64,000 nucleotides of DNA, taken from the NCBI GenBank assembly GCA_913061475.1, contig CAJXUN010000001.1, forward strand, positions 124,001 through 188,000, written 5' to 3'. Below are positions 1 to 64,000 of the stretch, in pieces. A model generated the notes under the pieces. It was not told where the DNA came from and made no database searches. It saw only the letters and a program-made list of their open reading frames with translations. Positions within the stretch are counted from its first letter, which is position 1. Each line of letters opens with the position of its first letter. The DNA comes from an uncultured Colwellia sp. GTDB lineage: Bacteria > Pseudomonadota > Gammaproteobacteria > Enterobacterales > Alteromonadaceae. The translations under genes were made by a program, and so were the position numbers.

Positions 1-33
1 TCAAATATTAGCTCGCTATTAGGGAGAATTTTT

Positions 34-159
34 ATGTTAACATCTCATCTCATAAGCCGCATTGTTCGGTCTTTAGTGATATATCTATCTGGCCACATAT
101 TTGGGGCTATTTTTCGTTATTCAAATGTTCAATCGCATGGAGAACTTGCATGTCAGTAG
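34..159 (+). CDS. Candidate 41-aa leader ORF overlapping the lysC start
   Basis: A short frame begins at ATG 34 behind a good ribosome binding site (AGGGAG at 21-26, 7 bases before the ATG) and stops at 157-159, overlapping the lysC start by 10 bases. The peptide is hydrophobic and basic (41 residues) and contains no lysine, so it is not a classical lysine-rich attenuator leader. The overlap would allow translational coupling to lysC, but lysC also has its own GGAG. I recognise no homologue. It may be a chance frame, because the window starts too close to show the promoter. Confidence 0.25.
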   Translation: MLTSHLISRIVRSLVIYLSGHIFGAIFRYSNVQSHGELACQ

Positions 160-1526
160 TCGTTAATAAAGCAAGGGCTGATGAAATAACGGTCGCAAAA
201 TTTGGTGGCACCAGTGTCGCTGATTATCAAGCCATGTTGCGGTGTGCACATATCATTAAAAATCATGCCTGTAATCGACTTGTGGTTGTTTCGGCAAGTG
301 CCGGTGTAACCAACAACTTAGTACGCTTGAGCCAAGAAAACGTGCCAGAGAGTGAACAACGAGAAATTATTGCTGATATTGCGAAAATTCAGTTTGCCAT
401 CACACAGCATTTAATTTGCCAGCAAAGTTTAGATCTTGAAGTTAACGAGATTTTAACCGCTTTGGCTGTATGCGCAGCAAAACAAGCAACAGAATTTAGT
501 TTAAAAAATAGCGATGAAATTCTGAGTTTTGGCGAACAATTAAGCTCACGTATCTTTGCACAAGTTTTGCAAACTGTCGGCGTTAACGGCCATTATTTTG
601 ATGTTCGCCAAGTGATGAAAACTGACGATCTGCACGGCAAAGCCCAAGTTGAATTAGCGCAACTGGCGATAAATGCCAATACATTACTTTTACCACAATT
701 GACAGATAAGGTCATTGTTACTCAAGGCTTTATTGGTAGTGACCAAAACGGTAACACGACAACACTCGGAAGAGGTGGTTCAGATTACAGCGCGGCATTA
801 TTAGCCGAAGCAATTCAAGCCAGTAACCTTAGCATTTGGACTGATGTGGTGGGTATTTTTACTACCGATCCGCGCATAACTGAACAAGCACGCTCAATTA
901 ATGAAATCAGTTTTGGCGAAGCAGCCGAAATGGCGACATTTGGCGCAAAAATTCTCCATCCCGCCACGCTTATTCCTGCGATGCGTCAAGATATTCCTGT
1001 ATTCGTGGGTTCAAGTAAAGAGCCAGAAGCAGGTGGTACACGCATTCAACGGCAAGTAGATTCTAATCCGACCTATCGCTCAATTGCGCTGCGTCGTGAA
1101 CAGACGTTAGTGACAGTTAAAAGTCCGCAAATGTTACATGCGAGTGGTTTTCTAGCGAAAGTGTTTACTGTTTTAGCAAAGCATCAGCTCAGTGTTGATT
1201 TAATTACCACCAGTGAGATCAGTGTCGCGTTAACCTTTGATAATCCGCATGGCTCAACGCAGGCATTATTAACTAAAGCGGTAGTCGAAGAATTAGAGCA
1301 ACTTTGTGAAGTTAGCGTCGAACATGGTTTGAGTTTAATTGCGGTGATCGGGAATAAAATTCACGGCACTAAAGGTGTCGGAAGCAGTATTTTTGATAAA
1401 GTGAATGATTTTAATATTCGCATGATATGTCATGGCGCTAGTAATCATAACTTGTGTTTTTTGGTGCCAGAAGCTGACGCCAATCAAGTGGTAGAGCGCC
1501 TGCACGATACGCTATTTACTCAATAG
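150..1526 (+). CDS. lysC: Lysine-sensitive aspartokinase III
   Basis: Phosphorylates aspartate to 4-phospho-L-aspartate, the first cytoplasmic step toward lysine, threonine, methionine and diaminopimelate. The 458-residue protein has the kinase motif KFGGTS at residues 17-22, the LGRGGSD and WTDVVGIFTTDPR substrate and nucleotide segments, and two C-terminal ACT segments (LITTSEISVALTF and FNIRMICHGASNHNLCFLV). Length and motifs match E. coli LysC, apart from about nine extra N-terminal residues. It is monofunctional, with no homoserine dehydrogenase domain. GGAG lies 8 bases before the ATG. The gene is followed by a strong terminator and converges on queC. Lysine feedback is inferred from the subfamily. 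Confidence 0.95.
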   Translation: MSVVVNKARADEITVAKFGGTSVADYQAMLRCAHIIKNHACNRLVVVSASAGVTNNLVRLSQENVPESEQREIIADIAKIQFAITQHLICQQSLDLEVNEILTALAVCAAKQATEFSLKNSDEILSFGEQLSSRIFAQVLQTVGVNGHYFDVRQVMKTDDLHGKAQVELAQLAINANTLLLPQLTDKVIVTQGFIGSDQNGNTTTLGRGGSDYSAALLAEAIQASNLSIWTDVVGIFTTDPRITEQARSINEISFGEAAEMATFGAKILHPATLIPAMRQDIPVFVGSSKEPEAGGTRIQRQVDSNPTYRSIALRREQTLVTVKSPQMLHASGFLAKVFTVLAKHQLSVDLITTSEISVALTFDNPHGSTQALLTKAVVEELEQLCEVSVEHGLSLIAVIGNKIHGTKGVGSSIFDKVNDFNIRMICHGASNHNLCFLVPEADANQVVERLHDTLFTQ

Positions 1527-1559
1527 ACTTATTAGAAAGTATTTGTTAAAAAGTACTGA

Positions 1560-1591
1560 GCAAAAAGGGACATATGAATGTCCCTTTTTGC
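1560..1591. terminator. Bidirectional intrinsic terminator between lysC and queC
   Basis: A perfect 14-bp stem (1560-1573 with 1578-1591) closes an ATGA tetraloop and is flanked by A and T runs on both sides. It sits 34 bases after the lysC stop and downstream of queC on the other strand, so it can end both convergent transcripts. Confidence 0.9.
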
Positions 1592-1650
1592 TATATAAAA
1601 TTTTTCTAATGTATTTGCTATCTATTGCCTAAGATATCGCGTGATTAGCT

Positions 1651-2307
1651 TTATTCGTAAGCTAAAGGATCAGTGGCATTGTTATCAGCAAAGGCTTCTA
1701 AGCGTTCTTGGCAGGCACCACATTTACCACAGGCTTTTTCTCGGCCATTATAACAAGTCCAAGTATCATCATAACTCAAGCCCATTTTTATGCCGTCGGT
1801 TAATATGTCTGATTTGGTATCGTTTAAATACGGGCTGAAAATTTCTACCGCTTCATAATTGGCTATTTGGCAAACATCATTCATTTTCATCACGAATTCA
1901 GGTCGACAATCTGGATAAATAGCATGATCGCCAGAATGGGCGCCATAATAGACTTGTGACGCTTTTACCGATACCGCATAACCCACCGCTAATGACAGTA
2001 AAATCATATTACGATTAGGTACGACGGTAGATTTCATACTTTCAGCTTCGTAATGACCTTCGGGAATGTCAATATCATCGGTTAACGACGAACCGGCCAA
2101 TAGTTGGTTGATCGCTGAAATATCAATAACCTTATGAGCAACTCCTACCTGTTCACATACTTTACTTGCACAGGCAATTTCTTTCACGTGCTTTTGGCCA
2201 TAATCAAAGGTTAAAGCATAGACTTCTTTTCCGTCTTTTAATGCACGGTTAAGGACAGTGAACGAATCCATGCCACCGGAAAAAATTACTACAACTTTAT
2301 TACTCAT
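1651..2307 (-). CDS. queC: 7-cyano-7-deazaguanine synthase
   Basis: Converts 7-carboxy-7-deazaguanine to preQ0 with ATP and ammonia in queuosine tRNA-modification biosynthesis. Starting at the internal Met (position 2307) gives 218 residues beginning MSNKVVV, the usual QueC length; a longer frame would add 13 unlikely residues. The N-terminal SGGMDS PP-loop and the C-terminal zinc cysteines (CGKCGAC region) are present. It is divergent from queE, which makes its substrate, so the 69-base gap probably holds both promoters. No preQ1 riboswitch was recognised there. Confidence 0.95.
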
Positions 2308-2376
2308 ATTTACAGGTCTCTTGAGGTATAATGAAAACTTGCGCATTCTACTCGAAATTATCTAAGCATTAAAGTA

Positions 2377-3051
2377 ATGACCACACGTTATAAAATAAAT
2401 GAATTGTTTGAAACTCTGCAAGGCGAGGGCTCGTTTACCGGTCAACCGTCAATTTTTCTTCGTTTACAAGGCTGCCCAGTTGCTTGTTCTTGGTGTGATA
2501 CTAAACACACGTGGGATATTCATCCTGAACTCGAAATTAACAGTAAACAGCTATTAAGCAAGTCAGAAGAGACTGAACAATGGTCGAATTTATCACTCGA
2601 CGATATTGCCGCAATTTTTAATCAGCAAGGCTTTAAAGCGAAACATATTGTGATTACTGGCGGTGAACCTTGTATGGTGGACTTAACCGAACTGTGCTTA
2701 TATTTTGAAGCGCAAGGTTATAGCTGCCAAGTGGAAACCTCTGGCACCTTTGAAATTAAAGTATCAGAGCAATGTTGGGTTACGGTTTCACCGAAAGTGA
2801 ATATGCGTGGTGGTTATGAAATTTTAGCTAGTGCCATGCAACGGGCGAATGAAATTAAACATCCGGTGGCAACTGAGCAACATGTTGATGACTTGAAAGC
2901 ATTATTATCACAGCACCAAGTTGAGAATAAACCAATTTATTTACAACCGATTAGCCAAAAACAACGCGCCACTGAGCTTGCTATTGCCACCTGTATTGAA
3001 AACAACTGGCGCTTATCCGTGCAAGTACATAAATACATAGGTATTGAATAA
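2377..3051 (+). CDS. queE: 7-carboxy-7-deazaguanine synthase (radical SAM)
   Basis: Radical-SAM enzyme that contracts 6-carboxy-tetrahydropterin to 7-carboxy-7-deazaguanine, the step before QueC. The 224-residue protein carries the QueE cluster motif C-x3-C-x2-C at Cys33, Cys37 and Cys40 (GCPVACSWC), followed by the TITGGEP-like segment VITGGEPCM near residue 97. The N-terminus (INELFETLQGEG) is typical of the family. The Shine-Dalgarno signal is weak. The gene is divergent from queC and is followed by about 380 bases without a gene. Confidence 0.95.
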   Translation: MTTRYKINELFETLQGEGSFTGQPSIFLRLQGCPVACSWCDTKHTWDIHPELEINSKQLLSKSEETEQWSNLSLDDIAAIFNQQGFKAKHIVITGGEPCMVDLTELCLYFEAQGYSCQVETSGTFEIKVSEQCWVTVSPKVNMRGGYEILASAMQRANEIKHPVATEQHVDDLKALLSQHQVENKPIYLQPISQKQRATELAIATCIENNWRLSVQVHKYIGIE

Positions 3052-3431
3052 AGCTGGTCATTACAGTGAGGCTAATATAAATCACTTCAAAAAAGTTAAG
3101 ATAAAATTTTAATTATTATGGGTATATAGTTATATCTACTTATGATCATGTAATCGGATGAATAACTCTTTAGGTTGCTACAGTAGATATAATAGATAGA
3201 GAAAATAACTCTATAACGAATAGCTGTTGAACTTTGTTTGATAATTCAGCTGATTTTAGCCTCAGTACTCTGCGCGATAGCTATTTTTAACGCTAGTGAC
3301 ATTAGAATCTTACTTATTTGAAACCACCTATTGCTGAAAATGTAAACAAAGATCAACAGCCTCTCGTATATTTCATCAAAAATTTCATCGTCTCCAATTA
3401 AATTATTTACCTTGAACGTATTAAGGATAGG
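3052..3431. other. Gene-free stretch after queE
   Basis: No convincing coding frame or RNA gene is visible. It is AT-rich. A 10-bp inverted repeat (TATATCTACT at 3131-3140, AGTAGATATA at 3182-3191) with a 41-base spacer is the only structure noted. No clear intrinsic terminator for queE was found. Confidence 0.5.
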
Positions 3432-3938
3432 TTATTTGATACTTTTCATCGGAGCTAGGTAATATCTGTAATATCCAACAATATTGCTTGTTATAAATAA
3501 AATCTCCATAACTACAGCGGTAGGAGAGTTGATAATAAAATTATGCAGTAGCCAAAAACTTGTTCCTATGATCATTAGTTGCCTTAATTTTTTATCATTT
3601 TTACTAAAAGAAGCAAGGGTTTGAAATGTAGCGCCCACAAAGCAGAGTATGCTAACTAATCCAATATAGGTGGATATAAGTACGGCTAATGAGCAGAAAA
3701 CAAATATTAACATTACCGACTTTGACGTAGTAAATATACTGGTGAAATAACGAATGGTTGCGATCATCATTAAACCTGCAGGAGTCCATTGTTCAAGTAA
3801 AATAAAATGGCTTGAAATTAAAACGCCAGCAACACATAAACAGCTGACGATTTCTTTACGTGCTTTAAATTGAAAAGAGGCTAAATCAAAACATATTGCT
3901 ACAACAATCAGTAACTGTGACAAAAAAAATGCTGACAA
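3432..3938 (-). CDS. ygjV: YgjV-family inner membrane protein
   Basis: A 168-residue, very hydrophobic protein with about five or six membrane segments. The pattern resembles E. coli YgjV (an uncharacterised inner membrane protein), including the conserved FWLLHNFIINSPTAVVMEI segment near residues 128-146. Biochemical function is unknown. It lies 78 bases downstream of the Crp-like regulator gene on the same strand and could be co-transcribed with it. Confidence 0.75.
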   Translation of the reverse strand: MSAFFLSQLLIVVAICFDLASFQFKARKEIVSCLCVAGVLISSHFILLEQWTPAGLMMIATIRYFTSIFTTSKSVMLIFVFCSLAVLISTYIGLVSILCFVGATFQTLASFSKNDKKLRQLMIIGTSFWLLHNFIINSPTAVVMEILFITSNIVGYYRYYLAPMKSIK

Positions 3939-4016
3939 TGAAGTTTATCCCATAAAGAGAGGTTAAGTTATGAGTGGGATTATGCCGTGGTGAATATGTT
4001 TTGAAATTAACTTAAG

Positions 4017-4598
4017 TTAATTATTGATATTATTTTTAATTCGACTTTTGATTCTAGATAAGCTGATCGGACTTATGCCAATATAGGCTGACAACTGGAT
4101 ATCATTCAGGTTATTTAACCATTTCGGCGCATATTTAATCATATGCTCATATCTTTCCTCTGGGTTTTTCAAAAGCAAAAAAACCTCTTTTTCTTCTTTG
4201 TACAGTAATTGTTGCTTTAATAGATTTAATTTAGCAAGCTGCCAACTTTTAGTATTTAATATTGCTAATGGTATACGAATAACCTTTGATGATTTTAAGG
4301 CGTCTATTTGATAATTTGCTGGTGTGTTTGTTAGCCAAGCTGAGTATAAAAAACTCATTTCTCCTTGAAAGTAATATTCTTTACAACGTTCATTACCGTT
4401 GTGATAAAAATAACTCGCTCTCAGAATTCCTGAAATAATTAAGTAGCCATATTGTTGGACATCACCTTGATGTAAAAGTACTTGTGAGGGGGTAAGTTCC
4501 ATAAGCCTTAATTTGGGCGTAACCTCTTTAATTATTTCGTCTTTAATGCCCAGTTTATTAAAAAAGCTTAAAAACATGGCCAATTCTTCTAAGTGCAT
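4017..4598 (-). CDS. Crp/Fnr-family transcriptional regulator
   Basis: A 193-residue protein with an N-terminal cyclic-nucleotide-binding-like beta barrel (about residues 20-110, including LLHQGDVQQYGYLIISGILRA) and a C-terminal helix-turn-helix with the recognition region IGISPISLSRIKSRI near residues 170-185. No Fnr-type cysteine cluster is visible. The ligand is unknown; this divergent type often lacks cAMP specificity. A second in-frame Met seven codons in (position 4577) is an alternative start. It lies upstream of the ygjV-like gene on the same strand. Confidence 0.8.
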   Translation of the reverse strand: MHLEELAMFLSFFNKLGIKDEIIKEVTPKLRLMELTPSQVLLHQGDVQQYGYLIISGILRASYFYHNGNERCKEYYFQGEMSFLYSAWLTNTPANYQIDALKSSKVIRIPLAILNTKSWQLAKLNLLKQQLLYKEEKEVFLLLKNPEERYEHMIKYAPKWLNNLNDIQLSAYIGISPISLSRIKSRIKNNINN

Positions 4599-4656
4599 AC
4601 GATGTTAACCAACCAGACAATAAAAAATGGAGTATATGAGTAAGTGGATAAAAACA

Positions 4657-5586
4657 CTAGAGTGTATTGCTAGCCATTGAAGTAAAATGTGATGTCAAAG
4701 CATTTATAAAGGCAATTGTACGCTGTGGAATAAATTGTCGGTTTGGATAAATGGCATGTAAATCTGCGCCATGGCATGTTCCTGTGCGATTAAAGTCATG
4801 TTGGTAGTTATCCATAATGGTCACTAAGTGTTTTGCTTTTATGTCATCCGCAATATCCCAGTACGATTTCAATGCAATACCCGCTCCTTCAACTGCCCAG
4901 CGTCTAATTAGAGCACCATCATTTGAGGCCCTAGAGGCTTTAATTACAATCGACTTTTTTTCGTTTTTCTGCTGAAAATACCAAGTAGTCAAAGGTTCAG
5001 TCATACGCACCATAGATAAACAATCATGGTGGACTAATTCTTCGGGGGTTACAGGTATGCCTTTACGTTTAAGATAATTTGGTGATGCACACAAGACTCG
5101 GCGATTACTCGTTAATTTACGTGCTATCAACGTACTATCTTCTAGGGTGCCGAATCGGATCCCTAAATCAAATCCGTCGCCGATTAAATCAGTAACGCTA
5201 TCGGAAAGATAGAGGTAAGGTTTAATACTCGGATGTTTATCTACAAATGTTGATAACACGGGCGCTATGTGTTGTTGACCTAAGTCAGAGGGCGCTGTTA
5301 TACGTAATGCACCGCTAAAGCTTGTTTGGCCTCTTTGCAGAGAGGTTTCAGCTTGCTCAACTTCCGCTAAAATGCGTTCACAAGCGACATAAAACTCACG
5401 ACCTTCGTCGGTGAGAGAAATCTGTCGGGTTGTCCTATTTAACAGCCGAACGCCATATCTTTCTTCTAATCCATTGATCCGCGCAGTCATTCGTGCAGGT
5501 GATAGTCCTACTTCTCTGCCAGCTGCTGCTAAACCTTGGCTTTTGATAACCCTAACAAATAGATCGATATCACCGAGTTTGTCCAT
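4657..5586 (-). CDS. LysR-family regulator divergent from the OYE operon
   Basis: A 309-residue LysR protein: N-terminal winged HTH (FVRVIKSQGLAAAGREVGLS, about residues 8-27), a linker helix, then the periplasmic-binding-like effector domain. The Met at 5586 was chosen because it gives the classical LysR N-terminus and has GGA upstream; a longer frame would add 14 residues. It belongs to the branch often controlling oxidoreductases and is transcribed divergently from the five-gene operon starting at 5697. It is therefore probably that operon's regulator. The effector is unknown. Confidence 0.9.
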   Translation of the reverse strand: MDKLGDIDLFVRVIKSQGLAAAGREVGLSPARMTARINGLEERYGVRLLNRTTRQISLTDEGREFYVACERILAEVEQAETSLQRGQTSFSGALRITAPSDLGQQHIAPVLSTFVDKHPSIKPYLYLSDSVTDLIGDGFDLGIRFGTLEDSTLIARKLTSNRRVLCASPNYLKRKGIPVTPEELVHHDCLSMVRMTEPLTTWYFQQKNEKKSIVIKASRASNDGALIRRWAVEGAGIALKSYWDIADDIKAKHLVTIMDNYQHDFNRTGTCHGADLHAIYPNRQFIPQRTIAFINALTSHFTSMASNTL

Positions 5587-5617
5587 ATTATTCCGTTTTT
5601 CAGAAGAGTGTTTTAAT

Positions 5618-5630
5618 AATTGTGCCAATT
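5618..5630. promoter_or_regulatory. Possible LysR-type operator
   Basis: The inverted repeat AATTG-TGC-CAATT lies in the 110-base divergent promoter between the LysR gene and the VOC-OYE operon, where LysR regulators normally bind. It is short and AT-rich, so it is only a candidate. Confidence 0.3.
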
Positions 5631-5696
5631 GTTTTGTTTATAAGCAAGGCATATTCTTTCCTCACGATAACAGATGATAAAAACTTAGGAGGCGGC

Positions 5697-6137
5697 ATGA
5701 AGTTAAATCACATTTTAGTGTTAACAGCAGACCTTAGCGCAATGAAATATTTTTGGACAAAAATAGTGGGTCTACATGTTGGCGATCGTCCGCCATTTCC
5801 GTTTAAGGGGGTATGGATTTATAGCGATGAAAAACCACTGATACATATTGCTGAGCGAGCCACTTCAGAGTTTGGCAATGGCGCTATTGCCCATGTTGCG
5901 CTTGAAGGTGCTGATTACAAAGCTCTGCTTGAACGACTAGTTAACAACACTTATGTCTACACCGAAAAAGTGGTGCCTCTGTCAGGTGAACGACAAGTAT
6001 TTATTGTTGGACCAGATGGCTTAATTGTAGAGATGCTTTTTCCACTCAATGAACAGCAAAATCTAACAGAAAACAAGCAACTGCTTGCATATAAAACTAA
6101 CGAACATCTTGAATTTTTAGGAGGAAAAATATTATGA
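5697..6137 (+). CDS. VOC (glyoxalase/bleomycin-resistance fold) protein
   Basis: A 146-residue vicinal-oxygen-chelate protein. The N-terminal MKLNHILVLTADLSAMKYFWT and the C-terminal VFIVGPDGLIVEML are typical of the two beta-alpha-beta-beta-beta modules, with His5 and Glu113-like positions as possible metal ligands. The Met at 5697 is chosen because a near-perfect AGGAGG sits just before it. It overlaps the OYE gene by ATGA and heads the operon, so it may act on the same substrate family. Substrate is unknown; VOC proteins include dioxygenases, lyases and resistance proteins. Confidence 0.8.
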   Translation: MKLNHILVLTADLSAMKYFWTKIVGLHVGDRPPFPFKGVWIYSDEKPLIHIAERATSEFGNGAIAHVALEGADYKALLERLVNNTYVYTEKVVPLSGERQVFIVGPDGLIVEMLFPLNEQQNLTENKQLLAYKTNEHLEFLGGKIL

Positions 6138-7258
6138 AAAACTCAATTTTATTTAACGCAAAGAAGCTAGGCACATTTGAAGCGAATAATCGTATTATTT
6201 TAGCGCCCATGACGCGTTCACGCACTGCTCAGCCAGGCGATATTCCTACAGATTTAATGGCTGAATATTACGCACAACGCGCCAGCGCAGGATTCATTAT
6301 TACGGAAGCAACGCAAATATCACCCCAAGGAAAAGGCTACTCATTTACGCCAGGTATGTTTACTAATGAACAAGTGGCTGGTTGGAAAAAAGTCACCCAC
6401 GCCGTTCATAAGGAAAAAGGGCATATTATTTCTCAATTGTGGCATGTTGGGCGAATGTCTCATGCTTCATTTCATGCCGATGGACTACCTGTTGCACCAT
6501 CGGCAATTGCGCCTGATGCACAAGTATGGGTTGTGGGTGAAGATGGTATTGGACGCATGGTCGATTGCCCCGTGCCACGAGCGTTATCAAAACAAGACAT
6601 TAAGGATATTATTCTTGATTATCGTCATGCGGCCAAAAATGCCATCGAAGCGGGATTTGATGGCATTGAGATTCATGGCGGAAATGGCTATTTGATTGAC
6701 CAGTTCATGCGTCGTAGTTCAAATAAGCGTGATGATGAATATGGTGGTTCAATTACCAATCGATTACGGTTTGTGCTAGAAGTCATCGAAGCGGTGAGTG
6801 ATGAAATTGGCGCAAATAAAGTCGGTATTCGTCTAGCCCCTTTCATTACACAACGAGGTATGGATGATGCAGAGGCAATCGATGCCATTTTGCTCGCCAG
6901 TAAGAAGTTTAATGAGCTGGGCCTAGCTTATATTCATCTTTCTGAGGCTGATTGGGATGATGCCCCCTTAGTGAGCGATGATTTTAGACATGCTTTACGT
7001 GAAAACTTTAATGGCAGTATCATTGTTGCCGGTAATTACACGGCAAAAACAGGCGCGAAGTTAATCGATTCAGGTTTAGTGGACTTTATCGCTTATGGAC
7101 GAAAATTCTTAGCTAACCCTGATTTACCCTACCGCTTTAAACATGAACTCCCTTTGAACGAAATTACTGACCCTTCAACATTATTTGGTGGTAATGAACG
7201 TGGTTATACCGACTATCCAAGTTACTCAAACCTCAATTCGCTTGGAGAATCATCATGA
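6134..7258 (+). CDS. Old Yellow Enzyme-family alkene reductase
   Basis: A 374-residue FMN TIM-barrel ene-reductase of the NemA/OYE family, which reduces activated C=C bonds (enones, maleimides, nitro compounds) with NAD(P)H. The substrate-binding His181 and Asn184 (HGGNGY) and catalytic Tyr186 are in place, as is the flavin segment LAPMTRSR near residues 23-30 and the WHVGR segment near 103. The start overlaps the VOC stop (ATGA) and the stop overlaps the SnoaL start, so translation of the three genes is coupled. The physiological substrate is unknown. NemA-like detoxification is the closest analogy. Confidence 0.92.
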   Translation: MKNSILFNAKKLGTFEANNRIILAPMTRSRTAQPGDIPTDLMAEYYAQRASAGFIITEATQISPQGKGYSFTPGMFTNEQVAGWKKVTHAVHKEKGHIISQLWHVGRMSHASFHADGLPVAPSAIAPDAQVWVVGEDGIGRMVDCPVPRALSKQDIKDIILDYRHAAKNAIEAGFDGIEIHGGNGYLIDQFMRRSSNKRDDEYGGSITNRLRFVLEVIEAVSDEIGANKVGIRLAPFITQRGMDDAEAIDAILLASKKFNELGLAYIHLSEADWDDAPLVSDDFRHALRENFNGSIIVAGNYTAKTGAKLIDSGLVDFIAYGRKFLANPDLPYRFKHELPLNEITDPSTLFGGNERGYTDYPSYSNLNSLGESS

Positions 7259-7806
7259 TTGCCCAAAAATCATTACGACTTATTATTGCAACCGTTTCAA
7301 TAAGCGCTTTATTTATTGCCACTGGCAGTTGGGCAAACGAAAAACTGCCTAAGCCGGAGAAATTACAGGTGGCTAGCGGTCTGTCAGAAAAAGAGGCGGT
7401 GAGCTTATTAAATACCGCGCAACAATATTATGCCTTTTGGAACTCCGGCATCGAAGATTACGCGAAACAGGCACTGGCTTCTAATTTCATTGATCTTAAT
7501 TTACCTGATGGAAGGCCTCAAGGACCCAAAGGACCACTAATAGCGTCAGCGAGATTTCGACAAGCCGTTCCTGATCTTTCGATAACGGTGAAATCAGTCT
7601 ACCTGCTAAAAGATAAGGTTATTTCTCAATTGCTATTTAGTGGCCATTTCACCGGTACTTTTGGCAAATCAAAAGGTGAAGGCCAAGTGATAACATTTTC
7701 TGCTGTTGATATGTATACCATCGAACATGGGAAGATCACCGAAAATTGGCATTTAGAAGATAATTTTACCCTAATGCAACAGCTCGGCTTAATTAATAAC
7801 AACTAA
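7255..7806 (+). CDS. Exported SnoaL/ester cyclase-like (NTF2-fold) protein
   Basis: A 183-residue protein with an N-terminal signal peptide (cleavage likely after ...GSWA, about residue 27) and a SnoaL-like cone fold. The AQQYYAFWNSG start and the WHLEDNFTLMQQLGLI end are typical of the ester-cyclase-like group. It is probably periplasmic. It overlaps the OYE gene by ATGA and precedes the exported hydrolase gene by 24 bases. No specific reaction can be assigned; SnoaL-like proteins act as cyclases, hydroxylases or binding proteins. Confidence 0.75.
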   Translation: MIAQKSLRLIIATVSISALFIATGSWANEKLPKPEKLQVASGLSEKEAVSLLNTAQQYYAFWNSGIEDYAKQALASNFIDLNLPDGRPQGPKGPLIASARFRQAVPDLSITVKSVYLLKDKVISQLLFSGHFTGTFGKSKGEGQVITFSAVDMYTIEHGKITENWHLEDNFTLMQQLGLINNN

Positions 7807-7830
7807 TAAATGTCAACAAGGACAAACACA

Positions 7831-8784
7831 ATGACGATTCAAAATACAATCAAACAAACCATGGTAGCAGTCGCAATAGCAGCTATATCAGTAGGTTCGA
7901 GCTTAGCTCAAGCCGAGTCGGTTAAACAGCAAAAAACATTTTGGCCAAATGACGCCCAACTGGTGATTTCAATATCGATGCAGTTCGAAGCCACAGCGCA
8001 GGATGCTAATGACTCAGGTCCTTTTCCTAAGCAAGATCCTAATTATCCCGATACTATCGCGCCAACGTGGTATCAGTATGGCATGAATGAAGGGATCCCT
8101 CGGTTGCTCAACCTTTGGGACAAACATAACATTAAAGTGACATCACACATGGTTGGACGTGCTGTCGAACTCAACCCAGAATTAGCTAAGGAAGTTGTGG
8201 CGCGTGGTCATGAGGCATCCGGACATGGACAAACATGGACGCCACAATACTCAATGACAGAAGATGAAGAGCGTGCTTCATATATTAAAAGCGCTAATAT
8301 TATAGAAAAAGTGACCGGCACTCGTCCTATTGGTTTTAATGCTTTTTGGATGCGCCATTCTACAAAAACGCTCGAAATTTTGCAGGAGTTGGGCTTTATC
8401 TATCACATTGATGATCTCTCTAGAGATGAGCCATCTACTATCCCTGTAAACGGTAAACCCTTCGCCGTGGTTCCTTATACCTTCCGTAATAACGATATTG
8501 TTCGTTACACCGGTAGCACGGCAATGACAGGTGCTGCCTATACACAAGAACTTAAAGATGAGTTTGACGTACTTTATGTAGAAGGTGCAACACGTCGACG
8601 CATGATGTCAATAAGTGCCCATGATAGATTGGCTGGCTCTCCTGGGCGAGTTAAAGCCTTAGATAATTTTATAACCTATGCCAAGCAGCATAAGGGTGTT
8701 GTATTTATGCGAAAAGATGAAATTGCACGCTGGGCACTAGCTCATAAAGATGTTCCCGTTAACCCGGTTCGAGTCTTTAACTAA
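7831..8784 (+). CDS. Exported polysaccharide deacetylase-superfamily (PuuE-like) hydrolase
   Basis: A 317-residue protein with a signal peptide (cleavage near ...LAQA, residue 28). ATG 7831 is preferred over an ATG 21 bases upstream because AAGGA lies 8 bases before it. The NodB/CE4 fold is recognisable, but the metal-binding TFDD and HSxxH motifs of true deacetylases are absent. Instead it has ISISMQFEA (Glu53), GHEASGHGQTW (His132) and a late RNNDIVRY segment, as in PuuE-type allantoinases and related cyclic-amide hydrolases. It may therefore cleave an amide or imide rather than deacetylate sugar. Substrate unknown; fourth gene of the LysR-linked operon. Confidence 0.75.
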   Translation: MTIQNTIKQTMVAVAIAAISVGSSLAQAESVKQQKTFWPNDAQLVISISMQFEATAQDANDSGPFPKQDPNYPDTIAPTWYQYGMNEGIPRLLNLWDKHNIKVTSHMVGRAVELNPELAKEVVARGHEASGHGQTWTPQYSMTEDEERASYIKSANIIEKVTGTRPIGFNAFWMRHSTKTLEILQELGFIYHIDDLSRDEPSTIPVNGKPFAVVPYTFRNNDIVRYTGSTAMTGAAYTQELKDEFDVLYVEGATRRRMMSISAHDRLAGSPGRVKALDNFITYAKQHKGVVFMRKDEIARWALAHKDVPVNPVRVFN

Positions 8785-8802
8785 TTATTCATAGGACGTT
8801 TT

Positions 8803-9666
8803 ATGTTAAACAATATACTTAGAATAGCGACGACAATCATTAGCGCCCTTATTGTGGTGTTAGGTGCACAAACGTTACTCACAGAAAAAATTTCATCCTG
8901 GGGCGGAACGTCAATGACCGTTTCTTTAATTATTCTGACCATAACAACGATGATGGCTTGGCGTTACCGTGCATCATATTTTAGCTTAGCAACTTATTTA
9001 TATAGCACGGTGTTAGTTGGGCGTTTATTCAGCACACTTCGGTTACCAGAAAATATGGTTGCAACAGGGGGCTCCGCATTAGACCCTTTGTTGTTGGGAG
9101 AAACTGGTCCAGGTGTTCCATATATAATGTACTTAAGCTATGCGCTAGTAACGCTGATTGTTGTGCAAGCAGTTTGCTTGATTTTAAAGAAAAAAAGCCT
9201 GTCTACTGTGAGTTCACATGATATTAGTCTGAATGATTGGGCCATAACATTTCTTCGTGTATATGTTGGCTTAATGTTCATTGCACATTACTCAGGTCAT
9301 GTATTGGCAGGACCTGAGCAGTTTCAAATATTTGCTAGCTACTTCGCCGGTGTAGGCTTCCATATTGGTGGACCAATGGTTGTACTAGCTGGTGTTATTG
9401 AAATAGCTGTGAGTATTGGGCTTGTGTTTGGCCTAATGACCCGACTTGCTGCCACGAGTGCGGTACTGTATTTGTATTTCGCTACGCTTTGGGGGGAACA
9501 CTTTTCAGCTGGTTATATTTGGGTTTTACCCAATGGCGGCTGGGAATTTTCAGCACTATGGATGATCGTTATTTTAGTATTTACCATAACGGGTGGCAGC
9601 AAAATATCAATCGATAATGTAATACAGGAAAAAGCGCCTAAATGGCTAAAATGGAGTTTCCAATAA
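8803..9666 (+). CDS. DoxX-family membrane protein
   Basis: A 287-residue integral membrane protein with about eight hydrophobic segments. The C-terminal half (from about residue 145, FLRVYVGLMFIAHYSGHVLAG through WMIVILVFTITGG) matches the DoxX family. The N-terminal half has four more segments of unknown type. DoxX proteins are linked to quinone, thiosulfate or redox-stress functions, but none can be assigned here. It is the last gene of the operon, 18 bases after the hydrolase gene. No clear terminator follows before the convergent pdsS gene. Confidence 0.75.
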   Translation: MLNNILRIATTIISALIVVLGAQTLLTEKISSWGGTSMTVSLIILTITTMMAWRYRASYFSLATYLYSTVLVGRLFSTLRLPENMVATGGSALDPLLLGETGPGVPYIMYLSYALVTLIVVQAVCLILKKKSLSTVSSHDISLNDWAITFLRVYVGLMFIAHYSGHVLAGPEQFQIFASYFAGVGFHIGGPMVVLAGVIEIAVSIGLVFGLMTRLAATSAVLYLYFATLWGEHFSAGYIWVLPNGGWEFSALWMIVILVFTITGGSKISIDNVIQEKAPKWLKWSFQ

Positions 9667-9844
9667 TACAGTTGCGCTTATATATTTTATAAGTTTTGCT
9701 CATAGAGAATATAGTTGCTGGAAGGGTTGCCGCTTTAATTAAAAGCCTTTTGTTTGACTATTTTAATGCTAAGTTGGAGATTTTAGTGTGATAAAATCTA
9801 ATGCAGTAGCACCCATAAAGAGCTAAGCTCGTTGGCTATCGGTG

Positions 9845-12106
9845 TTACTTAACCAAAGGTAATTTTATTATCACATCAACACCTTGTTGCGTTAGCTTGT
9901 TGACTGCTTTTATTGTCCCGCTATGGAACTGGCAAATTAGGCGCGCAATATATAAACCTAAGCCTAGGTGAGGTTGCTCGTTATTATGCTTTTGTCTGAT
10001 TGATACCATCGAATCAAACAGTTGCTCATTCATTTGTTCTGGCAATAGCGCACCGTTGTTGCTGATAGTCAGCGTGAGTTGTTGGTTATTAGTCGCGAAA
10101 TTTACCGCAACGGTATCATCATTTGAAAACTCAACCGCATTGGCGACAACTTTATCTAGCAGCTGAGCTATGTGCTCTGGCGAACCCAAGACATAATATC
10201 TCCCGATTGTTATGTCATTAAATGAAAAGTTCTTGTTTGGATAAATCAGCTGATAACCTTGCATACAGCCATTAACCACCAATCCGATATCGAAAGTGTT
10301 TTTGTCGGTGTTTTGCAATATTTGTTCTATTCGGGTGGCTTCATTCATATTGGTGAGGATTAAGCTCAAACGCTCAATGCCATGTTGAGCACGGGTTAGA
10401 TAAGGATTTTCATGTGTTATATCCGAGCTTAACTGCGAACTTTTTGCAGAGGTTAAATCGCTATTATTTGCTTTTGCTTTTGCTTCGCTCATACTTTGTT
10501 GCTGCATGGCTAGCGTTTCAAGCGATGTTCTCACAACGGCAATGGGGGTGCGTAATTCGTGTGATAAACGTGACGACATATTCTCTAAGTAATGATTATA
10601 CTGGCCAAGGCGATTAACAGCGGTGGAAAAGCTTCGTGATAAGTCGCCAATTTCATCGTTGGTGCTTGAGGTGTCAACATTGCCATTGATACGGCCGTGT
10701 TCGTCGATAGCCATTTCTGCTTGATTGCTTAGCGTTCTGATGCGATTTGAAATACGGGAAGCGAATAAGAAAAAGGCTAATGCGCCCAATAACATGATGG
10801 CCAAAATTGAACTAAAAAGTTTTTCCAGTGCTTGGTTACGTAAGGTACGTATACCATTTGTGGTTTCTTCAACAATCACCGCGCCCTTAACGTGGTCATC
10901 AATAAAGATAGGATAAGCTGCCGACAATACCACGGCTTGCTGATCGGTACTCAAGCGCCACTGTGACATAGGTTTACCCGCCAATGCACTTTCGATATGC
11001 TTACCGGTGAGGTTTTCAGAGTCGTAGAGTTGGTCAATAAAATTACGCGGCGGCTGAGTAATTATTCGGTCATAAAGCGGTTTAAGAATATTACTTTCAA
11101 CGGTATGCCAAGCGCTTAGAATAATATTGCTATCGCTGTTTTCGCTACGCTCATTGTTCAGGTTGACACGTTTATTCCAAACGCCACTCGCTTCTTTGAT
11201 ATTACCTGTAGTAGCCAATACTCTATGATGCTGATCAACCACCCAAATGCTGGAATTGGTATAACTCATACCTTTTACAATACGTTCAATTTCCGGCGAA
11301 GGAACTAAAATTGTACCTAAGGTTGCTGGCGAGCTTGGATCTGCCGAACCAATAGAAGCGTCAATTGTGCCTAAAGGGCTATCAACATCATGGACCGCAA
11401 AGGCAATATTGTCATTAAATTCAGTTAACGGAACACGTACTTCAACATTGTAACCTTGGGTGGTATCGCGCCAATGCCCTTGAATTTGGCGTGCAGGCAA
11501 GGGAATATTATCTTCAAGGTCAGTAATACGGTAGGCATCAATCCAACCAGTAGTTTTATTACTGAGTATAAAGCGACTAAAAACACCAGCGGGATTAATA
11601 AAGGCCAGTTCTACATGATCATTATTAGTAATGCTCCGGGCATTGCTATCACGGTAAATCACCTTATCGTCAATAACCGCGAAATATAAATATAAGTACT
11701 TACCATAGGTGCCAACGGCAGCGGTGAAGTTTACTGATAATTGTTCAGGGGATAACTTTTGATAAAGCTGATTGTTTTGTTGGTAAAAGTGCGCTTTATT
11801 GGCAAAGTCAGGCCAATCGTTATTTAAGCCATCGAGCTGAATAGGAGCAGACAAACCATAACTGTAAAGATCTTTACCTTTTTCAACACTAGGTAAGAAA
11901 CTGGCTTGGTTATTAAACAAGTTAGCACGTTCATGCATTGCGGTAGCAAGGGCTCTGGCGGTGCCGATAATGGTCTGCTCTTGGCCATATCTAAGGTATT
12001 TTTCCATTTCCCAAACATATTGATAGCCAAACCATGGAATGGTAAAGAGAAAACTCGATAATAAGAATAGCTTGCTTCTTAAGCCAAAACGCCACTTCAT
12101 TTTCAT
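9845..12106 (-). CDS. pdsS: Dedicated sortase system sensor histidine kinase
   Basis: A 753-residue sensor kinase of the 'proteobacterial dedicated sortase system' type. It has an N-terminal membrane helix (about residues 10-30) and a long periplasmic region. Within it, residues about 87-250 (LDGLNNDWPDF, YLYLYFAVIDDKVIYRDSN) resemble a CBM9/DOMON-like sugar-binding fold. A second membrane helix lies near 435-455, followed by HAMP, the phospho-accepting His in SHELRTP (about residue 516) and an ATPase domain ending LGLGLYIARLI. It lies 6 bases downstream of pdsR on the same strand. The usual partner sortase is not in the window. Confidence 0.85.
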   Translation of the reverse strand: MKMKWRFGLRSKLFLLSSFLFTIPWFGYQYVWEMEKYLRYGQEQTIIGTARALATAMHERANLFNNQASFLPSVEKGKDLYSYGLSAPIQLDGLNNDWPDFANKAHFYQQNNQLYQKLSPEQLSVNFTAAVGTYGKYLYLYFAVIDDKVIYRDSNARSITNNDHVELAFINPAGVFSRFILSNKTTGWIDAYRITDLEDNIPLPARQIQGHWRDTTQGYNVEVRVPLTEFNDNIAFAVHDVDSPLGTIDASIGSADPSSPATLGTILVPSPEIERIVKGMSYTNSSIWVVDQHHRVLATTGNIKEASGVWNKRVNLNNERSENSDSNIILSAWHTVESNILKPLYDRIITQPPRNFIDQLYDSENLTGKHIESALAGKPMSQWRLSTDQQAVVLSAAYPIFIDDHVKGAVIVEETTNGIRTLRNQALEKLFSSILAIMLLGALAFFLFASRISNRIRTLSNQAEMAIDEHGRINGNVDTSSTNDEIGDLSRSFSTAVNRLGQYNHYLENMSSRLSHELRTPIAVVRTSLETLAMQQQSMSEAKAKANNSDLTSAKSSQLSSDITHENPYLTRAQHGIERLSLILTNMNEATRIEQILQNTDKNTFDIGLVVNGCMQGYQLIYPNKNFSFNDITIGRYYVLGSPEHIAQLLDKVVANAVEFSNDDTVAVNFATNNQQLTLTISNNGALLPEQMNEQLFDSMVSIRQKHNNEQPHLGLGLYIARLICQFHSGTIKAVNKLTQQGVDVIIKLPLVK

Positions 12107-12112
12107 TACAAC

Positions 12113-12829
12113 TTAGTGCCCTTGTGTGATCGCTGCGGGACTTTGATTCCAGCGGTAACCCATGCCATAAACCGTTTCAATACAATTGAATTGTTTATCT
12201 AGATGGCTGAATTTTTTACGTATACGTTTGATATGTGAGGTAATGGTTGAATCATCTACGTATATTTTTGAATCTTGCATTAATTGACTACGATTTTTTA
12301 CATGGCCCGGATGTTTAGCTAATGCGTACAACATCCAAAATTCGGTAATTGTCAAGTCAACACTTTGCCCTTGCCATTCAATGCTCATACGTTGACTATC
12401 CACCGTTAACGGCCCAATAGTTAACATATGATCTGCTTGTTGAGGTTTACCTAGCGCGTCTTGGCGACGAAAAAGTGCCGCTATGCGAGCAGCCAAGTGC
12501 GGTAAACTAATATCTTTAGTTAAGTAGTCATCAGCGCCAATACGCAGGCCAGACACCGTATCAATTTCACTATCGCGAGCCGTTAAAAAAATAATAGGTA
12601 AGGTTGTCGACATGGTTCTTAGCCATTGGCATAACTCAAAACCGGCATCATATTCATGCTCTAAGCCAATATCTAAAATCGCTAAATTAGGTAAGCGAAG
12701 GTTAAATGCTTGCATAGCCGCTGCCTTATTACCGTACGTTTGCACTTGGTAGCCCTGTAAACGTAAAACATCAGCATAGTTTTCTCTGATGGCGGCATCA
12801 TCTTCGACAATAGCGATCCGTTTCGACAT
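12113..12829 (-). CDS. pdsR: Dedicated sortase system response regulator
   Basis: A 238-residue OmpR/PhoB-type regulator. The receiver domain has the acidic pair (VEDD, residues 8-11), the phospho-acceptor Asp in AILDIGL (about residue 53) and the conserved Lys in YLTKDIS. The C-terminal winged helix runs from about residue 135 to VYGMGYRW. The receiver sequence (DAAIRENYADVLRLQGYQVQ, FLTARDSEIDTVSGLRIGADD) is typical of the marine sortase-associated regulators. It is co-transcribed with pdsS and divergent from pdsO, so the 235-base gap likely holds its target promoter. Confidence 0.88.
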   Translation of the reverse strand: MSKRIAIVEDDAAIRENYADVLRLQGYQVQTYGNKAAAMQAFNLRLPNLAILDIGLEHEYDAGFELCQWLRTMSTTLPIIFLTARDSEIDTVSGLRIGADDYLTKDISLPHLAARIAALFRRQDALGKPQQADHMLTIGPLTVDSQRMSIEWQGQSVDLTITEFWMLYALAKHPGHVKNRSQLMQDSKIYVDDSTITSHIKRIRKKFSHLDKQFNCIETVYGMGYRWNQSPAAITQGH

Positions 12830-13064
12830 GGTTGTTGTTTATCCTTTTTGTAAATATGTGCTTGATAATATCGAATTAATGGCCGCTAAGCTGCTAATTA
12901 TTGTAATTGCCATAATGTTGCCACATTTGCTCAGCGAATTGCCATTTTTGCGGCCTTAAGTGGTCGTTTTCTTGCGGTTTAATAACATCATCTAAACAAA
13001 ACAGCGAATTAACCCATTAATTGGCAGCAATTTATCAGTAACAATTTTAACCAAAGGTATCATT

Positions 13065-13901
13065 ATGAATCATCAAGCTACGACAGTGAGAAAAATATTT
13101 TCGGCAAAAACATTGATACATGCCGCGTTAATTTCATCATTAGCGATCAACCCTGTATTTGCCAGTGCATATGACAAAGCAGTACAAGAAAAGCAAGAAA
13201 AAATTGAGCGAGCTGGATCAGCGCAACTAAAGGAAGAAATTGGTTTTGGTAGTGGCATGATTATCGGTGCAATTATTGGTGGGCCATTGGGAGCTTTTGT
13301 TGTTGGCTTAACCGGAAACTTCATCGCTAAAAATATTAATGCTAACGATGAAATTGAGCATTTATCCGCAGCCTACCAAAGTGAAAAGCACAGTAATGAA
13401 ACCTCACTGGCACGTTATCACACAAAAATTGAACAAGTAGAAGCAAGTTACCAAGATGAGTTATCAGCGTTAGAGCAAAAGTATCAAACGGCGAGTGTAT
13501 TACAAGCACAAAACCTATTAATGAGCTTACAGTTTTCTACCGGTTCAAGTGAAATTAAAGCTCACTATCAGGAACAAATTGCCAGTTTAGCACGCATTGT
13601 TAAGCAATCACCGCAACTGACATTAGATCTTTCTGGCTACACAGATAAACAAGGCAGCGATGAATTAAACCAAGCATTATCTTTAGCACGCATTAATGCC
13701 GTTAAAAATGCCCTTATTGATCAGGGCGTAATGGCTGAGCAAATTAGCTTATTTGCCTTTGGTGAGCAACAACCTGTCGTGGCATCAGTAGATAAAGAAG
13801 TCAGCTTTTATGATCGCCGAGTGGTGATTAAATTAAAAAACACCGCCTTAGCCACAGATAAAACTCAGCCACAACATCAACAAACAGCACAAAATTTCTA
13901 A
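13065..13901 (+). CDS. pdsO: Dedicated sortase system OmpA-family protein
   Basis: A 278-residue envelope protein. It has a signal peptide (cleavage near ...PVFA, about residue 34), then a Gly-rich hydrophobic segment (GFGSGMIIGAIIGGPLGAFV, about residues 61-80) and a coiled-coil-prone region. A C-terminal OmpA/MotB peptidoglycan-binding domain follows (LDLSGYTDKQGSDELNQALS ... FYDRRVVIKL). This architecture fits PdsO of the dedicated sortase system, which normally precedes the sortase target and sortase genes. AAAGG precedes the start. Downstream only a 36-codon frame and a terminator are found, so the sortase part is missing here. Confidence 0.82.
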   Translation: MNHQATTVRKIFSAKTLIHAALISSLAINPVFASAYDKAVQEKQEKIERAGSAQLKEEIGFGSGMIIGAIIGGPLGAFVVGLTGNFIAKNINANDEIEHLSAAYQSEKHSNETSLARYHTKIEQVEASYQDELSALEQKYQTASVLQAQNLLMSLQFSTGSSEIKAHYQEQIASLARIVKQSPQLTLDLSGYTDKQGSDELNQALSLARINAVKNALIDQGVMAEQISLFAFGEQQPVVASVDKEVSFYDRRVVIKLKNTALATDKTQPQHQQTAQNF

Positions 13902-13909
13902 GGAAAATA

Positions 13910-14020
13910 ATGATCTACTGTAGGTCAAATCACACTGCATTAACTGAAAATCTAAAAGGAGGTGTTATAAACCAACGTGCGGTCTATCGAGTTGTTGGTT
14001 TTCTAGCGAAAAATAAATAA
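13910..14020 (+). CDS. Candidate 36-aa ORF in the place of the sortase target gene
   Basis: ATG 13910 follows AAGGA by 5 bases and opens a 36-codon frame ending at 14020, only 8 bases after pdsO and just before its terminator. The peptide has a basic C-terminal half (NQRAVYRVVGFLAKNK). It matches nothing I recognise. It could be a real small gene, a remnant left by loss of the sortase target and sortase genes, or a chance frame. Confidence 0.3.
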   Translation: MIYCRSNHTALTENLKGGVINQRAVYRVVGFLAKNK

Positions 14021-14036
14021 GTAATAAAAAGTAGAA

Positions 14037-14066
14037 TAAAGCCAAGGCCTCTCGCCTTGGTTTTTC
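14037..14066 (+). terminator. Intrinsic terminator of the pdsO unit
   Basis: Stem CCAAGGC (14042-14048) pairs with GCCTTGG (14054-14060) around a CTCTC loop and is followed by a T run. Confidence 0.85.
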
Positions 14067-14174
14067 TTTATATACCTAACTTTAAAGGCTGAGTTGATCT
14101 GACTAAGCAGAGCTTATACCAAACAAAATAATGCTATACTGACGTTACTCATCTTTTATTGATAAGGGGAAATA

Positions 14175-14723
14175 ATGTCTATGATCACAGCGAACGAGGT
14201 ACTCAATTTTTGGTTTGATGAAATATCACCTGAAAAGTGGTGGTTTAAAGATTCAACCTTTGACCAAGAAATTAAGCATCGTTTTATCAACGTGCATAGC
14301 GCAGCCAATAAAGCTGAACTTTTTACCTGGCGTGAGACGCCACAAGGGCGCTTGGCAGAGATTATTGTCCTTGATCAATTCTCGCGTAATATCTTTCGCG
14401 ATATGCCTAAATCCTTTGCAAGTGATTCACTCGCCTTAGTGTTAGCGCAAGAAGCTATCGCGTTAGGCATTGATATGGAAGTGGCAGAAAATCAACGGAG
14501 CTTCTTTTACTTACCTTTTATGCATAGTGAATCACTTGTTATTCACCAACAAGCGTTAGCGCTATACGAAAAACTTGGCAATGCGAATAGCTTGGCGTTC
14601 GAAATAAAGCATCTAGAGATCATCAAAAAATTTGGCCGATACCCGCATCGCAATTCGATATTGGGCCGTTCATCAACGGTAGAAGAAGTTAGCTTTTTAC
14701 AACAACCAAATTCTTCATTTTAA
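14175..14723 (+). CDS. DUF924-family protein
   Basis: A 182-residue protein of the DUF924 family, an all-helical TPR-like fold of unknown function. The family hallmarks are present: VLNFWFDEISPEKWWFKD near the N-terminus, IIVLDQFSRNIFRD near residue 65, ENQRSFFYLPFMHSES near residue 111, and FGRYPHRNSILGRSST near the C-terminus. GGGGA lies 9 bases before the ATG. A second ATG two codons in (14181) is an alternative start. It is monocistronic, with a TATACT -10-like element at 14135-14140. Confidence 0.85.
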   Translation: MSMITANEVLNFWFDEISPEKWWFKDSTFDQEIKHRFINVHSAANKAELFTWRETPQGRLAEIIVLDQFSRNIFRDMPKSFASDSLALVLAQEAIALGIDMEVAENQRSFFYLPFMHSESLVIHQQALALYEKLGNANSLAFEIKHLEIIKKFGRYPHRNSILGRSSTVEEVSFLQQPNSSF

Positions 14724-14816
14724 TAAATCAATAATAAAGCGTTATTTTAACGAGCAAACCCTATCAGTTGTGCTAATAATTAACTACAAGAAAAATAATT
14801 CATTTAGGGATCAACC

Positions 14817-14975
14817 ATGAACAAATTAGTACTCATTATACTCGCGATATTATTGCCACCTGTTGCTGTTCTAATTAAGTGTGGTGTTGGTAAAGATTTA
14901 GTCATTAATATCATTTTATCGTTACTGTTTTTTATTCCTGGTGTATTACACGCTATATGGGTAGTAACAAAATAA
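14817..14975 (+). CDS. YqaE/Pmp3-family small membrane protein
   Basis: A 52-residue protein starting at ATG 14817, with AGGGA 6 bases upstream. It has two hydrophobic helices around a conserved LPPVAVLIKCGVGKDLVINI segment and ends FFIPGVLHAIWVVTK, the pattern of the Pmp3/YqaE (UPF0057) family. These proteolipids are linked to membrane potential and salt or cold stress. It lies alone between the DUF924 and VOC genes. Confidence 0.85.
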   Translation: MNKLVLIILAILLPPVAVLIKCGVGKDLVINIILSLLFFIPGVLHAIWVVTK

Positions 14976-15077
14976 AACTTAGGTAAAACTTTATTGGCAG
15001 TGAAACATGAGCAATACGGTATTGGAATTGCTATGACCAGGCAATTATTTTACTCAATAGATAATAGGGACATAATC

Positions 15078-15449
15078 ATGAAGTTAGGCTGTTTTTCAGT
15101 GAGTTTAGCAGTAAAAAATCTCGAAAAATCAAGAGACTTTTACCAAAACCTTGGCTTTACGGTTTTTGCCGGCGATTTATCCCACCATTATTTAATTATG
15201 AAAAATGGTGGGACTAATATTGGTCTTTTTCAGGGCATGTTTGAAGCAAATATACTGACGTTTAATCCAGGATGGGACCAAGAGGCGCAAGCGCTTGATG
15301 ATTTCACTGATGTTAGAGAATTAATGACCGAGTTTGAACAGCAAGGTGTTAAGGTGACACATAAAACCATTGCCGACGAGCAGGGACCGGGGAGCTTTTC
15401 GTTTTTAGACCCTGATGGCAATGCCATTCTTATTGACCAGCACCGTTAA
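15078..15449 (+). CDS. VOC-family (glyoxalase-like) protein
   Basis: A 123-residue vicinal-oxygen-chelate protein. It starts at the ATG at 15078, preceded by AGGGA, which gives the usual FSVSLAVKNLEKSRDFYQNLGF opening; a longer frame adds 28 unlikely residues. The C-terminal FSFLDPDGNAILIDQH is typical of the fold and supplies a possible metal ligand region. It is not related closely to the VOC gene at 5697. Substrate unknown. Confidence 0.82.
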   Translation: MKLGCFSVSLAVKNLEKSRDFYQNLGFTVFAGDLSHHYLIMKNGGTNIGLFQGMFEANILTFNPGWDQEAQALDDFTDVRELMTEFEQQGVKVTHKTIADEQGPGSFSFLDPDGNAILIDQHR

Positions 15450-15598
15450 TTTACTCTTTTATAGGCGCGGGTTCTCATTTTAATTTCTTCAGCCTTTGAG
15501 TGTTGCATTTGTGCAACGAGATAAAAATCTTTCTCTCCACGACAGATTAATACGTCGATGATAATGTTATTAAAATTCATTATCCCTAAGGAAATACT

Positions 15599-16114
15599 GT
15601 GAGAAAATTACTATTACTTGTTATACCGTTAAGCACAATGCTTGCTAGTTTTAATATTGTAGCCAGCGTGGAAAAAAGCTCGGAAGAGCTTAATCATAAA
15701 GCGGAAGTTGAACAGGTTTTTCATTCTTATATGAAAAAATATAATCATTTTATAAACCATCAAGAATTAATACAATCGCCGGTGCTTTATGCTGAACAAG
15801 TGATGTTAATTACTAACAATGGTAAACCAGCAACGTTGACCCCAGCTAGCATGAATAAAGGCGTCACCGGTTTTCTCACTGGCCTTAAAGCTAAGGGCGT
15901 CAAGCGAGTTGCATGGGAAAAAGTAGACATACAACTGCTAGCTAGTAATATCGCGTTGGCGAGTAATGTCGCGGTTCGATATTTAGCTAATGGTGAAGTT
16001 TATGATCGAGCGGGAGCGACATACTTTCTCAATAAGTCTCCAAAAGGCTGGGAAATATCTGCGTTTGCCCTGCATGCACCGGAAAATGTAGTTAACTTTT
16101 TGCCGAAAGGTTAA
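15599..16114 (+). CDS. Exported NTF2-like (SnoaL-type) protein of unknown function
   Basis: A 171-residue protein. The start is GTG, chosen because AAGGA lies 8 bases upstream and a signal peptide follows directly (cleavage near ...NIVAS, about residue 23). The mature part looks like an NTF2/SnoaL cone fold: a helix (EVEQVFHSYMKKYNHF), AEQVMLI strands and a C-terminal GWEISAFALHAP. It is probably periplasmic. No reaction can be assigned. Confidence 0.65.
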   Translation: MRKLLLLVIPLSTMLASFNIVASVEKSSEELNHKAEVEQVFHSYMKKYNHFINHQELIQSPVLYAEQVMLITNNGKPATLTPASMNKGVTGFLTGLKAKGVKRVAWEKVDIQLLASNIALASNVAVRYLANGEVYDRAGATYFLNKSPKGWEISAFALHAPENVVNFLPKG

Positions 16115-16121
16115 TTAACCT

Positions 16122-16141
16122 TTGATGTTGCATAACATCAA
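16122..16141. terminator. Hairpin after the NTF2-like gene
   Basis: TTGATGTT (16122-16129) and AACATCAA (16134-16141) form an 8-bp stem with a GCAT loop, 8 bases after the stop. No T tract follows, so it may be only a 3'-end hairpin. A second hairpin (TCAATAA 16159-16165, TTATTGA 16173-16179) lies just beyond. Confidence 0.35.
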
Positions 16142-16278
16142 GCAGCACGTCGAATAAATCAATAAGATTGAGTTATTGATGATATGTTTTAAGCCTTGTT
16201 ATTTGTTTTGCCGTATGAGTATTTAACTCGAGTTGAGGTTATTTAAATTGCTAACGCGGCAACACATCAACATCCCAA

Positions 16279-17151
16279 TTAAATAGCATTTCCGCTAATA
16301 AATTTCTCTTTCGCTCTTAGTGTACTTGTCAAAAATTTCATTAACACCTTAATACGCGGTATCTGTTTCAAATCAGGATGAGTCAACACCCAAATATTTT
16401 GATGTGGCATGGTAATGTCATGATCGATACGCTGCAATTTAGGCATCGAATCAGCAATATAGCACGCACCAAGTATCATACCTTGTCCATCTGCAGCGGC
16501 ATAGTGACGCAAAACTAGATCTTCAATTCTCAGGGCAACATCCGCTGTTGGATAAGGTGATTGCTCAATCCAGCTAGGTTTTATACTGTCATAGGTATTG
16601 GTGATCCAACGGTATTCATCGGCTGAGGTATTTACTAGATATGACTTGGCAGCGTAATAACTTAGCATAATGGGAAATAAACTATGACCGACTAAATGTT
16701 CAGCAGGTTGTTCAGATACCCTTATAACAATATCAGCTTCACAGCGATTTAAATCAGTGATTTGATATGAGGTTTGCACATTAAGTGAAATTTCTGGGTA
16801 TTGTTGTTGAAATTCGTGTAGTTCATGCCGCAGTAAGAATTGACCAATAGCCGGTGGGATTGACAAGTTAATGAGTCCGCTCAGATCTTTTTGATGAGCA
16901 CGTTTTGAACGATTGTCATTTATCGCTAATTGTTCAATTTTTTCTGCTGATTGTAATAAACTTTTTCCAAGTGGGGTTAGCGTATAACCTTTTGGACTTA
17001 AATCAAAAATGTCAGTGCCATACTTTTGATTAAGTGTCGCGAGACGACGAGATACCGTGCTGTGATTGAGTGCTAATTGTTGCGCAGCATTTCGTAATGT
17101 TTTCCCTCGATGCAGTGCTAAAATTAGCCGATAGTCGTCCCAATTTTCCAT
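16279..17151 (-). CDS. LysR-family transcriptional regulator
   Basis: A 290-residue LysR protein starting MENWDDYRLILALHRGKTLR. The winged HTH (about residues 16-35, NAAQQLALNHSTVSRRLATL) is followed by a substrate-binding-like effector domain. The N-terminus is of the type that often lacks an obvious divergent target. Here it lies downstream of dinG on the same strand with a 127-base gap. The regulated genes are not evident from the context. Confidence 0.88.
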   Translation of the reverse strand: MENWDDYRLILALHRGKTLRNAAQQLALNHSTVSRRLATLNQKYGTDIFDLSPKGYTLTPLGKSLLQSAEKIEQLAINDNRSKRAHQKDLSGLINLSIPPAIGQFLLRHELHEFQQQYPEISLNVQTSYQITDLNRCEADIVIRVSEQPAEHLVGHSLFPIMLSYYAAKSYLVNTSADEYRWITNTYDSIKPSWIEQSPYPTADVALRIEDLVLRHYAAADGQGMILGACYIADSMPKLQRIDHDITMPHQNIWVLTHPDLKQIPRIKVLMKFLTSTLRAKEKFISGNAI

Positions 17152-17278
17152 TTTACTACCTAGATAATGTTTATATGCTTTTTACTATCATAACGGGTCC
17201 TGTAACGTTTTGATAAGCTAAATTATTTACAAAATATTTCTGAAATTAAGCCCAGTTTAAACCATCTTTACGCGAATA

Positions 17279-19393
17279 CTATTCTATTACCCGTTTAAAT
17301 GGTGGCAAGGAGTTTAATAAGTCTTTACCATAACGTTTATTGACCACGCGCCTATCCATTAAGGTGATAACCCCGTAATCTTTTTCATTTCTAAGTAAAC
17401 GTCCGGTGGCTTGAATGAGTTTTTTGGAGGTTTCAGGCACTGAAATTGACATAAATGGATTACCCCCTTTTGCGGTAATATACTCAGCTTGTGCTTCTTC
17501 TACGGGTGATGATGGCACTGAGAACGGTAATTTAGTGATGATGACGTTGGTGAGATAGTCGCCAGGTAAATCCAGCCCTTCAGAAAAGCTTTGGGTACCA
17601 AAAATAATGCTGTCTTGTTTTTTATCACACAGCGCTTTATGAGTTTCGATAATCTTTTGTCGCGATTGTTCACCTTGCACCAAAATACTGAGTTTAGTTT
17701 GCTCGCGCAGGGCGGTAACCACTTTATCCATTTGCCAATAGGACGAAAAAAGTACCAGTGTTGCTTTACCGCGTTTAATTTGCTCAGGCAATTTGGCAAT
17801 CAACTCATCAGTGAACTGATCAGCACTGGGTTCATATTGCATTTTCGGCACAATCAGTTGCGCATTGTTCTGGTAATCAAAAGGAGAATCGACTTTTTGA
17901 TATTGGCTACCGTCATCGTTTCTTAAACCCGCTTGACGGCGGAAATGATCAAAAGAATTAAGCGCTAAAATGGTGGCAGAGCATAACACCGCCCCTTCGC
18001 ATTTAGACCACAGCATATCTTCTAAGGTAAAGCCTACTTCGATAGGGGAACCACTAATCAAATAGTCGTTACGTTTACCTTCTATTTGTTCTAACCAACG
18101 GGCCATAGGTGCGCCTTTTTCACTATCAGTTTTGGCGTACATCTGCCATAAGGCATTAAAATTTTCTAAACGTTGGATCATAAACCCCGACTCAGCTAAC
18201 AATGGCTCCGCTAAATACATTTGGGTATCGCCGTCTTTAACCGATTCCATCAAGAGATTATATAGCTTGTTCAAATGCGCTAAACACTTCTTGGAACTGT
18301 CGGTTAAATCTTCCGCTAAATTTTTCAGTGTTTGCGGGATAATGCCGTTTTCAAAACGGTATTGTAGCGTTTGGTTTTGTGCTTGGAATTGACTATTACT
18401 GTTAGCCGATGGATTGAAATATAGGTTGCGATTATTGTCGATTAAGCTCAATACTTTTTGCATATCGAGCAAAATATCTTGGCAATCGTCGGCAAGTTTT
18501 ACGGAGGGTGATATTGCATTATTAGATTTCACCAATTTTGCGATTTTATCACCGGTTTCTTGTAACTTTCCAAGCCAGTCAATGGCTCCCTTGATGGTCA
18601 GGTTGGCGCTAGAATGGTCACGCGTAACCTTTGGGAGGTGGTGAGCTTCATCAATTATGTAAAAAGTGTCTTCTGGCGACGGTAAAATTTTTCCGCCGCC
18701 CAGTTCTAAATCAGCCAGTAGCAAACTGTGATTTACCACCAAAACATCAGCCGCTTCCATGGTTTCTCTGGCCTTATGAAAAGGGCAATGACTGTGATCC
18801 GATAAGTGCTTTAAGCAGCTATGTTTGTCGGCTTGTATTTGTTGCCAAATATGATGATTTACCGGCTCAGGCCAAGCATCAATATCGCCTGGCCAACTGT
18901 TATCATTAAGCGCTTTGTGCATATTATTTAGCGTGCGAATATCACTGGCTTGGGGTTTTTCTGCAAACGTAAAGCCGGCTTGTGGGCTATCGTCATTGGC
19001 GACAGCTAGCGCGAGTTTTTGTCGACAAACATAACGTTGTCGACCTTTTGCTAAGGTAAAATTAAAATCTAAACCACTGTGTTTTTTCAAAAACGGTAAA
19101 TCTTTATCAACCAGTTGCTCTTGCAGTGCAACCGTTGCAGTAGCGATACAGACTTTTTTGTTTCGGCTTAAGGCTAATGGAATAGAGCCAAGTGAATAAG
19201 CTAATGATTTACCGGTACCAGTACCCGCTTCAATGGTAATGATTTTACGTACTTTGTCGTAGTCACCAGCGAGGGTTTTAGCGATTTCAGCAATCAAAAA
19301 TGTTTGCTGCTTGCGTGGGTTAAAGTTGGTCAGGTTTTCACCTATGGCTTTATAAGAGCTTCTAATAACTTGTTTAATTTTATCGCTTAACAC
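17279..19393 (-). CDS. dinG: ATP-dependent DNA helicase DinG
   Basis: XPD-like superfamily 2 helicase, 5'-3', acting on R-loops and repair intermediates. GTG 19393 (704 residues) is preferred over an upstream TTG because the distance to the conserved NPR motif then matches E. coli DinG. Walker A EAGTGTGKS (about residues 55-63), DEAH (about 248-251) and the C-terminal QATGRLLRNEKDYG motif VI are intact. E. coli DinG uses four cysteines for a 4Fe-4S cluster. Here the RYVC cysteine is present, but the second group reads CLKHLSDHSHC, so one of the four appears lost. A LexA box lies 41 bases upstream. Confidence 0.92.
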   Translation of the reverse strand: MLSDKIKQVIRSSYKAIGENLTNFNPRKQQTFLIAEIAKTLAGDYDKVRKIITIEAGTGTGKSLAYSLGSIPLALSRNKKVCIATATVALQEQLVDKDLPFLKKHSGLDFNFTLAKGRQRYVCRQKLALAVANDDSPQAGFTFAEKPQASDIRTLNNMHKALNDNSWPGDIDAWPEPVNHHIWQQIQADKHSCLKHLSDHSHCPFHKARETMEAADVLVVNHSLLLADLELGGGKILPSPEDTFYIIDEAHHLPKVTRDHSSANLTIKGAIDWLGKLQETGDKIAKLVKSNNAISPSVKLADDCQDILLDMQKVLSLIDNNRNLYFNPSANSNSQFQAQNQTLQYRFENGIIPQTLKNLAEDLTDSSKKCLAHLNKLYNLLMESVKDGDTQMYLAEPLLAESGFMIQRLENFNALWQMYAKTDSEKGAPMARWLEQIEGKRNDYLISGSPIEVGFTLEDMLWSKCEGAVLCSATILALNSFDHFRRQAGLRNDDGSQYQKVDSPFDYQNNAQLIVPKMQYEPSADQFTDELIAKLPEQIKRGKATLVLFSSYWQMDKVVTALREQTKLSILVQGEQSRQKIIETHKALCDKKQDSIIFGTQSFSEGLDLPGDYLTNVIITKLPFSVPSSPVEEAQAEYITAKGGNPFMSISVPETSKKLIQATGRLLRNEKDYGVITLMDRRVVNKRYGKDLLNSLPPFKRVIE

Positions 19394-19433
19394 GGCTCTG
19401 TAGTTTCCTATCGACAATAGATGATTTACACTG

Positions 19434-19449
19434 CTGTATATATTAACAG
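19434..19449. promoter_or_regulatory. LexA (SOS) box shared by dinG and polB
   Basis: CTGTATATATTAACAG is an exact CTGT-N8-ACAG SOS box with the AT-rich centre typical of LexA sites in gammaproteobacteria. It lies in the 82-base divergent region between dinG and polB, both LexA-controlled in E. coli. Confidence 0.88.
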
Positions 19450-19475
19450 TTTACCGCCAACAATTAGAACCATTA

Positions 19476-21929
19476 ATGCAAATTTCTCCGCAACAATTAA
19501 TCGAAGCTAATCAATTTCCCGCTGCCATGCGAGGATTTTTGCTGACCCGAAGTGCCCGAGATCGTAATAATCATATTGAAGTTTGCTTATGGTTGAAAAC
19601 ACCCGCAGGGCCGGTACAACTTATTGTTAATAATGAACGGGCAGTTTTTTTTGTTGAACAAACGGCTGCACAACAAGCAGAAAGCACTTTAAAGCAACAA
19701 GCTATCCACCTTGAAGAAATAAAGCCGGTGGCACTGAAGGCATTTAATCAAGCGAATGTGGTGGCATTATATTTTTCAACGTTACGTGAGTTTTATCAAG
19801 CGCGAGAGGCCCTAAAACAAAAGGGTATCAAGTGTTATGAAGATGATATTAGGCCAGATGATCGTTTTTTAATGGAACGGTTTATTACCGCCGATATTAC
19901 CTTTGCCGGTCAACAAGTTAATTATCCCTTAACTGATAGCTATCAATATCGCCGCTTTGAACAGGTAAAATGTAAACGGGTTGATAAAGCCTTACAAAAA
20001 GATATTGCTTTAACAACGGTGTCGCTTGATATCGAATGCTCAATGTCAGGAGAGTTGTATTCTATCGGCTTATATAGCGAGCATTGTCAGCAAGTATTAA
20101 TGATTGCTAATCAAGAAGAAATTGTCCGCGAACAAGAAAAAAGCACCGATATTGATATTGTTTGGCAAGCGAATGAAAAACAATTATTAACCAGTTTATT
20201 ACTTTGGTTCACTGAACATGAACCCGATATTATTATCGGTTGGAATGTTATTAACTTTGATTTTGACTTATTACAGAAACGTTATGATTTACATGGTGTT
20301 AAGTTTACCCTTGGTCGTGATGGTAGCACGCCTTATTGGCGAAAAAATAAAGCCAGTGAACAGCAGTTTATTGAAATAGCTGGCCGTGTGGTGCTCGATG
20401 GTATCGATTTACTTAAAACTGCGACCTACAACTTTTCGAGCTTTTCACTCGACAATGTCGCTAATACCTTATTAGGTATAGGCAAAAAAGTTATTGATGT
20501 TAATAATCGTGTGCAAGAAATTACCGATAATTTTCATCACGATAAAACCGCGCTCGCGACTTATAACTTAGAAGACTGCCGCTTAGTGTTATTAATTTTT
20601 CAGCATACGCAATTATTAGAGTTTGCCATGCTGCGCGCGCAATTAACCGGATTAGCTATTGATCGTATTGGTGGCTCAGTGGCGGCTTTTACCAATTTAT
20701 ACCTGCCAAAACTGCATAGAAGTGGCTATGTTGCACCAAATATGGGTGATGGCGACCAAGGTTTTGAATCACCCGGTGGTTTTGTTATGGATTCAACACC
20801 AGGGCTTTATCAAAATGTACTCGTGTTGGATTTTAAAAGCCTGTATCCCAGTATCATTCGTAGTTTTAATATTGACCCTATGGGCTTGATAGAAGGTTTA
20901 AAGTCGCCAGAAACAGCAATAGAGGGCTTTGATGGCGCATATTTTTCCAGAGAACAGCATTTTTTGCCGGATATTATTAATGCCTTGTGGAAAGAGCGTG
21001 ATATCGCCAAACAAGATCAAAACGCAGCGTTGTCACAAGCGATAAAAATCATTATGAACTCCTTCTACGGTATTTTGGGTTCAACTGGCTGTCGATTTTT
21101 TGATCCGCGCTTATCCGGTTCTATTACCAAACGTAGCCATAGCATACTGAAAACCACCAAATCTTGGATTGAAGCCAAAGGTTATCAAGTGATTTATGGC
21201 GATACCGATTCGATATTTGTGCATATTGGCGACGATCAAACGCCAGACTCCAGTAAAGCTTTGGGTAAAACCTTGCAAAATTTTATCAACCATAAATGGC
21301 AAAGTACGCTAAAAGAGCAATTTGATATTATTAGCGAACTTGATATTGAATTTGAAACACATTTTAAGAAGTTCCTAATGCCAACCATACGTGGGCAAGA
21401 AGTGATCAAAGGCCTGAAAAGCATAGGCACTAAGAAGCGGTACGCAGGTCTTGTCGGCGATAAGCTTATATTTAAGGGCTTAGAAACGGTCAGAAGTGAT
21501 TGGACAGAGATTAGTAAAGACTTCCAACAAGAGCTATATCGCTTGATTTTTAGTGATCAGCCGATTGATGAATACATAATCAAGGTTGTTAATGAGTTAA
21601 AATCAGGGTTATATGACAGTAAGTTAATTTATCAGAAAAAAATCAGGCGCAAGCTTGCCGACTATGTTAATACACCGCCTCATATTAAAGCCGCACTCAT
21701 TGCTAATAATAAACTCAAAGAAAGCGGATCAGAGCCAAAATACGAGCATAGAAGAACTATTCACTACGTGATAACACTTGATGGCGTTCAACCGCTAGAG
21801 TTTAACGAAAGTAAGCTTGATTATGACTTTTATGTCGAGAAACAACTAAAACCAATCGCGAACGATATATTACCCTTTATTGGTAAAGATTTTGATTCAA
21901 TTACCAGTAAGCAAATGGGGCTTTTTTAA
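19476..21929 (+). CDS. polB: DNA polymerase II (family B)
   Basis: SOS-inducible family B polymerase for replication restart and translesion synthesis. The 817-residue protein has the exonuclease motifs LDIEC (about residue 190) and GWNVINFDFD (about 259). The polymerase motifs DFKSLYPSII (about residue 451), KIIMNSFYGILG and YGDTDS (about 575) are also present, and the C-terminus KQMGLF is a beta-clamp-binding motif. E. coli Pol II has 783 residues, so this one is slightly long. The Shine-Dalgarno is weak. It is divergent from dinG and shares its LexA box. Confidence 0.96.
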   Translation: MQISPQQLIEANQFPAAMRGFLLTRSARDRNNHIEVCLWLKTPAGPVQLIVNNERAVFFVEQTAAQQAESTLKQQAIHLEEIKPVALKAFNQANVVALYFSTLREFYQAREALKQKGIKCYEDDIRPDDRFLMERFITADITFAGQQVNYPLTDSYQYRRFEQVKCKRVDKALQKDIALTTVSLDIECSMSGELYSIGLYSEHCQQVLMIANQEEIVREQEKSTDIDIVWQANEKQLLTSLLLWFTEHEPDIIIGWNVINFDFDLLQKRYDLHGVKFTLGRDGSTPYWRKNKASEQQFIEIAGRVVLDGIDLLKTATYNFSSFSLDNVANTLLGIGKKVIDVNNRVQEITDNFHHDKTALATYNLEDCRLVLLIFQHTQLLEFAMLRAQLTGLAIDRIGGSVAAFTNLYLPKLHRSGYVAPNMGDGDQGFESPGGFVMDSTPGLYQNVLVLDFKSLYPSIIRSFNIDPMGLIEGLKSPETAIEGFDGAYFSREQHFLPDIINALWKERDIAKQDQNAALSQAIKIIMNSFYGILGSTGCRFFDPRLSGSITKRSHSILKTTKSWIEAKGYQVIYGDTDSIFVHIGDDQTPDSSKALGKTLQNFINHKWQSTLKEQFDIISELDIEFETHFKKFLMPTIRGQEVIKGLKSIGTKKRYAGLVGDKLIFKGLETVRSDWTEISKDFQQELYRLIFSDQPIDEYIIKVVNELKSGLYDSKLIYQKKIRRKLADYVNTPPHIKAALIANNKLKESGSEPKYEHRRTIHYVITLDGVQPLEFNESKLDYDFYVEKQLKPIANDILPFIGKDFDSITSKQMGLF

Positions 21930-22029
21930 TTACTCTGTTTCATTATGCAGTTTTGCTCGTTGATAAGATTAAATAAAACTATGACATGACAAAATAGTAC
22001 GTGCTTATTGTTAGTATTCACGATATAAA

Positions 22030-22053
22030 AGAGCTATAGATGGCTAGACAGCT
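22030..22053 (+). promoter_or_regulatory. Tandem MetJ-like boxes before metC
   Basis: Two adjacent octamers AGATGGCT and AGACAGCT (22038-22053) each match 6 of 8 positions of the MetJ box AGACGTCT. A weaker third (AGAGCTAT, 22030-22037) abuts them. They lie 35 bases before the chosen metC start, as expected for a methionine repressor operator. Confidence 0.6.
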
Positions 22054-22088
22054 AAAATAAAATATTTACTGTGGGATGTAACCTAGAG

Positions 22089-23282
22089 ATGAAAAAAGAA
22101 ACCAAACTCATTAATGCCGGCCGTAAAAGTCAATGGACACGTGGTGTGGTTAATCCGCCAGTTGAACGCGCGTCGACGGTCGTATTTAATTCTGTTAAAG
22201 AAATGAAACATGCCACAGCAAACAAAACCAATCAGGTACTGTTTTACGGTCGACGAGGAACATCAACGTCGTTTGCCTTTAGTGATGCGATGACCGAGCT
22301 TGAAGGGGGGGCCGGTTGTGCACTTTATCCGTCAGGTACCGCTGCAATAACTAATGCCATTTTAGCTTTCGTAAAAACCGGCGATCATATTTTAATGGTA
22401 GATACCGCTTATGAACCGACCCGTGATTATTGCGATAAAATATTGGCTAAACTCGGTATTGAAACCACTTACTACGACCCTCTTGTTGGTAGCGATATTG
22501 AAGCACTTATCAAACCGAATACACGGTTGATTTTTCTAGAGTCACCGGGTTCTATCACTATGGAAGTGCAAGATGTACCAGCGATTGCTGAAGTTGCTCA
22601 TCGTCATAACTGTATTGTGATGTTAGATAATACCTGGTCAGCAGGGGTAAATTTTCAACCGTTTGATTTTGGTGTTGATGTCTCAGTTCAAGCCGCGACA
22701 AAATATATTGTTGGCCATTCAGATGTCATGTTAGGAACGGCAACGGCAACGGCAGAACATTGGCCACAATTACGCGAAAGTAGTTACATTATGGGGCAAT
22801 GTACTTCGCCAGATGATTTATATTTAGCGATGCGTGGTATTAGAACCCTGAGTGTGCGTTTGCAGCAACATCAAACCAGTGCGCTTAAAATTGCCGATTG
22901 GCTGACAACGCGCCCAGAAGTTGAAACCATTTTACATCCTGCTTTGCCATCTTGCCCAGGTCATGAATTTTTTCAGCGTGACTTTACCGGCGCTAATGGC
23001 TTGTTCTCTTTTGTTTTAAATCAAGGCAACCAAGTAGCGCTAAATGCTTTGCTAGATGGTATGGAGCATTTTAAAATGGGTTATTCGTGGGGCGGCTTTG
23101 AAAGCTTAATTTTAGGTATTTCAAGCGTTAAAAATATGCGTAGCGCAACCAAGTGGCCCTATCAATTTCCGCTGATCCGTTTACATGTGGGCTTGGAGCA
23201 TGTCGATGATTTGATTAACGATCTCGAGCAAGGTTTTGCCCGTTTTAATCAGGTGCTTGAACGAGATAATCATGAAGGGTAG
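22089..23282 (+). CDS. metC: Cystathionine beta-lyase
   Basis: PLP enzyme that splits cystathionine to homocysteine, pyruvate and ammonia in methionine synthesis. The ATG at 22089 (397 residues) gives the usual MetC N-terminus; a GTG six codons upstream is less likely. The PLP-lysine segment SVQAATKYIVGHSDVM (about residues 204-219), the YPSGTAAI substrate segment and YSWGGFESL near residue 340 support MetC over other gamma-family enzymes. MetJ-like boxes lie upstream and a terminator follows. Confidence 0.92.
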   Translation: MKKETKLINAGRKSQWTRGVVNPPVERASTVVFNSVKEMKHATANKTNQVLFYGRRGTSTSFAFSDAMTELEGGAGCALYPSGTAAITNAILAFVKTGDHILMVDTAYEPTRDYCDKILAKLGIETTYYDPLVGSDIEALIKPNTRLIFLESPGSITMEVQDVPAIAEVAHRHNCIVMLDNTWSAGVNFQPFDFGVDVSVQAATKYIVGHSDVMLGTATATAEHWPQLRESSYIMGQCTSPDDLYLAMRGIRTLSVRLQQHQTSALKIADWLTTRPEVETILHPALPSCPGHEFFQRDFTGANGLFSFVLNQGNQVALNALLDGMEHFKMGYSWGGFESLILGISSVKNMRSATKWPYQFPLIRLHVGLEHVDDLINDLEQGFARFNQVLERDNHEG

Positions 23283-23302
23283 TTAGCAATAAACTATCAA
23301 TA

Positions 23303-23341
23303 AAAACGTCGAGTAAATGTGCTTTACTCGACGCTTTATTA
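23303..23341. terminator. Terminator hairpin between metC and the phosphatase gene
   Basis: CGTCGAGTAAA (23307-23317) pairs perfectly with TTTACTCGACG (23323-23333) around TGTGC. A run on the left and CTTTATT on the right make it usable on both strands for these convergent genes. Confidence 0.75.
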
Positions 23342-23370
23342 TGTCGATATTCGATTAAGCTAGCTTACGG

Positions 23371-24810
23371 CTATTTTTTGCCTAATAGAGTAAAAATTTT
23401 CTTTGCAATGTCGGTGTTATCTTGAAAGCCAGTAAACATCTCACTGCCTTTACCAAAGGCAAAGACCGGAACATCTATTGCGGTATGCGTACCCGAAGGG
23501 CTAATAGAGCCCCAACCGGTATTGGTTTTCACATCAATTATTTTTGTAATCACATTCAGTACTGACTGATAAGGCTTAGGCGCTCTTTTGCCTTTTTTTG
23601 CGTCACTAGTTAATGAATTAAACTGTTCTATTATCTCATGGTCAAGCAATTTAGCTTGCGCTAAATTCTCGTTATCTATTTCAGTAATTTTAAATGACAG
23701 CAAATCACTTACTTGTTCTCTTGATAATTCATTAGCAGTAACCTTTTTGGCGATGGTTTCTGGTGACATAGTCATGGTGCGTAAAAACTCAGGTTGCCAA
23801 AGATATTTACTATTGATATCGGGGTTTGAACGTGCCGTTTTCTTGCCAATGGTTAAGCCACCGGTACTATGATCAGCTGTGATCACCACTAACGTATCTG
23901 GATGTTTCTCAACATAGCTTTCAAGGTATTCAATAGTTTTAGCGAAGTCGTCCATTTCAGCCATGGCGGCAGCAATATCTCGCGCATGCCCAGCGTAATC
24001 AATTTGGCTGCCTTCAACTAACATAAAAAAGCCGTCGGTGTTTTCTAATTGCTTCGTCGCGGCTTTGGTCATCATCGATAAACGATGTTTATTGCTGTCA
24101 TCTAATGCCCAAGGTAGGTTAGTTTTATCAAACAAACCTAAAACGGGTTTATTTTTAGGGATTGAATCTATTTCACTATATTTATCAAGATAATGAAATC
24201 CTGATGCAACAAATTCATCGACAAGGTTTCTATTTTCACGAATGAAATATTTCCAGCCGCCACCTAAATATAAATCCGCTTTGATGCCGTCATCAAGGTA
24301 ACTGTCAGCAATTGCGTCATAGTTATAGCGATGAACATTGTGCGCTAAATATGAGGCAGGTGTCGCGTGATTTATCTGCACCGTCACCACTACACCCGTT
24401 TTTTTACCGATTTCTTTAGCATATTCCAAAACCGTTTCAATTGGTTTTCTGTTGATATCTAAACCGATTGCATTATTATAAGTTTTAATACCGGTTGATA
24501 AGGCGGTAGCACTCGCTGCAGAGTCGGTAATGTAGCCTGATTCAGGTGCCGGATAGGTGCTACTGGTACCTTTGAAATGACGATCAAAAACTGTTTGTTC
24601 TATTTCCGGCGTTTTTGGGTCGTCATTATAATAACGGTAAGCGCTGGTGTAAGCAGGCCCCATGCCGTCACCCACCACCATAATAATATTCTTCGGCATA
24701 TTATCTGCAATGGTTATAGCAGGCGCTGTTTCGATATTATGCGCGGCTTGGAGCTGGCTACATGATAATATCAATAGCGAAGTTAATAACGTAGGTACAA
24801 ATTTTTTCAT
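23371..24810 (-). CDS. Exported alkaline phosphatase
   Basis: A 479-residue alkaline phosphatase that releases phosphate from monoesters such as nucleotides outside the cytoplasm. The signal peptide ends near ...LQA (residue 22); a Cys at 17 leaves lipoprotein processing possible. Metal ligand Asp48 (VVGDGMG), nucleophile Ser97 (YITDSAASA), EGSQIDYAGHA and ITADHSTGGL are all present. It is the last gene of the RutR-like/nuclease/phosphatase operon (87 bases after the nuclease), pointing to nucleotide dephosphorylation. No Pho box was recognised. Confidence 0.92.
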   Translation of the reverse strand: MKKFVPTLLTSLLILSCSQLQAAHNIETAPAITIADNMPKNIIMVVGDGMGPAYTSAYRYYNDDPKTPEIEQTVFDRHFKGTSSTYPAPESGYITDSAASATALSTGIKTYNNAIGLDINRKPIETVLEYAKEIGKKTGVVVTVQINHATPASYLAHNVHRYNYDAIADSYLDDGIKADLYLGGGWKYFIRENRNLVDEFVASGFHYLDKYSEIDSIPKNKPVLGLFDKTNLPWALDDSNKHRLSMMTKAATKQLENTDGFFMLVEGSQIDYAGHARDIAAAMAEMDDFAKTIEYLESYVEKHPDTLVVITADHSTGGLTIGKKTARSNPDINSKYLWQPEFLRTMTMSPETIAKKVTANELSREQVSDLLSFKITEIDNENLAQAKLLDHEIIEQFNSLTSDAKKGKRAPKPYQSVLNVITKIIDVKTNTGWGSISPSGTHTAIDVPVFAFGKGSEMFTGFQDNTDIAKKIFTLLGKK

Positions 24811-24897
24811 GTTTATTTCTGCTCTATTTACTCGATAAATATAATGACTTGAATCAGCTAATAGTTAGCTATTGTTTTTTGTTTAGCTTTTAACGGT

Positions 24898-26115
24898 TTA
24901 TTTTTTAACGTCTTGTACTTTAAATGTTACATCTACCCAAACTAAACGGTGATCTGACGAGGCAGCACGATCTTTTATTAAACGAAATTCTGCTTGGTTT
25001 TTCTTAGGCCAAAAAATGCCTGAGTCAAGCACGTTTAATTGCGCTTGAGCAGGTAAAACATAATCGGCTCGCATGCCCCAAAATGCGGTGTGGTACTTGG
25101 CATTTGGATTATCTATTCTGTGTAATTTACCGCCTTCGCTGCTTGGCTTAGGGTCAATAACACGCGGATGGTGGATTAAACGATTTATACCTGCTTTGAT
25201 GGCATTTCCGTCAATGGCATCAGCATTTAAATCACCTAAAATAACAAAGGCTTTGTCTTGAGCTAAACCACCAAATTGCTTGTTGTCATCATAAATATAG
25301 CTGGCAGCGCTCGGTGTTAGGTAATCAATCCAAAAACGTAATTCATCAAAATTTCGTTTGCCGTTTCTATCTTCGGGTCCGTCAAACACCGGCGGTGTAG
25401 GGTGACTCGCTAATACATGTAATTCATTGCCATTGACGTTTACCGGAATGTCCCAGTGAGACTTGGACGAGAGTCGAAAATTATTCCACGCTTGTTTGCT
25501 ATACCAAGGGCTATTCGATGCTTCATTTATCGGCACTAACGCATTGGGCATATCGCGCCATTTAAATTGTTGAAAGGTGCGAATCTTATCTTCAACAATA
25601 GGATATTTTGACAAAAGCGCCATGGCATAATGACCAGAAAAATGGCCGTAACCATAGGCATCGTTGGGCAGTTCACCAACTTTTTGGTCGTTATTTAAGT
25701 CGTAACCTGTAGCAACTCCGGTATTCACCGGCCCTTGATAAAAATACGGGTAGCTAACAGCGTTATTACCTTGTTGGCTTTTGGCTAAGTAGTCATTTAA
25801 AAAAAGCTTGAGTGATTGATGACTATCATCATTACCATCAAATTCATTTAAGAGAATAATATCAGGATTTACTCGTTGAATAATTTCAGCGATATTTTTG
25901 ATTTGCTGATGATCTTGTGTCAAAGCAATAGCGAGTTCGTTACCTTTGACAGTCACTTCTTTACCAGCTTCTGTTGGTAAGTAATTTAACGCTTCCATAC
26001 TAACGTTGAAGGTCGCAATGCGTAAATTTAATGGTGTTTGATTAGCTGTTTCTGACATAGCAATACCTGAATAAACCAACAATGCGCTTGACAATATACC
26101 TGTAAATACATTCAT
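24898..26115 (-). CDS. Secreted endonuclease/exonuclease/phosphatase-family protein
   Basis: A 405-residue protein of the EEP (DNase I-like) fold. The signal peptide ends near ...GIAMS (residue 21). Catalytic-type motifs are RIATFNVSME (about residue 32), IILLNEFDGN (metal Glu, about 91), ILGDLNADA (about 291) and SDHRLVWVD near the C-terminus. The substrate could be DNA, nucleotides or another phosphodiester. The operon with a RutR-like regulator and an alkaline phosphatase favours nucleic acids. It starts 13 bases after the regulator gene. Confidence 0.85.
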   Translation of the reverse strand: MNVFTGILSSALLVYSGIAMSETANQTPLNLRIATFNVSMEALNYLPTEAGKEVTVKGNELAIALTQDHQQIKNIAEIIQRVNPDIILLNEFDGNDDSHQSLKLFLNDYLAKSQQGNNAVSYPYFYQGPVNTGVATGYDLNNDQKVGELPNDAYGYGHFSGHYAMALLSKYPIVEDKIRTFQQFKWRDMPNALVPINEASNSPWYSKQAWNNFRLSSKSHWDIPVNVNGNELHVLASHPTPPVFDGPEDRNGKRNFDELRFWIDYLTPSAASYIYDDNKQFGGLAQDKAFVILGDLNADAIDGNAIKAGINRLIHHPRVIDPKPSSEGGKLHRIDNPNAKYHTAFWGMRADYVLPAQAQLNVLDSGIFWPKKNQAEFRLIKDRAASSDHRLVWVDVTFKVQDVKK

Positions 26116-26128
26116 TTTGAATCTTCTC

Positions 26129-26761
26129 CTACTTTAAACCACAACCGCGTAAGATAAAATCGGTTAAAAATTCGGTAACTTGAGTCATATCGTCTTCTTC
26201 GTAATCTGCACGATTCATAATGGTGAGTATTTGTTGTTCAAAATCAGCATAATGTTGAGTGGAAGACCAAATTAAGAAGATGAGCTTTACGGGATCAACA
26301 CTTTTCATTTCACCACTATCGATCCAAACCTGAAACACTTTCGCTTTTTCTCTTACCCACTGGCGTAAATAAGTTCTCGCAAATTCTTTTAAATGTAATG
26401 CGCCTTGGATAATTTCCATGGCATAAATTTTTGAGGCTTGTGGATGTTCAAAAGACATTTTGACTTTCGCTGCAATAAATTTTTCAATCGCAACAACAGG
26501 TCCATCATTAATATCAAGTTCACCAATACCTTGGTCCCAAGTATCTAATGTTAACTGTAAAACTGCATGGTAAATATTTTCTTTATTTTTAAAGTAATAC
26601 AAAACATTTGCTTTCGGCAGGCCGGCAGTGTCCGCAATAGATTGTACGGTTGCGCCTTTATATCCTTGCAAAATAAACTCTTTTTGCGCTGATGCTAGAA
26701 TAACTGCTTCACTTCTAGCTCTAATGCTTCCTTGCTTTTCAGTGGTGGTATTGTTGCTCAC
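26129..26761 (-). CDS. RutR-like TetR-family regulator
   Basis: A 210-residue TetR regulator starting at GTG with AAAGG upstream. The HTH spans about residues 35-55 (TVQSIADTAGLPKANVLYYF). The C-terminal domain closely recalls E. coli RutR, the uracil/thymine-sensing regulator (HPQASKIYAMEI, VKLIFLIWSSTQHYADF). RutR binds TTGACCANNTGGTCAA, and matching sites occur in this window before pyrimidine salvage genes. It is first gene of the nuclease-phosphatase operon and divergent from a TonB receptor. True orthology to RutR is likely but unproven; no rut operon is present here. Confidence 0.85.
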   Translation of the reverse strand: MSNNTTTEKQGSIRARSEAVILASAQKEFILQGYKGATVQSIADTAGLPKANVLYYFKNKENIYHAVLQLTLDTWDQGIGELDINDGPVVAIEKFIAAKVKMSFEHPQASKIYAMEIIQGALHLKEFARTYLRQWVREKAKVFQVWIDSGEMKSVDPVKLIFLIWSSTQHYADFEQQILTIMNRADYEEDDMTQVTEFLTDFILRGCGLK

Positions 26762-27100
26762 GTGAATAACCTTTATTTTTATATGCTGTTATTTAATTAG
26801 CGTTAGTTTACGGCGCTAATGTTACATTTAATTGCACTTATTTTCTTTTTTATAATAAACCGGCATTTTTATATAGAAGTTTCAGGTGGTTTTATAAATT
26901 TAGTAGCGTATTTAGACCCGAAAATTAACCATTATTTTTTAATAATCAACTAGTTTAATTTAATTTGATTTATAAGGCACTGTTTTAATAAGCTTTGTAA
27001 TAAATAATTCTATATTTTCTAAGCTGTTTTTCTAATGGTTAATTTATTTTTTTTGATACAGCCCTTTATAAACTTATCCAAAATCATACTTTATTTTATC

Positions 27101-27116
27101 TTGACCATATGGTTTG
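27101..27116. promoter_or_regulatory. Degenerate RutR-type box
   Basis: TTGACCATATGGTTTG matches 13 of 16 positions of TTGACCANNTGGTCAA: the left half is perfect and the right half reads TGGTTTG. It lies midway between the RutR-like gene (about 340 bases) and the TonB receptor start (about 335 bases). Confidence 0.5.
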
Positions 27117-27395
27117 TTTTTATGATTTTTTGTTATACATAATCAACTAATTCAGCCTTATAGTTATAAGTGATTTTTTGGCTTGTTTGAAACTTACTGT
27201 TATCTTTTTGTTATTGTTTACTTTTACTACACTTCTTTTGTTTGATTCTTTGGTTTTGATGAAAAATTTAAAATAGCAAAATATTGCTTGTTAAATTTTG
27301 TAATGAAAATGTAAGAAAACTCTGTTTTAATTTCACCTGAAATAAGCTTAAAAAATAATAATTAGATCAAAAATTAGCTAAGTGAAACTTAAATT

Positions 27396-27419
27396 AAACA
27401 TTTTACAAAACATTTTACA
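27396..27419 (+). repeat. Tandem 12-bp repeat before the TonB receptor gene
   Basis: AAACATTTTACA occurs twice head to tail, followed by a partial third copy, about 20 bases before the ribosome binding site. It is low-complexity and may be slippage. Confidence 0.6.
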
Positions 27420-27451
27420 AAACAAAATTTAACTTAATACCAAGGAATAAT

Positions 27452-30400
27452 ATGATGAAAACTCATCGTCTCTCACGCATTACTGGCGCAGTTGTACTTG
27501 CGCTTGGATTGTCAACATCGGCCATGGCTGACGATACATCATCGTCAATGCGAGGCAACATTTTAACCACAAGTGGTAATATTGTAACAGATGCAACAGT
27601 CACCATAACTCACGAACCTTCTGGTACTAGTAAAACTTTAAAAGTTAATGAGAGTGGTGCTTTCTCTGCGAGAGGCCTTCGCGTTGGTGGTCCATATACA
27701 GTAACTATTGATTCTGATGTTTATGCTGATAAAACGCTTGAAGGCATTTATATTACCCTTGGTGACGTATTTCGCATCAATGAAGTACTACAAGATTCAA
27801 ATATTGAACGTATTGCTGTAACAGGTTCTTCAACATTTTTTGACCCTTCAAAAGGCTCTTCAAGTGTATTTAGTGGTGATGATTTAACTAAGTCAGCGGC
27901 ATTTAGCCGTGATTTAAAAGACATTGTCCGTCAAAACCCTATGGCTGTTGTAGGTAATGACGGTAATACATTATCGTTGGCAGGTAGTAACCCTAAGTAT
28001 AATAGTTTAGCGGTTGATGGTGTTAACCTTAACGATGATTTTGGTTTAGCTGGTAACGGTTACCCAACTGAGCGTTCACCCATTGCTTTTGATTCTATCG
28101 CTCAAATCAGCGTGGCAATTGCGCCATTCACCGCTAAAGAAGGCGGTTTTTCTGGTGGTAAAGTCAGCGTAGTAACTAAATCAGGTACTAACGAATTTCA
28201 CGGTTCAATGTTTATTGAACAAGCAAAAGATGCTTGGGCTGGTACACCAGAAACTGATGACGGCGATAAAATCGACTTAAAATTTGATGAAGAAACGTGG
28301 GGCGCAACGTTTGGCGGTCCTATCATCAAAGATAAGTTATTCTTCTTTGCATCATACGAAACTTTTGAGTCACCAAGTTCGGTTGATAAAGGTCCATCAG
28401 ATTCAAATGTCGCGAACAAAGTTAGCCAAGTGTCTCAAGCAGAAGTTGATCGCGTAGTCGGTATTGCTAAAGATAAATATGGTTTTGACGCGGGTAGCTG
28501 GGATGCCTCAATTCCACTAGAAGATGAAAAATATTCATTGAAGTTAGATTGGAACATTAATGACGATCATCGTGCTTCATTTGCCTATTCTCATGGCTTT
28601 AGTAATAGCGCCGGTAACCAAGGCGGTGGTAGATCAGATGATTTATACCTTTCGTCTCATTGGTACAATCGCTCTAACGAATTTGATACCTATGTTGGTC
28701 AATTGTTCTCGTATTGGACTGAAGAATTTTCAACAGAAGTTAAAGTATCGAAAAAAGAGTCTGTTAACGGTCAAGTACCCCTAGGTGGTTACGATTTCGG
28801 TGAAGTAAAAATCGATACGGTTAATGGCGGCGAAATTATGCTTGGCGCTGATGACAGTCGCCATGCCAATGTATTAACCAACGAAACTTTTCAAGTGCGC
28901 GTAAGTGGTGAATACTTATACGAAGAACATGCGATTTCTTTTGGTTGGGAATACGAAGAAGTTGAGGTTTATAACCTCTTTATGCAGCATAATTTAGGTT
29001 CTTGGTATTTCAACAGCATTGACGACTTTGAAGCGGGTCAAGCGGATTGGTTTGAATACCAAAACAACCCAAGTCTCAACCGTGATGACGCAGCTGCTGA
29101 ATTTGCCCTTGAAAAGCATGCTTTTTACCTTGAAGATAGCTGGGACGTAACTGATTCACTTAACCTAACTTATGGTTTACGTTATGAAGTTGATGTTAAT
29201 GATGATGCGCCTAACTTTAATCAAAGCTTTTACGACCGTTATGCCTTTGCGAATAATTCAACCCTTGATGGTTTAGACGTATTGCTACCTCGTTTAGGTT
29301 TTACATGGACTGCAACGGATGACTTAACCATTCGTGGTGGCGCTGGTTTGTATAGTGGCGGCCGTCCAAACGTATTTATCTCAAATGCGTTTAGTAATGA
29401 CGGCTCTAGAATTGCCTTATATCGTAGCTTTGGCGATAGCGTAGCCGCGAATACATTTTTACAAGATGCCAATCCAAATGGCATTCCACAGCATGCGCAA
29501 GATCAAATTGCACAATCTGAGTTAGGTGGACCAAATTCTAATATTGATGCTATTGATCCAAACTTTGAAATTCCGACTACTTGGCAATACAGTTTAGCAG
29601 CAGATTACGTTGCCGACCTTAGTAGCATAGGTTTAGGCGATGATTGGCGCATCAGTGGTGAAGTGCTTTATAAAGATATTAATAAAGATATGGCATGGTC
29701 TGATCTTTCACGCACATTAGATACCTCAAAAGGTAATAATGGTTTAACTGTTGAAGGTCGTCCAATTTACACCTTCGCTGATCCTGACCGAGATGCTCGT
29801 GATGTATTGCTAACAAATACTTCAGGTGGCCATACGTTAATCGAAACATTGAGTATTGCGAAAAATTGGCAAAATGGCTTCAAAGCTAACTTTTCTTATA
29901 CGCATTCAACAATTCGTAATCGTATAGACGCTACCGGTACTTCATCAAACACTGCTTATAACTTTAACCCAGTGATTGATCCTGAAAATCCAGGCGTAGG
30001 TACATCATCATATCAAGTTAAACATCGTTTAACGTTTAACCTTTCATATAACACAGAAATGTTTGAAGGTTATAACACCGGTATGCACATGTTCTGGGAA
30101 CGCAAATCAGGTCGTCCATATAGCTATTTACTTGGCTATAACAACCGTGACGGTTTGTCAGGTAACTTAGACCTTACAACGGCTAACTTAGCATACATTC
30201 CAACAAGTGCTAGCGATGGCGCTGTTGATTTTGAGAATGGCCTAAGTTATGACGAGATTATGGCTCAGTTAGATAAAGCCGGTATTAGCTCTAATGGTGG
30301 TTACCTTGAAAGAGGTTCTCATACAGCACCTTGGACAACGACTATGGATTTACGCTTTGAACAAGAAATCCCAGGTTTCTTAGAAGGGCATAAAGGTTTG

Positions 30401-30628
30401 TTCTACATCGATATTAAAAACGCATTAGCTATTTTTGATGAAAGTGCAGCACGCGTTTATCAACTACCATTTGGCCAATCTTCATCAGATATACTAGATT
30501 ATAGTATCAATGATGCTGGTCAATATGTGTATGAAGATGCAAACATTAGTGAAGGTGAGTCTCCGGTTGAATTTAAAGACCGTGAGTCTACTTGGAGCAT
30601 GAAAATTGGTGTTAAATACACTTTCTAA
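27452..30628 (+). CDS. TonB-dependent receptor with N-terminal carboxypeptidase-regulatory-like domain
   Basis: A 1058-residue outer-membrane receptor. It has a signal peptide (about residues 1-26, ...STSAMA), a CarboxypepD-regulatory-like Ig fold (about 33-110), a plug (about 125-245) and a long beta barrel ending in the aromatic MKIGVKYTF. This Oar-like architecture is common in marine Alteromonadales and usually imports oligomers or nutrients. AGGA precedes the ATG. It is divergent from the RutR-like/nuclease/phosphatase operon and upstream of cdd-deoA, so nucleic-acid fragments or nucleosides are plausible substrates. That substrate is inferred, not seen. Confidence 0.9.
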   Translation: MMKTHRLSRITGAVVLALGLSTSAMADDTSSSMRGNILTTSGNIVTDATVTITHEPSGTSKTLKVNESGAFSARGLRVGGPYTVTIDSDVYADKTLEGIYITLGDVFRINEVLQDSNIERIAVTGSSTFFDPSKGSSSVFSGDDLTKSAAFSRDLKDIVRQNPMAVVGNDGNTLSLAGSNPKYNSLAVDGVNLNDDFGLAGNGYPTERSPIAFDSIAQISVAIAPFTAKEGGFSGGKVSVVTKSGTNEFHGSMFIEQAKDAWAGTPETDDGDKIDLKFDEETWGATFGGPIIKDKLFFFASYETFESPSSVDKGPSDSNVANKVSQVSQAEVDRVVGIAKDKYGFDAGSWDASIPLEDEKYSLKLDWNINDDHRASFAYSHGFSNSAGNQGGGRSDDLYLSSHWYNRSNEFDTYVGQLFSYWTEEFSTEVKVSKKESVNGQVPLGGYDFGEVKIDTVNGGEIMLGADDSRHANVLTNETFQVRVSGEYLYEEHAISFGWEYEEVEVYNLFMQHNLGSWYFNSIDDFEAGQADWFEYQNNPSLNRDDAAAEFALEKHAFYLEDSWDVTDSLNLTYGLRYEVDVNDDAPNFNQSFYDRYAFANNSTLDGLDVLLPRLGFTWTATDDLTIRGGAGLYSGGRPNVFISNAFSNDGSRIALYRSFGDSVAANTFLQDANPNGIPQHAQDQIAQSELGGPNSNIDAIDPNFEIPTTWQYSLAADYVADLSSIGLGDDWRISGEVLYKDINKDMAWSDLSRTLDTSKGNNGLTVEGRPIYTFADPDRDARDVLLTNTSGGHTLIETLSIAKNWQNGFKANFSYTHSTIRNRIDATGTSSNTAYNFNPVIDPENPGVGTSSYQVKHRLTFNLSYNTEMFEGYNTGMHMFWERKSGRPYSYLLGYNNRDGLSGNLDLTTANLAYIPTSASDGAVDFENGLSYDEIMAQLDKAGISSNGGYLERGSHTAPWTTTMDLRFEQEIPGFLEGHKGLFYIDIKNALAIFDESAARVYQLPFGQSSSDILDYSINDAGQYVYEDANISEGESPVEFKDRESTWSMKIGVKYTF

Positions 30629-30648
30629 TATCTAATAAAAAATGAACT

Positions 30649-30679
30649 AAAAGCCAGCAACTATGCTGGCTTTTTTTTT
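30649..30679 (+). terminator. Intrinsic terminator of the TonB receptor gene
   Basis: AAAGCCAGCA pairs with TGCTGGCTTT around an ACTA loop and runs into a long T tract, 21 bases after the stop. Confidence 0.92.
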
Positions 30680-31108
30680 CGCAAAATTTCTTACATATAT
30701 TGCGTCGTTTGATGAGCGTATTAATTTGTCCTTGGTATAAGCTCTATATCGTAATGTCGGATTTTTCTCGTAACAGCGCCAGCTGTAAGGATGCAGTTGG
30801 TCTATCGTGAATACAAATCTGTAAGTATGCAAAAGCATGCAATGGATAGCCAACTAGTGGTTAGATAAACTTACCTAGATTCACTAAAAACTTATGACAT
30901 TGGCAAAATAAGCTATCTGTAACTTATGGTTTAGTCGTTTATTACTGAAAATATATATTATCGCTTTTAGCGCATATCTGTTATTCAGAGTTAGGGTTAT
31001 ATTAACGGCGTTAATCGCGATATTTTGTAATTTTTAAGTTGCTTTTCTCGCAGTGTTTTATTACGATAGTTAATAAGTTGACCATTTGGTCAGTTAAAGG
31101 GTTTGATA
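30680..31108. other. Upstream region of cdd-deoA
   Basis: This 429-base stretch has no supported gene. Its right end contains the RutR-type box at 31078-31093 and the cdd ribosome binding site. The rest shows only small hairpins. Confidence 0.6.
31078..31093. promoter_or_regulatory. RutR-type operator before cdd-deoA
   Basis: TTGACCATTTGGTCAG matches 15 of 16 positions of the E. coli RutR box and contains the perfect palindrome TGACCA-TT-TGGTCA. It ends 15 bases before the cdd ATG, immediately before the AAAGGG ribosome binding site, so bound protein would block transcription or initiation. Confidence 0.82.
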
Positions 31109-31528
31109 ATGTCAAATATTAAAGATAACGAAATTTTAGCGCTTGTTGATGCCGCGAAAGACGGCTTCACAAAAGCTTATGCACCCTATAGTAATTTTCA
31201 TGTCGGTGCCGCTGCGTTAACTGTTAACGGTAATATCGTCAAAGGTTGTAATGTTGAAAATGCGTCGTATGGCTTAACGGTTTGTGCCGAGCGTAACTGC
31301 TTAGCACAAGGTGTGATTTCAGGCGAGCAAGCGTTTTCTGCGATAGTTATTTATACCAATCAAGATAAGCTAACGCCGCCTTGTGGCGCTTGTCGACAAG
31401 TCATTGTTGAATTTTTAGCACCCGAGGCATTAGTTATGGCGGTTAACCATAACAACGAAAGAAAGCAATGGACAGTTAATGAATTATTACCTGATGCTTT
31501 TACGCCAAAAGATTTACTTGAAAAATAA
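31109..31528 (+). CDS. cdd: Cytidine deaminase (short tetrameric type)
   Basis: Zinc enzyme that deaminates cytidine and deoxycytidine to uridine and deoxyuridine. ATG 31109 with AAAGGG 8 bases upstream gives 139 residues. Zinc motifs CAERN (about residues 52-56) and PCGACRQ (about 86-92) are intact. The length places it with the short Bacillus/eukaryote-type homotetramers rather than the about 294-residue E. coli dimer. It is 12 bases upstream of deoA in one operon, behind a RutR-type operator. Confidence 0.95.
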   Translation: MSNIKDNEILALVDAAKDGFTKAYAPYSNFHVGAAALTVNGNIVKGCNVENASYGLTVCAERNCLAQGVISGEQAFSAIVIYTNQDKLTPPCGACRQVIVEFLAPEALVMAVNHNNERKQWTVNELLPDAFTPKDLLEK

Positions 31529-31540
31529 GGATTAAAATTA

Positions 31541-32857
31541 ATGTTATTACCACAAGAAATAATTCGCACCAAACGTAACGGTGGTTCACTCTCCCAAGAA
31601 CAAATACAATATTTTGTTGATGGTTTAGTAACATTAAATTTTAATGATGCTCAAGCAGGGTCGATGGCAATGGCGATTTTTCTCAAAGGCATGGAAACGC
31701 GTGAAATTATCGATTTTACCATGGCGATGAAAAATTCAGGTGATGTATTGTCTTGGCCAGAGTTAGATGGCCCAGTGGTTGATAAACATTCAACGGGTGG
31801 TGTTGGTGACAAAGTTAGCTTTATGCTGGCGGCAATTGTTTCAGCATGTGGTGCTTATGTACCTATGATCTCTGGTCGTGGTTTAGGCCATACCGGTGGT
31901 ACATCTGATAAGTTAGAAAGTATCGCTGGCTTTAATGTTCAACCCAGTATTGGTGACTTTAAGCGTATAGTTAAAGATTTAGGTATGGCTATTATTTCGC
32001 AAACTGATAATTTAGCGCCTGCAGATAAACGTCTTTATGGTATCCGTGACATTACCGCAACGGTGGAATCTATTCCGTTGATCACTGCTTCTATTTTATC
32101 TAAAAAATTGGCGGCAGGACTTGATTCATTAGTCATGGACGTCAAAGTGGGTAATGGCGCTATGATGTCAAATATTGACGATGCTACGGCATTAGCACAA
32201 AGCATTGTTAATGTAGCCAATGGTGCCGGTGTACCGACACAAGCTATTATTACTGATATGAACCAAGTGCTTGGCGCTACGGCGGGTAATGCCTTAGAGA
32301 TGGCTGAAACGGTGAAATATTTAAATGGTAGCTTGCGTGAGCCGCGTTTACACGCGGTTGTGGTTTCACTTGCAAAAGCTATGCTGGTGAGTGCAAAAGT
32401 GGCTGCAAATGAAGACGAAGCATTGAAAAAAATCAATGCTGTTTTAGCTTCTGGCGCTGCTGCAGAGCTTTTCGGTAAAATGATCCATGCGCTAGGTGGG
32501 CCAAGTGATTTCATGGAAGATCCATGGCGTTCAATGCAGCGTGGAGATGTTATTGTAGATATACTTGCCAAAGATCACGGCTATATCAACGCTATGCAAA
32601 CACGTGATATTGGTATGGCCGTTGTCGGCTTAAAAGGTGGACGAACTGCCAATGGTCAACAAATAGATCACAGTGTTGGCTTCGATCGCATTTTACCGAC
32701 AGGCACACGAGTTAATCGCGGAGATATCGTGGCACGTGTCCACGCCAGAGATGAAAGCTCAGCATTAAATGCCAGTCAACAATACCTTAGCGCACTATCA
32801 ATTAGCGAACAACAAAGTGAAGAGCCTCCGGTTATTTATCAAACCATTTCAGCTTAG
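31541..32857 (+). CDS. deoA: Thymidine phosphorylase
   Basis: Phosphorolyses thymidine and deoxyuridine to the base plus deoxyribose-1-phosphate. The 438-residue protein has the glycosyltransferase family 3 signature around KHSTGGVGDKVS (about residues 84-95) and MISGRGLGHTGGTSDKLES (about 110-128), with length equal to E. coli DeoA. Deaminated products of Cdd feed it directly; its sugar product goes to DeoB and DeoC encoded nearby. It follows cdd by 12 bases and ends at a strong terminator. Confidence 0.96.
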   Translation: MLLPQEIIRTKRNGGSLSQEQIQYFVDGLVTLNFNDAQAGSMAMAIFLKGMETREIIDFTMAMKNSGDVLSWPELDGPVVDKHSTGGVGDKVSFMLAAIVSACGAYVPMISGRGLGHTGGTSDKLESIAGFNVQPSIGDFKRIVKDLGMAIISQTDNLAPADKRLYGIRDITATVESIPLITASILSKKLAAGLDSLVMDVKVGNGAMMSNIDDATALAQSIVNVANGAGVPTQAIITDMNQVLGATAGNALEMAETVKYLNGSLREPRLHAVVVSLAKAMLVSAKVAANEDEALKKINAVLASGAAAELFGKMIHALGGPSDFMEDPWRSMQRGDVIVDILAKDHGYINAMQTRDIGMAVVGLKGGRTANGQQIDHSVGFDRILPTGTRVNRGDIVARVHARDESSALNASQQYLSALSISEQQSEEPPVIYQTISA

Positions 32858-32888
32858 GTTTTAACAACTAGGGCTGGACTGCAGAGAC

Positions 32889-32919
32889 AAAAAAAGGAAT
32901 GCAATCGCATTCCTTTTTA
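32889..32919. terminator. Bidirectional terminator between deoA and tdk
   Basis: AAAAAGGAATGC (32891-32902) pairs perfectly with GCATTCCTTTTT (32907-32918) around AATC. It lies between the convergent deoA and tdk genes. Confidence 0.92.
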
Positions 32920-32970
32920 TTTATATCACGGTATTAAAAATCCGCTCGTTTTGCCTAAGCTTACTTACTG

Positions 32971-33549
32971 CTAATTCCAAACAAGCGCTTTAAAATGCTT
33001 GCGGCATAATGACTCATAACGTTCATTACCGCCAACTTCGATTTGTTCGCCACCTTTAACGGCATTGCCATGCTCATCACAACGCATAACAAAATTGGCT
33101 TTTTTACCACAATGACAAATGGTTTTTAATTCGACTAATTTATCTGCCCAAGCAAGCAGGGCAGCACTACCAACAAAGGTTTCACCAAGAAAGTCTGTTC
33201 TAATGCCATAAGCCAGTACAGGAATTTTTAATTCATCGACAATATCAGTTAACTGCTTAACTTGTGGTTTTGTCAGAAACTGAGCTTCGTCAATCAGTAT
33301 ACAAGCAATTTTACCATCTTGGAGTTGCTGTGTTACTTCATCAAACACGTTAGTGTTGTTGTCAAATAAGCGTGCGTCAGCATGGATACCTAAACGTGAT
33401 GACACCTTACCTTTAGCAAATCTATCGTCGATATGTGCGGTAAATAATAAGGTCTCTAAACCGCGCTCACGGTAATTATATGAAGACTGTAATAAATGGG
33501 TCGATTTACCGGCATTCATCGTGGAATAATAAAAATATAATTGTGCCAT
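32971..33549 (-). CDS. tdk: Thymidine kinase
   Basis: Type II thymidine kinase: ATP-dependent phosphorylation of thymidine to dTMP. The 192-residue protein has the P-loop [13 protein letters not shown] (about residues 9-21), the DEAQF switch (about 88-92) and zinc ligands [13 protein letters not shown] plus a late Cys. It is the last gene of the udk-nupC-deoC-tdk unit, 48 bases after deoC. Confidence 0.96.
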
Positions 33550-33597
33550 CGCTAATTTTATATCCTAGTTATCGTTACTGGAAACAGTTTATTTTGA

Positions 33598-34371
33598 TTA
33601 ATAGCTTGTTGGATCAGCCGTTTTACTCGTAGCACCTAAGGTGTTTAATAAGTTGGTTAATAAGCTACTGGCACCAAATCTAAAGTTGGCTTTAGTAGCC
33701 CAATCAGCACCTAAAATATCACTGGCTAGATCAAGATAAACCTTAGCATCTTCAGCGTTTTTAACGCCACCGGCGGGTTTAAAACCAACCTGAGTATTTT
33801 TATCTTTGATCACTTTTAACATGAGTTCGGCTGATTTTGGTGTGGCATTTACGGCTACTTTACCTGTTGAGGTTTTAATAAAGTCAGCGCCTGCTGCAAT
33901 ACAAATTTCACTGGCTTTGGTGATCAGTTGATCGGTTTTTAGCTCACCGGTTTCAATAATCACTTTAAGTTGTACACTGCTGCCACAGGCTTTCTTACAG
34001 GCCTTTACTAATTCAAAGCCAACCTCTTCATTACCATTTATTAATGCGTTATACGGAAATACCACATCAACTTCATCAGCGCCGTAAGCAACCGCTGCTT
34101 TAGTTTCTGCAACGGAAATGTCGATATCATCATTGCCGTGAGGAAAGTTAGTCACGGTGGCAATTTTTATCTCAGGCGTGCCTTGCGCAACTAAAGTTTT
34201 TTTAGCTAGTGGTACAAAACGCGGAAAGATACAAATAGCGGCGGTGTTTCCACAGACTGATTTAGCAGTTGAACAGAGTTGAATAATATCATCGGCACTT
34301 TCAGTATCCGTCAAACTGGTTAAGTCCATCATATGAAGTGCACGTTGTGCGTAGTTTTCTAAGGTACTCAT
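33598..34371 (-). CDS. deoC: Deoxyribose-phosphate aldolase
   Basis: Class I aldolase that splits deoxyribose-5-phosphate to acetaldehyde and glyceraldehyde-3-phosphate. The 257-residue protein carries the Schiff-base lysine in [10 protein letters not shown] (about residue 165) and the second lysine in VGFKPAGG (about 199). It lies between nupC and tdk on the minus strand. A terminator-like hairpin separates it from nupC, so its transcription may be reduced by readthrough. Confidence 0.96.
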
Positions 34372-34399
34372 GATATGCCTCGTAATTTTAAAAGGTTTT

Positions 34400-34433
34400 A
34401 AAAAATAGCCTAGTACAGATGACTAGGCTTTTT
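34400..34433 (-). terminator. Intercistronic terminator between nupC and deoC
   Basis: AGCCTAGT (34407-34414) pairs with ACTAGGCT (34422-34429). On the minus strand a T tract follows, 29 bases after the nupC stop and before deoC. It likely tunes or separates downstream expression; the other strand also has a T run. Confidence 0.75.
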
Positions 34434-34457
34434 AGATAGTTTCAATAATTTTTAGCG

Positions 34458-35699
34458 TTATAAACTAACGAATACACCCGCTATAGCAGCACTCATTAAG
34501 TTTGCCATAGTTGCGGCCATCATGGCCTTCATACCCAAACGTGCAATGTCAGGACGTCGATTTGGCGCCATTGACCCTATACCACCCAATAAAATCGCAA
34601 TTGACGACAAGTTAGCAAAACCACATAAAGCAAAGGTAACAATAGCTTGGGTGGAAGGGGATAGCGTATCTTTGATTTCAACAAAGTTTACGTAGGCGAA
34701 AAACTCATTTACCACGATTTTTTGCCCGATAAAGCTTCCTGCTTGCAACATTTCTTCAAATGGTACACCAATAAGAAAAGCAAAAGGAGCAAAGATATAG
34801 CCAAGCATCCACTCAATGGTAATGCCTTCAAAGCCTAATAAATTACCAAAACCCGATACCATAGAGTTTAGTAAGGCGATAATAGCGATAAAGGCAAGTA
34901 GCATAGCACCGACATTGACTGCTAATTTTAATCCTGAAGCTGCGCCAGTAGCGGCTGCATCAATGACATTAGCAGGTTTATCGCCTTGATCCATTTCGAC
35001 ATCGGTATAGTCATCACTAATGGTTTCTGTTTCAGGCATAAGTAATTTTGCCATTAGCAAGCCACCTGGCGCAGCCATAAATGATGCTGCAATTAAATAT
35101 TCAAGTTTTACACCTAAGCCAGCATAACCCGCAAGTATAGAACCGGCGACTGAAGCTAAACCACCAACCATGATGGCAAAAAGTTCAGATTGACTCATTT
35201 TTGCTATGTAAGGGCGGATAACCAATGGCGCTTCAGTTTGACCGACAAAGATATTAGCGGTTGCCGATAGTGATTCAGGTTTCGATGTTTTCAATAATTT
35301 TTGTAAACCACCACCGATAATTTTTACCACCCATTGCATAATGCCTAGGTAATAAAGCACAGCGATGAGCGATGAAAAGAAAATAATAACCGGTAAAACG
35401 CGAATAGCAAAAACAAAACCAACACCATTGTCAAACATGGCATCTGTGCCTAAGCCGCCAAATAAAAAGCTTATTCCCGCTTGCGCACTGTTGATGACCT
35501 GCTGAACACCGTTGGTCACTGAGCCTAATACATCTTTACCAAAAGGTACGTACAGTACAAATGCACCGAGTAAAATTTGTAATGAAAATGCAAACCCTAC
35601 GGTTCGCCAGTTAATTGCTTTACGGTCTTTTGATAAAAAGAACGCCAATGCTAATAGCGCGAAAATGCCGATGACACCTCGAAGTGCACTTAATTCCAT
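34458..35699 (-). CDS. nupC: NupC-family concentrative nucleoside transporter
   Basis: Inner-membrane cation-coupled nucleoside importer (CNT family). The 413-residue protein has about ten membrane segments and the family motifs FVFAIRVLPVIIFFSSLIAV near residue 93, GQTEAPLVI near 154 and ALCGFANLSSIAILLGGIG near 358. GAGG and AGG precede the ATG. It is downstream of udk (57 bases) in the nucleoside salvage operon and would deliver substrates for Cdd, DeoA, Udk and Tdk. Confidence 0.95.
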   Translation of the reverse strand: MELSALRGVIGIFALLALAFFLSKDRKAINWRTVGFAFSLQILLGAFVLYVPFGKDVLGSVTNGVQQVINSAQAGISFLFGGLGTDAMFDNGVGFVFAIRVLPVIIFFSSLIAVLYYLGIMQWVVKIIGGGLQKLLKTSKPESLSATANIFVGQTEAPLVIRPYIAKMSQSELFAIMVGGLASVAGSILAGYAGLGVKLEYLIAASFMAAPGGLLMAKLLMPETETISDDYTDVEMDQGDKPANVIDAAATGAASGLKLAVNVGAMLLAFIAIIALLNSMVSGFGNLLGFEGITIEWMLGYIFAPFAFLIGVPFEEMLQAGSFIGQKIVVNEFFAYVNFVEIKDTLSPSTQAIVTFALCGFANLSSIAILLGGIGSMAPNRRPDIARLGMKAMMAATMANLMSAAIAGVFVSL

Positions 35700-35756
35700 A
35701 CCTACCTCATATTTTGTTTATTTTATTATTATTATATTTTTTTTGTAAACTGTTTG

Positions 35757-36443
35757 TTAAACGATGACTCGCCTTGCCATCAATTGACGAATTTTTGCTT
35801 TTAACATTTCAATAGCCATTCTATTTTTACCGCCGCGGGTGACAACAATATCCGCGAAGGCTTTATTGGGTTCAATGTATTGGTGATACATAGGACGGAC
35901 AGTGGTTAAATACTGTTCAGTGATCGATTCGATGCTACGTGAGCGTTCAATAGTATCTCGATTAATTCTGCGAACAAGGCAAATGTCCAACGGAGTATCA
36001 ATATAAATTTTGATGTCAAACTTGTCACGTAGCTCTTTATTCGAAAATAAAAGAATACCTTCAACTAAAATTATCGGTGTCGGTGATAAATGCTGAGTTT
36101 CATCTAAACGGGTATGGGTTTTATAGCAATAAGTAGGAATGTCTACTTCTATACCAGCGGTTAATTGGGTTAAATGTTGCGACAATAAACTGTGTTCAAA
36201 TGCGCTAGGGTGATCGTAATTGGTTTTTATACGCTCTTCCATCGACAGATGGGATTGACTCTTATAGTAAGAATCTTCTTTCATGATAACAATGCCACTT
36301 GGTCCGAGCTCGGGTAGCAGTTCATCGTAAATAGTTTGCGCAAAAAGTGATTTTCCAGATGCAGAGGCACCGGTTACCGCAATAATCGTCGGTTTATTGG
36401 TTTGCAAAATGTTAGCCTTTCTCAATTTATCACTTCTATCCAC
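35757..36443 (-). CDS. udk: Uridine kinase
   Basis: Phosphorylates uridine and cytidine to UMP and CMP. The 228-residue protein has the P-loop GASASGKS (about residues 25-32), EDSYYKSQ, the DHPSAFE segment and RRINRDTIERSRS near residue 155, matching the Udk family. It is the first gene of the minus-strand salvage operon. A RutR-type box lies about 75 bases upstream. Confidence 0.93.
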   Translation of the reverse strand: MDRSDKLRKANILQTNKPTIIAVTGASASGKSLFAQTIYDELLPELGPSGIVIMKEDSYYKSQSHLSMEERIKTNYDHPSAFEHSLLSQHLTQLTAGIEVDIPTYCYKTHTRLDETQHLSPTPIILVEGILLFSNKELRDKFDIKIYIDTPLDICLVRRINRDTIERSRSIESITEQYLTTVRPMYHQYIEPNKAFADIVVTRGGKNRMAIEMLKAKIRQLMARRVIV

Positions 36444-36516
36444 TATTTTATATTATCTAGCTTAGATATTTAGAAGTAAAACAGTCATCTATTATTATGT
36501 TAAATATTATCATAAC

Positions 36517-36532
36517 TTGACCATGTGGTCAC
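36517..36532. promoter_or_regulatory. RutR-type operator upstream of udk
   Basis: TTGACCATGTGGTCAC matches 15 of 16 positions of the RutR box; TGACCA-TG-TGGTCA is a perfect inverted repeat. It is 74 bases upstream of the udk start and about 235 bases upstream of deoB. Confidence 0.8.
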
Positions 36533-36706
36533 ATTTATTAACGTTTTTTTTATAATTTTAATCGCTATCTTTAAAAAAGATAATGTTACCATAAGAGCTT
36601 ATTACTAAAGGTCTGTCGACGATGTTATATAAGTAATTTTGCGCTAAGTTGGCTTTTATCAATTGCCATTTACTATAATTAGGTGCTAATGTAATCTTAC
36701 TTTAAC

Positions 36707-36722
36707 TTGACTCTTGTGTCAG
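36707..36722. promoter_or_regulatory. Degenerate RutR-type site upstream of deoB
   Basis: TTGACTCTTGTGTCAG keeps the outer TTGAC and GTCA arms of the box with the same overall spacing (TGAC-N6-GTCA) but has lost the inner CA/TG. It is 45 bases upstream of the deoB start. Confidence 0.4.
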
Positions 36723-36766
36723 GTTTTATTTGAGACTATTTTGAATTTAATATTTTAGGAATAAAA

Positions 36767-37984
36767 GTGGCAAAAGCAATTGTTTTAGTTATTGATAGTT
36801 TAGGTATAGGGCATGCGCCTGACGCAGCTGATTTTGGTGATGTATCGGCTAACACATTTGGTAATCTTGCCATTGCTTTTCATCAGCATACGGGAAGAGC
36901 TTTTAAAATTCCCAATCTATCATCGCTTGGTTTAGTTCATGCCTGCGAACAAGCTTCAAATACAAGTTTTCCTTATGAAGGAGAGCCACCAACGAAAGGT
37001 GTGTATGGCTATGCTGCTGAAATAAGTAGTGGCAAAGATACCCCAAGCGGTCATTGGGAGATGATGGGCGCACCGGTACTATTTGATTGGGGATACTTCA
37101 ACAATAAAAAGCAAAGTTTTTCAGATGAGCTAGTTAAAAAAGTAAACCATGCTACCAATTCTACTGGCTTGTTGGGTAACTGCCACGCATCGGGTACTGA
37201 TATTATTGCAGCCTTAGGTGAAGAGCATATTAAAAGCGGTTTACCTATTTGTTATACGTCTGCAGATAGCGTTTTCCAAGTTGCGGCCCATGAAGAACAT
37301 TTTGGCTTAGATAACCTATACACTTATTGTGAACAAGTCAGAGAGTTGCTAGATAAAGAGAACTTAAATATCGGCAGGGTCATTGCTAGACCATTTATCG
37401 GTAACGATAAAGCCAGTTTTACACGTACCGGTAATAGACGGGATTATTCCGTGTTACCACCGGCTAAAACCGTATTAGATAAATTATGTGCTGCTGGTGG
37501 CCATGTTATTAGTGTGGGTAAAATAGCGGATATATTTGCGCATCAAGGTATTAGTGAAAAAACTAAAGCTACCGGGTTACCTGCACTGATAGATGCGACA
37601 ATTGAGCATATTAATACGGCTAAGGACAACAGCTTAATCTTCACTAATTTGGTCAATTTTGATCAAGATTTTGGCCACCGAAGAGACCCTATTGGTTATG
37701 CCGAAGCGTTGGAGTATTTGGATATTCGCCTAAACGATATTTATCAGGCGATGGCTGATGACGATATTTTATTTATTACCGCAGATCATGGCTGTGATCC
37801 AACATGGCCAGGTAATGACCACACACGCGAGTATGTGCCTGTTGTTGCATTTCATAAACAGGTACGATCTGTTAATATTGGCGAAAGAGGTACGTTTGCT
37901 GATATTGGTCAAACCATCGCTGAATTATTTAAATTAGATAAAATGCCTTACGGCACAAGCTTTTTATCTGATCTTGATCTTTAA
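36767..37984 (+). CDS. deoB: Phosphopentomutase
   Basis: Interconverts (deoxy)ribose-1-phosphate and -5-phosphate, linking DeoA to DeoC. The 405-residue alkaline-phosphatase-superfamily protein shows the N-terminal metal Asp (VIDSLGIGHAPDA), GKDTPSGHWEM near residue 86, and late metal ligands ADHGCDPTWPGNDHTREYVP near residues 338-357. The start is GTG with AGGA upstream. It is divergent from udk and followed in the same direction by a TonB receptor gene with no terminator between them. Confidence 0.95.
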   Translation: MAKAIVLVIDSLGIGHAPDAADFGDVSANTFGNLAIAFHQHTGRAFKIPNLSSLGLVHACEQASNTSFPYEGEPPTKGVYGYAAEISSGKDTPSGHWEMMGAPVLFDWGYFNNKKQSFSDELVKKVNHATNSTGLLGNCHASGTDIIAALGEEHIKSGLPICYTSADSVFQVAAHEEHFGLDNLYTYCEQVRELLDKENLNIGRVIARPFIGNDKASFTRTGNRRDYSVLPPAKTVLDKLCAAGGHVISVGKIADIFAHQGISEKTKATGLPALIDATIEHINTAKDNSLIFTNLVNFDQDFGHRRDPIGYAEALEYLDIRLNDIYQAMADDDILFITADHGCDPTWPGNDHTREYVPVVAFHKQVRSVNIGERGTFADIGQTIAELFKLDKMPYGTSFLSDLDL

Positions 37985-38093
37985 AAGTAATAAAATTGTA
38001 TCATAATTTAGCAGACCATAGCGGTGTGCTTAAGTTAGAATAGAAAAATTCAAAATTTCAACAAAACATAAACAGTTCTTGGGAGAGTACTTA

Positions 38094-40355
38094 ATGAATG
38101 TTTTTAAAAAAACGTCGCTTGCACTTAGTGTAAACGCGGCAATTTTTGCGTCTATAGCTGGCATATCAAGTTCAGCCATCGCACAAGATAATACTGACAA
38201 AGTTGTTGGCATTGAAGTTATCGAAGTGACTGCACGTAAACGTACAGAAAATGTTAAAGATGTACCTATTTCAGTGTCAGCTTTAACACCGAAAAAATTG
38301 GAAGTGTTAGGTTCTTCAGGTATGGACGTAAGAGCCTTATCTGGCAAAGTACCTAGCTTATTGATTGAGTCTTCTTTTGGTCGTACATTTCCACGTTTTT
38401 ATATCCGTGGTCTAGGTAATACTGATTTCGATCTACTAGCCTCGCAACCGGTTTCTCTTATTTATGATGACGTTGTTTTAGAAAATGCCTTAACTAAAGG
38501 TATGCCAATGTTTGATATTGAGCGTGTCGAAGTTTTACGTGGACCTCAGGGAACGTTGTTTGGCCGTAATACGCCAGCGGGTATTGTTAAAGTTCAATCG
38601 AAAAAACCAACACAAGATTTCGATGCTAACATCTCTGGATCATACGGTAGCTTCAGCTCAACTGATTTCCGTGTTGCTGTTGGTGGTGGTTTAACTGATA
38701 CCGTATCAGCACGTGTTGCATTATTACAACAAGACCGTGATGACTGGATAGACAACAAAGCGCCTGGTTTTGAACAAAAAGATCAGCTAGGTGGTTACAG
38801 TGAAACGGCTGGCCGTTTACAATTATTGTGGGAACCCAATGACGATTTCTCAGCGTTATTTAATTACCACTTTAGAAACGCAGAAGCTGACGCTCGAATA
38901 TTTAGAGCAAATATCATAAAACCAGGCACTAACAAGTTAGTTGATGACTTTGACCGTGAAACTGTTTTTCATGATGCAGCGTCTCGTAACAACCAAACAG
39001 TTGATATGAAAGGTGCAAGTTTAAAAATAGAATATAATTTTGGTGATTATACCTTAACATCGGTTACTGGCCATGAGTCAGCTGAAATGTTTTCTGTAGG
39101 TGACATCGATGGCGGCTACGGCGCAGCATTTTTACCGTCAGGTGGCGGACCAGGACTTATTCCATTCCCATCTGAAACTGGCGCAAGAATGCCAGATCAT
39201 AAGCAGTCAACTCAAGAAGTTCGCATTGCCAGTAATGATCTCGGTAAACTAGATTATCAATTTGGTTTTTTCTTGTTTGATGAAGACTTAACCATTAATA
39301 ACTTAAGCTTTGATACTTTTGGTGGCGGTGTGCAAAACGGCATTGCTATCCAAAACATGGAAACGTCAGCTTGGGCTATTTTTGCATCACTCGATTATGA
39401 AGTTTCAGAGAAGTTAAGCATTAACGGTGGTTTACGCTATTCAGATGATGAACGTAAATGGGACGGCGAACTTGTTCAATCTCCTTTTGGTGCACCTAGT
39501 TTTAGTGAAAGTAATGATGTAGAAGATTCACAGGTTAGTGGTGATTTAAGTGCATCATATGTACTTAATGACGAAACGAATGTTTACGCTCGACTTGCTC
39601 GTGGTTACCGCGCGCCAAGTATCCAGGGTCGTAGCTTATTATTCTCGGCTAACTCAACAACTGCAGACTCAGAAACAGTAGATTCTGTAGAAACGGGTTT
39701 TAAATCAGTCTTTGCTGAAAATACAGCGCGTGTTGACGCCTCAATCTACTACTATGAAGTTAGCGATCAACAATTAACTGCAGTTGGCGGCACGGGTAAC
39801 GTTGCAAGCTTATTGAATGCTGATAAGTCAGTTGGTTACGGTTTTGAAATTGATTCAGAGTACTTTGTTACACCTGACTTGGTGCTTGCTGGTAGCGTAA
39901 GTTATAACCACACTGAACTAAAAGATGCTAATGTAGCTGTGCCTGGTTGTGGCGGCGGTTGTACCGTAACTGATCCATTAAACTCAGATGGTTTGGCCTT
40001 GATTGACGGTAATTCATTACCACAGTCGCCAGAGTGGATTAGTAATTTAAGTGTCCGTTGGACCAAAGAAATTGCTGATGGTGAATTCTATATTTATACC
40101 GATTGGTCTTACCGTAGCGAAGTTAATTTCTTCTTATATGAATCGACAGAATTTACTGGCGATGCGTTATTAGAAGGCGGCGTTCGTGTGGGTTACGAAT
40201 GGTACACAGATGGTGCAGAGTACGAAGTTGCTTTATTTGGTCGTAATATTACCGATGAAGAACAGCTTACTGGTGCTATCGATTTTAATAACTTAACAGG
40301 TTATGTAAATGAACCTCGCTTTTGGGGTGTAGAGTTCAAAGCGAACTTCTTCTAA
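38094..40355 (+). CDS. TonB-dependent receptor downstream of deoB
   Basis: A 753-residue outer-membrane receptor. ATG 38094 is chosen over an upstream TTG because GGAG lies 8 bases before it and a clean signal peptide follows (cleavage near ...SSAIA). It then has a TonB-box-like stretch (IEVIEVTARKR), a plug with RGPQGTLFGRNTPAGIV near residue 145 and a barrel ending in ANFF. It is of the non-siderophore receptor type common in marine Alteromonadales. Position 109 bases after deoB and downstream of RutR-type sites suggests nucleoside or nucleotide uptake. The substrate is inferred from context only. Confidence 0.88.
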   Translation: MNVFKKTSLALSVNAAIFASIAGISSSAIAQDNTDKVVGIEVIEVTARKRTENVKDVPISVSALTPKKLEVLGSSGMDVRALSGKVPSLLIESSFGRTFPRFYIRGLGNTDFDLLASQPVSLIYDDVVLENALTKGMPMFDIERVEVLRGPQGTLFGRNTPAGIVKVQSKKPTQDFDANISGSYGSFSSTDFRVAVGGGLTDTVSARVALLQQDRDDWIDNKAPGFEQKDQLGGYSETAGRLQLLWEPNDDFSALFNYHFRNAEADARIFRANIIKPGTNKLVDDFDRETVFHDAASRNNQTVDMKGASLKIEYNFGDYTLTSVTGHESAEMFSVGDIDGGYGAAFLPSGGGPGLIPFPSETGARMPDHKQSTQEVRIASNDLGKLDYQFGFFLFDEDLTINNLSFDTFGGGVQNGIAIQNMETSAWAIFASLDYEVSEKLSINGGLRYSDDERKWDGELVQSPFGAPSFSESNDVEDSQVSGDLSASYVLNDETNVYARLARGYRAPSIQGRSLLFSANSTTADSETVDSVETGFKSVFAENTARVDASIYYYEVSDQQLTAVGGTGNVASLLNADKSVGYGFEIDSEYFVTPDLVLAGSVSYNHTELKDANVAVPGCGGGCTVTDPLNSDGLALIDGNSLPQSPEWISNLSVRWTKEIADGEFYIYTDWSYRSEVNFFLYESTEFTGDALLEGGVRVGYEWYTDGAEYEVALFGRNITDEEQLTGAIDFNNLTGYVNEPRFWGVEFKANFF

Positions 40356-40381
40356 TAAACCTAGTGTAAAACGTTAAAATG

Positions 40382-40418
40382 AAAAAAGCCGATGTTCAAA
40401 TTGAACATCGGCTTTTTT
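40382..40418. terminator. Bidirectional terminator between TonB receptor and aroH
   Basis: A perfect 18-bp stem (40382-40399 with 40401-40418) flanked by A and T runs. It ends both convergent transcripts. Confidence 0.93.
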
Positions 40419-40464
40419 ATTATGGTATTTCAAAGGTTAACGCTTTAAATATACATTGATATGT

Positions 40465-41514
40465 TTACATGCGTGTTTTAATGGCTTGAGCTAAAACACT
40501 GAGTATGTCTTCACTAGTGTCTAAATTAATGCAGGCATCCGTGATGCTTTGGCCGTAGACAAGTGACTGGCCAGGTACAACTTTCTGATTTCCTTCAACC
40601 AAAAAGCTTTCAATCATCACGCCAAATACCGACTCGTTGCCTTGTTGAATTTGCTGCGCCAGTGAGCGGGCTACATCAATTTGTTTATTATGGTCTTTAT
40701 AACTATTGCCATGACTGCAATCGATCATGATCTTGTTTGCTAACTCTGCCTTCGCTAACGTTGCACCGGTAGTGTTGATATCGTCTTGATGATAATTAGG
40801 CTCTTTACCACCACGTAAAATGACGTGCGCAAATGGGTTACCATGTGTTTGATATATACACATTTGTCCGCTTTTATCTGGCGAATAAAGTACATGAGGA
40901 ACACTTGACGCTTTAATGGCATCAACGGCTATTTGAATATTGCCATCGGTACCATTTTTAAAACCTACTGGACATGAAAGCGCCGAAGCTAACTCTCTAT
41001 GTACTTGGCTTTCTGTGGTACGAGCACCAATAGCACCCCAGCTGATCAAATCAGAAATATATTGGCCAGTGACCATATCTAAAAATTCAGTACCTGCGGG
41101 TAGACCTAATTCATTAATTTTCATCAATAAATTACGCGCTAAATTTAGCCCTTTAGCGACACGAAATGATTTATCTAAATCTGGGTCGCTGATCAAGCCT
41201 TTCCAACCAACCGTTGTACGTGGTTTCTCAAAGTACACACGCATGACGATTAATAACTCGTTAGCGTACTTTTCATGTAAAACCTTTAGTTTCTTCGCGT
41301 AGTCAATTGCGGCGTCAGTATCATGGATAGAACAAGGGCCAATAATAACGAGTAAACGTTTATCATCACCTTTAATAATGGCTTCAATATCCTTACGGCT
41401 GTTAATAATAAAATTGGCGGTTTTATCATCAAGCGGGATTTGCTCGGCAAGTTCGGCAGGAGAAACTAAATTGTCAATTAATGTCGTTCTAAATTCATCT
41501 GTTTTTATGGTCAT
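40465..41514 (-). CDS. aroH: 3-deoxy-7-phosphoheptulonate (DAHP) synthase, class I
   Basis: Condenses PEP and erythrose-4-phosphate, the first step of the shikimate pathway. The 349-residue protein has RLLVIIGPCSIHD (about residues 53-65), YFEKPRTTVGWKGLISDP (about 95-112), GAIGARTTESQ and CSHGNS motifs. The N-terminus (TDEFRTTLIDNLVSPAELA) and position beside ppsR/ppsA match E. coli AroH, the tryptophan-sensitive isozyme. Feedback specificity cannot be read safely from sequence alone. An 18-bp palindrome lies 22 bases upstream of the start. Confidence 0.93.
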   Translation of the reverse strand: MTIKTDEFRTTLIDNLVSPAELAEQIPLDDKTANFIINSRKDIEAIIKGDDKRLLVIIGPCSIHDTDAAIDYAKKLKVLHEKYANELLIVMRVYFEKPRTTVGWKGLISDPDLDKSFRVAKGLNLARNLLMKINELGLPAGTEFLDMVTGQYISDLISWGAIGARTTESQVHRELASALSCPVGFKNGTDGNIQIAVDAIKASSVPHVLYSPDKSGQMCIYQTHGNPFAHVILRGGKEPNYHQDDINTTGATLAKAELANKIMIDCSHGNSYKDHNKQIDVARSLAQQIQQGNESVFGVMIESFLVEGNQKVVPGQSLVYGQSITDACINLDTSEDILSVLAQAIKTRM

Positions 41515-41536
41515 GTGCTATCAAATGCTGGTTAGC

Positions 41537-41554
41537 CTGCATATTGATATGCAG
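41537..41554. promoter_or_regulatory. Perfect palindrome upstream of aroH
   Basis: CTGCATAT-TG-ATATGCAG is an 8+8 perfect inverted repeat, 22 bases before the aroH ATG. It may be an operator or a 5' leader hairpin. It does not match the TrpR or TyrR consensus I know. Confidence 0.5.
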
Positions 41555-41641
41555 CGCAATAATAATATCGCGCTAACATAACGAATATAGCCGGCTAAGT
41601 GAACCGCTTTCTAAGTTTTTATGTAACTTATTTGTTATAAG

Positions 41642-42451
41642 TTAATATTTATAGCGCTGAAGGCCTGTTTCCGACAATATTTTTGCCGTGATTTCTTCAA
41701 CAGAAAGCTTAGTGGTATTGAGAAAAGGAATTTTCTCTTGCTTGTATAGTTTTTCGACTTCCCGTACTTCCATACGGCATTGTCGTGCAGAAGAATATTT
41801 AGTATTAGACATTCTCCCATCACGAATATCAACTAAACGTTCAGCGTCTATGGTGAGACCGAATATTTTCTTTTTGTGCATTTTTAAAAACGCCGGTAAC
41901 TTCAGTTCATCCATATCATCATCGGTAAAAGGGTAGTTAGCCGCTTTAATACCGTATTGCAATGCTAAGTATAAGGCAGTAGGCGTTTTACCTGAACGAG
42001 AAACACCAACAAGTATGACATCGGCATGTTCATAGTTAGTGACATTAGAGCCATCGTCATTCGCCAGTGAATAGTTTACGGCGTCAATGCGGTAATCATA
42101 GCTATTTTCGTGAATAGAGTGGGTTCTATGCGCTTTGGGTTTTGCTTCAATACCCAATTTCTCTTCAAGTGGTGCAACAAAGTGCTCGAGAAAGTTATAA
42201 ATAATACCATCACACCCATCAATAATTTCACGAATATCAGGATTAACAAAGGTATGAAAAACTAATGGCGGCACACCGGTGCGTTTTGCTGCTTTATTGA
42301 TGCGCGCACAAGCTTCAAGGGCTTTTTCTTTGCTTTCGACAAATGAGATGGTGTCGTGCTCAAATTCGATGGGGAAAAGTGATAATAAAGCATGACCAAA
42401 AACCTCAGAAGTGATCGCCGTGCCGTCAGAAATATAAAAAGCTGCTCGCAT
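41642..42451 (-). CDS. ppsR: PEP synthase regulatory kinase/pyrophosphorylase
   Basis: Bifunctional DUF299-family enzyme that inactivates PpsA by ADP-dependent threonine phosphorylation and reactivates it by phosphate-dependent removal. The Met at 42451 (269 residues) gives the conserved AAFYISDGTAITSEVFGHALLS start; a longer frame adds 30 unlikely residues. The P-loop GVSRSGKTPT lies near residues 148-157. It is divergent from its target ppsA and upstream of aroH, the same arrangement as in E. coli. Confidence 0.94.
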   Translation of the reverse strand: MRAAFYISDGTAITSEVFGHALLSLFPIEFEHDTISFVESKEKALEACARINKAAKRTGVPPLVFHTFVNPDIREIIDGCDGIIYNFLEHFVAPLEEKLGIEAKPKAHRTHSIHENSYDYRIDAVNYSLANDDGSNVTNYEHADVILVGVSRSGKTPTALYLALQYGIKAANYPFTDDDMDELKLPAFLKMHKKKIFGLTIDAERLVDIRDGRMSNTKYSSARQCRMEVREVEKLYKQEKIPFLNTTKLSVEEITAKILSETGLQRYKY

Positions 42452-42665
42452 GATAAACCTATTGTTTTGTCGTTGATAATGAAAACTTTCAACAAATAGT
42501 GCTTTAGTTTCAAAGTTAGCAGTGTAAAATGTCTGCGGCATGAAATATAGCGTTTAATGAAACTTAGTGTGATAAAAGCCTTAAGAAAGTTATTTTAGTT
42601 GGCATTAGCTGACTAATGCAAAGATAGTTTTCTTAAATTTTATTATGTCCAGTGGAGATATTGTC

Positions 42666-45044
42666 GTGCAAGAATACGTACTTTGGTATGAAGATTTAGG
42701 AATGAATGATGTTGATCGCGTAGGCGGTAAAAACGCATCATTGGGTGAAATGATTTCAAATCTTTCAAATGTCGGCGTGCAAGTACCGGGTGGCTTTGCA
42801 ACTACCTCATTTGCGTTTAATGAATTTCTAGAACAAAGTGGCCTGAACGATAAAATATATCTGCTATTAGATGACTTAGATGTCAGTGATATTAATGCCT
42901 TAGCAGAATGTGGCGGTAAAATTCGTCAATGGGTTATAGATACACCGTTTTTACCAGACATGCAGCAAGACATTGAACTTGCTTATGCAAAACTCGCTGA
43001 TGGTTTTGCCGACGACGCCTCATTTGCTGTTCGTTCATCTGCAACCGCAGAAGACATGCCAGACGCTTCCTTTGCTGGCCAACAAGAAACTTTTCTCAAT
43101 GTACGTGGTTTAGATGCGGTAATGATCGCCATTAAACATGTATTCGCCTCACTATTTAATGACCGAGCAATTTCTTACCGTGTACATCAAGGCTATGACC
43201 ATCGTGGCGTTGCGCTTTCTGCGGGTATTCAACGTATGGTGCGTAGTGATATTTCATCGAGTGGTGTGATGTTCTCTATTGATACCGAATCAGGCTTTGA
43301 AGATGTGGTCTTTGTTACTTCAAGCTACGGTTTAGGCGAAATGGTTGTGCAAGGGGCGGTAAACCCAGATGAGTTTTATGTCCATAAACCGACGTTAGCA
43401 GCAGGAAAGCCTGCCGTGGTGCGCCGCAATATCGGCAGTAAAGCCATTAAAATGATTTACGCTGATACGCAAGAGCACGGTAAACAAGTTGAGGTTGTTG
43501 ATATTGAGCAAGCACAGTCAGATACCTTCTCACTGACAGACCAAGAAGTTGAAGAATTAGCCAAACAAGCGGTAGTGATTGAAAAACACTACGGTCGTGC
43601 CATGGATATTGAATGGGCTAAAGATGGTCTAGATGGCAAGCTTTATATTGTTCAAGCACGTCCAGAAACGGTAAAAAGCCGTGAAAATGCCAATGTGATG
43701 GAGCAGTTTCAATTACAAGCAACCGCTGATGTCATTTGTGAAGGGCGCTCAATTGGACATAAAATCGGTAGTGGTGAAGCAAAAGTTTTATCATCATTAG
43801 CTGAAATGGATAAAATTTTACCCGGTGACGTATTAGTAACAGATATGACGGATCCTGATTGGGAGCCTATCATGAAGCGTGCTTCGGCTATTGTCACTAA
43901 TCGTGGTGGACGTACATGTCATGCCGCTATTATTGCCCGTGAAATGGGTATCCCTGCCGTCGTTGGTTGTGGTGATGCCACCAGTAAAATTTCTACAGGC
44001 GATGATGTTACTGTGTCATGCGCCGAAGGTGATACCGGCTTTATCTATCAAGGTAAGTTAGATTTTACGGTTACCACGTCTGAAGTGGCTTCAATGCCTG
44101 ATTTACCATTAAAAATCATGATGAATGTAGGTAATCCAGACCGAGCATTTACTTTTGCTCGCTTACCACATGCTGGTATCGGCTTAGCGCGTCTTGAATT
44201 TATCATCAATAAGATGATCGGTGTTCATCCTAAGGCTTTGTTAAACTTTGATGAGCAATCAGCTGATTTACAAGATGAAATTCGTGACATTATTGCGGGT
44301 TATGAAAGCCCTGTAGAGTTTTATATTGCTAAACTCACCGAAGGTATTTCAACCTTGGCGGCGGCTTATTCGCCAGAGAAAGTTATTGTTCGTATGTCTG
44401 ATTTCAAATCAAATGAATATGCCAATTTAGTCGGTGGTGAACATTTTGAGCCGGAAGAAGAAAACCCGATGATTGGTTATCGTGGCGCGTCGCGTTATAT
44501 TTCAAAAGACTTTAGAGATTGTTTTGCCCTCGAATGTGAAGCGATTAAACGTGTGCGCAACGATATGGGCATGACGCATGTTGAGATTATGATCCCATTT
44601 GTTCGCACCCTTGGAGAAGCTGCCGCTGTTATCGATATTTTGGCTGAACATGGTTTAAAACGTGGTGAAAACGGCCTACGTATTATTATGATGTGCGAGC
44701 TGCCATCTAACGCTTTATTAGCCGACCAGTTTTTAGATTACTTTGATGGTTTTTCAATTGGCTCAAATGATTTAACGCAATTAACTTTAGGCTTAGATCG
44801 TGATTCTGGTTTAGTTGCTCACTTATTTGACGAACGTGACCCCGCAATTAAAATATTGTTAGAAATGGCTATAAAGGCGTGTAAAGCGCGCGGTAAATAT
44901 GTTGGTATTTGTGGTCAAGGTCCGTCAGATCATGCAGATTTTGCCGCATGGTTAGTTGAGCAGGGCATAGAGAGCTTATCGCTTAATCCTGATACGGTAT
45001 TGCCGACATGGTTATATTTAGCTGAGCAACATAATAAGAGCTAA
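42666..45044 (+). CDS. ppsA: Phosphoenolpyruvate synthase
   Basis: Converts pyruvate, ATP and water to PEP, AMP and phosphate for gluconeogenesis. The GTG at 42666 is chosen because GGAG sits 8 bases before it and it gives 792 residues, the E. coli length; an upstream ATG would add seven. The N-terminal ATP-grasp region ([21 protein letters not shown]), the phospho-His motif [21 protein letters not shown] (about residues 414-434) and the C-terminal [16 protein letters not shown] and CGQGPSDH are present. Regulation by the divergent ppsR is expected. Confidence 0.96.
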
Positions 45045-45077
45045 TACCGACCAGTACTAATTTAAAGCAGAATACAG

Positions 45078-45126
45078 GCCTAGGCGTTTTATCATCATGA
45101 CGATATAAAATACCTAGGCTTTTTTA
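45078..45126 (+). terminator. Intrinsic terminator of ppsA
   Basis: GCCTAGG (45078-45084) pairs with CCTAGGC (45113-45119) in a long imperfect hairpin whose inner TTTTAT/ATAAAA segments also pair, followed by a T run. Confidence 0.8.
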
Positions 45127-45328
45127 ATTGCGTTGAATTTTTTTGTTTTTACGAAAATATATTTTAATAGCTGCGCAAACCCCTACATGACCTCAGCAGT
45201 TTCTAATTAATTAAGCTAGTAGCAAACGGTCGGTTTTTTTACACGCGCACGGCACGCTGAAACTCGCATCTTGGCGGTGTTTAGGTATATAATATTGCTC
45301 ACATAATGTTGTTAAAGAATTCTTATCC

Positions 45329-48300
45329 ATGTTACCTCGCTTAAGCCCAGAAGAGTTAGTTTCTCCTTTATATCAAGAGTTTGCCAAAATTTTGGCGACA
45401 CAAAACTTCACCGGTGATATTAATTTCCAATATGGTGCGCGTTTAGCACATGCAACTGACAATAGTATTTATCAGCAACTACCACAATTAGTGCTGCATC
45501 CTCGTAGTAAGCAAGATATTCAAGTCGTTACGGCCTTAGGTAATGAGCAGCAATTTAATGCGATAAAGTTTAGTGCGCGTGGTGGTGGTACCGGTACTAA
45601 TGGGCAAAGCTTAACACCGGGCATTGTTGTAGATTTATCAAAATATATGAATCGTATATTAGAGATAAACGTAGCTGAGAATTGGGTTCGAGTTGAAGCA
45701 GGGGTAATAAAGGATCAATTAAACGATTATTTAAAGCCGTATGGATTTTTCTTCTCACCTGATCTATCAACCAGTAATCGCGCTACGATTGGTGGTATGG
45801 TCAATACGGATGCTTCAGGCCAAGGCTCGTTAGTTTATGGTAAAACCTCTGATCATGTTTTAGCGCTTGAAAGCGTTTTGGCTAATGGTGAATTATTATC
45901 AACAAGCCCAATGCCAATGGCAGCGGCACAAGCGTTAGCAAAACAAACAACAACCCCTGCTAAATTAATGCAGCAAGTGCTCAGCTCTTGTCGAGACAAC
46001 CGTGAACTTATTCTAGAAAAGTTCCCACGTTTAAATCGCTTTTTAACCGGTTATGATTTAGAAAATGTTTTTAACCATGATTTATCTGTTGTTGATTTAA
46101 GCCGAATTATAACCGGCTCTGAAGGTTCACTCGCCTTTGTTTGTGAAGCAAAATTGAACCTAACCCCAATTGCGAATGCCAAAACCTTAATCAATATCAA
46201 ATACGATAGTTTTGATTCTGCATTGCGTCATTCTCCACGCTTAGTGCAAGCCAAAGCAACATCAGTGGAAACTATCGACAGCAAAGTGTTAAATTTGGCC
46301 AAGCAAGATATTGTTTGGCAACTAGTCAGTGACATGCTGCAAGACGTTGATGGCGCCATTATGGATGGCATCAATATGGTGGAATACAACGGAGATAGCG
46401 TTGAAAGTGTTGCAGAGCAAGTCGCAGCGTTATGTGCAGAGCTTGATAAAGATATTGCTAATAAAACCGGTGTTATAGGTTATCAAGTGACCTCTGATTT
46501 AGTGAGTATCGGCAAGTTGTACACGATGCGTAAAAAAGCGGTCGGTTTGCTGGGTAATACTAAAGGCAGTCAAAAGCCGTTAGCATTTGCCGAAGATACC
46601 GCCGTACCACCAGAAAATTTAGCTGATTTCATTGTAGAGTTCAGAAAACTACTTGACGGATATGGTTTACATTACGGCATGTTTGGTCATGTCGATGCAG
46701 GAGTTTTACACGTCCGGCCCGCGCTTGATATGTGCGATCCTGAGCAAGAAATTTTGCTAAGAAAAATTTCAGATAAGGTTGTTGCCTTAACGGCAAAATA
46801 TGGCGGTTTAATGTGGGGTGAACACGGTAAAGGGTATCGCAGTGAATACGGTCCTGAATTTTTTGGTGATACCCTATTTACTGAATTAAGAAAGATCAAA
46901 GCGGTTTTTGATCCCCTTAATAAAATGAACCCAGGAAAAATATGTACCCCTTATCATTCTAATGAAAAACTGGTTTCTGTTGATGATAAAAAGCGTGGTT
47001 TCTACGATCGACAAATTTCTGTAACGGTAAAAAATTCCTTTAACTCTGCACTGGATTGTAACGGCAACGGTTTATGTTTTAATTACGATGTTAACAGCCC
47101 TATGTGCCCATCAAGTAAGGTTACGCGTGACCGACGACATTCCCCGAAAGGTAGAGCTGGTTTGATGCGCGAGTGGTTACGCTTGGTAGAGGCTAAAGGC
47201 GTTGATATTTTAGCTTTAGAGCAAAATATTCAGCACTGGTCGGTAAAAAGGTTGCTCGATAAAGTAAAAAATAGCTTTAATAGCTTGTCAAATAAGCAAG
47301 CTAAAGATGACTTTTCTCATGAAGTGATGGAAGCGATGCAAGGCTGCCTAGCTTGTAAAGCTTGTGCAAGTCAGTGCCCAATTAAGGTTGATGTACCAGA
47401 TTTTAGAGCCCGCTTTATTAACTTGTATCACTCACGATATTTCAGACCGTTAAAAGATCACTTAGTGGCCAATGTTGAGTCGATGACACCTCTCATGGCA
47501 AAAGCGCCGAAAATAGTGAATAGTGTATTGTCGTCCAATATCTATGACAAATTATCACGAGCAAGTATTGGTTATGTAGACACCCCTTTACTCTCGATTC
47601 CGACCCTAGCGCAAAGAACCGCTACTCGTAAATTTGCCACATTTGATCTCGACAAACTTAAAACGCTCTCTAGTGACAAGCGTGCAAAGTCGCTGCTAAT
47701 TGTGCAAGACCCGTTTACCTCGTTTTATGATGCCAAAGTGGTTGAAGACTTTATGTTGTTAGTCGTAAAACTAGGATTTGAACCGATACTGCTACCATTT
47801 AAGCCCAATGGTAAGCCGCAACACGTTAAAGGTTTTTTGGCTAAGTTTGCAAAAACCGCTAAATCCACCGCTGAGTTTTTAAATAAGATCAACAAACTCG
47901 ATATAGCTATGGTGGGTTTAGATGCATCACTGGCGTTGTGTTACCGAGATGAATACAAGCAAACATTAGGGGAAGATCGTGGCGATTTTGATGTTAAGTT
48001 AGCGCATGAATGGCTTATAGCGATTATCGATAATAACAATATTGCCAGCACGACGAATGTTAGCAACAAGAGCAATAGTGTTGCTTACAAACTGTTTGCA
48101 CACTGTACTGAAAAAACGGCGTTAGCGGGTAGCGAAGGGCAGTGGCAGCATATCTTTAAGCACTTTGGTTTGTCGTTATCGAGCGTAGCGGTAGGTTGTT
48201 GTGGGATGGCAGGCACTTACGGCCATGAAAAGGTTAATTTGGATAATTCTAAAGCCCTGTATCAAATGAGTTGGCACGATAAAGTATCGGCATTTGCAAC

Positions 48301-48403
48301 AGAGCAAATATTGGTTACCGGCTATTCTTGTCGAAGCCAAATTAAACGCTTAGATAACAAAGTAACGCAACATCCAGTTCAAGCATTATTGAATGCGATA
48401 TAG
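45329..48403 (+). CDS. ydiJ: YdiJ-type FAD/Fe-S D-2-hydroxyglutarate dehydrogenase
   Basis: A 1024-residue fused oxidoreductase. The N-terminal FAD-binding PCMH domain (FSARGGGTGTNGQSLTPG, about residues 80-97) and the FAD-linked oxidase C-domain (MFGHVDAGVLHVRP, about 450) are followed by a ferredoxin-like CLACKACASQCP cluster motif near residue 673. A CCG-type domain (VGCCGMAGTYGHE, about 955) closes the protein. E. coli YdiJ (1018 residues) has the same order and oxidises D-2-hydroxyglutarate, a by-product of SerA. The neighbouring ppsA fits the E. coli layout. A TATAAT at 45288-45293 is a possible -10 element. Confidence 0.92.
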   Translation: MLPRLSPEELVSPLYQEFAKILATQNFTGDINFQYGARLAHATDNSIYQQLPQLVLHPRSKQDIQVVTALGNEQQFNAIKFSARGGGTGTNGQSLTPGIVVDLSKYMNRILEINVAENWVRVEAGVIKDQLNDYLKPYGFFFSPDLSTSNRATIGGMVNTDASGQGSLVYGKTSDHVLALESVLANGELLSTSPMPMAAAQALAKQTTTPAKLMQQVLSSCRDNRELILEKFPRLNRFLTGYDLENVFNHDLSVVDLSRIITGSEGSLAFVCEAKLNLTPIANAKTLINIKYDSFDSALRHSPRLVQAKATSVETIDSKVLNLAKQDIVWQLVSDMLQDVDGAIMDGINMVEYNGDSVESVAEQVAALCAELDKDIANKTGVIGYQVTSDLVSIGKLYTMRKKAVGLLGNTKGSQKPLAFAEDTAVPPENLADFIVEFRKLLDGYGLHYGMFGHVDAGVLHVRPALDMCDPEQEILLRKISDKVVALTAKYGGLMWGEHGKGYRSEYGPEFFGDTLFTELRKIKAVFDPLNKMNPGKICTPYHSNEKLVSVDDKKRGFYDRQISVTVKNSFNSALDCNGNGLCFNYDVNSPMCPSSKVTRDRRHSPKGRAGLMREWLRLVEAKGVDILALEQNIQHWSVKRLLDKVKNSFNSLSNKQAKDDFSHEVMEAMQGCLACKACASQCPIKVDVPDFRARFINLYHSRYFRPLKDHLVANVESMTPLMAKAPKIVNSVLSSNIYDKLSRASIGYVDTPLLSIPTLAQRTATRKFATFDLDKLKTLSSDKRAKSLLIVQDPFTSFYDAKVVEDFMLLVVKLGFEPILLPFKPNGKPQHVKGFLAKFAKTAKSTAEFLNKINKLDIAMVGLDASLALCYRDEYKQTLGEDRGDFDVKLAHEWLIAIIDNNNIASTTNVSNKSNSVAYKLFAHCTEKTALAGSEGQWQHIFKHFGLSLSSVAVGCCGMAGTYGHEKVNLDNSKALYQMSWHDKVSAFATEQILVTGYSCRSQIKRLDNKVTQHPVQALLNAI

Positions 48404-48450
48404 TTAACGCCTTACTATTAAAAAGTTGCGCTGAGATAATATTGTTAATA

Positions 48451-48481
48451 ATAAAAAAGCACCTTAAGGTGCTTTTTTATT
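48451..48481. terminator. Bidirectional terminator between ydiJ and the leucine dehydrogenase gene
   Basis: A perfect stem AAAAAAGCACCTT / AAGGTGCTTTTTT (48453-48465 with 48466-48478) with flanking A and T runs. Confidence 0.9.
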
Positions 48482-48534
48482 AGGTATATACCATCACTTA
48501 AGTCTCAGTGATGTTACTTACATTAAGCGTTTGC

Positions 48535-49575
48535 TTAAGCACCTTTAGCGATAATATTACGTGCCATTTCATCAGCAATAAAGCCTGTCGGCATGTTGTT
48601 TGACGCTGCAGTTTCAAATACAGTCATCAAGGTGTGATAAATGTTCTCTACCAGCTTGGTAGCGCTATCAGCACAATAAGGTTCTGGATAAATCTCTAAG
48701 GCAACGTTAATGATACCACCAGCGTTAATGACATAGTCTGGAGCATATAAAATGCCTTTTTCTAATAGCACTTTGTCATGTCGAGCTTCCGCTAATTGAT
48801 TGTTTGCACAACCGGCAATGATAACCGCTTTCATTTGCGCGATGCTGTCGTCATTAATTGATGCGCCAAGGGCACAAGGCGAGAATACATCGACATCTTG
48901 ATGATAAATTTCGTCTAGGCCAACAATTGTTGCGTTGAGTTCAGCTGCTGCTCTATCTAATGTATCTTGATTAATATCTGTGACTATTAACTCAGCACCG
49001 ACAGCGTGTAACTTTTCGCAAAGTGAATAACCAACACTGCCAAGCCCTTGTACGGCAACTTTAATACCTGCCAGGTCATCTCTATTTAGCTTAAATTTAA
49101 CCGCCGCTTTAATACCTAAAAACGTGCCTAAAGCGGTAAATGGACCCGGGTTACCACTTTTACCTTCGAGGCCTGAAACAAATTCAGTGCTTTGGTTTAC
49201 GATTGCCATATCACCAGTTGTGATATTAACATCTTCGGCAGTGTAGTAACGGCCGTTCAAATTATTAACCGCTTTGCCAAACGCTTTAAATAAAACGTCT
49301 GATTTTAATTTCTTAGGATCGCCAATAATAACGCCCTTACCACCACCTAACTTTAACCCTGCCATTGCATTTTTATATGTCATGCCCTTTGATAAGCGTA
49401 AAACGTCTTTTAAAGCAGTTTCATCACTTGCATAATCCCAAAAACGACAACCACCGGCTGCCGGCCCTAAAGCAGTACTGTGTACTGCGATGATAGCTTT
49501 TAGTCCTGAAGCATCGTCACTGCAATAAACGACTTGCTCATGGTTATCAAAATCTACTAAATCAAAAACGGCCAC
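48535..49575 (-). CDS. Leucine dehydrogenase-family (Glu/Leu/Phe/Val) amino-acid dehydrogenase
   Basis: NAD-dependent oxidative deamination of branched-chain or aromatic amino acids to 2-oxo acids. GTG 49575 is chosen because GGAG lies 9 bases before it and it gives 346 residues starting AVFDLVDFDNHEQVVYC, typical of the family; an upstream ATG would add 32 unlikely residues. The catalytic lysine segment MAGLKLGGGKGVIIGDP (about residues 71-87) and the Rossmann motif VQGLGSVGYSL (about 178-188) are present. Leu versus Val versus Phe preference cannot be read from sequence. Confidence 0.9.
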   Translation of the reverse strand: MAVFDLVDFDNHEQVVYCSDDASGLKAIIAVHSTALGPAAGGCRFWDYASDETALKDVLRLSKGMTYKNAMAGLKLGGGKGVIIGDPKKLKSDVLFKAFGKAVNNLNGRYYTAEDVNITTGDMAIVNQSTEFVSGLEGKSGNPGPFTALGTFLGIKAAVKFKLNRDDLAGIKVAVQGLGSVGYSLCEKLHAVGAELIVTDINQDTLDRAAAELNATIVGLDEIYHQDVDVFSPCALGASINDDSIAQMKAVIIAGCANNQLAEARHDKVLLEKGILYAPDYVINAGGIINVALEIYPEPYCADSATKLVENIYHTLMTVFETAASNNMPTGFIADEMARNIIAKGA

Positions 49576-49781
49576 TATCGTAATCTCCAATGATCTTATA
49601 AATAGCTCAATGTTAAATTTTTCTTGAACTAAGGTTGTAATAATTTGCTGCGCACAATACCATTTAGACAAATGCTTCGCTAGTGAAGCAATAAATAAAT
49701 TTGAATTTTGCTGTGAATTAATTCATACAAACTTTCCATTGTTAACATCCCATTAGAATCATTAACAAAAAGACAATAAAT

Positions 49782-50183
49782 ATGACTGATAAAAAAGAAA
49801 TGACAGAAGAGCAACAACAAGCTTGGATACGCGAACAATACTTAAAAGCAACGAAGTATCTCGCCGAGAAAGGTTTAGTTACTGAAAGTGTTGCAGACAA
49901 GGAAAGCCGATATTTAGTACCTTTAATGGCGGTGTGGAAAATTAATTTGTTTGATAAAACGAAAGTATGGGTGATCAGCGGTGACTTGCCGACCGATCAT
50001 ATCGTACTAGAGCAAGAGGAGCCGGCTCGAAATGTAATACGCCATTTTTCTTTTAAATGGCAATTACAAGCAGATAAGTTATTGCAAAGTGACAACCAAG
50101 AGCAAGTTAACTATGCGAATTTATTAATTAATAAAGCGGAAGGGCTTTACCAACTTTATGCAAAAGACGAACTTTGGTCATAA
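49782..50183 (+). CDS. Hypothetical protein, probable DUF4826 family
   Basis: A 133-residue soluble acidic protein (EEQQQAWIREQYLKATKYLAEKG near the N-terminus; VWVISGDLPTDHIV near residue 65; a late helical segment). It looks like the DUF4826 family of marine gammaproteobacteria, which has no known function. There is no strong Shine-Dalgarno. It stands alone, divergent from the leucine dehydrogenase gene and convergent with the GNAT gene. Confidence 0.7.
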   Translation: MTDKKEMTEEQQQAWIREQYLKATKYLAEKGLVTESVADKESRYLVPLMAVWKINLFDKTKVWVISGDLPTDHIVLEQEEPARNVIRHFSFKWQLQADKLLQSDNQEQVNYANLLINKAEGLYQLYAKDELWS

Positions 50184-50227
50184 AGTTGCTTGAAAAGTAG
50201 AGTTTTTTTATTATTTAAGCTATTAAA

Positions 50228-50689
50228 TTAATGGCTTAAATAATATTTAGCGGTGCTCACTTCACTGAGTAGACAGGACATTTTTTGTTTTGGCATGCCC
50301 GCTTCCATAAATACCGAACCTGAGTTATTAAAATTCAATTTTTTAAAATATTCCGTCGCCTCTAAAGGACTATAAATAAAAATTTCTTTTAAATTCATTT
50401 CCCGTGCTATTTTAAATAGCGCTTGGAGTATAACTTTATCTACTTGGTCTTTACGGCAATACTTCACCACCGCTATTCGGCTGATTTCGCCTGAAGAGAG
50501 AATGCGGCCTGTGCCAATGGGCTCTTGTGTTTTGTCATTGCAGGCCAAAACATGGCAGGCAAAGTGATCTTTTCGATCAAACTCAATGTTTTTTGGGATG
50601 CGCCATTCACAAACAAAAACTTGCTCCCTGACATTTTTAAGTAAGGGAGCTGCCTGCTCCCATTGGACTCTGCTGACCGTGTATGACAT
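50228..50689 (-). CDS. GNAT-family N-acetyltransferase
   Basis: A 153-residue acetyltransferase of the ElaA/YjcF-like GNAT branch: VREQVFVCEWRIPKNIEFDRKD near the N-terminus, GTGRILSSGEISRIAVVKYCR (about residues 57-77) as the acetyl-CoA binding region, and FIYSPLEATEYFKKLNF near the C-terminus. Its start lies 5 bases after the roxA stop, so the two are co-transcribed. Substrate unknown; a ribosomal or tRNA-linked role is only suggested by the roxA neighbour. Confidence 0.82.
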   Translation of the reverse strand: MSYTVSRVQWEQAAPLLKNVREQVFVCEWRIPKNIEFDRKDHFACHVLACNDKTQEPIGTGRILSSGEISRIAVVKYCRKDQVDKVILQALFKIAREMNLKEIFIYSPLEATEYFKKLNFNNSGSVFMEAGMPKQKMSCLLSEVSTAKYYLSH

Positions 50690-50694
50690 GCACT

Positions 50695-51849
50695 CTATTC
50701 TATATACCAGTAACCCTTATTTAAAACACTAGTTAACAATTGCGTGTTTTTCAAACAAGTATTGAAACTTTTTACCTGGTTCGTAGTCAAAGGCGTTTGC
50801 CCTGCCAGCAATTTAGCTAAAGATAAGGTTTGCTCATCTATATGAAAAATATCGCCATTTAGGAATAATGTTGTTTTTGATTCGTCAATAATGGCGGCTT
50901 TTAACCCTGAAACCGGCATGAATAATATTTCAGGCTCAGATAGTATATCCGCGAGTTTCTCTTCATCAATATCAGTAACCGGCATAAGTAATTCTAGCGC
51001 GTGGTGGCTTTGAGTGAGGTACTGACCGATAAATTGTTCAAACATTTCTGTATTGTCAAGCTGCTCTAACATAAATGCTTTCAACTGCTGTTGATCGTCT
51101 TTACTTATGAGTGTGCTAGCTGTTGTTACTTGTCTTGTAGCATCGCTAAAACGCTGTTCACCTAAGTTATTATCGATAAGTTTATCGGCAAAGCTCGACC
51201 ATAACTCTTGGCTTGATGGTGCTTGAAAACCAACCGAAAAGTTAACTGAGTTCTCGATTGATACGCCATTATGTGGATGATTTGGCGGGATATACAGTAA
51301 ATCTCCTGCTTCAGTAATTTCATCAATTAAAGGTTCAAATGCCGAGACCTGCTTTAGATCTGGGTGCGGGAGTAAGGTTGATAAGTTATTATTAGGTGCG
51401 CCAACTTGCCACCTTCTTTTTCCGCTACCTTGAATAATAAAAACATCGTATTGATCTAAATGCGCACCTACACCACCGTTAGGTGTTGAGAAGCTAACCA
51501 TAACATCGTCAATACGCCAGCGAGGAATGAATGAAAAAGGCGTTAGTAAGTTGTTAGTGGGACCTGACCAGTTATTGACAGCCTGGACAAGTAAAGTCCA
51601 GTTTGATTCACCATATTGTGAGAAGTCTTCAAAAGGACCATGATCTACTTGCCAGTCGCCATGGTTATTATCACTCACAATACGGGACTCTATTTCAGTT
51701 TCCATTGCTAAACCAGCTAATTCATCAGCAGTAATAGTGTCTTCGAAGCCTTTAAAAGCTTGCTTAATAAGTAGTGGTTTTTTTTGCCAGTACTGTGCAA
51801 GAAATAATTCCGGCGTTAAATCGCCCCAATTTAATGTTGCTATATTCAT
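50695..51849 (-). CDS. roxA: JmjC ribosomal oxygenase (50S L16 arginine 3-hydroxylase)
   Basis: Fe(II)/2-oxoglutarate oxygenase of the YcfD/RoxA type that hydroxylates an arginine of ribosomal protein uL16. The 384-residue protein has the JmjC barrel with the iron motif HLDQYD (about residue 128) and the distal His in PHNGVSIENSVNFSVGF (about 192), then a C-terminal winged-helix-like region. E. coli RoxA has 373 residues. It is near purB, as in several gammaproteobacteria, and is followed 5 bases later by the GNAT gene. Confidence 0.92.
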   Translation of the reverse strand: MNIATLNWGDLTPELFLAQYWQKKPLLIKQAFKGFEDTITADELAGLAMETEIESRIVSDNNHGDWQVDHGPFEDFSQYGESNWTLLVQAVNNWSGPTNNLLTPFSFIPRWRIDDVMVSFSTPNGGVGAHLDQYDVFIIQGSGKRRWQVGAPNNNLSTLLPHPDLKQVSAFEPLIDEITEAGDLLYIPPNHPHNGVSIENSVNFSVGFQAPSSQELWSSFADKLIDNNLGEQRFSDATRQVTTASTLISKDDQQQLKAFMLEQLDNTEMFEQFIGQYLTQSHHALELLMPVTDIDEEKLADILSEPEILFMPVSGLKAAIIDESKTTLFLNGDIFHIDEQTLSLAKLLAGQTPLTTNQVKSFNTCLKNTQLLTSVLNKGYWYIE

Positions 51850-51938
51850 CTGTTATGCCTTGTCGTGTGACAACTTGTCTGTTGTCGATACGACTAATAG
51901 TTGGTGATTAAAATTCGGCTAGCGCTTAGTGAAAAAGC

Positions 51939-51969
51939 AAAAAAGGGAGCCACTATGGATCCCTTTTTA
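51939..51969 (-). terminator. Intrinsic terminator of the purB operon
   Basis: AAAAAGGGAGCC pairs with GGATCCCTTTTT (one mismatch) around ACTAT, 32 bases beyond the purB stop on the minus strand, with a T run following on that strand. Confidence 0.8.
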
Positions 51970-52000
51970 ATCATTATAAAGCTGAGCTGCTAGCCAATAA

Positions 52001-53386
<1,386 letters not shown>

Positions 53387-53392
53387 TTATAT

Positions 53393-54016
53393 TTAAATTT
53401 CTTTAAGTAATTGTTGGGCACACGCAACCATTTTTGTGCGTCCAAATAAAATATTTCTACGTTTACCGCCCACTTGACGCCATAACACGCTTGAACGAAT
53501 ACCGGCTAATAATAAAGCACGAATTTTATGCTGATTACCTTGCTGCTTAAGTAGCGCTGGTTCACCGGCCACTTGAATAGGCGTGCCTATTGGGCTAAGT
53601 AAGTCGCTATAAATGCTAGCTAAACTGGCAATAAGCGTTTCACTGCTAATGTCGTAGTGAGTGAGTTGACGTTGACTTTGCTCAATCCGATCACCTAATT
53701 GTGATAATTGATTTTTCTTACTGGCTAAACGACGCTCAAGACCTAGCAGGCTTACAACATAACGCGTTAGTTCTGGATCTTTTTGTTTTGTTTGATTGCC
53801 CAGTTGCTCGACTAAAACTTTCAAGCCAGACTTTAAATGTACAAGGTCATTACTATAAACGTCTAAAATGCTATCAGGTGACGTGACCATAATACTCTTT
53901 AGCATAACAGCAAGTTCGGTTTCTTCTACTGAGCCAGTGCGGGCAATTTTTTGTACTAAAATTGAAGCTTGGCAAACGGCTGCCAAGGTAATTGTTTGTT
54001 TTTCTAAGTTATTCAT
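53393..54016 (-). CDS. hflD: High-frequency lysogenization protein HflD
   Basis: A 207-residue, mostly helical protein matching HflD, a membrane-associated protein that in E. coli interacts with lambda CII. Its host function is unclear. The N-terminal TITLAAVCQASILVQKIARTG, the central coiled-coil-prone region and the RIRALLLAGIRSSVLWRQVGGKR-like C-terminal segment (about residues 165-187) are typical. It lies 12 bases after mnmA and 21 before purB. Confidence 0.93.
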   Translation of the reverse strand: MNNLEKQTITLAAVCQASILVQKIARTGSVEETELAVMLKSIMVTSPDSILDVYSNDLVHLKSGLKVLVEQLGNQTKQKDPELTRYVVSLLGLERRLASKKNQLSQLGDRIEQSQRQLTHYDISSETLIASLASIYSDLLSPIGTPIQVAGEPALLKQQGNQHKIRALLLAGIRSSVLWRQVGGKRRNILFGRTKMVACAQQLLKEI

Positions 54017-54028
54017 GAATACCTTATA

Positions 54029-55174
54029 TTAACGAATAAGGGAGTTGATAATACCGCCACCCAGGCAAATACTATCTTGATAAAACACCACTGATTGTCC
54101 GGGTGTAACTGAGCTTTGCGGTTCAGTGAACATAACCAAATATTCACCATTCGCCATGGGTGACAAATTACATGCGACATCTTCTTGTCGGTAGCGGGTT
54201 TTTACCGTGCAGCTAATCGGCGCGCTAACGTCAACGCGGTCAACTAAATGTAATTGGTTGGCAATTAAGCCTTTTGAAAAGAGACGAGGGTGATCATGGC
54301 CTTGGCCAACAATAAGTACATTTCGTTGTAGATCTTTGTCGACCACATACCATGGTGCTTCACCGGCATTAGCAAGGCCACCAATGCGTAAACCTTTGCG
54401 TTGCCCTAAGGTGTGATACATTAAGCCATCATGTTCACCAATAGCCTCTCCCTCGGGAGTTTCTATTACACCTGGCTGGGCAGGCAGATATTTTCCAAGA
54501 AAGTCTTTGAACTTACGCTCACCAATAAAACAAATACCAGTACTATCTTTCTTATTATGGGTAATTAAATCAGCTTTTTCGGCAATGGCTCTAACGGCTG
54601 GTTTTTCAATATCACCAACAGGAAAAAGTGTTTTGCCTATTTGTTCATGACTTAAAGTATAAAGAAAATAGCTTTGATCTTTATTACTGTCTAAGCCACG
54701 GTGCATTTGCCATTTACCCTGGTTAAATTTACGTTGCACATAATGACCTGTAGCAATGTAATCAGCACCTAGGTCTTCACATGCAAACTCAAGAAAGGCT
54801 TTAAATTTAATTTCCTTATTACACATAATATCAGGATTAGGTGTTCTGCCAGCTTTGTACTCGGCAAGAAAATATTCAAAAACATTGTCCCAGTATTCAG
54901 TGGCAAAGTTGATGGTGTGGAGTTTAATGCCCAATTTTTCACAAACATTTTGCGCATCAGCCAAATCTTCAGCTGCAGCACAATACTCGTCGTTGTCATC
55001 TTCTTCCCAGTTTTTCATGAACAAACCTTCGACTTGATAGCCTTGTTCTTGTAGTAAATAAGCAGAAACAGATGAGTCAACACCACCAGACATACCAACA
55101 ATTACTTTCGTATCTTGTGGTAATTTTTCGTTTGGCGCTATTGAGTTTAAATTAGCATGTTCGGTCGAGGTCAT
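54029..55174 (-). CDS. mnmA: tRNA-specific 2-thiouridylase
   Basis: Adds the 2-thio group to U34 of Lys, Glu and Gln tRNAs using sulfur relayed by TusE. The 381-residue protein has the PP-loop [15 protein letters not shown] (about residues 27-41), the nucleophilic Cys in [12 protein letters not shown] (about 113) and the persulfide Cys in [13 protein letters not shown] (about 213). The [11 protein letters not shown] segment is also typical. It has about 15 extra N-terminal residues compared with E. coli. It is 64 bases after nudJ and 12 before hflD. Confidence 0.96.
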
Positions 55175-55238
55175 TACAACTACATTTCAATGGAAAAAGG
55201 TGCGAAATTATAGCATGGTCATTTAGTGTGATGATAGA

Positions 55239-55757
55239 TTAAAGATTAGATTTTAGGTGACTTAAAGGGATTTTTTTCCCACTAAGGTAATCTTCGATAC
55301 ATTCTAATACCAATGGACTACGTAATTGTGCCGATTTTGCTTTTATTTCGGCTAACGTTAGCCAATGACAGGCAATTATCTCGTCGTCTTCAGGTCGAGT
55401 AGGCAATAGGTTATCTAATTTGATTACAAAGCAAAATCTTAAATAATAGAGATCTATCGACGCGCGATAATAATAGTAAATTCCACATAGGTATTCTGGC
55501 GATAGCGACAACCCTGTTTCCTCTTTTAGCTCTCGTTTGATGGCGCTAACTAAACTCTCGTCGCTTTCTAAATGTCCTGCAGGTTGGTTATAAACCGTAT
55601 TACCATGTTCTAATTCTTCAACTAATAAAAATTTATCTTTATACATTACAACAGCAGCAACCGTTGTATTGGGCTTAAATTGTCCGCTGCCGTGCTGGTT
55701 AGCGATGGGTTTATCGTGATGTTTTATAATTTTAAGGTTTGGTGATTTCTTAGACAT
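55239..55757 (-). CDS. nudJ: Nudix phosphatase NudJ
   Basis: Hydrolyses nucleoside tri- and diphosphates and hydroxymethylpyrimidine pyrophosphate in E. coli. The 172-residue protein carries a complete Nudix box G-x5-E-x7-REL-x-EETGL at about residues 61-83. The first 20 or so residues extend beyond the usual family start. The start overlaps the rluE stop by 8 bases, and mnmA follows, the E. coli order. Confidence 0.92.
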
Positions 55758-56367
55758 TAGTTAACCTTTTATAGTCACCATTATTGATACCATCTATGGT
55801 CCATTTACCGATACGATAACGAATAAGTCTCAGGGTTGGAAAGCCAATATGGGCGGTCATGCGTCTCACTTGCCTATTTCTTCCTTCTGAGATGGTGATT
55901 TCCAACCAGGAGGTGGGAATTGCCGCGCGTTCGCGAATAGGTGGAGTGCGTGGCCATATTTTCGGCTCATTAATAATGCTAACTTTCGCTGGTTTGGTCA
56001 TGCCGTCTTTTAATTCCACACCTTGGCAAAGGGCTGTAATATCAGCATCAGTCGGTATTCCTTCAACTTGTGCCCAATAGGTTTTATCGGTTTTTTGGCT
56101 GGGGTTGGCTAATTTGTGTTGAAGTTTACCGTCGTTAGTTAAAAGCAGGAGTCCTTCACTATCGCGATCGAGGCGGCCGGCGGCGTAAATACCTTTTATA
56201 TCGATGAAGTTTTTTAAGGTTTGCCGATTTTGATCATCGGTAAATTGGCTTAAAACATCAAAGGGTTTGTTAAAAAGCACCACTTCAGCTTTAAAGTCGA
56301 CTGGTCGTACCTTTGGCTGTTTTTGCCTATTTTTGTTCGCAAACCTATGATTTTGCTTAATTGTCAC
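55750..56367 (-). CDS. rluE: 23S rRNA pseudouridine(2457) synthase
   Basis: RsuA/RluE-family pseudouridine synthase acting on 23S rRNA. The 205-residue protein shows the motif [19 protein letters not shown] (about residues 61-79) with the catalytic Asp, [11 protein letters not shown] near 28 and [20 protein letters not shown] near 160. A basic N-terminal tail precedes the domain and there is no S4 domain, as in RluE. It heads the rluE-nudJ-mnmA-hflD-purB series and is divergent from idh. Confidence 0.94.
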
Positions 56368-56459
56368 TAATTTTTACCTTGCGAGATCTGAGTCAGTATT
56401 AATTCATCTATTTTAATACGCTTTGAATTCCGATACTATGCGCGCGAAAAATATTTTTT

Positions 56460-56510
56460 ATCGATAAAATGAATAGCTATTCAAATTGAATGATTATTCA
56501 TTTTATCGAT
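56460..56510. promoter_or_regulatory. 51-bp palindrome upstream of idh
   Basis: Two perfect 16-base arms (56460-56475 and 56495-56510) surround an inner 6+6 inverted repeat ATTCAA-A-TTGAAT (56479-56491) with the same centre at 56485. It ends 27 bases before the idh ATG, just before the AAAGGA site. It is not a terminator, since both flanking genes run away from it, so it is a likely operator or leader RNA hairpin. Confidence 0.75.
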
Positions 56511-56537
56511 TAATGGCAAATCAGCAAAGGATTTTAA

Positions 56538-58769
<2,232 letters not shown>

Positions 58770-58786
58770 TTTAACGCTAGGTCAAT

Positions 58787-58816
58787 AAAGCTAGGCGAAA
58801 GCCTAGCTTTTTTTTG
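58787..58816 (+). terminator. Intrinsic terminator of idh
   Basis: AAAGCTAGGC (58787-58796) and GCCTAGCTTT (58801-58810) close a GAAA tetraloop and are followed by a long T tract. Confidence 0.93.
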
Positions 58817-59041
58817 CTTAAAATATAGTGCTATAACTAAATAATCAGCTATGAAGCTGAAAGTATTTGAAATTTTTTCCATAAAAATTTGCAAATAATT
58901 AAAACACGCGTTTTAATTATTCATAGTAGTGATATTGATTATCACCATTTCAGTATTAGTGTCTTTGCTCTTTTTCATTTAGTTTAAATGTTAAAGAAAC
59001 TAGCAAACGGCTATTTTCATTAGTAAATTTGGAGACTTCAT

Positions 59042-60292
59042 ATGCCGGACCATGTAATCATTCCTAGTGCAGGCGACAAAATCACCTCTGTTGATGGTAT
59101 TCTAAAGGTACCAAACAACCCTATTATTCCTTTTATTGAAGGTGATGGTATCGGTGTTGACGTTACACCGCCAATGATGAAGGTAGTTGATGCTGCTGTT
59201 GCTAAAGCTTACGGTAGTGAAAAAAGAATTCACTGGATGGAAGTCTATGCCGGCGAAAAAGCAACACAAATATACGACTCAGAAACTTGGCTACCCGATG
59301 AAACTCTCGCCATGTTTCAAAAGTATAAAGTGGGTATTAAAGGGCCTTTAACTACACCTGTCGGTGGCGGTATGCGTTCGTTGAACGTTGCCTTACGTCA
59401 AATACTTGATTTGTATGTATGCCAACGCCCAGTGCAATGGTTTACGGGCGTGCCAAGCCCTGTAAAAAAACCCAGTGAAGTAGATATGGTTATATTTCGA
59501 GAGAATTCTGAAGATATATACGCAGGTATCGAATATCAGGCAGGTACAGATCAAGCTAAGAAAATGATCAAATTTCTAACTGAGGAAATGGGTGTGACAA
59601 AAATTCGTTTCCAGGAAAATTGCGGTATTGGTATCAAACCGGTTTCTAAAGAAGGTACGCAACGACTTGTGCGACAAGCCATTCAATATGCAATCGATAA
59701 TGATAGAGAATCAGTGACTTTAGTACATAAAGGCAACATTATGAAGTTTACTGAGGGTGCATTTAAAGATTGGGGATATGAATTAGCACGAGAAGAGTTT
59801 GGTGCAGACTTACTTAATGGCGGTCCATGGTGTAGTTTAACAAACCCTAAAACGGGTAAAGAAATTATTATTAAAGATGTTATTGCTGATGCGATGTTGC
59901 AACAAATATTATTACGTCCAGCAGAGTATAGTGTTATTGCGACTTTAAATCTTAATGGTGATTACTTGTCGGATGCATTAGCGGCACAAGTAGGCGGTAT
60001 TGGTATTGCTCCGGGGGCAAACTTAAATGATGATGTTGCTATTTTTGAAGCAACACATGGCACTGCGCCGAAGTATGCGGGGCTAAATAAAGTTAATCCA
60101 GGTTCAGTTATTTTATCTGCTGAAATGATGTTACGACATATGGGGTGGACAGAAGCTGCGGATTTACTTTTAAAAGGTATGTCTGGCGCGATAAATGCTA
60201 AAACAGTGACTTATGACTTTGAACGCTTAATGGATGACGCGACCCTAGTGACTTGTTCTGAATTTGGTGATTGTATCATTGACCATATGTAA
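59042..60292 (+). CDS. icd: Dimeric NADP-dependent isocitrate dehydrogenase
   Basis: Homodimeric IDH of the E. coli type, the same length (416 residues). Substrate Ser113 in [13 protein letters not shown], the site phosphorylated by IDH kinase/phosphatase in E. coli, is conserved. [14 protein letters not shown] lies near 152-165, and HGTAPKYAG near 339 carries the Lys-Tyr pair for NADP. TTGGAG lies 7 bases before the ATG. Both isozymes make 2-oxoglutarate; which one dominates under what condition cannot be told from sequence. Confidence 0.97.
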
Positions 60293-60330
60293 GGTTGATT
60301 ACGAAATCCTAATGTTCAAGCGCTGAACAT

Positions 60331-60360
60331 AAAAAACACAGCAATATGGCTGTGTTTTTT
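60331..60360. terminator. Bidirectional terminator between icd and cspD
   Basis: AAAAAACACAGC (60331-60342) pairs with GCTGTGTTTTTT (60349-60360) around AATATG. A second hairpin TGTTCA/TGAACA (60313-60329) precedes it. Confidence 0.9.
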
Positions 60361-60386
60361 GTTTTAAGCGAATCATAATTTTTATA

Positions 60387-60608
60387 TTAATTATCTGATT
60401 CTAACTCTGACGGTGTAATACTCGCAGCGTGGTGACCTTTTGGCCCCGCGTTTAATTCGTAGTTTACATCCTGACCCGCTTTTAATGTACGGTATCCTTC
60501 CATTTGAATCGTTGAATAATGAGCAAAAATATCTTCACCACCATCCTCTGGACGTATAAAACCAAACCCTTTTGCATTATTAAACCATTTAACTGTACCG
60601 TGAGCCAT
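60387..60608 (-). CDS. cspD: Cold-shock-domain protein CspD
   Basis: A 73-residue OB-fold nucleic-acid-binding protein with RNP motifs KGFGFI (about residues 13-18) and DIFAHY (about 26-31). The C-terminal tail (PKGHHAASITPSELESDN) and the position divergent from clpS-clpA match E. coli CspD, a stationary-phase replication inhibitor rather than a true cold-shock protein. Confidence 0.94.
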   Translation of the reverse strand: MAHGTVKWFNNAKGFGFIRPEDGGEDIFAHYSTIQMEGYRTLKAGQDVNYELNAGPKGHHAASITPSELESDN

Positions 60609-60820
60609 ACTTCAACATCCTTCTAAATTCATCGGTAATTAGGTATGCTTTCCTTAAAGCATTATATATTCATTGAAAGTGGACAAAAAATAGCCACCAA
60701 AGTAAATCGTAGATAATAAATAGAAATAGTCAAGCCCAACGTTAACTATTTTGATTTTTTTAGTTATTATTTTTATTAAATCTTAAAGCAAAAATTTAAC
60801 TGACAGACTAATATAGAATT

Positions 60821-61141
60821 ATGAGTAAATGGAAAGAGTTAATAGATGACCAAAGTGTTCTCGATGACGAGGTTATTGAACAATTTCAGAAGCCCCCTAT
60901 GTATAATGTGGTGTTGTTAAATGATGACTATACTCCAATGGACTTTGTCATTGATGTATTGTGCAAGTTTTTTAACATGAATTCAGAGCAAGCGACAGAT
61001 ATTATGTTAGCGATTCATTATAAAGGGAAAGGGCGTTGTGGTACCTTTACTGCGGAAGTGGCAGAAACTAAAGTTGATCAGGTGTTGAATTACGCAACAA
61101 GCAATGAACATCCGCTTAAATGTACAATGGAAAAAGCGTAA
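60821..61141 (+). CDS. clpS: ClpS adaptor for N-degron proteolysis
   Basis: A 106-residue adaptor that delivers N-end-rule substrates to ClpAP. The core [18 protein letters not shown] (Asn34-Asp35-Asp36 in the N-degron pocket) and [21 protein letters not shown] are conserved. A flexible N-terminal tail precedes the core as usual. clpA follows after 27 bases. Confidence 0.96.
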
Positions 61142-61168
61142 TAACGCAGATTTAAATTGGAGTAACCT

Positions 61169-63421
61169 ATGCTAAATAAAGATTTAGAAGTATCGTTAAA
61201 TATGGCTTTTCGTCAGGCTAAAGAGTCGCGCCATGAATTTATGACGGTTGAACATTTATTGTTGGCGTTGTTAGACAATCCATCTTCTATCGAAGCCTTA
61301 AATGCTTGTGGCGCAGACATGGCGAATTTAAAAAAAGAACTATTAGCTTTTATTGCTGATACCACACCCGTTATTCCTTCCGGTGAGGAAGAAAGAGAAA
61401 CTCAGCCAACATTGGGTTTTCAACGTGTATTGCAGCGCGCGGTTTTTCATGTGCAATCTTCCGGTAAAAGTGAAGTTAATGGTGCCAATGTTTTAGTGGC
61501 AATATTTAGTGAACAAGAATCTCAAGCAGCATATTTTTTAAAGAAATCTGATATTAGCCGCTTAGATATTGTTAATTATATTTCTCATGGTATCGCAAAA
61601 ATTGATCAAGAAAGCAGTACCAACGAAGAACAAGTTGCGACTGGAGAAGAAGAACCCCGTACGATAGATAATTTTTCAACTAATCTTAATGAAGAAGCAT
61701 TGAAAGGTAATATCGACCCGCTTATTGGCCGTGATAGTGAACTCGAACGTACATTACAAGTATTGAGTCGTCGCCGAAAAAACAATCCTTTATATGTCGG
61801 TGAAGCGGGTGTAGGTAAAACGGCGATAGCAGAAGGCTTAGCAAATTTATTAATCTCAGATAAGGCGCCTGAATTTTTAGCTGATGCAACTATTTACTCA
61901 TTAGATATGGGTGCATTGTTAGCAGGTACTAAATATCGGGGTGATTTTGAAAAACGCTTTAAAGCCCTGTTAAAAGAGTTAGAACAGGACGGTAATGCCA
62001 TTTTGTTTATAGATGAAATTCATACGATCATTGGTGCAGGAGCTGCCTCTGGTGGCATGCTAGACGCATCTAATTTGATCAAACCTTTACTCTCTTCAGG
62101 AAAACTCCGTTGTATCGGTTCAACGACCTACCAAGAGTACCAAAGTATTTTTGAGAAAGATCGAGCATTAGCCCGTCGTTTCCAAAAAATTGATGTCGTT
62201 GAACCCAGTGTTGATGACACGACAAAAATTCTACATGGCTTGAAAGAAAAATATGAAGCGCATCACGGAGTTCGTTATTCTAATAAAGCCTTAAGAGCTG
62301 CTGCGCAACTTTCCGCGAAATATATTAACGAGCGTTTTTTACCTGATAAAGCCATTGACGTTATTGATGAGGCGGGTGCAAGACAACAGTTGATTGCCGC
62401 TGATAAACGCAAGAAAATCATTAGTAATACTGACATTGAAAACATCGTTGCTAAAATGGCGCGTATTCCTAAAAAATCAGTATCGTCAACGGAAGTTGAT
62501 AGCTTAAAAACTCTTGATCGTAATTTAAAGCTCGTGGTGTTTGGCCAAGATCATGCTATTGATGAGTTAACATCGGTGATTCGCCTATCACGCGCTGGCT
62601 TGGGTAATGAACACAAGCCAATTGGTTCATTTATCTTTGCAGGGCCAACAGGGGTGGGCAAGACAGAAGTTACCCAACAGTTAGCTAAAGTACTCGGCGT
62701 TGAGTTACTTCGTTATGACATGTCGGAATACATGGAGAAGCATGCGGTAAGTCGACTTATTGGCGCACCTCCGGGTTATGTTGGTTATGAGCAGGGCGGT
62801 TTACTCACCGATGCTGTGATTAAAAACCCTCACGCGGTGGTTTTACTCGATGAAATAGAAAAAGCCCATGAAGATGTTTACAACATTCTGCTTCAAGTTA
62901 TGGACCACGGTACGTTAACAGACAACAATGGCCGTAAAGCAGACTTTAGAAACATCATTTTAGTCTTAACGACTAACGCTGGTGTTGCGCACACCGTTAA
63001 GCAATCTATCGGCTTTAAACAACAAGACAATAGTCTTGATGCGATGGACGAAATAAATAAAGTATTCTCTCCTGAATTTAGAAACCGTTTAGATAATATT
63101 GTCTGGTTTAATCATTTAGGGGATGAAGTTATTCAACAAGTGGTGGATAAGTTTATTGTTGAACTGCAAGTTCAATTGGATGAGAAAGGTGTTTCACTCG
63201 AGGTAACGAAAGATGCGAAAAGGTGGATGGCTACTAACGGTTACGATAAGTCGATGGGAGCGCGTCCTATGGCAAGGCTGATTCAAGAGCAATTGAAAAA
63301 ACCTTTGGCTAATGAACTACTCTTTGGTGAATTAACTCACGGTGGCGTAGCTAAAGTTGCTGTTAAGAAAGATAAATTAGTGATTAATTATGAATCGAAG
63401 AAAGAACTCGTGACCCACTAA
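61169..63421 (+). CDS. clpA: ATP-dependent Clp protease ATP-binding subunit ClpA
   Basis: AAA+ unfoldase of the ClpAP protease. The 750-residue protein has the double Clp N-domain (about residues 1-145), the first AAA domain with Walker [14 protein letters not shown] (about 211-223) and [11 protein letters not shown], and the second with [13 protein letters not shown] (about 492-504). The C-terminal D2 small domain follows, and no middle ClpB-type coiled coil is present. It is in one operon with clpS and ends at a strong terminator. Confidence 0.97.
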
Positions 63422-63445
63422 TTTATTGCATTTTTCAGATAATAA

Positions 63446-63473
63446 AAAAAACCGAGCCAAAGCTCGGTTTTTT
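63446..63473 (+). terminator. Intrinsic terminator of clpS-clpA
   Basis: AAAAAACCGAGC (63446-63457) pairs with GCTCGGTTTTTT (63462-63473) around CAAA, 24 bases after the clpA stop. Confidence 0.93.
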
Positions 63474-63525
63474 GTTTTATTAAATGACATTACTTTTATG
63501 ACCATTAACTAAATTTTGGTTAAAA

Positions 63526-63562
63526 AAAAGCGCTTTATTAACTGCATTATTAAAGCGCTTTT
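63526..63562 (-). terminator. Intrinsic terminator of infA
   Basis: AAAAGCGCTTTA (63526-63537) pairs with TAAAGCGCTTTT (63551-63562). On the minus strand a run of T follows, 16 bases beyond the infA stop. Confidence 0.85.
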
Positions 63563-63578
63563 AAAACTGAATTAATTT

Positions 63579-63881
<303 letters not shown>

Positions 63882-64000
63882 TTATTTATTTACGGTTTGC
63901 CATTGATTTTCGACTAAAATCTGATGTGGATTGTAACGGTTTTTATAATTCATTTTGTTACATTCTTCAATTTGATAGCCAAGGTAGAGGTAACGACATT
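63882..64000 (-). CDS. bpt: Aspartate/glutamate leucyltransferase, C-terminal part
   Basis: The last 38 complete codons of a frame that continues past the right edge. The translated tail ([20 protein letters not shown], then NPHQIL) matches the C-terminal end of Bpt/Ate-type proteins, which add Leu to N-terminal Asp or Glu and so create N-degrons for ClpS-ClpA. The stop is at 63882-63884. The gene lies 84 bases upstream of infA on the same strand. The functional link to clpS-clpA is a known gammaproteobacterial arrangement. Confidence 0.85.

Follow-up and report, generated by a model that had tools for sequence, protein, structure and literature searches.

E. coli RutR is a TetR-family regulator that responds to uracil and thymine, is represented by PDB entries 3loc and 4jyk, reads a 16-bp palindrome and has rut and carAB as targets. 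The roles of its residues W77, W167, Q171, Q179 and K52 are described in PMC10891134. For the predicted RutR regulons of Proteobacteria, labelled as pyrimidine catabolism in RegPrecise, PMC5343134 describes the distribution as mosaic and the motifs as taxon-specific, with 10.9 target genes per genome.

Use of extracellular DNA in Shewanella and Vibrio (ExeM/Xds) combines a secreted nuclease, a nucleotidase or phosphatase and nucleoside catabolism. In the ExeM paper, the molecular and regulatory mechanisms are called poorly understood (PMC6085458). The two new nucleoside-related regulators predicted for Shewanella, as given in PMC3223726, belong to the Crp family, unlike the TetR protein described here.

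The window, i.e., the whole stretch of 64,000 nucleotides analyzed here, contains a cluster with the same three predicted functions as the Shewanella and Vibrio systems, including a TetR gene. The gene content given in the first-pass annotation (tetR, DNase-I-fold and phosphatase genes, a divergent receptor gene, cdd-deoA, udk-nupC-deoC-tdk, and deoB with a second receptor) was borne out by domain and profile matches and by the coordinates:

23371..24810, minus strand, exported PhoA-type alkaline phosphatase (PF00245; signal recognized by eye)
24898..26115, minus strand, secreted DNase-I-fold (EEP) hydrolase (fold and motif residues; signal peptide recognized by eye)
26129..26761, minus strand, tetR, RutR-fold TetR-family regulator and proposed repressor (PF08362 and PF00440)
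27452..30628, plus strand, TonB-dependent receptor 1, TonB1 (CarboxypepD_reg, plug and OMP_b-brl_4)
31103..31528, plus strand, cdd, cytidine deaminase (likely start 31109)
31541..32857, plus strand, deoA, thymidine phosphorylase (TIGR02643, above cut-off)
32971..33549, minus strand, tdk, thymidine kinase (PF00265)
33598..34371, minus strand, deoC, deoxyribose-phosphate aldolase (TIGR00126, above cut-off)
34458..35699, minus strand, nupC, CNT-family nucleoside transporter (TIGR00804, above cut-off)
35757..36443, minus strand, udk, uridine kinase (PF00485)
36767..37984, plus strand, deoB, phosphopentomutase (TIGR01696, above cut-off)
38079..40355, plus strand, TonB-dependent receptor 2, TonB2, following deoB

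The minus-strand tetR, hydrolase and phosphatase genes are separated by 13 and 87 bp, and the remaining genes form the blocks cdd-deoA (31103-32857, plus), udk-nupC-deoC-tdk (36443-32971, minus) and deoB-TonB2 (36767-40355, plus). Genome comparison showed that the cluster is kept across Colwelliaceae. TonB1 occurs in five allele classes across 16 genomes of the genus.

In the DNase-I-fold protein, residues N36, N89-E90, H237, D294, N296 and D387-H388 were invariant among 19 aligned sequences. Nucleases and sphingomyelinases scored equally in the fold search (mean pLDDT of the model 74.7), so the fold does not fix the substrate, and phmmer against solved structures gave no match at E 0.01. DNA is its presumed substrate.

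The regulator scored 155.2 bits against PF08362 (TetR_C_3; gathering score 25), and Foldseek ranks 1-8 were all RutR, with the E. coli protein (4jyk, 3loc and others) as the nearest solved structure at a TM score by query of 0.75-0.84 and 34-35% identity. In contrast, it reached only 166.8 bits against the RutR equivalog TIGR03613, with a cut-off of 368, and shares 33-35% identity with E. coli RutR. It is a member of the RutR subfamily by fold and, given these last two values, not a RutR ortholog. A defence role was considered and rejected, as PADLOC returned no match.

In the tree, the cluster regulator falls in a separate clade of 54 rows (support 100/99). The E. coli RutR query matched only 4 of 185 genomes of the class, too few for a better-rooted tree. 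In E. coli numbering, pocket residues W77, Q171 and Q179 are present in all 54 rows and W167 in 52, and K52 is likewise retained in the cluster regulator. Tyr97, which in E. coli makes a water-mediated contact to uracil, is replaced throughout the clade (Phe in 50 rows, Ile in 4).

The closest sequences outside the clade (44-56% identity) are TetR proteins of Cellvibrionales, Oceanospirillales and Halomonas relatives. They resemble the cluster regulator in K52, present in 31/31, and several have the same box beside their gene (e.g., locus L278). They differ in their neighbours: xanthine dehydrogenase genes adjoin them where checked (L257, L258 and L278, by Pfam), whereas the genes checked in and around the cluster include none. 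Conversely, none of the 35 regulator loci beyond the clade, some of them truncated, has the nuclease-phosphatase cluster alongside.

Three boxes of the RutR type were assigned in the window:

31078..31093, plus strand, strong near-perfect box TTGACCATTTGGTCAG, 15 bp upstream of the cdd start codon (ATG, 31109)
36517..36532, plus strand, strong near-perfect box TTGACCATGTGGTCAC, between udk and deoB
27101..27116, plus strand, weak box TTGACCATATGGTTTG, between tetR and TonB1

The first-pass annotation had counted two near-perfect and two degenerate boxes, of which the two strong ones and the weak one at 27101 stood. The only candidate found for its second degenerate box, for which it gave no coordinates, lies before deoB at about 36707-36722. 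This candidate was rejected: it does not rank in the top 12 when the window is scored by PWM, and although it is among the two best listed sites in the window, the same holds in only 1 of 18 other udk-deoB regions. A terminator scan called a hairpin at this site, but it called one at 36518, in the true box, too, so the hairpin is not decisive.

Taken by itself, the number of boxes in the window is unremarkable (6 matches at up to 3 mismatches vs. 2.96 expected; 6 of 100 shuffles reach 6). Nor can the tetR/TonB1 box stand on its PWM score alone, since this is 16.3 compared to 14.7 for the reversed control; the box is conserved in the genus in weakened form, with the weak right half-site retained. 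It is the comparative evidence that shows that the box copies at the cluster promoters are not due to chance.

The box TGACCANNTGGTCA was found before cdd and between udk and deoB in all 16 regulator-bearing genomes of the genus. The 12/12 core is intact in 16/16 at cdd and, at udk-deoB, in 13/13 genomes with the block in situ, while the relocated block keeps its box in 3/3 genomes. The comparison across Colwelliaceae proposed earlier has thus been carried out, with conservation as its outcome. At a threshold of at least 11/12, the box is present in 24/28 cdd promoters and 17/19 udk-deoB promoters; five control palindromes gave 0/28 and 0/19 in the same promoters. Among 17 genus genomes, 40 perfect 14-mers were detected, vs. 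3 for the reversed pattern. All 40 were inspected: 16 belong to cdd, 16 to udk/deoB, 5 lie before pgi (phosphoglucose isomerase), and one each belongs to an ExeM-type nuclease gene, add-talB and probably oad.

Box numbers also follow the regulator. Genomes with the regulator (n = 31) carry 2.19 boxes on average, compared to 0.58 in those without (n = 67; Mann–Whitney U test, p = 1.7e-9, relatedness uncorrected), and control patterns gave 0.29 and 0.34. In the family outside the genus, the values were 1.87 (n = 15) and 0.70 (n = 27), with p = 0.004, likewise uncorrected for relatedness. Exceptions occur in both directions: a perfect 14-mer is missing from 4/31 genomes with the regulator and present at least once in 27/67 without it, in one case at udk (G052).

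A scan of the window's own genome at up to 2 mismatches returned 38 sites, vs. 24 for the reversed control. Thirty-six lie outside the cluster; of the 35 inspected, 31 are within reading frames and 4 between genes. Most of the 38 look like noise, and only the pair at exeM (one of them in frame) and the site at pgi were taken as meaningful. All seven ExeM orthologs with at least 80% identity have a non-coding upstream box at 11/12 or better, and this multidomain nuclease, which resembles ExeM, is a predicted regulon member. For pgi, 8 of the 13 closest orthologs have the box and 5 do not; three of the five perfect pgi boxes also face a divergent LysR-type gene. The regulon is probably wider than the cluster, extending to the ExeM-type nuclease and pgi, and its edge is patchy, with add and oad having the box in one genome each.

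Of the two ExeM boxes, the second falls within a reading frame and may be retained through constraint on the encoded protein.

Two purine-side candidates were rejected on a search within 420 bp: deoD, with the box in 0/16 promoters, and add as a regular member, with the box at 1/17 loci (a second add copy, in G003). In one relative (G055), a perfect box has preT-preA on one side and a dihydropyrimidinase-like amidohydrolase gene on the other. Within the genus, preA, the pyrimidine degradation gene examined, was not found at E <= 1e-60 in any of the 17 genomes, a further difference from E. coli RutR besides the predicted shift from rut and carAB to DNA and nucleoside scavenging. The mosaic distribution and taxon-specific motifs are in agreement with the RegPrecise RutR regulons.

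As read from sequence, the cluster, the boxes, their conservation and co-occurrence with the regulator, and the residues of the pocket and recognition helix point to one reading, considered highly probable: the cluster TetR is a RutR-subfamily repressor acting on TTGACCANNTGGTCAA-type boxes, and controls a regulon for the use of extracellular DNA and nucleotides. The conserved box, which co-occurs with the regulator, is its putative binding site, and repression is its expected mode of action. The earlier proposal that one regulator governs hydrolysis, outer-membrane import, NupC and salvage is upheld insofar as boxes conserved in Colwelliaceae are present at all of these; that the TonB receptors take up DNA products is suggested by gene neighbourhood, i.e., guilt by association.

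Uracil or thymine is the likely effector, because the predicted targets are biased to the pyrimidine side and most pocket residues are retained. With a clearly smaller share of the probability, the same repressor and regulon could respond instead to a different product of DNA, either a purine base or some other compound (candidates are hypoxanthine, guanine and deoxyribose phosphate). The xanthine dehydrogenase neighbours of the closest relatives fit such an inducer, as do the pocket residues, which do not tell purine-linked from pyrimidine-linked members, and the Y97F replacement, as Phe is also found in 21/31 relatives outside the clade. The target genes themselves are nevertheless pyrimidine-side, with the box missing before deoD and at 16/17 add loci, and in G055 it accompanies pyrimidine degradation genes.

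It is quite improbable that another RutR-like TetR, encoded beside urate or purine genes, reads the boxes, leaving the cluster TetR a local role or another site. Both proteins match PF08362, the same box occurs at the promoters of some of the purine-linked members themselves (G058, G024: L306, L307), and four genus genomes (G006, G008, G009, G010) carry a third RutR-like gene, with two imperfect boxes in its stretch L078. Yet the cluster boxes are retained in four genus genomes without a listed paralog (G011, G012, G013, G015); the recognition helix has Arg/His in the genus paralog vs. Lys/Leu in RutR and the cluster TetR; and no box at up to 3 mismatches was detected around the paralog in L079 and L080 (20 kb) or L105 (8 kb). 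Similarly improbable is a phosphate- or carbon-starvation set under PhoB or CRP/CytR that merely adjoins a TetR gene: a nuclease with an alkaline phosphatase is a frequent Pho pattern and a weak PHO-like match lies at 27197, but such matches are near chance (7 found vs. 4.2 expected, and as many as 7 in 14 of 100 shuffles), no CRP-like site at up to 2 mismatches occurs in the three promoters, no CytR passed the cut-off (the best match reached 200 of 436 bits), and the cluster promoters have conserved RutR-type boxes.

Under the preferred reading, with uracil or thymine as inducer, the cluster TetR would bind TTGACCANNTGGTCAA-type boxes and hold down the secreted nuclease(s), the alkaline phosphatase, a TonB receptor and NupC, together with cdd, deoA, udk, deoC, tdk and deoB; the ExeM-type nuclease and one phosphoglucose isomerase would be less certain members in this genome. 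The operator at the promoters of the tetR-nuclease-phosphatase genes and the receptor is weak but conserved, and would allow some expression of these leaky "scouting" genes; strong operators would keep the intracellular genes off. Digestion of DNA would yield deoxynucleosides, from which Cdd and DeoA would set free uracil and thymine. Most likely, these bases would occupy the Trp/Gln pocket and thereby release the repressor, with the effect that the products of breakdown would turn on more of it.

A further-reaching interpretation is put forward only tentatively, at less than even confidence. In the ancestor of the Colwelliaceae, a RutR-family repressor may have been recruited from the control of purine bases and turned into a dedicated sensor of DNA breakdown. 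It would then connect two sets, a polymer-digesting and receptor module whose operators are weak and leaky, and a set under strong operators made up of NupC, salvage and a dedicated phosphoglucose isomerase copy, in a product-induced positive loop that serves feeding on extracellular DNA. If so, the system would be the nucleic-acid counterpart of a polysaccharide utilization system, and its outer-membrane receptor would be one that is exchanged rapidly.

The repressor wiring of the marine Colwellia type is, as a solid prediction, a new arrangement of known parts. One repressor with a short, specific box may serve as a marker for DNA-feeding bacteria with a directly testable regulon, and the predicted regulon supplies candidate outer-membrane receptors for nucleic-acid fragments. 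For this TetR family, the comparison suggests that the DNA motif is retained while the gene set shifts from base degradation to polymer scavenging.

The genes and their arrangement, as given in the first-pass annotation, were all confirmed within positions 23371-40355 of the window:

tetR, secreted DNase-I-fold protein and PhoA-type phosphatase (phoA): minus strand; a tight operon with gaps of 13 and 87 bp
TonB receptor gene (tonB1): divergent from the tetR operon, followed by cdd-deoA
udk-nupC-deoC-tdk (minus strand) and deoB-TonB2 (plus strand): both beyond cdd-deoA

The neighboring genes are unremarkable. One flank encodes a PLP enzyme of Cys/Met metabolism and a DNA polymerase of family B; the opposite flank encodes DAHP synthase, a kinase-pyrophosphorylase and a PEP-utilising enzyme.

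An ortholog of the TetR regulator, called by our own cut on the match list, was present in 31 of 98 genomes (own one counted), with 62-100% identity. The proposed comparison across relatives was carried out on 30 stretches of up to 20 kb each, some ended by contig ends. The DNase-I-fold gene adjoined tetR in 29/30; phoA was present in 29/30, the divergent TonB receptor in 30/30 and cdd-deoA in 27/30. udk was found in 20/30, and three of the ten misses were genomes of the genus (17 genomes in all) carrying that block elsewhere. Among the best 80 of 562 named loci, 45 fell in the cluster-TetR clade, with the DNase-I-fold gene in 43/45 and phoA in 40/45; these counts are not independent of the former, as several genomes are common to both. 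A few clade loci are filed at NCBI under other family names (Psychrosphaera, "Alteromonadaceae bacterium"). The cluster was absent from all 35 non-clade loci among these 80 (some cut short), one of which (L290) had a single DNase-like match (40%) 8 kb away.

TonB1 (window 27452-30628; fetched loci L046-L060) was observed in five classes at one fixed locus in 16 genomes, where sequences of different classes shared less than 65% identity (pairwise median 45%, minimum 39%); the flanking tetR was 89-99% identical. The neighboring phoA forms two classes, distributed unlike those of TonB1. The sequences suggest repeated exchange of the receptor, perhaps under phage or bacteriocin pressure.

The RutR-type core TGACCANNTGGTCA occurred 40 times in the 17 genus genomes (0-4 per genome), compared with three copies of the reversed control. 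The only genome with zero cores (G007) is 66% complete and without the regulator. Cores were concentrated before cdd (16/40) and between udk and deoB (16/40). The remainder lay before pgi (5, three in a region common to a divergent LysR-type gene), exeM (1), add-talB (1) and probably the oad genes (1, 540 bp before oadA). In three genomes (G009, G010, G014), the relocated udk-tdk/deoB-TonB2 block still has its box.

All 12 core positions were matched at every in-situ genus locus (cdd 16/16, udk-deoB 13/13). Across the 31 clusters, 12/12 was reached in 22/28 tonB1-cdd, 17/19 udk-deoB and 4/31 tetR-tonB1 regions; the last had a box of at least 10/12 in 28/31. Five control palindromes reached 11/12 once in the three box regions together (reversed pattern, one tetR-tonB1 region), and 10/12 in 5/31 (reversed) and 1/31 (a scramble) tetR-tonB1 regions and in 1/28 cdd regions. 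No box at 11/12 was found in the intervening deoA-tdk (n = 22), deoB-tonB2 (n = 17) and phoA-DNase (n = 28) regions.

With a PWM built from 41 sites, the three top-scoring window sites were 31078 before cdd (28.1), 36517 between udk and deoB (23.5) and 27101 between tetR and tonB1 (16.3), the next scoring 9.2. Since the reversed window reaches 14.7, the score of 27101 alone is insufficient, and this box would not stand without its conservation. Its defective right half-site, GGTTTG, is kept in 14/16 genus clusters, which suggests a weak operator retained on purpose.

Perfect boxes (the exact 14-mer) averaged 2.19 per genome with the regulator (n = 31) versus 0.58 without (n = 67; controls 0.29 and 0.34; kinship not corrected). 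In the family outside the genus, the values were 1.87 (n = 15) and 0.70 (n = 27; p 0.004; kinship again not corrected). A perfect box was missing in 4/31 regulator genomes, and at least one was present in 27/67 non-regulator genomes. In two inspected genomes of the latter kind, the box is explained as the promoter site of a purine-linked RutR-like gene itself (L306, L307); perfect boxes in others, e.g., G034, G035 and G052, were not accounted for by such genes.

The AlphaFold model of the TetR protein (mean pLDDT 81.7) matched RutR structures at ranks 1-8 (TM by query 0.75-0.84). According to PMC10891134, E. coli RutR contacts uracil through W77, Y97, W167, Q171 and Q179' and a DNA base through K52. 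W77, Q171, Q179 and K52 are kept in all 54 clade rows and W167 in 52, whereas Y97 is replaced by F in 50 and by I in 4. The effector may be a pyrimidine base or, for the same regulon, a purine base or another DNA product.

In the tree, the 54-row clade (support 100/99) lies among TetRs from groups such as Cellvibrionales and Oceanospirillales, on a branch that is not firm (81/89; bootstrap not settled); E. coli RutR lies away from it on a long branch of unsure position. Such TetRs are also nearest by identity outside the clade (44-56%, among the best 80 of 562). Nine outside loci were read, four with Pfam, giving xanthine dehydrogenase domains in L257, L258 and L278 and an amidohydrolase in L260, and five by eye. 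At L306, L307 and L278, RutR-like TetR genes next to xanthine dehydrogenase genes have a box of this type in their own promoters, apparently a separate purine branch with the RutR motif.

A second RutR-like protein of the genus, encoded next to a urate oxidase-type gene (L079), probably does not read the cluster boxes, judging from the Arg/His in its recognition helix, the lack of a box in its stretches (L079, L080, L105) and its absence among the matches listed in four genomes that retain boxes. A third RutR-like TetR gene was noted in G006, G008, G009 and G010; the stretch fetched from G006 (L078) has two imperfect boxes and, by eye, an adjoining urate-hydroxylase-like gene.

Boxes were also found beyond the cluster. 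A 1345-aa secreted protein resembles ExeM: Pfam assigns Endonuclease_1 and LTD domains within its first 920 residues, and its C-terminal part looks, by eye, like a DNase-I fold. A non-coding box of at least 11/12 precedes its gene in the seven closest orthologs (at least 80% identity, own gene included) of 14 loci examined, about 220 bp before the match start, or some 86 bp upstream of the predicted start in the own genome; it is perfect in G001. At the other seven loci, six matches begin inside the protein, with promoters outside view, and G017 (58%) reached 10/12 at best. In the own gene (L107, G000:C29), boxes at 831 (upstream) and 1140 (coding) lie 309 bp apart, as a pair present in 7/7 close orthologs; looping or a road-block is possible, and the coding box may be retained through the protein sequence.

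For phosphoglucose isomerase (PF00342), a box lies 144-161 bp upstream in 8/13 closest orthologs of one group, and within 420 bp in 0/17 other loci. Two to five matches per genome, some fragments, were seen in the own genome (G000:C30, C2, C3, C40; L187, L201) and other genus genomes; only one orthologous group among the 30 loci scored has the box. deoD promoters had none (0/16).

Elsewhere in the Colwelliaceae, perfect boxes precede a DeoC-family aldolase gene followed by an aldehyde dehydrogenase-like ORF, and the gene of an exported protein that lies upstream of an LTD-like ORF (no Pfam match; named by eye), both in G044; TonB1-like receptor genes beside udk-nupC in G023 (Pfam) and G055 (by eye); and preT-preA/amidohydrolase genes in G055. 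Those at L292 (inside a gene) and L293 had no interpretable context. In G034, without a regulator ortholog, two lie 65 bp apart (L301, 3055 and 3120) upstream of an ABC-transporter-like gene (by eye). In G039, whose RutR-like proteins are only 37-41% identical, one (L310, 3038) precedes a PfkB-family kinase and an inosine-uridine nucleoside hydrolase gene.

E. coli RutR is assigned a role at rut and carAB in PMC10891134. No description of a RutR-family DNA-scavenging regulon or of this cluster was found among the papers listed from open full text; a computed Colwellia RutR regulog may already exist in RegPrecise or subscription journals.

In the proposed mechanism, the extracellular nuclease and phosphatase would yield deoxynucleosides, to be imported via NupC. 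Cdd and DeoA would convert these to uracil, thymine and deoxyribose-1-phosphate, and DeoB and DeoC would carry the sugar into central metabolism, with Pgi serving gluconeogenic flow. On the pyrimidine reading, since preA was not found in any of the 17 genus genomes at E 1e-60, free pyrimidine bases may accumulate and serve as the natural inducers.
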